Positions 1 to 64,000 of a DNA stretch of 64,000 bases are shown in pieces (the first letter of the stretch is position 1; the number at the start of each line of letters is the position of its first letter). The DNA is from Streptomyces sp. NBC_01803. Its GTDB lineage: Bacteria; Actinomycetota; Actinomycetes; Streptomycetales; Streptomycetaceae. The notes beneath the pieces were generated by a model. The model was not told the DNA's origin. It did not search any database and saw nothing but the letters and a program-made list of their open reading frames with translations. The stretch spans positions 992,001 through 1,056,000 of the forward strand of contig NZ_CP109073.1 of NCBI RefSeq assembly GCF_035917415.1. The letters are read 5' to 3'. A program made the position numbers and the translations under genes.

Positions 1-3000
1 CGTTCGGCGGGAATGGCCGCCGTGTCGCGGTGCCCGACGACGACGGCCGCCGTGCCGCGCACCAGATCCAGCACGGCGGGCCGCCGCCCGGTCTCGGGCA
101 GCTCGGTCAAGCTCCGCACAAAGGGCGGCACTTCGGCACCGGCCCCGTCCGCGCCTCCGGGTGTGCTCGCGTCGGCCGTCGCGTCGATCGCGGCCCGCGC
201 CTCCGGCAGGTCGGACAGCAGCGGGCTGGGCCGCAGCAGGGTGAAGGAGGGAGCGAAGCGTTCCCATGTGACATCCGCGACCGTCACGTTGGTCTCGTCC
301 GCGTCGAGGGCGGCGCGCAGCGCGGTCAGCGCGGACTCCGGGGGCAGGGCGGGCAGACCGCGCTGCCTCAGCCGGTCCTCGGCGCCGGTGTCCGTGACCA
401 TACCGCCGTCGGCCCACGGCCCCCAGGCGATGGCGGTGGCGACCAGCCCCCGTGCCCGGCGCTGTTCGGCCAGCGCGTCGAGGGCGGCGTTGGCGGCGGC
501 GTAGGCGGCCTGACCTCCACTCCCCCACACGCCCGCGATGGAGGAGAAGAGGACGAAGGCGTCCAGCGGCCGGTCGGCCAGCAGTTCGTCCAGATGCGCG
601 GCACCGGTCGCCTTGGCGGCCAGCACGGCGGCGAACTCGTCGGCGGTGGTGTCGGCCAGCATCCCGGGCGTGCCGACCCCGGCGGCGTGCACGACGGCCG
701 TGAGGCCGTCACCGATCCGGTCGAGCAGCGCGGCGACGGCGTCCCGGTCGGCCATGTCGCAGGCGGCGACGGTGACTCGCGCGCCCAGGCCCTCCAACTC
801 GGCGGTGAGCTCGGCGGCGCCCTCGGCGTCCGGACCGCGCCGACTGGTGAGGACGAGGTGTTCGACGCCGTTCGCGGCCAGGCAGCGGGCGACATGCCCG
901 CCCAGCGCGCCCGTTCCGCCGGTGACCAGCACCGTGCCGCGCGGGGCGGTGGTGTCCGGGGTCTGCGGGGCGTGCGGTGCGCGGATCAGTCTGCGGACGT
1001 ACACGCCCGAGGTCCGGATGGCGAGTTGGTCCTCGGGCGCGGCGCCCGAGGTGAGCACGGAGGTGAAGCGGCGGGCGGCGCGTTCGTCCAGCGTGGCGGG
1101 CAAGTCCACGAGTCCGCCCCAGCGTTGTGGGTGTTCGAGGGCGGCGACCCGGCCCAGCGCCCAGGTCTGGGCCTGCGCCACGGTGGCGGGCGGGTCGGAC
1201 GGGCCGATGGACACCGCGCCGCGCGTCGCGCACCACAGGGGCGCGTCGATGCCCGCGTCGCCGAGTGCCTGGATCAGCGTGAGGTTGGCCAGCAGCCCGG
1301 CCGGTGCCACCGCGCCCCGGGTGGGGTGCGGCTTCTCGTCGAGGGCGAGGAGTGACAGCACGCCGTCGACGGTCCCGGTGACGGCGGCGAGTTGGGCGGC
1401 AAGCGTGGCGCGGTCCGTTCCCGGGGCGACGGCCAGCGGGACGACCCCGGCGCCCCGGTCCTGGAGCACGTGGACGACGGCGGACGTCCAGGGGTCGTCC
1501 TCCCAGTCGGCGGGCAGCGCGGCGAGCCAGGCGCGGCCGGTCGGCTCGGCCGTGCCGAGCGCGGGGGCGGGGGCGGGGGCGGGCTTCCAGGCGACGCGGT
1601 AGCGCCAGCCGTCGACGGTGGTCCGCTCGCGACGTCGGCGGCGCCAGGTGGACAGGGCGGGGAGCACGGCGGGGAGCGTGGCGTCGCCCGGGAGGTGAAG
1701 GTGCTCGGTGAACGCCTCCAGGTCCTCGCGTTCGACGGTGGCCCAGAAGTCGGCCTCCGCCGGCTCACTGTCGCCCGGCGCGTAAGGACGTTCGCCGGGT
1801 GGGGTCGTGGGGTCCAGCCAGTAGCGCTTTCGTTGGAAGGCGTAGGTGGGCAGGGAGACGGGCCGGGCGCCGGTTCCGGCGAGCACGTCCGCCCAGCCGA
1901 CCGGCACTCCGTGAACGTGCAGCTCGGCCAGGGCCGTTGTGACGGACAGACGCTCCGGCCGATCCTTCCGCAGGACGGGAACCACGGCCGCCGACTCGTC
2001 CACCAGCTCCCGCGCCAACGCGGCGAGGGTGCCGCCGGGGCCGATCTCGGCGAACGCGGTGACGTTCCGGTCGGTCAGGGCCTGCACGGCGTCGGCGAAG
2101 CGGACCGGCTCCCGGATCTGCCGCACCCAGTAGTCCGGGGCGGTCAGCTCCTCATCCGCCACCAGGCGACCCGAAAGGGTCGAAACGACAGGCAACGTGG
2201 GCGCGTGGAACACCACCGACTCCAGCTCCGCACGGAACGCGGCCAGCATCGGCTCCATCAACGGAGAGTGAAAAGCATGCGACACCGCCAGCCGCCTGCC
2301 CCTCAGCCCGGCCGTCACCTCACCCACAGCCGACGCATCCCCCGACACCACCACCGAAGCAGGACCATTCACCGCGGCGATACTCACCCGATCCCCGAAA
2401 CCCGCCAGCAACGGCACCACATCACTCTCCGACGCCGCAACCGCCACCATCACCCCACCCGCGGGCAACTCACCCATCAACCGCCCACGCGCCACCACCA
2501 GACGAACCGCATCCCCCAACGAGAACACCCCCGCCACACAAGCCGCCGCGAACTCCCCCACCGAATGCCCCGCCACCACATCAGGCCGCACACCCCACGA
2601 CCCCAGCAACCGGAACAACGCCACCTCAACCGCGAACAACCCCACCTGCACAAACCCCGTACCGCCAAGCCCCTCCCCCTCCCCCCCGAACACCACACCC
2701 CGCAACGACCGACCCAACAAGGCATCCGCATACGCGCACACCTCATCAAAAGCATCCGCGAACACCGGAAACACCCCATACAACTCCCGGCCCATCCCCA
2801 CCCACTGACTCCCCTGCCCCGAAAACAAGAACGCCGTCTTCTTGCCCTTGCGCCGCGCGACGCCCTGGATGTCGAGGTGTTCGAGGCCGCGCAGCAGTTC
2901 GTCACGGTCGGTGCCGGTGACCGCGGCGCGGTGGGGCAGGGCGGCGCGAGTGGTGGCCAGCGAGAGCGCGATGTCGGCGGGGTCGAGGTCGGGCCGGCCA

Positions 3001-4496
3001 GTCACGAACGCACGAAGGCGTGCGGCTTGTTCGCGCAGCGCGTCGGCGTTGTGGGCCGAGAGCAGCCAGGGCACGGGACACGGCTCGGCGGCGGGAGCGG
3101 ACGCCTCCGGCGCGTTCCGCGGCTCCGCCTCCAGGATCACATGGGCGTTGGTGCCGCTGACGCCGAAGGACGAGACGGCGGCCCGGCGCGGGTGGCCGTT
3201 CTCCGCCCAGGCGACGGGCTCGGTCAGCAACCGGACTGTCCCCGCCGACCAGTCCACGTGCGGCGACGGCTCGTCCGCGTGCAGCGTGCGCGGCAGCAGC
3301 CCATGCCGCATCGCCATGACCATCTTCATGACGCCACCCACCCCGGCGGCGGCCTGCGTGTGCCCGATGTTCGACTTCAACGACCCCAGCCACAGGGGCC
3401 GTTCGGCCGGGCGGTGTTGTCCGTAGGTGGCGATCAGCGCCTGGGCCTCGATCGGGTCACCCAGCGACGTGCCCGTGCCGTGCGCCTCCACCGCGTCCAC
3501 ATCGGCCGCAGACAGCCCGGCGTTCGCCAACGCCTGACGAATGACGCGCTGTTGGGCGGGGCCGTTGGGCGCGGTCATGCCGTTGGAGGCACCGTCCTGG
3601 TTGATCGCGGAGCCGCGCACCACGGCCAGCACGCGGTGCCCGTTGCGCCGGGCATCGGACAGCCGCTCCACGAGCAGCACGCCCACGCCCTCGGACCAGC
3701 CGGTGCCGTCGGCGCCGGCCGCGAACGCCTTGCATCGGCCGTCCGGCGCGAGGCCGCGCTGCCGACTGAACTCCATGAAAGCACCGGGCGTCGACATCAC
3801 GGTGGTGCCGCCGACCAGTGCCATCGAGCATTCGTCGCGGCGCAGTGCCTGGGCCGCGAGGTGCAGGGCGACCAGCGACGACGAGCAGGCGGTGTCCACG
3901 GTCACGGCCGGGCCTTCGAGGCCGAAGACGTAGGCGAGGCGGCCGGAGATCACGGCCGCGATGTTGCCGATGCCCAGGTATCCGTCGCAGTCGTCCGGTG
4001 ACGCGGACAGGCGCGCGTAGTCCTGCCCGCTGTTTCCGGCGAACACGCCGGTGCGGGAGCCGCGCAGCGTCGTCGGGTCGATCCCGGCCTGCTCGAACAC
4101 CTCCCATGCCACTTCCAGCAGAAGCCGCTGCTGGGGATCGGTCGCCAGCGCCTCGCGCGGCGAGATCCCGAAGAATTCGGCGTCGAATTCCGGTGCGTCG
4201 TAGAGAAATCCGCCCTCGCGTGCGTAACAGGTACCGGGCCGCGACGGATCCGGGTCGTAGAGCCCGTCGAGGTCCCAGCCCCGGTTCTCCGGGAACGGGC
4301 CGATGGCGTCCCGCCCGCTCGCCACCAATTCCCAGAGGTCTTCCGGGGATCGGACGTCTCCGGGAAAGCGGCAGCTCATTCCGACGATGGCGATCGGCTC
4401 ACGGGAGGCGTCCGTGAGGTGCTGGTTCTCTCGCCGCAGGCGCTCCGTCTCCTGCAGCGAAGCCCGCAGTGCCTGAATGAGGCGGTCGTCAGACAT
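1..4496 (-). CDS. Type I PKS gene 5, partial: module 11 (KS-AT-KR-ACP)
   Basis: The gene runs off the left edge, so 1,498 residues are visible. It opens with a short coiled-coil docking segment (residues 5-30, [16 protein letters not shown]). Then come KS (about 32-455, Cys204 in DTACSSS), AT (about 552-885, Ser645 in GHSVGE, HAFH motif, so malonyl-CoA), a dimerisation element (about 905-950) and KR (NADPH motif GGTGALG near 1190, catalytic Tyr1332). The window ends in the first part of the ACP, before its serine. The KR has Trp1324 and no LDD motif, the A1-type fingerprint, so a hydroxyl is expected. There is no DH. The module should add one CH(OH)-CH2 unit to the chain received from gene 4. 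The ATG lies 12 nt after GGGAG; an in-frame TTG at 4502 would sit 6 nt from the same GGGAG, so the true start may be two codons earlier. More modules or a thioesterase may follow beyond base 1. Confidence 0.95.
2095..2837 (-). repeat. Homogenised AT tract, copy in module 11
   Basis: About 743 bp of the malonyl AT, near-identical to copies at 22988, 28133, 33672, 38946 and 45258. Landmarks at both ends keep the same spacing, so there is no net insertion or deletion. Confidence 0.9.
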
Positions 4497-4527
4497 GGTC
4501 AAGGTGTGCTCCCTGTTCAGGCGTTCG

Positions 4528-19797
<15,270 letters not shown>

Positions 19798-19840
19798 ACG
19801 TGATCGGTTCCTCATCGGGCCGAGGGTGTGCCGTGGGTGT

Positions 19841-19873
19841 GCCGAGGGGCAGCCGAGGGGCAGCCGAGGGGCA
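19841..19873. repeat. Three perfect 11-bp direct repeats between PKS genes 3 and 4
   Basis: The unit GCCGAGGGGCA occurs three times in a row in the 147-bp gap between the gene 3 stop and the gene 4 start, with related GTGCCGTGGGT sequence just before it. No promoter or hairpin is obvious. It may be simple slippage or may affect translation of gene 4. Confidence 0.9.
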
Positions 19874-19944
19874 GCGGGTGTCCGCAGGGGGAGGGGGTGT
19901 TCGGTGCTTGTCAGCGCGTGCGGAGGTCCGCCGGCGCCTGTGGC

Positions 19945-22900
19945 TCAGCTACCGAGCTCGTTGTCGAGCAGGTCGAAGAGTTCGTCATCGGTCGCGGTCT
20001 CCACCGTCTGGGCCGAGTCCCGGGGATCGTCGGTGCCGCCGTGCGGATCGGCGTCGCCCGTCCGCCACTTGGAGAGCAGACCCTCCAGCCGGGTCGCGAC
20101 CGTGCCGCGCGTCCGGTGGTCGGCGCGAGCACGCACCGCCAGCGCGGACAGGGCCGCTTCGAGCCGGTCGATCTCTTCGAGAAGCGAAGGACCGCTGCCT
20201 CGCTCACGCACCGGCAGAGCGGCGTCGAGATGCTCGGCGAGCGTCGCGGGGGTCGGATAGTCGAAGAGGAGACTGGCCGGCAGGCGCAGCCCCGTCGTGT
20301 GGGAAAGGCGGTTGCGCAGCTCCACAGCGGTGAGGGAGTCGAAGCCGAGGTCCTGGAACGCCTGACCGGGCCCGATGGCATCGGCGGAAGCGTGTCCCAG
20401 CACGGCGGCGACCTCGCCCTGGACAGCACGTTGCAGGATGCGGTATCGCTTCTCCCCCGTCACGTCCGCCAGTTGCTCCGCCAGCGCACCGCGCGCCTCC
20501 GCGCCGGACGTGGCGGCCCGATGAACGGGCTGCGGAACGAGGCCCCGCATGACGGCGGGCAGCGGACTCGTCGCGGCGCGGGCCCGCAATGCCGGAAGAT
20601 CGAGGCGGATGGGGACGGCAAGCGGGTCGGTGATGCCCGTGCCGGTGGCGGTGTCGAAGAGGGCGAGTCCTTCGGTGTCGGACAGCGCGGTCACCCCGTT
20701 GCGGGCCATCCGCTCCAGTACCTCACCACCCGCCATCCCCTCACTGCTCGCCCACGGGCCCCAGGCGAGAGAGGTAGCGGGCAGACCACTGGCATACCGG
20801 TACTGGGCCAGCGCGTCCACAAAGGCATTCCCCGCCGCATAAGCCCCCTGACCCGGACTCCCGAAAATCCCCGCAGCCGAAGAGAACACCACAAACGCCG
20901 ACAACCCCATACCCGCGGTCAGCTCATGCAGATTCCACGCCCCCGCCACCTTCGCCCGCAACACACGACCAACCTGCTCCGCAGACAGACCAGTGACAAC
21001 ACCATCCTCAACAACCCCCGCCGCATGCACCACACCACTCAAAGAACGCCCGGCCAGCACCCCCGCCAAAGCCTCCCGGTCCCCCACATCACACGCCACC
21101 GACTCAACCCGCGCCCCCAGACCCACCAACTCACCAACCAGCTCCTCACCCACACCCCGACGACCCACCAACAACAGCTCACCCACCCCATGCGCAACCA
21201 CCAGATGCCGCGCCACCAACCCGCCCAGCGCACCCGACGCACCCGACACCAGCACCGGCCCCCCACCAAACGAAGAACCACCACCCCCCACAACCGGCCC
21301 ACGCACCAGCCTCGGCACCCACAACCCACCACCCCGCACAGCAACCTGCGACTCACCCGAAACCAGCACCGCCGGCAACACCGACCCAAGCTCCGTGTCC
21401 CGGTCCAGATCCAGCAGAACAAACCGGCCCGGATGCTCCGACTGCGCCGAACGCACCAGACCCCACACCCCCGCCTGCACCACATCCGGACCCTCACCAC
21501 CAACCGACACAGCACCCCGCGTCACAAACACCAACCGCCCAGCACCAGACCCCTCACCCCCAAGCCACCCCCGCACCACATCAACAGCCCACAACACACC
21601 CGCCTCAGCCCCCTCAAACCCAGGCCACGACACCACCACCACACCACCGGAACCACCGGAACCACCGGAAGAAACACCGGGAGCCCCCACCGGCACACCC
21701 GCGGAAACCCCGACCCCCACCGGCACCGCCTCAACCACCGGCACCGCCTCAGCCACCGGCACCGCCTCAGCAACCGGCACCGCCCCAACCACCGGCAGCG
21801 CCTGCCACGCCACCCGGAACAACGCCGAGTCCATCCCCCCACCCGCAGCCGAAACCTGCTCAGCCGACACCGGCCGCAACACCAGCGACTCCACCACCAC
21901 CACCGGCAGACCACGACCATCCACCGCCACCAGCGACACCGCATCCACACCAACCCGCGCCAACCGCACCCGCAACACCGACGCACCCGAAGCGAACACC
22001 CTCACACCCGCACACGAGAACGGAACCCGGGCCCCACCATCCCCACCCAACAAACCAAGCCCATGCAACGCCGCATCCAGCAACGCCGGATGCACACCAA
22101 AACCAGCCACATCCGTACCCTCAGGCAACCCAACCTCAGCAAAAACCTCCTCCCCCACCCGCCACACCACCCGCAACCCACGAAACACCGGCCCATACAC
22201 CAACCCCGCGCCGGACAACCCCTCATACACCCCGCCAACGTCCACCCCTGACGTCGGCACCACCGGCCACTCCAACCCCACACCACCACCCGCACCAGAC
22301 CCGGCCGACACCGAACCCACCGCGTGACACACCCACTCCCCACCCACACGCCGCGAAAAAACCTTGACCGCATGTGATGCCGACTCGTCGACATCGCCCA
22401 CCGTCACCCGGATCTCCAGCGCGTCATGCTCGGGAACCACCAAGGGGCTGGGGAAGGTGAGTTCCTCGATGTGATCGCAGCCGACCTCGCGTGCGGCACG
22501 CAGGGCGAGATCCACCAGCGCCATGCCCGGCACGAGTACCGAGCCCATCACTACGTGATCCGCCAACCACGGATGCTCGGCCAACGACAACCGACCCGTG
22601 AGAATGGCACCTCGACCTTCCGGGAGCGCCACCGCCGCGCCAAGCAGCGGGTGTCCGGCCACCTCCAGGCCAGCGCTGAACAGATCACCGTGCTGCGGCC
22701 CGGCCGTCAGCCAGTAACGCCGTCGTTGGAAGGCGTAGGTCGGTAGGTCGACATACCGAGCACCGCTGTCCGCGAAGACCCCCGCCCAGTCCACGCCCAC
22801 ACCGCGCACATGCAACTCGGCAACAGCCCCCGCCAGCGCGACATCCTCCGCCCGATCCTTCCGCAGAACCGGAACCACGACCGCCGACTCATCCACCAAC

Positions 22901-25900
22901 TCCCGCGCCAACGCCGCCAACGTCCCACCCGGGCCGACCTCCACAAACGCGCTCACACCCTGACCCACCAGAGCCTCAACAGCATCCGCGAAGCGGACCG
23001 GCTCGCGGATCTGCCGCACCCAGTAGTCGGGAGCGGTCAGCTCCTCATCCGCCACCAGGCGACCCGTCAGGGTCGAGACGACGGGCAGCGTGGGCGCGTG
23101 GAACGCCACCGACTCCAGCTCCGCACGGAACGCGGCCAGCATCGGCTCCATCAACGGAGAGTGAAAAGCATGCGACACCGCCAGCCGCCTGCCCCTCAGC
23201 CCGGCCGTCACCTCGCCCACAGCCGACGCATCCCCCGACACCACCACCGAGGCAGGACCATTGACCGCGGCGATACTCACCCGATCCCCGAAACCCGCCA
23301 GCAACGGCACCACATCACTCTCCGACGCCGCAACCGCCACCATCACCCCACCCGCGGGCAACTCACCCATCAACCGCCCACGCGCCACCACCAGACGAAC
23401 CGCATCCCCCAGCGAGAACACCCCCGCCACACAAGCCGCCGCGAACTCCCCCACCGAATGCCCCGCCACCACATCAGGCCGCACACCCCACGACCCCAGC
23501 AACCGGAACAACGCCACCTCAACCGCGAACAACCCCACCTGCACAAACCCCGTACCGCCAAGCCCCTCCCCCTCCCCCCCGAACACCACATCCCGCAACG
23601 ACCGATCCAAAAAGGTGTCCGCACACGCGCACACCTCATCAAAAGCATCCGCGAACACCGGAAACACCCCATACAACTCCCGGCCCATCCCCACCCACTG
23701 ACTCCCCTGCCCCGAAAACAGGAACGCCGTACGGCCACCGGGAACGGCGGTTCCGCGCACCAGGCCGGGGGCCGACTCACCCCGCACCAACGCCCGCAGA
23801 CCACTCAACAGGCCATCCACATCCGAACCCACCACAGCCGCCCGATGCTCCACATGAGCACGCGACAACGCCAACGACAACGCGATGTCCGCGACGGCCT
23901 GGTCGGAGGTCAGGTTCTCGGCGTGTGCGAGAAGCCGTTGAGCCTGTTCCCTCAACGCGGATGGGTCCTTGGCCGACAGCAGCCACGGAACCGTGCCCAC
24001 CTCACGATCGGGTCGCTCAACGGCTTCAACCGGGTGCTGCTCAACGATGACGTGGGCGTTGGTCCCGCTGAACCCGAACGACGAGACGGCAGCTCGGCGC
24101 GGGTGGCCGGTCTCCGGCCAGGCCACGTCCTCGGTCAGAAGACTGACAGCACCAGCCGACCAGTCCACATGCGGCGACGGCTCATCGACATGCAGCGTGC
24201 GCGGCAGCACGCCGTGCCGCATCGCCATCACCATCTTGATCACACCACCGACACCCGCAGCCGCCTGCGTGTGCCCGATGTTCGACTTCAACGACCCCAG
24301 CCACACCGGCCGATCACCAGCACGCTCCTGGCCATACGTCGCGATCAGCGCCTGGGCCTCGATCGGGTCACCCAGCGACGTACCCGTGCCATGCGCCTCC
24401 ACCGCGTCCACATCCGCCGCCGACAACCCGGCGTTCGCCAGCGCCTGCCGGATCACCCGCTGCTGCGACGGACCATTCGGAGCCGTCAGACCATTCGACG
24501 CACCATCCTGATTCACCGCCGAACCCCGCACCACCGCCAACACCGGATGCCCCCTGCGCACCGCATCCGACAACCGCTCCACAAGCAGCATGCCGACACC
24601 CTCGGACCAGCCCGTCCCATCCGCAGCCGCCGAAAACGCCTTGCACCGGCCATCCGCCGCCAGACCCCGCTGACGGCTGAACTCGACAAAGGCCGCCGGC
24701 CTGGCCATGACCGTGACGCCACCGGCCAGGGCCATGGTGCATTCGCCCTGCCGCAACGCCTGCGCCGCCAGATGCAACGCCACCAACGACGACGAACACG
24801 CCGTATCCACCGTCACCGCAGGACCCTCAAGCCCAAACGTGTAAGCCACCCGCCCGGACATCACGCTTCCCGAACTGCCGGTAGCCATAAAGCCTTCGAT
24901 GTCCTCGGGAACGGATTGCAGCCAGGAGCCGTACTCGTGGTACATCACTCCGGCGAACACACCGATCGGGGTGCCCTTCACGGATGTCGGGTCGATCCCG
25001 GCGCGCTCGAACGCCTCCCACGACGCCTCCAGCAGCAGCCGCTGCTGCGGATCCATCGCCAACGCCTCACGCGGCGAGATACCGAAGAGAGCGGGGTCGA
25101 AGTCCCCGGCGTCGTAGAGGAATCCGCCCTTGGTGGTCGTGCTCGAACGAGTGCCGTCACCGTCACCGCCCCGCAGCGCCGCCAGGTCCCACCCACGGTC
25201 GGTGGGGAACTCGGAGATCGCGTCCGTACCGGAGGTCATCAGCTTCCACAGCTCCTCCGGTGTCCGTACCCCACCTGGGTAACGGCAGCTCATCCCCACG
25301 ATCGCGATCGGCTCGTCCGCCGAGGCCCGTGAGGCCCGCGAGGCCACGACGGCCGCTGCGGCACTGGCCTGCTGGGACCCGACCAAGCGCTCCTTGAGGT
25401 GAACGCCCAGCGCATCGAGGGTCGGATAGTCGAAGACGAGACTGGCGGGAAGCCGAACACCAGTGGCCGCACCGAGCCTGTTGCGCAGTTCGACCGCGGT
25501 CAGCGAGTCGAACCCCAACTCACGGAAGTTCTGCCCCGGTTGCACAACGTCCGGCGTGTGGCCAAGGACGGCACTCACGTGGGTGCGGACGATGTCGAGG
25601 AGGAGTTTGTGCTGTTCGGTATCGGGGAGGCCGGCCAGCCGCTGGGACAGGTCGGGAACCGTGGCCGTCCCGGCCGCGATCTGGCGCCGCACCGGAACAC
25701 GGACCAGCGCTTTGAGCAGCGCGGGAAGCGGACTCGTCGCGGCGCGGGCCCGCAATGCCGGAAGATCGAGGCGGATGGGGACGGCAAGCGGGTCGGTGAT
25801 GCCCGTACCGGTGGCGGTGTCGAAGAGGGCGAGTCCTTCGGTGTCGGACAGCGCGGTCACCCCGTTGCGGGCCATCCGCTCCAGTACCTCACCACCCGCC

Positions 25901-28900
25901 ATCCCCTCACTGCTCGCCCACGGGCCCCAGGCGAGAGAGGTAGCGGGCAGACCACTGGCATACCGGTACTGGGCCAGCGCGTCCACAAAGGCATTCCCCG
26001 CCGCATAAGCCCCCTGACCCGGACTCCCGAAAATCCCCGCAGCCGAAGAGAACACCACAAACGCCGACAACCCCATACCCGCGGTCAGCTCATGCAGATT
26101 CCACGCCCCCGCCACCTTCGCCCGCAACACACGACCAACCTGCTCCGCAGACAGACCAGTGACAACACCATCCTCAACAACCCCCGCCGCATGCACCACA
26201 CCACTCAAAGAACGCCCGGCCAGCACCCCCGCCAAAGCCTCCCGGTCCCCCACATCACACGCCACCGACTCAACCCGCGCCCCCAGACCCACCAACTCAC
26301 CAACCAGCTCCTCACCCACACCCCGACGACCCACCAACAACAGCTCACCCACCCCATGCGCAACCACCAGATGCCGCGCCACCAACCCGCCCAGCGCACC
26401 CGACGCACCCGACACCAGCACCGGCCCCCCACCAAACGAAGAACCACCACCCCCCACAACCGGCCCACGCACCAGCCTCGGCACCCACAACCCACCACCC
26501 CGCACAGCAACCTGCGACTCACCCGAAACCAGCACCGCCGGCAACACCGACCCAAGCTCCGTGTCCCGGTCCAGATCCAGCAGAACAAACCGGCCCGGAT
26601 GCTCCGACTGCGCCGAACGCACCAGACCCCACACCCCCGCCTGCACCACATCCGGACCCTCACCACCAACCGACACAGCACCCCGCGTCACAAACACCAA
26701 CCGCCCAGCACCAGACCCCTCACCCCCAAGCCACCCCCGCACCACATCAACAGCCCACAACACACCCGCCTCAGCCCCCTCAAACCCAGGCCACGACACC
26801 ACCACCACACCACCGGAACCACCGGAACCACCGGAAGAAACACCGCCCGGGCCCGGCACACCCGCGGAAACCCCGACCCCCACCGGCACCGCCCCAACCA
26901 CCGGCACCGCCTCAACCACCGGCACCGCCTCAGCAACCGGCAGCGCCTGCCACGCCACCCGGAACAACGCCGAGTCCATCCCCCCACCCGCAGCCGAAAC
27001 CTGCTCAGCCGACACCGGCCGCAACACCAGCGACTCCACCACCACCACCGGCAGACCACGACCATCCACCGCCACCAGCGACACCGCATCCACACCAACC
27101 CGCGCCAACCGCACCCGCAACACCGACGCACCCGAAGCGAACACCCTCACACCCGCACACGAGAACGGAACCCGGGCCCCACCATCCCCACCCAACAAAC
27201 CAAGCCCATGCAACGCCGCATCCAGCAACGCCGGATGCACACCAAAACCAGCCACATCCGTACCCTCAGGCAACCCAACCTCAGCAAAAACCTCCTCCCC
27301 CACCCGCCACACCACCCGCAACCCACGAAACACCGGCCCATACACCAACCCCGCGCCGGACAACCCCTCATACACCCCGCCAACGTCCACCCCCGACGCC
27401 GGCACCACCGGCCACTCCAACCCCACACCACCACCCGCACCAGACCCGGCCGACACCGAACCCACCGCGTGACACACCCACTCCCCACCCACACGCCGCG
27501 AAAAAACCTTGACGGTCCAGCAGTCATCAGGGGCAGTGGGAGTGACGCGAACCTGGATCTCAACGGACTCGTCCTCGACAAGGACAAGCGGGCTCTGGAA
27601 GGTCAGCTCGTCAACAAGGTCACAGGCCATCTCCCGGGCGGCATGCTGGACGAGATCGACAAAGGCCGTCGCCGGCACGAGTACCGAGCCCATCACTACG
27701 TGATCCGCCAACCACGGATGCTCGGCCAACGACAACCGACCGGTCAGAACCGCGCCTTCACCCTCAGGCAGAATCACGGCGGCACCGAGCAGCGGGTGAT
27801 CCGCCGCCTCCAGACCGGCCCCTGTCAGGTCACCACTGACTCGTCGGGCTTCCAGCCAGAAGTGCCGTCGTTGGAAGGCGTAGGTCGGTAGGTCGACATA
27901 CCGAGCACCGCTGTCCGCGAAGACCCCCGCCCAGTCCACGCCCACACCGCGCACATGCAACTCGGCAACAGCCCCCGCCAGCGCGACATCCTCCGCCCGA
28001 TCCTTCCGCAGAACCGGAACCACGACCGCCGACTCATCCACCAACTCCCGCGCCAACGCCGCCAACGTCCCACCCGGGCCGACCTCCACAAACGCGCTCA
28101 CACCCTGACCCACCAGAGCCTCAACAGCATCCGCGAAACGGACCGGCTCCCGGATCTGCCGCACCCAGTAGTCCGGGGCGGTCAGCTCCTCATCCGCCAC
28201 CAGGCGACCCGAAAGGGTCGAAACGACAGGCAACGCAGGCGCGTGGAACGCCACCGACTCCAGCTCCGCACGGAACGCGGCCAGCATCGGCTCCATCAAC
28301 GGAGAGTGAAAAGCATGCGACACCGCCAGCCGCCTGCCCCTCAGCCCGGCCGTCACCTCACCCACAGCCGACGCATCCCCCGACACCACCACCGAAGCAG
28401 GACCATTCACCGCGGCGATACTCACCCGATCCCCGAAACCCGCCAGCAACGGCACCACATCACTCTCCGACGCCGCAACCGCCACCATCACCCCACCCGC
28501 GGGCAACTCACCCATCAACCGCCCACGCGCCACCACCAGACGAACCGCATCCCCCAACGAGAACACCCCCGCCACACAAGCCGCCGCGAACTCCCCCACC
28601 GAATGCCCCGCCACCACATCAGGCCGCACACCCCACGACCCCAGCAACCGGAACAACGCCACCTCAACCGCGAACAACCCCACCTGCACAAACCCCGTAC
28701 CGCCAAGCCCCTCCCCCTCCCCCCCGAACACCACACCCCGCAACGACCGACCCAACAAGGCATCCGCACACGCGCACACCTCATCGAAAGCATCCGCGAA
28801 CACCGGAAACACCCCATACAACTCCCGGCCCATCCCCACCCACTGACTCCCCTGCCCCGAAAACAGGAACCCCACCCGACGCCCAGGCGCCGCCACGCCG

Positions 28901-30567
28901 GTGACAAGGCCGTTCGTCGGATCGCCATCGGCCAGGGCGTTGAGAATTCGCTTCACGTCGCCGTGATCCGAAGCGATCACCGCCGCCCGGTGGTCGAGGG
29001 CACTCCGGGTCGTGGCGAGAGACAGTGCGAGGTCGGGCAGTTCGTGTTCGGGATGGTTCTCAACATGTGCGACCAGGCGTTCGGCCTGGGCCCGAAGCGC
29101 TGTCGCGTTCTTGCCCGATAGCACGAGCGGCAGCGTGCGCGTCGCAGGAAGAGCACGCACGGCCGTTACCGGGGGAACCTGCGTCGGGGCTTGCTCAACG
29201 ATGACGTGGGCGTTGGTGCCGCTGAACCCGAACGACGAGACGACGGCCCGGCGCGGGTGGCCGGTCTCCGGCCAGGCGACGGACTCGGTCAGCAACCGCA
29301 CCGTCCCCGCCGACCAATCGACATGCGGCGACGGTTCATCGACGTGGAGCGTGCGCGGCAGCACGCCGTGCCGCATCGCCATCACCATCTTGATCACACC
29401 ACCGACACCCGCAGCCGCCTGCGTGTGCCCGATGTTCGACTTCAACGACCCCAACCAGACAGGCCATTCGGCAGACCGCTCCCGCCCGTAGGTGGCGATC
29501 AGCGCCTGGGCCTCGATCGGGTCACCCAGCGACGTACCCGTGCCATGCGCCTCCACCGCATCCACATCCGCCGCCGACAACCCGGCGTTCGCCAACGCCT
29601 GCCGGATCACCCGCTGCTGCGACGGACCATTCGGAGCCGTCAGACCATTCGACGCACCATCCTGATTCACCGCCGAACCCCGCACCACCGCCAACACCGG
29701 ATGCCCCCTGCGCACCGCATCCGACAACCGCTCCACAAGCAGCATGCCGACACCCTCGGACCACGCCGTCCCATCCGCAGCCGCCGAAAACGCCTTGCAC
29801 CGGCCATCCGCCGCCAGACCCCGCTGACGGCTGAACTCGACAAAGGATGTCGGAGTCGTCATAGCGGTGACCCCGCCCACCAGGGCCATGGTGCATTCGC
29901 CCTGCCGCAACGCCTGCGCCGCCAGATGCAACGCCACCAACGACGACGAACACGCCGTATCCACCGTCACCGCAGGACCCTCAAGCCCAAACGTGTAAGC
30001 CACCCGCCCGGAGACCACGCTCGCCGCGCCGCCCGTGCCGATATAGCCCTCGACGTCCTCCGCCGCCTGCTGAAGCACGGTGGCGTGGTCGTGGTACATG
30101 ACGCCCGCGAACACGCCGGTCCGGGTGCCCTTCAACGAGGCCGGGTCGATCCCGGCGCGTTCGATGGCCTCCCACGACGCCTCCAGCAGCATGCGCTGCT
30201 GCGGGTCCATGCTCAACGCCTCGCGAGGCGAGATCTCGAAGAGGTCGGCGTCGAACATGTCGATGCCATCGAGGAAACCGCCCTCGCGCACATGGGTCGT
30301 TCCCCGCGTGTCCGGGTCCGGGTCGTACAACGCTTCCAGGTCCCAGCCACGGTCGGTCGGGAACCCGGAGATCGCGTCACCACCCTTCATGAGCAGTTCC
30401 CACAAGTCTTCGGGCGAACGCACGCCGCCGGGATAGCGGCAGCTCATCCCGACGATCGCGATCGGCTCGCGCTGCGCCTCGTCGATCTCCTGAAGTCGCT
30501 CCCGGGCCTCGTGCAGCTCCGTCGTCACTCGCCGGAGAAAGTAGCGCAATTTCTGCTCGTTGTTCAC
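19945..30567 (-). CDS. Type I PKS gene 3: modules 6 and 7 (both KS-AT-DH-KR-ACP)
   Basis: This 3,540-residue protein has an N-terminal docking coil ([20 protein letters not shown]) and two modules of the same layout. Module 6: KS (33-455, Cys206), AT (Ser656 in GHSVGE, HAFH, malonyl), DH (His956 in [10 protein letters not shown]), KR (Tyr1521), ACP (Ser1688). Module 7: KS (Cys1924), AT (Ser2371, malonyl), DH (His2671), KR (Tyr3243), ACP (Ser3411). Both KRs carry VED at the LDD position (B-type), so with active DHs each module should form a trans double bond. These are the third and fourth C=C of a conjugated tetraene begun by modules 4 and 5. The C-terminus ([10 protein letters not shown], then [13 protein letters not shown]) is a matching class 1a docking tail. 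The start is GTG, with AAGGGG 8 nt upstream. The AT and KR tracts of the two modules are almost the same DNA. Confidence 0.97.
20751..22207 (-). repeat. Homogenised DH/KR tract, copy in module 7 (1,457 bp)
   Basis: Covers the end of DH, the structural KR half and most of the catalytic KR. It is near-identical to tracts at 25917, 31441 and 36643. It contains four 18-bp units (21721-21792) encoding hexapeptides such as VPVAEA. Confidence 0.9.
22988..23730 (-). repeat. Homogenised AT tract, copy in module 7
   Basis: Same 743-bp malonyl AT tract. Here the similarity continues downstream of the AT in the coding direction, to about 22720, through the post-AT linker. That longer match is shared with modules 6 and 4. 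Confidence 0.9.
24341..24855 (-). repeat. Homogenised KS tract, copy in module 7
   Basis: A 515-bp tract spanning the KS from the DTACSSS nucleophile region to the EAHGTGT region. It is shared with modules 6, 5 and 4 at the same length, with one variable patch near 24690-24725. Confidence 0.85.
25917..27352 (-). repeat. Homogenised DH/KR tract, copy in module 6 (1,436 bp)
   Basis: Same tract with three 18-bp hexapeptide units (26884-26937). Its similarity to module 5 continues through the post-KR region to about 25585, and its similarity to module 7 continues into the DH to about 27513. Confidence 0.9.
28133..28870 (-). repeat. Homogenised AT tract, copy in module 6
   Basis: Same AT tract, about 738 bp. 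The match stops just after the GQG region, where the KS-AT linker of module 6 is private. On the other side it continues to about 27865. Confidence 0.9.
29495..30009 (-). repeat. Homogenised KS tract, copy in module 6
   Basis: Same 515-bp KS tract at the same spacing. The patch just after the nucleophile helix (about 29845-29880) is private to this module. Confidence 0.85.
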
Positions 30568-30643
30568 CAGGGGTGCCCCTTACCGAAAGAGGTGAGTGTG
30601 GGGGGCGGAAATGGCCGGGCCGGCTGGAGCCCGGCCGATTCCG

Positions 30644-33600
30644 TCAGGAGATGCCGAATTCCTTGCCGATGAACTCGAATACCTCGTCATCGCTGGCGGT
30701 TTCGAGTTCCACGGCGTCACGAGCTGTGGGGTTCTCGTCGTCCTCCGCCGACGAAGGCTCCGTATCCACCCAGCGCGTCATCAGTGAGCGAAGACGGGAG
30801 GTGATGGCCGTTCGTCCGTCGTCGTCGGGTGCGGTGTTGAGGAGCGCCGATTCCAGCCGGTCCAACTCACCGAGGACAGCGGAAACCTGGGAGCGGCTCG
30901 GGGCCAACTCGGTTCGAAGGTGCTCGACCAGATCGCCGGGGGTCGGGTAGTCGAAGATCAGGGTGCTCGGCAACCGCAGCCCCGTTCCCATGGCCAGCCT
31001 GTTGCGCAACTCGATCGCCGTGAGCGAATCGAATCCCATATCCCGCAGCGCTTGTCCCGGCCGGACCGAGTAGGAGGAGGGAATACCGAGCACCGCCGAG
31101 ACCTGTTCGCGGACGATGTCGAGGAGGAGTTTGTGCTGTTCGGTATCGGGGAGGCCGGCCAGCCGCTGGGACAGGTCGGGAACCGTGGCCGTCCCGGCCG
31201 CGATCTGGCGCCGCACCGGAACACGGACCAGCGCTTTGAGCAGCGCGGGAAGCGGACTCGTCGCGGCGCGGGCCCGCAATGCCGGAAGATCGAGGCGGAT
31301 GGGGACGGCAAGCGGGTCGGTGATGCCCGTACCGGTGGCGGTGTCGAAGAGGGCGAGTCCTTCGGTGTCGGACAGCGCGGTCACCCCGTTGCGGGCCATC
31401 CGCTCCAGTACCTCACCACCCGCCATCCCCTCACTGCTCGCCCACGGGCCCCAGGCGAGAGAGGTAGCGGGCAGACCACTGGCATACCGGTACTGGGCCA
31501 GCGCGTCCACAAAGGCATTCCCCGCCGCATAAGCCCCCTGACCCGGACTCCCGAAAATCCCCGCAGCCGAAGAGAACACCACAAACGCCGACAACCCCAT
31601 ACCCGCGGTCAGCTCATGCAGATTCCACGCCCCCGCCACCTTCGCCCGCAACACACGACCAACCTGCTCCGCAGACAGACCAGTGACAACACCATCCTCA
31701 ACAACCCCCGCCGCATGCACCACACCACTCAAAGAACGCCCGGCCAGCACCCCCGCCAAAGCCTCCCGGTCCCCCACATCACACGCCACCGACTCAACCC
31801 GCGCCCCCAGACCCACCAACTCACCAACCAGCTCCTCACCCACACCCCGACGACCCACCAACAACAGCTCACCCACCCCATGCGCAACCACCAGATGCCG
31901 CGCCACCAACCCGCCCAGCGCACCCGACGCACCCGACACCAGCACCGGCCCCCCACCAAACGAAGAACCACCACCCCCCACAACCGGCCCACGCACCAGC
32001 CTCGGCACCCACAACCCACCACCCCGCACAGCAACCTGCGACTCACCCGAAACCAGCACCGCCGGCAACACCGACCCAAGCTCCGTGTCCCGGTCCAGAT
32101 CCAGCAGAACAAACCGGCCCGGATGCTCCGACTGCGCCGAACGCACCAGACCCCACACCCCCGCCTGCACCACATCCGGACCCTCACCACCAACCGACAC
32201 AGCACCCCGCGTCACAAACACCAACCGCCCAGCACCAGACCCCTCACCCCCAAGCCACCCCCGCACCACATCAACAGCCCACAACACACCCGCCTCAGCC
32301 CCCTCAAACCCAGGCCACGACACCACCACCACACCACCGGAACCACCGGAACCACCGGAAGAAACACCGCCCGGGCCCGGCACACCCGCGGAAACCCCGA
32401 CCCCCACCGGCACCGCCCCAACCACCGGCACCGCCTCAACCACCGGCACCGCCTCAACCACCGGCACCGCCTCAGCAACCGGCAGCGCCTGCCACGCCAC
32501 CCGGAACAACGCCGAGTCCATCCCCCCACCCGCAGCCGAAACCTGCTCAGCCGACACCGGCCGCAACACCAGCGACTCCACCACCACCACCGGCAGACCA
32601 CGACCATCCACCGCCACCAGCGACACCGCATCCACACCAACCCGCGCCAACCGCACCCGCAACACCGACGCACCCGAAGCGAACACCCTCACACCCGCAC
32701 ACGAGAACGGAACCCGGGCCCCACCATCCCCACCCAACAAACCAAGCCCATGCAACGCCGCATCCAGCAACGCCGGATGCACACCAAAACCAGCCACATC
32801 CGTACCCTCAGGCAACCCAACCTCAGCAAAAACCTCCTCCCCCACCCGCCACACCACCCGCAACCCACGAAACACCGGCCCATACACCAACCCCAGTTCC
32901 GCCAACCCGTCGTACTGGCCGTCAATCTCGACCGGCTCCGCACCCACGGGCGGCCACGGTTCGAGGGCGCTCGGCGCTTCGCCCTGTGCCTCGGAGACCA
33001 CACCTGTGGCGTGGCGCGTCCATGGGTCGGATGGCTCGGCACTGTCGGGGCGTGAGTACACGTGCACCGTGTGACTGCTGTCCACGAGGACCTGGAGTTG
33101 GAGCGCCGCCTGCTCGGGCACCAACAGCGGGCTCTCAAAGGTCAGCTCCTCGATGCGGTCGCATCCCACCTCTTGCGCGGCGCGGAGGGTCAGGTCGACC
33201 AGTGCCGTCCCCGGCACCAATACGGCACCCATCACCACGTGATCGGCCAACCACGGCTGCTCGGCCAGCGACAGCCGGCCGGACAGCAGCACGCTTCCGT
33301 CGTCGGCAGCCGCCACCGTTGCCCGAACCAGCGGGTGGTCCGCCGAGCGAAGCCCCGCGCCCGTCAGGTCGTCCGACATCGTTCGGCTCTCCAGCCAGTA
33401 ACGCTGCCGTTGGAAGGCGTAGGTCGGTAGGTCGACATACCGAGCACCGCTGTCCGCGAAGACCCCCGCCCAGTCCACCCGTACCCCGCACGCATGCAGC
33501 TCGGCGATGGCGGAGGCCACGCTGACGTCCTCGGGGCGCCCCGGGCGGAGGAACGGAACGACGGTGGCGTCCCCGTCCAGGATCTCTTTCGCCAGGGCGG

Positions 33601-36600
33601 CAAGGGTCCCACCCGGGCCGATCTCCACAAACGCGCTCACACCCTGACCCACCAGAGCCTCAACAGCATCCGCGAAACGGACCGGCTCGCGGATCTGCCG
33701 CACCCAGTAGTCAGGGGCGGTCAGCTCCTCATCCGCCACCAGGCGACCCGTCAGGGTCGAAACGACGGGCAGCGTGGGCGCGTGGAACGCCACCGACTCC
33801 AGCTCCGCACGGAACGCGGCCAGCATCGGCTCCATCAACGGAGAGTGGAAAGCATGCGACACCGCCAGCCGCCTGCCCCTCAGCCCGGCCGTCACCTCAC
33901 CCACAGCCGACGCATCCCCCGACACCACCACCGAAGCAGGACCATTCACCGCGGCGATACTCACCCGATCCCCGAAACCCGCCAGCAACGGCACCACATC
34001 ACTCTCCGACGCCGCAACCGCCACCATCACCCCACCCGCGGGCAACTCACCCATCAACCGCCCACGCGCCACCACCAGACGAACCGCATCCCCCAACGAG
34101 AACACCCCCGCCACACAAGCCGCCGCGAACTCCCCCACCGAATGCCCCGCCACCACATCAGGCCGCACACCCCACGACCCCAGCAACCGGAACAACGCCA
34201 CCTCAACCGCGAACAACCCCACCTGCACAAACCCCGTACCGCCAAGCCCCTCCCCCGCCCCCCCGAACACCACACCCCGCAACGACCGACCCAAAAAAGC
34301 GTCCGCACACGCGCACACCTCATCAAAAGCATCCGCGAACACCGGAAACACCCCATACAACTCCCGGCCCATCCCCACCCACTGACTCCCCTGCCCCGAG
34401 AACAAGAAGGCGCTCTTCCGGCCCGGCACGGCGAGGCCGCGGGCGATTCCCGCCGCTTGCCGCCCATCGGCGATAGCGGACAAGGCTTCCAGCAGTTCGT
34501 CCCGGTCCCGGCCGCCTGCCACAGCACGGAATTCCAGCGCGGCCCTCGCCGTCGCCAGCGAGTAGCCCACATCGACCGGACGCAGTTCGCCCTGCTCGGC
34601 AACGTGATCCCGCAGGCACCGAGCCTGGGCACGCAGCGCCGCCTCGTCCTTCGCCGACAGGGGCCACAGCACCACAGGTGCCGTCGACTCATCGCTGCTC
34701 GGCCTCACCCCGGCCGGCACCCCGGCCGACTCAACCGGCTCGGCCGGGACCTGCTCCAGCACCACATGCGCGTTCGTGCCGCTCACGCCGAAGGAGGACA
34801 CGCCCGCCCGGCGCGGGTGGCCGTTCTCCGGCCAGGCAACGGCTTCCGACAACAGCCGCACCGCGCCCGCCGACCAGTCGATGTGCGGCGACGGCTCGTC
34901 CGCGTACAGACTCGATGGCAGGACACCGTTCCGCATCGCCATCACCATCTTGATGACTCCGGCGACGCCGGCGGCGGCCTGCGTGTGCCCGATGTTCGAC
35001 TTGATCGAGCCGAGCCACAACGGCCGGCCCTCCGCGCGCTCTTGGCCATAGGTGGCGATCAGCGCCTGGGCCTCGATCGGGTCACCCAGCGACGTACCCG
35101 TGCCATGCGCCTCCACCGCATCCACATCCGCCGCCGACAACCCGGCGTTCGCCAGCGCCTGCCGGATCACCCGCTGCTGCGACGGACCATTCGGAGCCGT
35201 CAGACCATTCGACGCACCATCCTGATTCACCGCCGAACCCCGCACCACCGCCAACACCGGATGCCCCATGCGGCGCGCGTCGGAGAGCCGCTCCACAAGC
35301 AGCATGCCGACACCCTCGGACCAGCCCGTCCCATCCGCAGCCGCCGAGAAGGACTTGCATCGGCCGTCGGCGGCCAGACCGCGTTGGCGGCTGAACTCGA
35401 TGAAGACATTCGGCGTTGCCATCACCGCGACGCCGCCCACCAGGGCCATGGTGCATTCGCCCTGCCGCAACGCCTGCGCCGCCAGATGCAACGCCACCAA
35501 CGACGACGAACACGCCGTATCCACCGTCACCGCAGGACCCTCAAGCCCAAACGTGTAAGCCACCCGCCCCGAGGCGACACTGCCCGCCGAACCGATGCCG
35601 AGCTGCCCCTCGAAGGCATCGGGGGCAAGCGAGGCGCGCGTGCCGTAGTCGTGGTACATGACGCCGACGAACACGCCGGTCCGGCTCCCCCGCACCGAAG
35701 TGGGGTCGATGCCCGCCCGTTCCATTGCCTCCCACGAGACTTCGAGCAGCATGCGCTGCTGCGGGTCCGTCGACAGCGCCTCGCGCGGCGAGATACCGAA
35801 GAACGCCGGGTCGAACTGCCCCGCGTTGTAGAGGAATCCGCCCTCGCGGGTGTAACTCGTGCCCCCGTGATCCGGGTCGGGGTGGTACAGCGCGTCGACG
35901 TTCCAGCCCCGGTCCGTCGGGAAGCCACCGATGGCATCGCTGCCGCCGGCCACCAGCCGCCACAGGTCCTCGGGGGACCACACGTCGCCGGGGTATCGGC
36001 AGCCCATGCCGACGATCGCGATCGGGTCATCGACGGAGGACGACACCGGAACGAGGGCGGCGCCCTTGTCCGCCGTCCGTGCGGCGGTGCCGCCGAGGGC
36101 GCCCACCAGGTGGTCGGCCAGGGCGATGGGCGTCGGGTGGTCGAACACGAGGGTCGCGGGCAGGCGCAGGCCGGACGCCGTGTTCAGCAGATTGCGCAGC
36201 TCCACCGAGGTGAGTGAGTCGAAGCCCAGGTCGGTGAACTGCCGCCTTACATCGACACTTTCGGCCGACTCGTGGCCGAGGACGGTGGCGACACTCGTGC
36301 GCACCAGGTCGAGCAACAGTTCATGCTGCGCGTCGTCGGTCAGTCCGGCGAGCCGCTGGGCGAGGGAGGACTGACCGGCGGACTGCACAGCACCGTCGAC
36401 GGACTGCCGCGGGGGCGGGGTGCGAACCAGTTCGCGCAGCAGCGGTGGCAAGGTACCCGCACGTGCCTGGGCTTCCAGCGCCCGCGCTTCCAGCCGAATC
36501 GGGACCACCAGGGGCAGCCCGGATCGGCTCGCTGAGTCGAACAGGGCCAATCCGCTGTGGGTGTTGAGAGCGCCAATTCCGGCACGAACAGCGCGCCGCC

Positions 36601-39600
36601 GGTCCACGTCGCTCAATCCGGCGGTCAGCGCGCTCGCTTCCTCCCACGGGCCCCAGGCGAGAGAGGTAGCGGGCAGACCACTGGCATACCGGTACTGGGC
36701 CAGCGCGTCCACAAAGGCATTCCCCGCCGCATAAGCCCCCTGACCCGGACTCCCGAAAATCCCCGCAGCCGAAGAGAACACCACAAACGCCGACAACCCC
36801 ATACCCGCGGTCAGCTCATGCAGATTCCACGCCCCCGCCACCTTCGCCCGCAACACACGACCAACCTGCTCCGCAGACAGACCAGTGACAACACCATCCT
36901 CAACAACCCCCGCCGCATGCACCACACCACTCAAAGAACGCCCGGCCAGCACCCCCGCCAAAGCCTCCCGGTCCCCCACATCACACGCCACCGACTCAAC
37001 CCGCGCCCCCAGACCCACCAACTCACCAACCAGCTCCTCACCCACACCCCGACGACCCACCAACAACAGCTCACCCACCCCATGCGCAACCACCAGATGC
37101 CGCGCCACCAACCCGCCCAGCGCACCCGACGCACCCGACACCAGCACCGGCCCCCCACCAAACGAAGAACCACCACCCCCCACAACCGGCCCACGCACCA
37201 GCCTCGGCACCCACAACCCACCACCCCGCACAGCAACCTGCGACTCACCCGAAACCAGCACCGCCGGCAACACCGACCCAAGCTCCGTGTCCCGGTCCAG
37301 ATCCAGCAGAACAAACCGGCCCGGATGCTCCGACTGCGCCGAACGCACCAGACCCCACACCCCCGCCTGCACCACATCCGGACCCTCACCACCAACCGAC
37401 ACAGCACCCCGCGTCACAAACACCAACCGCCCAGCACCAGACCCCTCACCCCCAAGCCACCCCCGCACCACATCAACAGCCCACAACACACCCGCCTCAG
37501 CCCCCTCAAACCCAGGCCACGACACCACCACCACACCACCGGAACCACCGGAACCACCGGAAGAAACACCGGGAGCCCCCACCGGCACATCCGCGGAAAC
37601 CCCGACCCCCACCGGCACCGCCCCAACCACCGGCACCGCCTCAACCACCGGCACCGCCTCAACCACCGGCACCGCCCCAACCACCGGCACCGCCTCAGCC
37701 ACCGGCACCGCCTCAGCCACCGGCACCGCCCCAACCACCGGCACCGCCTGCCACGCCACCCGGAACAACGCCGAGTCCATCCCCCCACCCGCAGCCGAAA
37801 CCTGCTCAGCCGACACCGGCCGCAACACCAGCGACTCCACCACCACCACCGGCAGACCACGACCATCCACCGCCACCAGCGACACCGCATCCACACCAAC
37901 CCGCGCCAACCGCACCCGCAACACCGACGCACCCGAAGCGAACACCCTCACACCCGCACACGAGAACGGAACCCGGGCCCCACCATCCCCACCCAACAAA
38001 CCAAGCCCATGCAACGCCGCATCCAGCAACGCCGGATGCACACCAAAACCAGCCACATCCGTACCCTCAGGCAACCCAACCTCAGCAAAAACCTCCTCCC
38101 CCACCCGCCACACCACCCGCAACCCACGAAACACCGGCCCATACACCAACCCCAGTTCCGCCAACCCGTCGTACTGGCCGTCAATCTCGACCGGCTCCGC
38201 ACCCACGGGCGGCCAGGAAGGGAAGGCGCTGTTCGGGCTCGGCGTACCGGACATCACTGTTCCGGAGGCGTGCCGGGTCCACTGCTCGTCAGCGCCGGCA
38301 CCTTCGGGGCGGGTGCTGATCTGGACAGGGCGGCGTCCTGATGCCTCCGAGTTGCCCACGGCGACCTGGAGTTGAAGCGCTCCTTCCTCGGGCAGCACCA
38401 GCGGGGCGTGAAGGGTCAGTTCATCGATCTGTCCGGACCCGACCTCTTGGCCCGCACGCAGCGCGACCTCGATCAGCGCCGTGCCGGGTGCCAGGACCGT
38501 CCCGTGCACCACGTGGTCGGCCAGCCAGGGTTGGTCGGCCAGCGACAGCCGGCCGGTCAGGATCGCGCCTTCGCCGTCGGGCAGGATCACGGCCGCGCCG
38601 AGCAGCGGATGTCCGGCTACCTCCAGACCCGCACCCGCGAGGTCGCCTCGCAGGCGCGGTGCTTCCAGCCAGAAGTGCCGTCGTTGGAAGGCGTAGGTCG
38701 GTAGGTCGACATACCGAGCACCGCTGTCCGCGAAGACCCCCGCCCAGTCCACGCCCACACCGCGCACATGCAACTCGGCAACAGCCCCCGCCAGCGCGAC
38801 ATCCTCCGCCCGATCCTTCCGCAGAACCGGAACCACGACCGCCGACTCATCCACCAACTCCCGCGCCAACGCCGCCAACGTCCCACCCGGGCCGATCTCC
38901 ACAAACGCGCTCACACCCTGACCCACCAGAGCCTCAACAGCATCCGCGAAACGGACCGGCTCGCGGATCTGCCGCACCCAGTAGTCGGGAGCGGTCAGCT
39001 CCTCATCCGCCACCAGGCGACCCGTCAGGGTCGAAACGACGGGCAGCGTGGGCGCGTGGAACGCCACCGACTCCAGCTCCGCACGGAACGCGGCCAGCAT
39101 CGGCTCCATCAACGGAGAGTGAAAAGCATGCGACACCGCCAGCCGCCTGCCCCTCAGCCCGGCCGTCACCTCACCCACAGCCGACGCATCCCCCGACACC
39201 ACCACCGAAGCAGGACCATTCACCGCGGCGATACTCACCCGATCCCCGAAACCCGCCAGCAACGGCACCACATCACTCTCCGACGCCGCAACCGCCACCA
39301 TCACCCCACCCGCGGGCAACTCACCCATCAACCGCCCACGCGCCACCACCAGACGAACCGCATCCCCCAGCGAGAACACCCCCGCCACACAAGCCGCCGC
39401 GAACTCCCCCACCGAATGCCCCGCCACCACATCAGGCCGCACACCCCACGACCCCAGCAACCGGAACAACGCCACCTCAACCGCGAACAACCCCACCTGC
39501 ACAAACCCCGTACCGCCAAGCCCCTCCCCCTCCCCCCCGAACACCACATCCCGCAACGACCGACCCAACAAGGCATCCGCACACGCGCACACCTCATCGA

Positions 39601-42600
39601 AAGCATCCGCGAACACCGGAAACACCCCATACAACTCCCGGCCCATCCCCACCCACTGACTCCCCTGCCCCGAAAACAAGAACGCCGTACGGCCACCGGG
39701 AACGGCGGTTCCGCGCACCAGGCCGGGGGCCGACTCACCCCGCACCAACGCCCGCAGACCACTCAACAGGCCATCCACATCCGAACCCACCACAGCCGCC
39801 CGATGCTCCACATGAGCACGCGACAACGCCAACGACAACGCGATGTCCGCGAGACCGGGTTCGGGGTGGTCGCTCACATGGGACAGCAGCCGCTCGGCCT
39901 GGTCGCGCAGGCCGGCAGGGTTCTTGGCCGACAGGGTCCATGCCACCACGGGCGGTGCTTCCACGCGGCGCTCCGCGGGGGGCGGTGCGGCGGGCGGCTC
40001 CTCAATGACGACGTGGGCGTTGGTGCCGCTGACACCGAACGAGGAGATGCCTGCTCGGCGTGGGTGGCCGTTCTCCGGCCAGGCGACGTCCTCGGTCAGA
40101 AGACTGACAGCACCAGCCGACCAGTCCACATGCGGCGACGGCTCATCGACATGCAGCGTGCGCGGCAGCAGCCCATGCCGCATCGCCATCACCATCTTCA
40201 TGACGCCACCCACCCCGGCGGCGGCCTGCGTGTGCCCGATGTTCGACTTCAACGACCCCAGCCACACCGGCCGATCACCGGCACGCTCCTGGCCATACGT
40301 CGCGATCAGCGCCTGGGCCTCGATCGGGTCACCCAGCGACGTACCCGTGCCATGCGCCTCCACCGCGTCCACATCCGCCGCCGACAACCCGGCGTTCGCC
40401 AGCGCCTGCCGGATCACCCGCTGCTGCGACGGACCATTCGGAGCCGTCAGACCATTCGACGCACCATCCTGATTCACCGCCGAACCCCGCACCACCGCCA
40501 ACACCGGATGCCCCTCGCGCACCGCATCCGACAACCGCTCCACAAGCAGCATGCCGACACCCTCGGACCAGCCCGTCCCATCCGCAGCCGCCGAAAACGC
40601 CTTGCACCGGCCATCCGCCGCCAGACCCCGCTGACGGCTGAACTCGATAAAAGTGTTCGGTGTCGACATGACCGTGACGCCACCGGCCAGGGCCATGGTG
40701 CATTCGCCCTGCCGCAACGCCTGCGCCGCCAGATGCAACGCCACCAACGACGACGAACACGCCGTATCCACCGTCACCGCAGGACCCTCAAGCCCAAACG
40801 TGTAAGCCACCCGCCCGGAAGCGATGCTGCCCGCGCTGCCGTTGCCGAGGTAGCCCTCGAACCCTTCGGGCACGACGGGGAGTCGGGACCCGTAGTCGTG
40901 GTACATGACGCCCGCGAACACTCCGGTCCGCGAGCCCCTGACCGATGTCGGGTCGATCCCGGCGCGCTCGAACGCCTCCCACGACGCCTCCAGCAGCAGC
41001 CGCTGCTGCGGATCCATCGCCAACGCCTCACGCGGCGAGATACCGAAGAAGTCGGCGTCGAAGTCTCCCGCGTCGTGCAGGAATCCGCCTTCGCGCGTGT
41101 AGGTGGTGCCGTGGTGGTCGGGGTCCGGGTGGTACAGGTCGTCGACGTTCCAGCCGCGGTCGGTCGGGAAACCGGAGACCGCGTCGCCGCCGCCGGCCAC
41201 CAGCCGCCACAGGTCTTCGGGGGTCGTCACGCCGCCGGGGTAGCGGCAGCTCATCCCGACGATCGCGATCGGTTCGTCCCCGGCCGGGGCAGCGGTGATG
41301 GCGGCCGGTGGCCGTCCCGCCTCGGTGTTGTGGCTCGACACGTTCCCGTTCGCGCCCAGGAGTTCAGCGCGCAGGTGGCCCGCGAGTGCCTGCGGGGTGG
41401 GGTGGTCGAACACGAGGGTCGCGGGCAGGCGGATGCCGGTGGCCGCGTTGATGAGGTTGCGCAGCTCGATGGCGGTGAGGGAGTCGAAGCCGAGTTCCTT
41501 GAACGCGCGGTCGGAGGCGATGTGCGCGTCCGTCGCGTGGCCGAGAACAGTGGCGACCTGACCGCGGACGAGGTCCAACAGCAGCCGTGTCTGCTCGGGT
41601 TCGGTAAGCGGGGCGAGGCTCTGGGCCAGGGTCGCCGAGGGCAGCGCGGGCGTTCCGTGGACGGCGTCCGGGACGGCGCGGCGGGCCGTGGTCGTGACCA
41701 GTGCGCGCAGCAGCGGCGGGACGCTCGTCTCACCGGTCAGGCCGGGCAGGTCCAGTCGGCTCGTGAAGAGCACGTCGTCGGGTGCGCCGCAGGCGGCGTC
41801 GAAGAGGGCGAGAGCTTCCTCCGAGGCCATGGCGATCAGGCCCAAGCGCCGGGCGCGGGCCCGGTCGGCGGCGGCGAGTTTGCTGGTCATGCCGCTGTCC
41901 TGGGCCCACAGGCCCCATGCCATGGACACGGCGGGGAGGCCCTGGGCGCGGCGGTGCCGGGCGAGCGCGTCGAGATAGGTGTTGGCCGCCGCGTAGTTGG
42001 CCTGCCCGGGACCGCCGAGGGTGCCGGACATGGAGGAGAAGAGGATGAAGGCGTTGAGGTCGAGGTGCCGTGTCAGCTCGTGCAGGTGCCAGGCGGCGTC
42101 GGCCTTGGGGTGCAGGACGCGCCGCACCTGGTCGGCTGTCATGGAGGTCACGGGGCTGTCCTCGACGACGCCGGCGAGGTGCACGACGGCCTTCAGCGGG
42201 TGCCCGGCCGGGATGTCCGCCAGGAGGTGGACGAGGGCGTCGCGGTCGGCGGTGTCGCAGGCCGCGATGGTGATGTCCGCGCCCAGTGCGGTGAGTTCGG
42301 CGCGGAGGGCGTCGGCGCCTTCGGCGTCCGGGCCACGCCGGCTGACCAGCAGCAGGCGCCGCGCGCCGTGCTCGGTCACCAAGTGCCGTGCCACGAGGGC
42401 ACCGAGGACGCCGGTGCCGCCGGTGATCAGGACCGTGCCGTCGGGGTCGGCGGCGAACGGGGACGGCGTGGGCGGGGGCATGGTCAGGACGAGTTTGCCG
42501 ACGTGCCTGGCCTGGCTGAGATGGCGGAACGCCTCCTGCGCGTGCCGGACGTCCCAGCAGGTGAGGGGTAGCGGCTGGAGCTCGCCGGCCTCGAAGAGCG

Positions 42601-45600
42601 TGACGATGGCGCGCAGGATCTCGCCCATGCGGTCCGGTCCGGCTTCGGAGGGGAGGAACGCCTGGTAGGTGACGGCTGGTTGGGCGGCGAGGTCGGCGAT
42701 CTGCTCGACGTCGCGGAGGTCGGTCCTGCCGAGTTCGAGGAACCGGCCGCCCTGGGTGAGGAGCCGCGCGGATGCGTCGATGAAGTCCCCGGTCAGGGAG
42801 TTCAGCACCACGTCCACGCCCCGGCCGCCGCTCGCGACCCGGATGCGGTCCTCGAAGTCCAGCGAGCGCGAGGAGGCCAACCGGTCCTCGGGCACGCCGA
42901 GTCCGGCCAGGGCGGGCCACTTCCACGGGCTGGCCGTTCCGAACACCTCGGCGCCCAGGTGGTGCGCGAGCTGGACGGCGGCCATGCCGACGCCGCCGGT
43001 GGCGGCGTGCACGAGCACTCGTTCTCCGGGGCGGACTTCCGCCAGGTCGACCAGCGCGTAGTAGGCGGTGAGGAACGCGACGGGAACGGCCGCCGCTTGC
43101 GCGTACGACCAGCCTTCGGGCATCCGTGTCACAAGTCGCTGGTCCACGATCGCGGCCGGGCCGAACGCCTCGGTGACCATGCCGAACACGCGGTCACCCG
43201 GGCGGAGTTCCGTCACGCCGGGGCCGGTCTCCAGGACGGTTCCGGCGGCTTCGTAGCCGAGGGGCGCGGGCTCGGGGAACATTCCGAGGGCGATCAGCGC
43301 GTCGCGGAAGTTGACGCCCGCGGCGCGGATCGCGAGGCGTACCTGGCCTTCGCCGAGGGTGCTTCCGGCCGGGTCGGCAGGGTTGTCGGCCAGCGCGAGG
43401 GCGTCGAGTGTGGCGGAGTCCGTGGTTGTCAGGCGCCAGCCGCGGGCGCCCGCTTCGGGCACGAGCGCGTCGCCCGGCCGGGGCCGGACCAGCCGGGGCA
43501 CAAACGCGGCTCCTCGCCGCAGGGCGAACTGCGGTTCGCCGCCCGCCAGAACGCCGGGCAGCGCGGCCCACGACTCCTCGTCGCCGTCCCAGTCGGCGAG
43601 GACGAGTCGGCCCGGCTGCTCGGACTGCGCCGAGCGCACGAGGCCCCAGATCGCGGCCTGCGCGAGGTCGGGTTCGCCGCCTTCGCCGCTCACCGTCATG
43701 GCGTCGCGGGTGAGGACGACCAGCCGCGAGTCGGTGAACCGCTCGTCCGCGAGCCAGTCCTTGACAAGATCGAGCGCGTGGTGAGCGGTCACGTGCGCGG
43801 TTTCGCCGGGGATGGCGGCAAGGACGGTACGGGGGACGGGTGTTCCGGTGTCGATGGCCCGGGCGAGGGCGGCCAGGTCGGCGTGGTGCGCCGCCGGAGT
43901 AGCGGCCCCGTCGGTCCCGTCGGTCCCGGCAGTCCGGGCGGTGCCGGCGGTCCCGGCGGGTGCGAGGCGGGCGATCGTGTCCGCCGGGTCGGGGCGGCCG
44001 GGGGGCGTGGGCTGCCAGTCGAGCCGGAAAAGAGAGTCGTGCGGGGAATGGCCGGAGCGGGCGGCGAGCGTCTCCCGCATGCGGTCGGCGGTGAAGCGGC
44101 GCAGGGCGACGGTGCCGATCGAGGCGACGGGCCGGCCGTCGTCGTCGGCCACGAGCGCGGAGACGGCGTCCGTGCCGACGGGAGCGATCTTGATACGCAC
44201 GGCCCGCGCGCCGGTGGCGTGCAGGGTCACTCGCTGCCAGGAGAAGGGCAGGAGACAGTCGCCGGTCTCGGCGCCGGAGAGGAGGCCGAGCCACGAGCAG
44301 TGCATCACCCCGTCGAGAAGGGCCGGATGCAGACCGTAGGCGGCGCCGTCCGCGTCGCCGGGCAGCGCGGCCTCGGCGTACATGGTGTCGCCGTCGCTCC
44401 ACACGGCGCGCAGGCCGCGGAAGGTAGGGCCGTAGTCGAAGCCGAGTGCTTCGAGCCGGTCGTAGAGGACGCCGTGGAGGTCGTCGGCGTGGAGTCGGGT
44501 AGCGCCGGGGGGTGGCCATGACGTCAGGTCGAACGGCTCCCCCGGCTCTGTGGTGTGCCTGGTGTTCCGCGGAGCGAGCCGGCCGGTGGCGTGGCAGGTC
44601 CAGTCGTCCGCCGGGTCGTCGTCGGCGCGGGAGGAGATGTCGATGTCGCGGCGGCCGTGTTCGTCGGCGGCGCCGAGGGTGATGCGCAGCGCGACGCCCC
44701 CTCCGTCGGGGAGGACGAGCGGGGCTTCGAGGGCGAGTTCTTCGAGCTGCTCACTGCCGGTCTCCTGGCCCGCCCGCAGGGCGAGTTCGACAAAGGCCGT
44801 GCCGGGCAGGAGGACCGCGCTGAAGACGCCGTGCTCGGCGAGCCAGGCGTGCGCGGCCGGGGAGAGACGGCCGGTGATGAGGTGACCGCCGTCGGGCAAG
44901 CCGACCCCACCGGTGAGCAGCGGGTGGGGGACGGGGCTGAGGCCGATCTCCGTCGCGTTCGCGGAAGCGGGCAACGGCAGCCAGTAGTGCTCGCGTTGGA
45001 AGGCGTAGGTGGGCAGTTCGAGTCGGCGGGCACCGCGTCCGGCGAAGAAGCTGTGCCAGTCGACGGGGACCCCGTGGGCGTGGCATTCGGCCAGGGCGGC
45101 GGTGAGGGCGAGCGGTTCGGGGCGGTCGGCGCGCAGGGCCGGGAGGGCGGTCGCGGTGCCGTCGAGCAGTTCCGTGGCCAGTGCGGCGAGGGTGCCGCCG
45201 GGGCCGATCTCCAGGCAGGTGGTCACCTCCTGGCTCGCCAACTCGGTCACGGCGTCGGCGAAGCGGACCGGCTCGCGGATCTGCCGCACCCAGTAGTCGG
45301 GAGCGGTCAGCTCCTCATCCGCCACCAGGCGACCCGTCAGGGTCGAGACGACGGGCAGCGTGGGCGCGTGGAACGCCACCGACTCCAGCTCCGCACGGAA
45401 CGCGGCCAGCATCGGCTCCATCAACGGAGAGTGAAAAGCATGCGACACCGCCAGCCGCCTGCCCCTCAGCCCGGCCGTCACCTCGCCCACAGCCGACGCA
45501 TCCCCCGACACCACCACCGAGGCAGGACCATTGACCGCGGCGATACTCACCCGATCCCCGAAACCCGCCAGCAACGGCACCACATCACTCTCCGACGCCG

Positions 45601-48600
45601 CAACCGCCACCATCACCCCACCCGCGGGCAACTCACCCATCAACCGCCCACGCGCCACCACCAGACGAACCGCATCCCCCAGCGAGAACACCCCCGCCAC
45701 ACAAGCCGCCGCGAACTCCCCCACCGAATGCCCCGCCACCACATCAGGCCGCACACCCCACGACCCCAGCAACCGGAACAACGCCACCTCAACCGCGAAC
45801 AACCCCACCTGCACAAACCCCGTACCGCCAAGCCCCTCCCCCTCCCCCCCGAACACCACATCCCGCAACGACCGATCCAAAAAGGTGTCCGCACACGCGC
45901 ACACCTCATCAAAAGCATCCGCGAACACCGGAAACACCCCATACAACTCCCGGCCCATCCCCACCCACTGACTCCCCTGCCCCGAAAACAGGAACGCCGT
46001 ACGGCCACCGGGAACGGCGGTTCCGCGCACCAGGCCGGGGGCGTTCTCGCCTCGGGCGAGGATCTGGAGTCCGCTGATCAACTCGGCGCGTTCCGTACCC
46101 AGGACGGCCGCGCGCGTTTCGAGGGTGGCGCGGGTGGTGGCGAGGGACAGTCCGATGTCGGCGGGTCGGGCGTCGAGGTGCTGGTCGAGGTGGGTGAGGA
46201 GCCGCTGTGCCTGGGCGCGCAGGGCGGTGGTGTCCTTGGCCGAGAGTGGCCAGATCACCGGGAGTCGCTCGGCCGCCGGACCGTCGTGGGCGTCGTGGAT
46301 CTCCTCGGCGGGGGTGGTGTCGTCGGGGGCCTGTTCGACGATGATGTGGGCGTTGGTGCCGCTGACGCCGAACGACGACACGCCAGCTCGGCGCGGGTGG
46401 CCGTTCTCCGCCCAGGCGACGGGCTCGGTCAGCAACCGGACCGTCCCCGCCGACCAGTCCACGTGCGGCGAGGGTTCATCGACGTGCAGGGTGCGCGGCA
46501 GCAGCCCGCCGCGCATCGCCATCACCATCTTGATCACTCCGCCGACCCCGGCGGCGGCCTGCGTGTGCCCGATGTTCGACTTCAACGAGCCCAGCCACAG
46601 GGGCCGTTCGGCGGGACGCTCCTGGCCGTAGGTGGCGATCAGGGCCTCGGCCTCGATCGGGTCACCCAGCGACGTGCCCGTGCCGTGCGCCTCCACCGCG
46701 TCGATATCCGCCGGCGTCAGGCCCGCGCTCGCCAACGCCTTCCGGATGACGCGCTGTTGCGACGGGCCGTTGGGCGCGGTGAGGCCGTTGGACGCGCCGT
46801 CCTGGTTGATCGCGGAGCCGGGAATGAGGGCGAGCACGTGGTGGCCGTTGCGGCGGGCGTCGGAGAGGCGTTCCAGCATCAGCATGCCGACGCCCTCGCC
46901 CCAGCCGGTGCCGTCGGCGCCGGCGGCGAACGCCTTGCAACGGCCGTCCGGCGCGAGGCCGCGCTGCCGGCTGAATCCGACGAAGGCGCGGGGGCTGGAC
47001 ATGACGGTGACACCGCCGGTAAGGGCCAGGGAGCATTCGCCCTGCCGCAGGGCCTGGGCCGCGAGGTGGAGGGCGACGAGCGACGACGAGCAGGCGGTGT
47101 CGACGGTCACGGCCGGGCCTTCGAGGCCGAACGTGTAGGCGAGGCGGCCGGACACCACGCTGGCGGCGCGGCCGGTGAGGAGGTAGCCCTCGACCGCGTC
47201 GGGCACCTGATGGAGCAGCCCGGAGGCGTAATCCTGGGCGTAGTCCTGGCCGTTGGAGCCGATGAAGACGCCGGTGCCGCTGCCGCGCAGCGTCGCCGGG
47301 TCGATGCCGGACCGCTCGAACAGCTCCCAGGCGACTTCGAGGAGCAGCCGCTGCTGGGGGTCCATGGCGAGTGCTTCGCGCGGGGAGATCCCGAAGAACG
47401 CGGCGTCGAACTCGCCCGCGTCGGGCAGGAAGCAGCCTTCGCGGACGTAGCTGGTGCCGGGGTGTTCGGGGTCGGGGTCGTAGAAGGCGTCCAGGTCCCA
47501 GCCGCGCCCGGTGGGGAAGGTGCCGATGGCTTCGCGACCGTCGGTGAGCAGCCGCCACAGGTCTTCGGGTGAGCGGACGTCGCCGGGAAAGCGGCAGCTC
47601 ATGCCGACGATGGCGATCGGCTCGTCGTCGCGCGGCGGTTGGCCTCCCGTCGCCGACGTGCCCGTCACGGCCGCCATGGCCGGGTCGGCCGGGTCGGCGG
47701 GCCGCTGTTCGTGGCCGGCGATGCGCGTGTGCAGATAGCCGGCGAGGCCGGTGGGGGTCGGGTGGTCGAAGACGACGGTCGTCGGGAGCCGGGTACCGGT
47801 GGCGGCGGACAGGCGGTTGCGGAGCTCGACGGCGGTGAGCGAGTCGAACCCGGCCTCGCGGAACGCCTTTCCGGGCTGGACGGCTTCCAGTCCGGGGTGG
47901 CCGAGGACGGCGGCGGCCTCGGCGCGGACGAGATCCACGACAGCGCGGGCGCGTTCGGCGGCGGGCAGCGCTGCCAGCCGCTGGGCAAACGGGGATTCGC
48001 CGCCCGCCTCGGGGACGGCGGTGGTGTCCTGGCCGTTGATGTGCTGTCGCGCTTCGGGGAGTTGGCCGAGGAGGGCGGGGGCGAGCGTGGGGGCGTACCG
48101 CTTCCAGTCGATGTCGGCGACGGTGACGGCGGTGTCGTCCTGGTCGATGGCGCGGCGCAGTGCCTGGACGGCCCGCTCGGCGGCCATGGGCAGCAGGCCG
48201 CGCCGCCGGGCGCGTTCCTCGACGGCGTCGGTGACCAGGCCGCCGGTGCCCCACGATCCCCAGGCGATCGAGGTGGCGCGCAGGCCCCGGGCGCGGCGGT
48301 ACTGGGCCAGGGCGTCGAGATAGGCGTTGCCGGCCGCGTAGCCGCCCTGGCCGCCGTTGCCGACGACGCCGGAGAGGGAGGAGAAGAGGACGAACAGGTC
48401 CAGGTCGTCGCGGTCGGCGGTGAGTTCGTGCAGGTTGCGGGCGGCTTCGACCTTGGGTCGGAGCACGTTGTCGAGCCGGTCGGGGGTGAGCGCGTCGAGG
48501 ACGCCGTCGTCGAGCGTTCCGGCGGAGTGGATCACGCCCGTGAGGGGGTGCTCGGTGGGCAGGTCGGCCAGCAGGTCGCGCAGCGCGTCACGGTCGGCTG

Positions 48601-51600
48601 CGTCGCAGGCGGTGATGGTCACCCGGGTGCCGTGGGCCTCCAGTTCGGCCCGCAGCTCTTCCGCGCCGGGCGCGGCGGGGCCGCTGCGGCTGGTGAGGAG
48701 CAGGTGGTCGGCTCCCTCCGCCGCCAGTCGGCGGGCGACGTGAGCGCCGATGGAGCCGGTGCCGCCCGTGATGAGGATGGTGCCGGTCGGCCGCCAGTCG
48801 GGGCGTCGTGGCGTGCTCGCGGGGGCGCGGACGAGGCGGCGGACGAAGACGCCCGTCGGGCGTACGGCCGTCTCCCGCTCGTCTCCGGAGTGGGCGAGGA
48901 TTCCGGCGAGTCGGGTCAGGGCGCGGGAGTCCAGGTCGTCCGGCTCCGGCAGGTCGATGAGGCCGCCCCAGCGTTGCGGCTGCTCCAGGGCGATGACGCG
49001 CCCCAGGCCCCAGAGTTGGGCCTGTGCTGGGTCGCGGACGGGGTCGGCCGGTCCGGTGGAGACGGCGCCGGAGGTGAGGCACCACAGGGGTGCGGCGATG
49101 TCGGCGTCGCCGAGCGCCTGGGCGAGGATCACGGTGCCGTCGAGGGCCGTCGACACCGGGCGGCCGGGAAGGAGTTCGCCGTCGAGGGCGAGCAGGGACA
49201 CGACGCCCGCGCTGTCGGCGCTTGCCGACTCGCGCAGCCGCTCGGCCAGTGCGGCGCGGTCGTCGGCCGGGGAGACGGTGACGGTCGTGACGCTGGTGCC
49301 GTGGCCGGTCAGGGCGCGGCGGACGGCGTCGACCGTGGCGTGGTCGGTGTGCCGTTCGGGAACGGCGATGACCCAGGTGCCGGTTGGCGCGGGGTGGTTG
49401 CCGGAGCTCAGGGGCTGCCAGGTGACGCGGTAGCGCCAACTGTCGGCGGCGGAACGCTCGGTGGTCTCGCGGTGCCAGCGGGAGAGGCCGGTGACGAGGT
49501 CACCGAGCGAGGCGTCGGCGTCGGGGTCGAGGGCGAGGGCGGTGGCCAGCTCGGGCAGGTCCTGGCGGGCGACGGCGTCCCAGAATTCGGCTTCTTCGGC
49601 CGAGGTCGTGGCCGTGGCGCCGGCGGTGGCGGCGGGGCTTTCGGGGGCGAGCCAGTAGTGGCGGCGTTGGAAGGGGTAGCTGGGCAGGTCGACGGGCTGG
49701 GCCGGCCAGCCGGTCATCAGCGCGGGCCAGTCGACATCGGCCCCGGCCGTGTGGGCCTCACCGAGGGAGAGCAGGAACCGTTTCGCGCCACCCTCCCCGC
49801 GCCGCAGCGTCGCCACCGCCCTCGCGCTCTCCGCCCCGGCGGCCTCGAACGTCTCCTGGAGGCCGACCGTCAGCACCGGATGCGGACTGACCTCCACGAA
49901 CACCGAGTGACCCTCGTCCAGCAGACGGCGCGCCACCTCCTCGAACCGCACGGTCCGCCGCAAGTTCTGGTACCAGTAGGCGGCGTCCAACGGAGCGTCG
50001 ACGGGTTCGCCGGTGACCGTGGAGTAGAACGCGACCTCGGGTGTCGCGGGCGTGATCCCGGCCAGGACATCGGCCAGTTCGGCTTCGATTTCTTCGACGT
50101 GGGGGCTGTGGGAGGCGTAATCCACAGGAACCCGCCGCACCCGCAGACCATCCCCCTCACACACCGCGAGGAAATCCTCCAGCGCGTCCGCGTCACCCGA
50201 CACCACCACCGACGCCGGACCATTCACCGCCGCCACACCCAACCGCCCACCCCAACCCGCCACACGCACCCGCACATCCGCCTCAGACGCGGCCACCGAC
50301 GCCATCCCCCCACGCCCCGCCACCCGCGCCAGCAGACGACTGCGCAACGCCACCACCCGCGCCCCGTCCTCCAACGACAACGCACCCGCCACACAAGCCG
50401 CCGCGATCTCACCCTGCGAATGCCCCACCACCGCCGCCGGCACCACACCCGCGGCACGCCACACCTCGGCCAGCGACACCATCACCGCCCACAACACCGG
50501 CTGCACCACCTCAGCCGCCTCCAGCACCGGCGCACCCGCAACCCCCCGCAGCACACCCTCCAGCGACCACCCCACATACGGAGCCAACGCCGCCTCACAC
50601 GCCGCCATCCACTCCCGGAACAACGCCGACGAATCCAGCAACCCCACCGCCATCCCCGCCCACTGCGAACCCTGACCGGGAAAGACAAAGACGACGGCCT
50701 GTTCGGGGTCGGCGGCTCCCCGCACGAGGTGCGACGCGGTGCGGCCCTCGGCCAACGCGCGCAGAGCGTCCGCGAGTTCGTCGCGGTCGGTGCCAACGAC
50801 CACGGCCCGGTGCTCGAACATCGCCCGCGACGTCACCAACCCCCGCGCCACCCCGACCGGATCACCCTCCAGCACCCCCGCCACCCGACCCGCCAGCTCC
50901 CCCAACGCCTCCACCGAACGAGCCGACACCACCAACGGCACAACCACCGGATCCAGCAACCGCGGAACGCCCCCCACCACCGGCCCCACCACATCCGCAT
51001 CCGGCGCCTGCTCGATCACCGCATGGGCGTTGGTCCCACTGATCCCGAACGACGACACCCCCGCCCGACGCGGACGCCCACCCTCCGACAGCCAAGGCAC
51101 CGACTCCGTCAGCAACCGCACCCCACCCACCGACCAATCGACGTGCGGCGACGGCTCGTTGACGTGCAGCGTGCGCGGCAGAACGCCATGGCGCATCGCC
51201 ATGACCATCTTGATGACCCCACCCACTCCGGCGGCGGCCTGGGCGTGCCCGATGTTCGACTTCAACGACCCCAGCCACAACGGCCGTTCGGGGGACCGCT
51301 CCCGCCCGTACGTGGCGAGCAGCGCCTGCGCCTCGATCGGATCACCCAGCCGGGTACCCGTGCCGTGCGCCTCCACCACGTCCACATCCGACGCCGACAA
51401 CCCGGCATTCGCCAACGCCGACCGGATAACGCGCTCCTGCGCCGGTCCGCTGGGCGCGGTGAGCCCGTTCGACGCGCCATCCTGGTTGATCGCCGTCCCA
51501 CGCACCACCGCCAGCACCCGATGCCCATTACGCCGGGCATCGGACAGCCGCTCCAGCAGCAACATCCCCACGCCCTCCGCGACGCCGAAGCCGTCCGCCG

Positions 51601-52417
51601 CCGCCGAAAACGCCTTGCACCTGCCATCCGGCGCGAGCCCGCGCTGCCGGCTCATCTCCATGAACAGGCCCATCGACGACATGACGGTCGCGCCCCCGGT
51701 CAGGGCCATCTCGCATTCGCCCGTGCGGAGCGCCTGAACGGCCAGGTGGAGGGCGACCAGTGACGACGAGCAGGCGGTGCCGACCGTCACCGCGGGGCCT
51801 TCGAGGCCAAGGGTGTAGGCGATGCGGCCGGACGCGACACTGGTGTTGTTGCCGGTGACCAGGTAGCCCTCCAGCTCCTGTCCCGGCTCCTGCATGAGGG
51901 GGCCGTATTCCTGCGAGAGGATGCCGATGAAGGTGCCGGTGCCGCTGCCGCGCACGGCCCCCGGGTCGATGCCCGCCCGCTCGAACACCTCCCACGCCGT
52001 CTCCAGCAACAACCGCTGCTGCGGATCCATCGCCAACGCCTCACGCGGCGAAATCCCGAAAAACTCCGCGTCGAAACCGGCCGCCTCCCCCAACAACCCC
52101 GCCTCACGCTGGTAATACCGACCCGAAGCCGCCGGATCAGCGTCATACAGCCCCGCCACATCCCAACCACGATCGGCCGGCAACGGACCCACCACGTCAA
52201 CGCCGTCCGCGACGATGCGCCACAGCCGTTCGGGACTGTCGGCCTGGCCGGGAAAACGGCAGCTCATGCCGACGATGGCGATCGGCTCGGAGTCCCTGGC
52301 CTCGGCGTCGCGCAGCCGCCGCCTGGTCTGCTTGAGATCGGCGGTGACGCGCTTGAGGTAGTCCAGGAGCTTCCGCTCGCCCGGCTGGTTGCCCTGCTGG
52401 TTCTCGTCGTCTCGCAT
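30644..52417 (-). CDS. Type I PKS gene 2: modules 2, 3, 4 and 5
   Basis: A very large protein of 7,257 residues. Module 2: KS (from 42, Cys216), AT (Ser667, YASH, methylmalonyl), dimerisation element, B1-type KR (LDD, Tyr1360), ACP (Ser1526). Module 3: KS (from 1600, Cys1776), AT (Ser2231, HAFH, malonyl), DH (His2529, Asp2702; HxxxSxxxxP), ER ([13 protein letters not shown] near 3136), KR (Tyr3475), ACP (Ser3646), which should reduce fully to CH2-CH2. Module 4: KS (Cys3887), AT (Ser4335, malonyl), DH (His4635), KR (Tyr5229), ACP (Ser5401). Module 5: KS (Cys5636), AT (Ser6093, malonyl), DH (His6393), KR (Tyr6963), ACP (Ser7131). Modules 4 and 5 should each make a double bond. Docking coils sit at both ends ([28 protein letters not shown]). 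I start at the ATG at 52417, where the docking coil begins; the frame stays open upstream but overlaps gene 1 and is not PKS-like there. Confidence 0.97.
31441..32894 (-). repeat. Homogenised DH/KR tract, copy in module 5 (1,454 bp)
   Basis: Same tract with four 18-bp hexapeptide units (32408-32479). The match to module 4 continues to about 32957, and the match to module 6 starts at about 31109. Confidence 0.9.
33672..34409 (-). repeat. Homogenised AT tract, copy in module 5
   Basis: Same AT tract, about 738 bp. Both flanks diverge: the linker on one side and the post-AT segment around 33480-33600 on the other are private to module 5. Confidence 0.9.
35055..35569 (-). repeat. Homogenised KS tract, copy in module 5
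   Basis: Same 515-bp KS tract at the same spacing, with a longer divergent centre (about 35270-35440) whose codons end more often in C. Confidence 0.8.
36643..38153 (-). repeat. Homogenised DH/KR tract, copy in module 4 (1,511 bp)
   Basis: Same tract with seven 18-bp hexapeptide units (37613-37738), the longest array of the four. Length differences between the four tracts are fully explained by unit number plus one 3-bp difference (VPVGAPG versus VPGPGG). Confidence 0.9.
38946..39688 (-). repeat. Homogenised AT tract, copy in module 4
   Basis: Same 743-bp AT tract. The match extends into the KS-AT linker to about 39840 (shared with module 7) and through the post-AT linker to about 38680 (shared with modules 6 and 7). 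Confidence 0.9.
40302..40816 (-). repeat. Homogenised KS tract, copy in module 4
   Basis: Same 515-bp KS tract at the same spacing, closest to the module 7 copy. Confidence 0.85.
45258..46000 (-). repeat. Homogenised AT tract, copy in module 3
   Basis: Same 743-bp malonyl AT tract, placed inside an otherwise distinct fully reducing module. The flanking sequence is unrelated to the other copies and has more codons ending in C. Confidence 0.9.
49691..51640 (-). repeat. Long KS-AT repeat of module 2, shared with module 1
   Basis: About 1.95 kb covering the second half of KS, the linker and the methylmalonyl AT. It matches 55261-57205 at a constant offset of 5,570 bp (5,567 after one 3-bp change). 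Within it, bases 49992-50080 and 50693-50750 diverge without changing length. A further matching patch lies at about 51965-52200. Confidence 0.88.
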
Positions 52418-52443
52418 GTCGTGTGTACCCACCCTCGGAACGC

Positions 52444-55400
52444 TCACTGGGCTTCGAGTTCCTGATCCACCAGGTCGAAGATGTCGTCGATGGTCGCCGT
52501 GTCGAGCCGCTGATCGGCGTCGTCCTCCGTGTCCCCGTCGAGCCTGGCCAGGACGGTGCGCAGGCGGGCACGGACGCGGTGGAGCACGGCGGTGTCGTCG
52601 GCTCCGATGCCGTCGAGGACGGATTCCAGCCGGTCGATCTCGTTGAATACGGCGGTTGGTACGGTCGGCGCCGGGGACCGGTCCTGGTCCGGTTCCGGTG
52701 GCGCGAGTTGGGTGCGCAGCCGCTCGGCCACCGCGACCGGGGTCGGGCAGTCGAACATGAGCGTCGCGGGCAGCCGCAGCCCGGTCGCCGTGCCGAGGCG
52801 GTTGCGCAGCTCGACCGACATCAGCGAGTCGAAGCCTGCGGCCTTGAACTCCCCGTCTCGCGGGACTCGTTGAGGGCCGGTGAAGCCCAGGACCGCGGCG
52901 GCGTGGGTGCGGACGAGGTCGAGCAGGACCCGTTCCTGCTTGGGCTGGGCGAGTCCGGCCAGCCACTGCCGGAGGGCGACCGCGTCGCCGGGTCCGCCGC
53001 GCGCGGCACGCGCGGCACGCGGCGCGGACGACGTGCGGACGACATCGCGGAGGATCGGCGGAACGGCCGCTCCGGCGGCGGCAGTCGTGAAACGGGCCGC
53101 GACGGTCACGGCCTCGGCGGAGGTCCAGGCCGCGTCGAACAGCGCCAGTCCTTCCGCCGCGTCGAAGGGTGCCATGCCGGACTGCGCGAGGCGGGCCACG
53201 TCGGCGGCGTGCAGTTGGGTGGCCATGCCGAGGCCGTTCCACAGGCCCCAGGCGATCGACGTGACGGGCAGGCCGTCCGCGCGCCAGCGCTGTGCCGCCG
53301 CGTCCAGGTAGGCATTGGCGGCGGAGTAGTTGCCCTGGCCGCCGTTGGTGAAGGTCGCGGCGGACGAGGAGAAGAGGATGAAGGCGGCGAGGTCGAGGTG
53401 TCGGGTGAGCTCGTAGAGGTGGAGCGTGGCGTCGACCTTGGGGGTCAGCACGTGCGACAGCCGCGCGGGGGTGAGTGCCTCGATGACGCCGTCGTCGCGC
53501 AGTCCGGCGGTGTGGACGACGGCCGCCGGGGGGTGTGCGGCGAGGAGCCGGGCCAGGGCGTCGCGGTCGGCGGTGTCACAGGCGGCGATGGTGATGTCGG
53601 CGCCGTGGGCGGCGAGTTCGGCGCGCAGCTCGATGGCGCCTTGGGCGTCCGGGCCACGCCGGCTGACCAGCAGCAGGCGCCGCGCGCCGTGCTCGGTCAC
53701 CAAGTGCCGTGCCACGAGGGCACCAAGACCGCCCGTGCCGCCGGTGATCAGGATGGTGCCCTCGACGGGCACGCTCCGCTCCGGGCCGGCCGGGCCCTCC
53801 GCCGCCGGGACGCGCTCCAGGCGCGGGACTAACGCGGTGTCCCGCCGGAGCGCCATCTGCGGTTCGTCACCCGCCAGATGGCCCGGCAGCGCGGCCCACG
53901 CGGTGTCGCCGCCGTCCCAGTCCACCAGCACGAACCGCCCCGGGTGCTCCGACTGCGCCGACCGCACCAGCCCCCATACGGCGGCCTGGGCGAGGTCGGT
54001 CGGCCGCTCGCCGGGCGCGGCGGCGACCGCGCCACGGGTGGCGAGCACCAGCCGGGAGGCGGCGAGCCGTTCGTCGGCGAGCCAGGCCCGCAGCAGTGCC
54101 AGGGCGTGCGCGGTCGCGGCGTGCGCGTGCGGCGCGTCGTTCCCACCCGGGGGCAGGGGAATGACGACCACCTCGGGCGGTGCGGCGCCGGAGTCGAGGG
54201 CGGTGGTCAACGCGGCCAGGTCGTCGTACCGTTCGACGCGCTCACCGGAGGCCGGGCCGGACACGGGAACGGCGGTCCAGGCGACGCGGTGCGCGACGGC
54301 GGTCTGCCCCATCCCGATATCGGCCGGCAACGGCCGCAGGCCCAGGGACTCCACGCGGACGACCGGCCGTCCGGCCGTGTCGGTGGCGTCCAGGGAGACC
54401 GCGTCGTCCGCGCGACGGGAAAGCCTTATACGGAGTGTGGCCGGACCGCCCGCATCGGTCGTCCCGGACACCAGGAACCGGGCGCCGGTCCACGAGAACA
54501 GCATGCGTCCCCGGCCGGTGTCCGGCAGCAGGCCGCCGATGGCGATGCCGTGCAACGCGGCGTCCAGCAACGCGGGATGGACGCCGAACCCGGCCGCGTC
54601 CGTGCCCTCGTCCAGCGCCACCTCGGCGAACACCTCGCCGTCGCCCTGCCACAGCCCACGCAGGCACTGGAACGCGGGGCCGTAGTCGATGCCCAGGGCG
54701 ATGTGGTGGGCGTAGCAGTCGTTCACAGGAACGGGCCGCGCGCCGGGCGGCGGCCACGCTCCGGGCTCCGGGTCCGCCTCGTCCGGTGCGGTGTCGGCCG
54801 CCGCCGGAGTCAGCGTTCCGGACGCGTGGTTGGTCCACGGCTCGGCCGTGGTGGCGCCGTCAGGGCGGGAGTCGATCCGCACCGGCCGCCGTCCGGACGT
54901 GTCGGCCGCGCCGACGCTCACCTGAACGTGATGGGCGGCGCCCTCGGTGAGCACCAGCGGCGCCGACAGGGCGAGTTCCTCGACCCGGTCGCACCCCAGG
55001 TCCTCGGCGGCGCGCAGGGCGAGGTCGAGGTAGGCGGTGCCGGGAACGACGACCGTGCCCTTCACCCGGTGGTCGGCCAGCCAGGGGTGGTCGGTCAGCG
55101 AGAGACGTCCGGTCCACACCGTGCCGGCGCCGTCCGGCAGCGGGATGGCCGCTGCCAACAGCGGGTGGCCGGTGCGCCGGAGGCCGATCCCGGCGGGATC
55201 GTGAGCCGGGGTCGCGGCCAGCCAGTAGTGGCGGCGTTGGAAGGGGTAGGTGGGCAGGTCGACGGGCTGGGCCGGCCAGCCGGTCATCAGCGCGGGCCAG
55301 TCGACGTCGGCCCCGGCCGTGTGGGCCTCACCGAGGGAGAGCAGGAACCGTTTCGCACCGCCCTCCCCGCGCCGCAGCGTCGCCACCGCCCTCGCGCTCT

Positions 55401-58400
55401 CCGCCCCGGCGGCCTCGAACGTCTCCTGGAGGCCGACCGTCAGCACCGGATGCGGACTGACCTCCACGAACACCGAGTGGCCCTCGTCCAGCAGACGGCG
55501 CGCCACCTCCTCGAACCGCACGGTCCGCCGCAAGTTCTGGTACCAGTAGGCGGCGTCCAACGGGGTATCGGTCATGCCGTCGATCACCGTGGAACGGAAC
55601 GGCACCCGCGGTGACCGTGGACTGATGGTGCCGAGGGCCGTGATCAACTCGGCTTCGATTTCTTCGACGTGGGGGCTGTGGGAGGCGTAATCCACAGGAA
55701 CCCGCCGCACCCGCAGACCATCCCCCTCACACACCGCGAGGAAATCCTCCAGCGCGTCCGCGTCACCCGACACCACCACCGACGCCGGACCATTCACCGC
55801 CGCCACACCCAACCGCCCACCCCAACCCGCCACACGCACCCGCACATCCGCCTCAGACGCGGCCACCGACGCCATCCCCCCACGCCCCGCCACCCGCGCC
55901 AGCAGACGACTGCGCAACGCCACCACCCGCGCCCCGTCCTCCAACGACAACGCACCCGCCACACAAGCCGCCGCGATCTCACCCTGCGAATGCCCCACCA
56001 CCGCCGCCGGCACCACACCCGCGGCACGCCACACCTCGGCCAGCGACACCATCACCGCCCACAACACCGGCTGCACCACCTCAGCCGCATCCAGCACCGG
56101 CGCACCCGCAACCCCCCGCAGCACACCCTCCAGCGACCACCCCACATACGGAGCCAACGCCGCCTCACACGCCGCCATCCACTCCCGGAACAACGCCGAC
56201 GAATCCAGCAACCCCACCGCCATCCCCGCCCACTGCGAACCCTGACCGGGAAAGACAAAGACGGGGCGAACGCCGGGGCGCGCGGTGCCCAGAGCCGTAT
56301 CGGGAGCCGGCCGACCATCCGCCAACGCGCGCAGAGCGTCCGCGAGTTCGTCGCGGTCGGTGCCAACGACCACGGCCCGGTGCTCGAACATCGCCCGCGA
56401 CGTCACCAACCCCCGCGCCACCCCGACCGGATCACCCTCCAGCACCCCCGCCACCCGACCCGCCAGCTCCCCCAACGCCTCCACCGAACGAGCCGACACC
56501 ACCAACGGCACAACCACCGGATCCAGCAACCGCGGAACGCCCCCCACCACCGGCCCCACCACATCCGCAACCGGCGCCTGCTCAATCACCGCATGGGCGT
56601 TGGTCCCACTGATCCCGAACGACGACACCCCCGCCCGACGCGGACGCCCCTCCGACAGCCAAGGCACCGACTCCGTCAGCAGCCGCACCCCACCCACCGA
56701 CCAATCGACGTGCGGCGACGGCTCGTTGACGTGAAGGGACCGGGGAAGCACTCCGTGCCGCAGCGCGAGGACCGTCTTGATGACTCCCGCGACCCCGGCG
56801 GCGGCCTGGGCGTGCCCGATGTTCGACTTCAACGACCCCAGCCACAACGGCCGTTCGGCGGACCGCTCCCGCCCATACGTGGCGAGCAGCGCCTGCGCCT
56901 CGATCGGATCACCCAGCCGGGTACCCGTGCCATGCGCCTCCACCACATCCACATCCGCCGCCGACAACCCGGCATTCGCCAACGCCGACCGGATAACACG
57001 CTCCTGCGCCGGTCCACTGGGCGCGGTGAGCCCGTTCGACGCGCCATCCTGGTTGATCGCCGTCCCACGCACCACCGCCAGCACCCGATGCCCATTACGC
57101 CGGGCATCGGACAGCCGCTCCAGCAGCAACATCCCCACGCCCTCGGCCAGTCCGAAGCCGTCCGCCGCCGCCGAAAACGCCTTGCACCTGCCATCCGGGG
57201 CCAGGGCCCGCTGCCGGCTGAACTCCACGAGCATCCCGGGCGTGGGCATGACGGTCGCGCCCCCGGCCAGCGCGAGCCCGCATTCACCGCCGCGCAACGC
57301 CTGAACGGCCAGGTGCAGCGCGACCAGTGACGACGAGCACGCCGTATCGACGGTGACGGCCGGACCCTCCAGCCCGAACGTGTAGGCGAGGCGGCCGGAC
57401 GCGACACTGGCGGCGTTGCCCGTAAGTAGGTAGCCCTCCAACTCGGCCGCCGCCTCGTGCAGTCGGGGTCCGTAGTCGGCAGCCATGGCCCCGACGAACG
57501 TGCCGGTGCCGCTGCCGCGCACGGCCCCCGGGTCGATGCCCGCCCGCTCGAACACCTCCCACGCCGTCTCCAGCAACAACCGCTGCTGCGGATCCATCGC
57601 CAACGCCTCACGCGGCGAAATCCCGAAAAACTCCGCGTCGAAACCGGCCACCTCCCCCAACAACCCCGCCTCACGCTGGTAATACCGACCCGAAGCCGCC
57701 GGATCAGCGTCATACAGCCCCGCCACATCCCAACCACGATCAGCCGGCAACGGACCCACCACGTCAACGCCGTCCGCGACGATGCGCCACAGGTCCTCCG
57801 GCGAACGGACCCCGCCCGGCAGGCGGCAGCTCATCGCGACGATCGCGATCGGCTCGTCCGACGCCACCCCCCGTACTCTCCCGGTCCCGGTCCCGGTCCC
57901 GGCCCCGAGCCCGAGCCCGGCCAAGGCCGCGTCGTCGTACCACCCGAACGCCTCGGCGACGATGCGGCGGGCGAGGGCGCCCGGGGTGGGGTGGTCGAAG
58001 ACGACGGTGGGCGGGAAAGCCAGACCGGTCGCCTGGGCGAGGCGGTTACGCAGCTCGACGGCGGTCACGGAGTCGAGGCCCAGGGCGCGGAACGTACGCC
58101 CGTCACCCAGCCGGTCACGGTCGCCACGGCCACCCCCGCCACCACCGCCACCACCACCGCCGGCCAGCAGACCAGCGGTCACATCGAGGACCAACGAGTA
58201 GGCCACGGCGTCCCGTTCGGCCTCGGGCAGCGCGGCGAGGCGGTCCCGGAACGACTCTTCGACGGCCGTCTCCGCCCGGCGACGCCGGAAGGCGTAGCCG
58301 GGCAGCGGGACGCGGCGGGCGCCCGTGCCGGCGAACGCCGGGGACCAGTCCACATCGGCGCCGAGCACGTGCGCCTCGGCGAGGGCGGTCAGCAGCCGTT

Positions 58401-60246
58401 CCGTCCCGTCCTGGCCACGGCGCAGGGTGCCGATCGCGTGGGCCGAACGCCCGGCGGCCGTCGCGGTGTCCTGCATGGCGGCGGTCAGCACCGGGTGCGG
58501 GCCGATCTCGACGAGCGTGCCGTGCCCGTCCGCCAGCAGGGCGCCCGTGAGCCGGTCGAACAGCACCGGATCGCGGAGCGTGCGGTACCAACGGTCGGCG
58601 GTGAGTTCGCAGCCGTCGATCGGGCCGCCGATGGCGGAACTGTAGAGGGGAACGCGGGCGGTGACCGGCCGCACGGGGGCGAGGTCGGCCAGCAGGCGGT
58701 CGCGGATGCGAGCGATGTGCGGGGAGTGCGCGGCGAGGCTGACGGCGATGCGGCGGACCCGGTAGCCGTCGGCCTTCAGCTCGGTGACCAGCTCGTCGGC
58801 GGCGTCCCCGTCGCCCGAAACGATCACGGCGGCGGGCCCGTTGACCACGGCGAGGGCGAGCCGTCCGTGCCAACGGCCCAGCCGGGCCTGCACCTCGTCG
58901 GCGGAGGCGGCGACCGTGACCATGCCGCCCCGGCCGGCGAGAGTGGCCTGCGCCTGACTCCAAAGGGCCACGACGCGCGCGGCGTCGGCGAGGGTCAGGG
59001 CGCCGGCCACGTGGGCGGCGGCGATCTCGCCGCCGCTGTGGCCGGCCACCGCGGCGGGCCGCACCCCGTACGCGCACAGCGTTCCCGCGAGGGCCACCTG
59101 AAGGCCGAACAGCGCGGGCTGCACGACGTCTTCGGCCGTCAGCGGCGGCGCGCCGGAGGTGCCGCGCAGGACATCGGTGAGGGACCAGTCGACGAACGGA
59201 GTCAGGGCCTGCTCGCATTCCTCGACCAGACCGCGGAACACCGGGGAGGATTCGAGGAGTCCGGCTCCCATGCCCGGCCACTGACCGCCGGCCCCGGAGA
59301 AGACGAACGCGACGCCGCCCCCCGCCGCGTCCGGGCCCGTGCTCCGGCCCGTGCCCGTGCCCGTGCCCGGACTCACGCCGCGCACCACGTTCGGGGCGAA
59401 ACCACTGTGCGCCGCGGCGTCGAGGCCGGCCAGCAGCTCGTCCCGGCCAGTGCCGATGACGACGGCGCGGTGGGGGAAACGGGTCCGGGTGGTGGCCAGC
59501 GAGAGGCCGATGTCGGCGGGCGTGGCGGCCGGGTGGGCGGTGACGTGGGCGCGGAGCCGCCGTGCCTGGGCGCGCAGGGCGTCGGGCGTCCCGGCGGTGA
59601 CGATCCACGGCAGCGGGACATCCGCGTCGGCCGCCGCCGCGACGCCGGCCTCCCCGGCCCTCTCGGCCGCCTCGGTCGCCTCGGGAGCGGGCGGCGACGC
59701 GGCGCCGAACACGTATGCTTCATCGGCGAGTTCGGCGTCATCGGCGTCATCGGCGTCATCGGCGTCATCGGCGACCGGTTCGCCGGTCAGCACCCGCCAC
59801 ACCACATCCCCGTCCGCGACGGCCCGGCGCAGCGGCTTGAGCACGACGACCTCGGCGGCGTCCGCGTGGTCGCCGCCCGCGGAGCCCCCGACGAGCGCCC
59901 ACGCGATATCGCCGCTCCGCAGTGCCCGGCAGGCGGCGTCGAGGGCCGCGCGGCGCGACGGATGGTCGCCGTCGACGGTGGAGCCGGGTGGGAGGAGAGC
60001 GAGGACGGCCCGCCGCCGGCTGGGGTCGAGCGCGTCGAGGTGGACACCCACGCGGGCCGCCGGGGAGGCGGCGGGCACCAGCCCGGCGTTCTCCACGGCC
60101 CGCCACAGGAGCTCCAGCAGCAGATCTTGACGGGGATCGGGTGGGAGGGTCCCGTCCGCCGGGAGTCCGAAGAACTCGGCGTCGATGCCCGCGGCTTCGG
60201 GATGGCCGTGGGCCGAGCCGACGACGGCGATCGCGTTTTCGCTCAT
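52444..60246 (-). CDS. Type I PKS gene 1: loading module and module 1
   Basis: This 2,600-residue protein should start the assembly line. Residues 1-190 are a shortened KS-like segment: [27 protein letters not shown] and [14 protein letters not shown] match KS landmarks, but the DTACSSS nucleophile and the His-containing half are gone. Then come the loading AT (Ser404 in GHSGGE; Trp429 in ALWSQ where extender ATs have Arg; LAAHS instead of YASH or HAFH) and an ACP (Ser726). Module 1: KS (797-1222, Cys970), AT (Ser1420, YASH, methylmalonyl), DH (His1726, Asp1895), KR (Tyr2307, RDD near the LDD site, B-type), ACP (Ser2474). A docking tail ([10 protein letters not shown], then [11 protein letters not shown]) follows. 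The product should be an alpha-methyl enoyl chain on an unknown monocarboxylic starter. GGAG lies 7 nt before the ATG at 60246, which fixes the start. Confidence 0.96.
55261..57205 (-). repeat. Long KS-AT repeat of module 1, shared with module 2
   Basis: Partner of the module 2 repeat. The divergent islands lie at 55562-55650 and 56263-56320. A further matching patch is at about 57528-57780, over the start of the KS. Confidence 0.88.
58129..58162 (-). repeat. Poly-glycine run in the loading AT-ACP linker
   Basis: A CCACCG-type repeat encodes 11 consecutive glycines between the loading AT and its ACP. It probably acts as a flexible tether. Confidence 0.85.
59734..59769 (-). repeat. In-frame 9-bp repeat in the loading KS remnant
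   Basis: Four 9-bp units (GGCGTCATC on the plus strand) encode Asp-Asp-Ala four times, around residue 160 of gene 1, between the KS remnant and the loading AT. Confidence 0.9.
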
Positions 60247-60581
60247 GTAAGTGCTCCAACAACCCATCAGATAACCGTCAAACGATGTGGGGGGCTGCGC
60301 ACGCGGCGCTCAGGTGATCGGTCGGGGTGGGATTCGGCACGTCGGATCCCCCGCGGCGGCCTCGCCGGGCGGGGCCTCGCCGGGCGGGGGCCTCGGCGGG
60401 CGCTGTTGCGGAACGGGCGGACGCGCGGTGTCGCGCGTCGGCCGCGGTGATCCGGGTGCGGCCGGAAACGGTCAGATGGCGATGCTGACGGCGGACGAAG
60501 GCGAGGGACCGCCTCGGCGGGCGCCGCCGGGGCGGTAGGCCGGCGCCGATGGCCGGCCGGGGACTGGAGAGTCCGGAAGAG

Positions 60582-60701
60582 TGTGGTGCCGGAGACTGTG
60601 GTGCCAGAGACCGCGGCCCCGGGGGGCACGGCCCGGAGACTCGCGGCCCCGAGACTCACGGTCCGGGAGGTGACGGTCCGGGAGATGACGGCCCGGGAGG
60701 A
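60582..60701. repeat. Degenerate 15-bp tandem repeat, eight units
   Basis: Eight consecutive 15-bp units can be lined up from TGTGGTGCCGGAGAC to GACGGCCCGGGAGGA, sharing a core like CGGYCCGGGAG. They form pentapeptide-like repeats in several frames, which explains open frames here without a gene. The repeat is about 335 bp upstream of gene 1. Confidence 0.8.
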
Positions 60702-61043
60702 GAGGAGCCTCCCCGTGCGCCGGATCGGCGGTCATCGGCCCAACCTCGGTCATGGTCTGCCTTTCAACGTGCGCTCTCCGCGGGTGACCCGCAGGGAGGC
60801 TCCCTACGACTCCTTCAACGACTTGATGGCGGCCCTGCCAGGACGTAGCCGGCACGCGCCGCCCCTTGACCCATGCCTGGAAGTATCACAACGCAATCGG
60901 CGTGCCACGGACAGCGGCCGTTGCTGCTTTTCAGACAAGCTACTTCCCGGGGTTTATTACCGGCATACAAAAGCGAAATCGCAGGAACACAGACCGCAGC
61001 CACCACGTACGCACAAAGCGCACGCGACGGCAGGGCGACTACG

Positions 61044-61067
61044 CACGTTGACACGAAGCCCAACGTG
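61044..61067. promoter_or_regulatory. Inverted repeat CACGTTG-N10-CAACGTG
   Basis: Perfect 7-bp arms with a 10-bp spacer, 800 bp upstream of PKS gene 1. It shares the half-site CAACGT with the inverted repeat at 61133. It is a possible regulator binding site; function is inferred only from symmetry and position. Confidence 0.45.
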
Positions 61068-61085
61068 TCTGGTTAACACCCAGCA

Positions 61086-61095
61086 GGAACGTTCC
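61086..61095. promoter_or_regulatory. Palindrome GGAACGTTCC
   Basis: A perfect 10-bp palindrome with an ACGT centre, lying between two other ACGT-containing inverted repeats. Confidence 0.4.
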
Positions 61096-61132
61096 ACCTG
61101 CGCACTTCGCGTCCCTATCGGATGAACTCACT

Positions 61133-61151
61133 CAACGTCAGGTTGACGTTG
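61133..61151. promoter_or_regulatory. Inverted repeat CAACGTCA-GGT-TGACGTTG
   Basis: Perfect 8-bp arms with a 3-bp spacer. The site abuts the stop codon of the hydantoinase remnant. It is a possible operator, or a scar of the recombination that formed the boundary. Confidence 0.5.
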
Positions 61152-61265
61152 TCAGTCCATATCCCGGACAAGTCCGTCGTTCAGCTCCGGCCTGCGGTCC
61201 CGTGGGAACGGGACGACCGACGCCGCGGTGACGACCGTGCCGCCGCGGATGAGGGTGCTGGTCAC
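61152..61265 (-). pseudogene. Truncated 5' end of a hydantoinase/dihydropyrimidinase-like gene
   Basis: A GTG at 61265 lies 5 nt after a strong GGAGGGGAA ribosome binding site. It opens a 37-codon frame beginning VTSTLIRGGTVVTAAS. The TLIRGGTVVTA stretch is typical of the first beta strand of dihydropyrimidinases and D-hydantoinases, cyclic amidohydrolases of about 460-480 residues. After roughly codon 17 the similarity stops and a stop codon follows. A 7-bp hairpin (GTCCCGT-GGGA-ACGGGAC, 61197-61214) sits at the break. I read it as a gene cut when the neighbouring PKS region was joined here. The match is short and made from memory, so a chance open frame cannot be excluded. Confidence 0.45.
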
Positions 61266-61312
61266 TGCTTCCCCTCCGTCCGGGTCCGGTCCGAGCGTCG
61301 CCCGTCGCCCGA

Positions 61313-61347
61313 TGGCAGCCCCCCGGAACCGGGATTAGCCTGACGTC
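61313..61347 (+). promoter_or_regulatory. Predicted leaderless promoter of the DUF2630 gene
   Basis: TAGCCT (61336-61341) fits the actinobacterial -10 pattern TANNNT. It ends 6 nt before the ATG, so transcription would begin at or next to the start codon. No ribosome binding site precedes the ATG. TGGCAG at 61313-61318 is a plausible weak -35 with a 17-bp spacer. Confidence 0.5.
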
Positions 61348-61590
61348 ATGGACGACAAGGACATCCTCGCCCGTGTCGACACGCTCGTGACCGAGGAGCG
61401 CGCCCTGCGCGAGCGCTCCGTCGGCCAGGGGCTCAAGGAAGAGGAGCGGACGCGGCTGATCGAGGTCGAGGTGAGCCTCGACCAGTGCTGGGACCTGCTC
61501 CGCCAGCGCCGCGCGCGCAGCGAGTTCGGCGGGAACCCGGACGAGGCGACCCTCCGGCCGGCCCCCGAGGTGGAGGGGTACGAGGGCTGA
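61348..61590 (+). CDS. DUF2630 family protein
   Basis: An 80-residue acidic protein, MDDKDILARVDTLVTEERALRER..., ending in a DQCWDLLRQRRARSEFGGNPDEA block. The start, the QCWDLLRQRRA core and the closing VEGY segment are hallmarks of the DUF2630 family, which is widespread in actinobacteria. Its function is not known. It looks like a soluble helical protein with no signal peptide or membrane segment. Length matches the family. It probably has its own leaderless promoter and stands alone. Confidence 0.9.
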   Translation: MDDKDILARVDTLVTEERALRERSVGQGLKEEERTRLIEVEVSLDQCWDLLRQRRARSEFGGNPDEATLRPAPEVEGYEG

Positions 61591-61675
61591 CGCCCGGGCC
61601 GGCGTCAGCCCCGCGCCAGCCGACGTACCCCGTCAGAGGGAAAACGGGCCGCCGACGCCATGATCCGGGCCGTCC

Positions 61676-61698
61676 CCGGACAGGCAACAGGTGTCCGG
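61676..61698. terminator. Possible hairpin after the DUF2630 gene
   Basis: CCGGACA and TGTCCGG form a 7-bp stem with a 9-nt loop, 85 bp downstream of the DUF2630 stop. The second arm belongs to a perfect 10-bp palindrome (TGTCCGGACA, 61692-61701). There is no T tract, so it may be a weak terminator or an operator for the next gene. Confidence 0.35.
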
Positions 61699-61738
61699 AC
61701 AGGCACGGGGTCCGGCGTCCGACCCTCTGGAGTGCTCC

Positions 61739-61936
61739 ATGCGTGACCGTTCCCTCGCCGCCGTCGCCCTCGGCTTCTCGGCGACTCTCGCCCTGCTCGG
61801 CGGCGCCATGGCGCTCGGCGGCGGGACGCCGGCCTCCGGCTCCTCCTCCCCGACGGCTCCCGACGGGAACGGCGCGGGGATCGCGGGCGACAGCGGCGAG
61901 GAGATCGCGGCGGGCACGGACCGGCCCCTCGGGTAG
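61739..61936 (+). CDS. Small exported protein of unknown function
   Basis: A 65-residue protein with a typical signal sequence: charged start (MRDRS), hydrophobic core (residues 6-27, LAAVALGFSATLALLGGAMALG) and a possible cleavage after it. The rest is a low-complexity, acidic, Gly/Ser-rich tail of about 35 residues. There is no cysteine, so it is not a lipoprotein. GGAG lies 6 nt before the ATG, and nearly every codon ends in G or C, which supports it being real. I do not recognise a family. Confidence 0.6.
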   Translation: MRDRSLAAVALGFSATLALLGGAMALGGGTPASGSSSPTAPDGNGAGIAGDSGEEIAAGTDRPLG

Positions 61937-62010
61937 CCTGCTGATCAGGCATCCGGCGGCGCACAGGCGTGCGACCGCCGCGCACGGCGATCATCGGTCA
62001 GGGAGAACGG

Positions 62011-62850
62011 GTGGCTCACCAGCGGATCACGACCCGCAACGCCCGCTTCCAGCAGTGGCAGGCCCAGCTCACCAACCGCACCAAGCGGCACCGGGCGGGC
62101 GAGTTCCTGATCCAGGGCGTGCGGCCGATCTCGCAGGCCGTCGAGCACGGCTGGCCGATCCGCGCCCTCCTCTTCGACGCGAGCCGCTCCCCGACGCGCT
62201 GGGCGGGCGGGCTGCTGCGGGACGTGTCCGCCGAGAAGATCGCCATGGCCCCGGAGTTGCTGGCCGAGCTGGGCGAGAAGGACGACGGCGCACCGGAGTT
62301 GGTGGCCGTCGCCGAGATGCCGCCGGACGACCTGGCCCGCATCCCGGTCCGACCGGGCTTCCTCGGCGTCGTGTTCGACCGCCCCACCAGCCCGGGGAAC
62401 ATCGGCACGATCATCCGCTCCGCCGACTCCTTCGGCGCCGACGGCCTGGTGGTGACGGGCCACGCGGCGGACGTGTACGACCCCAAGGCGGTCCGGGCGA
62501 GCACCGGTTCGCTGTTCGCGCTGCCGGTGGTGCGGGTCCCGAGCCACCGGGAGGTGGCGGACTGGCTGACGGGCGCCCGCGAACGCGGCGTGCCGGTCAC
62601 GGTGGTGGGCACGGACGAGTCCGGCACGACGGATGTCGCGGGCTTCGACCTGACCGGCCCGGTCCTCCTGCTGATCGGCAACGAGACGACCGGACTGAGC
62701 ACGGCCTGGCGCGAGTTGTGCGACACGCTGGTGCGCATCCCGATGACGGGCTCGGCCAGCTCCCTCAACGCGGCGAACGCGGCCACGGTGGTCCTGTACG
62801 AAACGGCCCGTCAACGCCTGGCCGGCACCGCCGCCCTCAGCAGCAGATGA
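62011..62850 (+). CDS. SpoU/TrmH-family RNA 2'-O-methyltransferase
   Basis: A 279-residue protein with the three SPOUT/SpoU motifs: NIGTIIRSADSFGADG (residues about 130-145, motif 1), LLLIGNETTGLS (about 218-229, motif 2) and IPMTGSASSLNAANAATVVLYE (about 244-265, motif 3). An N-terminal substrate-binding part (EFLIQGVRPISQAVEHG) precedes them. The family transfers methyl from S-adenosylmethionine to a ribose 2'-OH in rRNA or tRNA, using a trefoil-knot dimer. AGGGAG ends 5 nt before the GTG at 62011, which decides the start over the upstream in-frame ATG at 61969. Some relatives give resistance to ribosome-binding antibiotics; nothing here suggests that role, and a polyene would not need it. 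It is probably housekeeping. Confidence 0.9.
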   Translation: MAHQRITTRNARFQQWQAQLTNRTKRHRAGEFLIQGVRPISQAVEHGWPIRALLFDASRSPTRWAGGLLRDVSAEKIAMAPELLAELGEKDDGAPELVAVAEMPPDDLARIPVRPGFLGVVFDRPTSPGNIGTIIRSADSFGADGLVVTGHAADVYDPKAVRASTGSLFALPVVRVPSHREVADWLTGARERGVPVTVVGTDESGTTDVAGFDLTGPVLLLIGNETTGLSTAWRELCDTLVRIPMTGSASSLNAANAATVVLYETARQRLAGTAALSSR

Positions 62851-63088
62851 ACAGGCGCCCGGCCGGGTCCTCGTGGAGTGGCCAGGGGAAGCCGAGCGGG
62901 CAGTGCTGGCCCTCGTGGGAATGCCAAAAGCGGGCCTTGGGAGTGGCGCAGGAGGGGCACACCCACATCGGAGAGCGTCCCTGCACCGTGATGTCCGGCC
63001 ACAGCGGACTGCCACACCGGTCACAGGGCGGCTGACCGTGAGTGGCGGCAGGGGATGTGACGAGTACGTTCTTCAGCACGCACGGCAT
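62837..63088 (-). CDS. Small zinc-ribbon-like protein
   Basis: An 83-residue protein with two CxxC pairs (CDRCG at 22-26; CPSCA at 44-48), separated by a tryptophan-rich stretch. A further Cys lies near residue 62 and a CC pair ends the protein. This is the layout of a small zinc ribbon, which could bind nucleic acid or a partner. It is convergent with the methyltransferase gene and their 3' ends overlap by 14 bp. AAGGA lies only about 3 nt before the ATG, so a GTG at 63079 is an alternative start. Codons end mostly in G or C. I do not recognise the family beyond the Cys layout. Confidence 0.6.
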   Translation of the reverse strand: MPCVLKNVLVTSPAATHGQPPCDRCGSPLWPDITVQGRSPMWVCPSCATPKARFWHSHEGQHCPLGFPWPLHEDPAGRLFICC

Positions 63089-63306
63089 TTTCCTTGCCGG
63101 ACAGCCGGTTGCGGCCCGGAACCCACCTCCTTCCCCCGAACGGATGACGCCCGGTCCCTTGTTGCTCGTCCGCTTCCCGGTCTTCGACCATGGCGGCGAC
63201 GACCGAGCGCATGGACGCGGAACTGGTCGGCGTGTCGCCCGGGACGGTACCGCTGTGAGCGCCGTCGTCCCCTGGGGCGACGATCAGCACGTCCGCCCCG
63301 CCCCCG

Positions 63307-63588
63307 TCACCCGGCCGGGTCGGTCGGCGGTCTGCGTGAGGCGGGGGTGGCGCACTTCGGGCACCAGTAGCCCTCGCCGCCCTCGATGAAGATCCAGCCG
63401 AGTTCCTTGATGTGCGGGGCGGCGTGCGTGGCTTCGTGGAGCAGATAGCCGAACAGGTCCTTCTCGCGGTCCGGCGGCGGATCCGCGATGACCATGTCGA
63501 ACATGATCAGCTCCTCGCAGCCGCTCCGGTCGCAGGCCAGGAAGAACCGCACGGGTCCCGGCGCCCTGCCGTCGGTCGTCAAGCTCAT
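63307..63588 (-). CDS. Small protein with paired cysteines, unknown function
   Basis: A 93-residue protein with CDRSGC (residues 19-24) and CPKC near residue 75, separated by an acidic, aromatic central part (DLFGYLLHEATHAAPHIKELGWIFIEGGEGYWC). The cysteines could form one zinc site. I chose the ATG at 63588; an in-frame ATG at 63663 would add 25 residues with no ribosome binding site. The gene is transcribed away from the ArsR-type gene across a 157-bp gap, so it could share that regulator's operator. No recognised family. Confidence 0.6.
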   Translation of the reverse strand: MSLTTDGRAPGPVRFFLACDRSGCEELIMFDMVIADPPPDREKDLFGYLLHEATHAAPHIKELGWIFIEGGEGYWCPKCATPASRRPPTDPAG

Positions 63589-63663
63589 CCACGCATCGTG
63601 GCGCAACGGTGTCACTCCGTGCAATCCCCCAGGCCATCGCAGGTGACGGGAAGGCGTTAACAT

Positions 63664-63707
63664 GCAGCCGCCCGGCTGCCATTCTTCAGGCAGCCGAATG
63701 GCTGCCT
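63664..63707. promoter_or_regulatory. Nested inverted repeats, probable ArsR operator
   Basis: AGGCAGCC-GAAT-GGCTGCCT (63688-63707) has perfect 8-bp arms. GCAGCC (63664) and GGCTGCC (63674-63680) add two more half-sites, giving four alternating ones. The site ends 38 bp before the ArsR-type start codon and also faces the divergent minus-strand gene. ArsR proteins bind such dyads and commonly repress their own promoters. Confidence 0.6.
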
Positions 63708-63745
63708 ATCCGGAACGGCGACGGCGCGAGCCGAGAGGGCGAGAG

Positions 63746-64000
63746 ATGGACGACGAGGTGTTCAAGGCGCTGGCCGACGCCAGCCGCCGCCGACTGCTCG
63801 ACAGCCTGAACGCCCGCGACGGGCAGACCCTGCGCGAGCTGTGCGCGGGCCTGGACATGGCCCGGCAGTCGGTCAGCAAGCACCTGGCCGTGCTGGAGGC
63901 GGCCGGCCTGGTGACCACGGTCCGGCGCGGCCGGGAGAAGCTGCACTACCTCAACGCCGTGCCGATCAACGCCATCACCGAGCGCTGGATCAACCAGTAC
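63746..64000 (+). CDS. ArsR-family transcriptional regulator, partial
   Basis: The first 85 residues are visible; the gene runs off the right edge. MDDEVFKALADASRRRLLDSL is the classic ArsR opening helix. The recognition helix MARQSVSKHLAVLEAAGLV and wing TTVRRGREKLHYLN complete a winged helix-turn-helix. The ending NAVPINAITERWINQY matches the ArsR subgroup that is often followed by an AHSA1/SRPBCC gene rather than one sensing metal. No metal-binding Cys pair (ELCVCD) is seen; the equivalent site reads ELCAGLD. GAGAGGGCGAGAG precedes the ATG. It probably represses its own promoter through the dyad just upstream. Confidence 0.88.
   Translation, partial: MDDEVFKALADASRRRLLDSLNARDGQTLRELCAGLDMARQSVSKHLAVLEAAGLVTTVRRGREKLHYLNAVPINAITERWINQY

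What the first reader, a model, noticed from the sequence alone, without database searches (positions are those of the whole stretch)
1..60246. Assembly line predicting a methyl-branched tetraene/pentaene polyol with an unusual tail
Module order and domains give R-CH=C(CH3)-CH(OH)-CH(CH3)-CH2-CH2-(CH=CH)4, then a methylmalonyl unit, then three A-type hydroxyl units. A fully reduced C2 unit between a methylated allylic alcohol and the polyene is a combination I cannot match to a polyene macrolide I know. The product may be new, but part of the cluster is outside the window.
Basis: partly seen in the sequence, partly recalled or inferred. Interest (0 to 1): 0.75.

Follow-up and report, generated by a model that had tools for sequence, protein, structure and literature searches.

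The report
Lavencidin-like polyene assembly line, extended
This Streptomyces gene cluster encodes a known style of polyene ring-maker that seems to have remodelled itself by copying pieces of one of its own modules, so it should make a related, probably undescribed compound with a longer tail and one double bond fewer in its light-absorbing part.

Summary
The minus strand encodes a modular type I polyketide synthase; stretches fetched to the left complete it: six PKS genes, a loading module, 14 extension modules, terminal thioesterase, type II thioesterase, ABC transporter. It departs in two places: an extra methylmalonyl-DH-KR module (M1) before lad module 1, and an enoylreductase in M3 (lad module 2). 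Trees place M1's DH-KR-ACP (UFBoot 100/98) and M3's ER (93) among lad-line module 12 sequences, and the g1/g2 docking pair resembles the module 12/13 joint. The line was probably lengthened and reduced by copying module 12. Four lad-type clusters recovered from other genomes (one with broken frames) lack both changes. No P450 or LuxR gene lies nearby. Predicted product: unglycosylated 28-membered tetraene hexaol with a but-2-en-2-yl tail, C34H56O8. The searches made found no such compound, but the library is partial. New variant of a known kind; structure and activity untested.

The parts
52444..60267 (-). g1: loading module M0 (KS remnant-AT-ACP) and extension module M1 (KS-AT(mm)-DH-KR-ACP), C-terminal docking domain; 2607 aa
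57868..60267 (-). M0 loading module: KS remnant with no TACS, HGTGT or KSQ motif, starter AT, ACP
   Evidence: N-terminal part 75% identical to S. specialis and 41, 48 and 36% to three lad-like loaders
52669..57861 (-). M1, the extra module; KS-AT 92% identical in DNA to M2, DH-KR-ACP of module-12 descent
30644..52417 (-). g2: M2 (mm, KR), M3 (DH-ER-KR), M4, M5 (DH-KR); start codon inferred at 52417 from the docking helix
41324..47614 (-). M3: lad module 2 equivalent carrying an ER related to module 12 ERs
19945..30567 (-). g3: M6, M7 (DH-KR); LadA2 equivalent
4528..19815 (-). g4: M8 (mm, DH, KR), M9, M10 (A-type KR); LadA3 equivalent
1..4502 (-). g5, the part inside the window: M11; the gene runs on to -6762 (L003) with M12 (DH-ER-KR); LadA4 equivalent, 3754 aa
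60268..61347 (.). about 1.1 kb without a convincing gene upstream of g1, probable promoter region; right edge of the cluster

Best explanation
A lavencidin-type (lad) macrolide assembly line that was lengthened and reduced by copying parts of module 12. A starter acyl (probably acetyl) is loaded by M0; M1 adds a methyl-branched alkene; M2 makes the alcohol on which the thioesterase later closes; M3 gives CH2-CH2; M4-M7 a tetraene; M8-M14 the polyol with methyls at C14 and C2. Macrolactonisation at C27 gives an unglycosylated 28-membered tetraene hexaol with a but-2-en-2-yl tail, C34H56O8, exact mass 592.3975, perhaps exported by the adjacent ABC transporter. Shown: genes, domain order, motifs, homology, trees. 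Inferred: starter, stereochemistry, DH8 silent and DH3 active, ring size, export, and the order of the copying events.
For: Domain order complete to the TE. Loading-module homology including the KS remnant. g3-g6 of 3540/5095/3754/3469 aa against LadA2-A5 of 3636/5133/3767/3375 aa. In S. specialis, 13 of 18 parsed segments best-match the syntenic module at 73-83%. In four lad-type clusters M2 and M8-M14 are each closest to the syntenic module, at 61-69%. M1 DH-KR-ACP inside the lad M12 clade: SH 0.993, UFBoot 100; sister to own plus S. specialis M12: 0.985, 98. M3 ER inside the lad M12 ER clade: SH 1.0, UFBoot 93, while M3's DH-KR-ACP falls with lad M3. The g1 C-dock and g2 N-dock resemble LadA4 C and LadA5 N. 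Formula check: a lad backbone ending in malonyl gives C30H48O8, the formula tabulated for takanawaene A among the cyclic pentaenes.
Against: No chemistry was seen. M3's DH has HxxxS, absent from 310 readable motifs. M8's DH keeps its other motifs and HxxxD is common (58 of 310), so its silence rests on homology with lad DH7. The M3-M7 equivalents of lad-type clusters do not best-match their syntenic modules. M1 and the M3 ER sit on long branches; by topology the copying predates the split from S. specialis, whose contig C49 joins the loading ACP to an M2-type module; that assembly also holds a chimeric contig, so this is unresolved. M1's KR alone is closest to unrelated PKSs at 69%. No UFBoot value was returned for the node joining M3's ER to the own M12 ER (SH 0.914). 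No pathway regulator was found nearby, so the cluster may be silent.
Confidence: 0.72

Rival explanations
1. M8's DH is active, so the chromophore is a methyl-branched pentaene (C34H54O7), with one hydroxyl fewer.
For: M8's DH is intact apart from HxxxD, and HxxxD occurs in 58 of 310 DH motifs and in module 4 of G198 and G063, where dehydration is expected.
Against: The orthologous DH7 of lavencidin keeps its motifs yet is not needed for the product (PMC12093942). KR8 lacks the LDD motif.
Confidence: 0.2
2. M1 and/or the M3 enoylreductase are passed over, and the cluster makes an ordinary lad-type pentaene (for example C31H50O8).
For: M3's DH HxxxS is odd. The g1 C-dock resembles the g5 C-dock, so hand-over may be leaky.
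Against: M1 keeps KS, AT, DH, KR and ACP motifs and the M3 ER its NADPH motif. Both stay in open frames although they have diverged far from module 12.
Confidence: 0.12
3. M1 and the M3 ER were present in an ancestor or came from another family, and the other lad-type clusters lost or never had them.
For: The branches are long. An ER in the second extension module also occurs in another PKS group (P0039, P0059, P0090).
Against: Those ERs fall outside the M12 clade. M1's half-module, its docking pair and the M3 ER all point to module 12 of the lad line. Four of four lad-type clusters parsed end to end lack both.
Confidence: 0.2

Closest known systems
Lavencidin / RKGS-A2215A (lad) cluster, Streptomyces lavendulae FRI-5 (PMC12093942, passages read; its sequence was not compared directly)
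   Same: Dead-KS loading module; methylmalonyl ATs at lad modules 1, 7, 13 (here M2, M8, M14), malonyl elsewhere; DH-ER-KR at module 11 (M12); DH-bearing methylmalonyl module 7 (M8); TE at the end; similar sizes of the last four PKS genes; a type II TE in the cluster.
   Different: One extra module (M1), carried with the loader on its own gene; ER in M3, so a tetraene rather than a pentaene; no P450 or LuxR gene nearby, so no evident route to the C14 carboxylate.
Streptomyces specialis GW41-1564 cluster (contigs C10, C41, C42, C49 and L005)
   Same: Orthologous modules at 73-83% identity, loading module, and the order of g3 to the start of g6 on contig C10.
   Different: Draft in pieces; tails of M1 and M3 not found, TE not searched; contig C49 joins the loading ACP directly to an M2-type module. 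Product unknown.
Takanawaenes (formulas from the table in PMC9740855, passages read)
   Same: Takanawaene A has the formula that a lad backbone ending in malonyl would give.
   Different: Listed as pentaenes; the product here would be a tetraene with a longer tail. Their structures were not read.
Reedsmycin (rdm), PMC6006980 (passages read)
   Same: Unglycosylated polyene-polyol macrolide built with methylmalonyl units at the starter end.
   Different: KSQ loader, 16 extension modules, ER in module 1, polyene next to the carboxyl end.
Aureothin/neoaureothin PKSs, PMC6718629 (passages read)
   Same: Related assembly lines that differ by inserted modules and docking pairs; post-AT linker named as a recombination hot spot.
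   Different: Different products; there the added modules lie on a separate gene, here the added joint resembles one of the same cluster.

Membership tests
lavencidin-type (lad) polyene macrolide cluster | Loading module with a KS that has lost its catalytic residues, plus AT and ACP | tested here: met
   lad description
lavencidin-type (lad) polyene macrolide cluster | Methylmalonyl ATs at modules 1, 7 and 13, malonyl in the others | tested here: met
   YASH/YGSH at M2, M8, M14 and HAFH in M3-M7, M9-M13; M1 is additional
lavencidin-type (lad) polyene macrolide cluster | 13 extension modules | tested here: not met
   14, the extra being M1; 4 of 4 lad-type clusters parsed have 13 (G283 with broken frames)
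lavencidin-type (lad) polyene macrolide cluster | Five DH-KR modules in a row (pentaene), ER only in module 11 | tested here: not met
   M3 has an ER; four DH-KR modules remain
lavencidin-type (lad) polyene macrolide cluster | P450, ferredoxin and GMC oxidoreductase for the C14 carboxylate; LuxR regulators | tested here: not met
   nearest P450 match about 47 kb and nearest LuxR-type match about 76 kb from the cluster; GMC and ferredoxin were not searched genome-wide, and none showed among the neighbours scanned. P450 and GMC are present in G198 and G553
lavencidin-type (lad) polyene macrolide cluster | Common descent of the modules | tested here: met
   syntenic best matches for M2 and M8-M14, S. 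specialis and trees
lavencidin-type (lad) polyene macrolide cluster | 28-membered polyene product | not testable with these tools
   predicted only
glycosylated polyene macrolides (nystatin/pimaricin kind) | Mycosamine genes and glycosyltransferase in the cluster (feature recalled) | tested here: not met
   none among the 20 neighbouring ORFs scanned; 12 of the 31 non-PKS ORFs were not scanned

The most novel reading that the evidence does not exclude
The assembly line extended itself by moving its own inter-protein joint: a half-module plus docking pair copied from the module 12/13 joint was set into the old first module, splitting the first gene, while the ER of the same copy went to M3. Two similar docking pairs (g1-g2 and g5-g6) now coexist, so g1 may also hand over to g6 (a short lactone) or g5 back to g2: a natural branched or looping line.
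Probability: 0.12. Interest if true: 0.8.

Novelty: new variant of a known kind. Interest (0 to 1): 0.5.

Why it matters
It names a concrete, checkable product (tetraene UV, m/z 615.387 as [M+Na]+) for a cluster with almost no tailoring genes. It also offers a natural before/after pair for how a modular PKS gains a module and an enoylreductase: the new joint lies at the post-AT linker ([10 protein letters not shown]) on one side and, less surely, in the first residues of a KS on the other, with a docking pair of the same kind as the module 12/13 joint. Inserting modules is hard in PKS engineering, so a natural insertion with a nameable source would be a useful guide.

Tried and rejected
Streptoglycerides of S. 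specialis 208DD-067 (PMC8781396, part 1 of 4 read): small tricyclic ketals, unrelated. S. marincola (PMC9096227, passages) and MP131-18 (PMC5301196, passages): a polyene cluster with low similarity to candicidin, and lagunapyrones; no module order was given to compare. RFCAC02 (PMC6554607, whole text): only cites takanawaenes. The eurocidin paper (PMC12843615, passages) was read for loading modules and not used further.

Plasmid records: 79 with a match, 0 covering 80% of the query; rows listed at 74-77% identity, generic PKS similarity. Formula and product searches: in the passages of PMC9740855 the cyclic-tetraene list has one nitrogen-free entry (C35H60O14); C34H56O8 plus macrolide 0 papers; lavencidin plus tetraene 0; 28-membered plus tetraene plus macrolide plus Streptomyces 1, a regulator review. 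The library lacks most subscription papers and MIBiG was not available, so a described product cannot be excluded.

The 11 Rfam ASpks hits fall one in each of M1-M11 and are read as KS coding sequence. Three genomes that matched the loading-module profile (G305, G147, G315) proved to be other PKSs when parsed; G463 was cut by a contig end and G192 was not fetched. I first took S. specialis contig C49 as proof that it lacks M1 (note) and dropped this because contig C41 of the same assembly runs M14 KS-AT, M13 KR-ACP, M14 KS, a repeat collapse. A donor outside the lad line for M1's half-module was sought: of the 120 listed of 3358 scored hits none exceeded 51% identity.
Full report
What is there. 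The window is G000:C1:992001-1056000 of a 5,847,022-base single-contig genome. It is taken as Streptomyces because G146, which carries the same 768-aa loading frame as the named S. specialis contig L005, is listed as same genus (inference). The PKS genes lie on the minus strand. I fetched stretches on both sides and joined them with the window. The set is g1 52444-60267, g2 30644-52417, g3 19945-30567, g4 4528-19815, g5 -6762 to 4502, g6 -17168 to -6759, a type II thioesterase at -17979 to -17161 and an ABC transporter at -20022 to -18007. Negative numbers are left of the window.

Domain order. Pfam scans of all 15 modules with AT, KR, DH and KS motifs give: M0 KS remnant-AT-ACP; M1 mm DH KR; M2 mm KR(LDD); M3 m DH ER KR; M4-M7 m DH KR; M8 mm DH KR; M9, M10, M11 m KR(Trp); M12 m DH ER KR; M13 m KR(Trp); M14 mm KR(Trp) TE. 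The motif rules are recalled general knowledge; the passages of the lad and rdm papers that I read use several of them.

Surroundings. To the right of g1 come about 1.1 kb without a clear gene, then DUF2630, a SpoU methylase and an ArsR-type protein. To the left of the transporter lie a PAP2-like protein (below Pfam's cut-off), a luciferase-like monooxygenase, a substrate-binding protein, an aldo/keto reductase and others. I scanned 20 neighbouring ORFs, the type II TE and transporter included: 19 of the 31 non-PKS ORFs listed and one. None was a glycosyltransferase, P450, GMC oxidoreductase or LuxR protein. The ORF list was filtered by codon-position GC and can miss genes. Whole-genome searches place the nearest P450 match at C1:924938 and the nearest LuxR-type match at C1:895769, about 47 and 76 kb from the transporter.

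Closest known line. Passages of PMC12093942 describe the lavencidin cluster: five PKS genes, a loading KS without catalytic residues, 13 extension modules, methylmalonyl ATs at 1, 7 and 13, seven DH domains with DH7 not needed for the product, ER only in module 11, and P450, ferredoxin and GMC genes proposed for the C14 carboxylate. M2-M14 here repeat this order, with the ER in M3 as the exception. g3-g6 measure 3540, 5095, 3754 and 3469 aa against LadA2-A5 with 3636, 5133, 3767 and 3375 aa. The N-terminal part of M0 with the KS remnant aligns with S. specialis (75%) and three lad-like loaders (41, 48, 36%).

Relatives. For S. specialis, 13 of 18 parsed segments best-match the syntenic module, from 73% (M6) to 83% (M10). 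The other five: the M5-tail segment (best hit M6 at 65%, then M5 at 74% over less length), an in-frame stretch before g6, the chimeric C41, and two segments of other PKSs (C46, C72). A profile of five loading modules found 4 of 394 family genomes at E <= 1e-40 and 9 of 392 genus genomes at E <= 1e-30; the window's own N-terminal 215 residues found 2 of 295. The own genome is counted in each. G198, G553, G063 and G283 carry lad-type clusters end to end (G283 with broken frames in its first PKS gene); 4 of 4 have no M1 and no ER in the M3 position. Their M2 and M8-M14 equivalents best-match the syntenic module at 61-69%; their M3-M7 equivalents do not, which fits the gene conversion seen among M4-M7 here. 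P0003 also lacks M1 and the M3 ER, and seven truncated proteins (P0024, P0041, P0065, P0066, P0076, P0097, P0101) lack M1. G198 and G553 have P450 and GMC genes upstream, and G553 a LuxR-type ATPase regulator.

Where the two differences come from. M1 and M2 share 92% DNA identity over 2.65 kb of KS-AT, in a mosaic of 68-100% blocks; identity stops at the post-AT linker [11 protein letters not shown]. The first 25 residues of the M2 KS are nearer to M13 KSs (76-80%) than to M1 (68%), a small sample. Behind the AT, M1's DH and ACP are closest to lad-line module 12 domains, also in a wider set; its KR alone is closest to unrelated PKSs at 69%. A tree of DH+KR+ACP from 62 modules places M1 inside the lad M12 clade, next to the window's and S. 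specialis's M12: SH 0.993 and 0.985, UFBoot 100 and 98. M3's DH-KR-ACP falls with lad M3, but its ER, among 33 ERs, falls inside the lad M12 ER clade: SH 1.0, UFBoot 93; nearest are the own and S. specialis M12 ERs (SH 0.914; no UFBoot returned for that node). The new protein joint has the same look: over 20 residues the g1 C-terminal docking helix is 80% identical to G553's LadA4, 65% to the own g5 and 55% to g3; over 28 residues the g2 N-terminal helix is 82% identical to LadA5 of G198 and G553, 71% to the own g6 and 61% to g4. The simplest reading is that a copy of the module 12/module 13 joint, with its docking pair, was set into the old first module, and that the same source supplied the M3 ER. 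One event or two cannot be told.

Timing. By topology the copying predates the split from S. specialis. In its draft, contig C49 runs from the loading ACP into a KS-AT-KR module like M2, and neither M1's tail nor a g2-type docking helix distinct from those of g3, g4 and g6 was found. But M3's tail was not found either, and contig C41 is a repeat chimera, so absence there is not established.

Product. With an acetyl starter, DH8 silent and DH3 active, the macrolactone is C34H56O8, 592.3975, with six free hydroxyls, 28-membered through C27. Lavencidin also has six hydroxyls. The acetyl starter, the silent DH8 and the ring closure are carried over from lavencidin. Two soft spots are DH3 (HxxxS, 0 of 310) and DH8 (HxxxD, as in 58 of 310).

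Novelty. The searches named under 'tried' found no tetraene of this kind in print, but the library is partial and MIBiG was not available. I rate it a new variant of a known kind. Insertion of modules at linkers around AT is discussed in PMC6718629 (passages); the added interest here is that the likely source can be named as another module of the same line and that its docking pair seems to have come along.

Noticed in passing
window 20179-41281 (M4-M7): KR domains of M4-M7 are 100% identical, with near-identical DNA tracts up to 3.2 kb, and the DH-KR linkers carry [14 protein letters not shown] repeats; signs of recent gene conversion.
   Followed up: partly
M13 and M14, left of the window (L002/L003): Their KR domains are 100% identical although the rest of the modules differ.
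   Followed up: no
window 3375-56901, 11 places, + strand: Rfam ASpks matches fall one in each of M1-M11; probably KS coding sequence, not an RNA gene.
   Followed up: partly
L002:5376-6719 (-): PAP2/haloperoxidase-like protein next to the ABC transporter, below Pfam's cut-off; link to the cluster unknown.
   Followed up: no
P0039, P0059, P0090: A separate group of PKSs with an AT-ACP loader and a DH-ER-KR second extension module (S. coffeae and others); may make another reduced polyketide family.
   Followed up: partly
L037 (S. specialis contig C41): Chimeric contig: M14 KS-AT, M13 KR-ACP, M14 KS; a warning for PKS reading from this draft.
   Followed up: yes
G198 and G063, module equivalent to M5: DH with HxxxD where dehydration is expected, so HxxxD does not by itself mean a dead DH.
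   Followed up: partly
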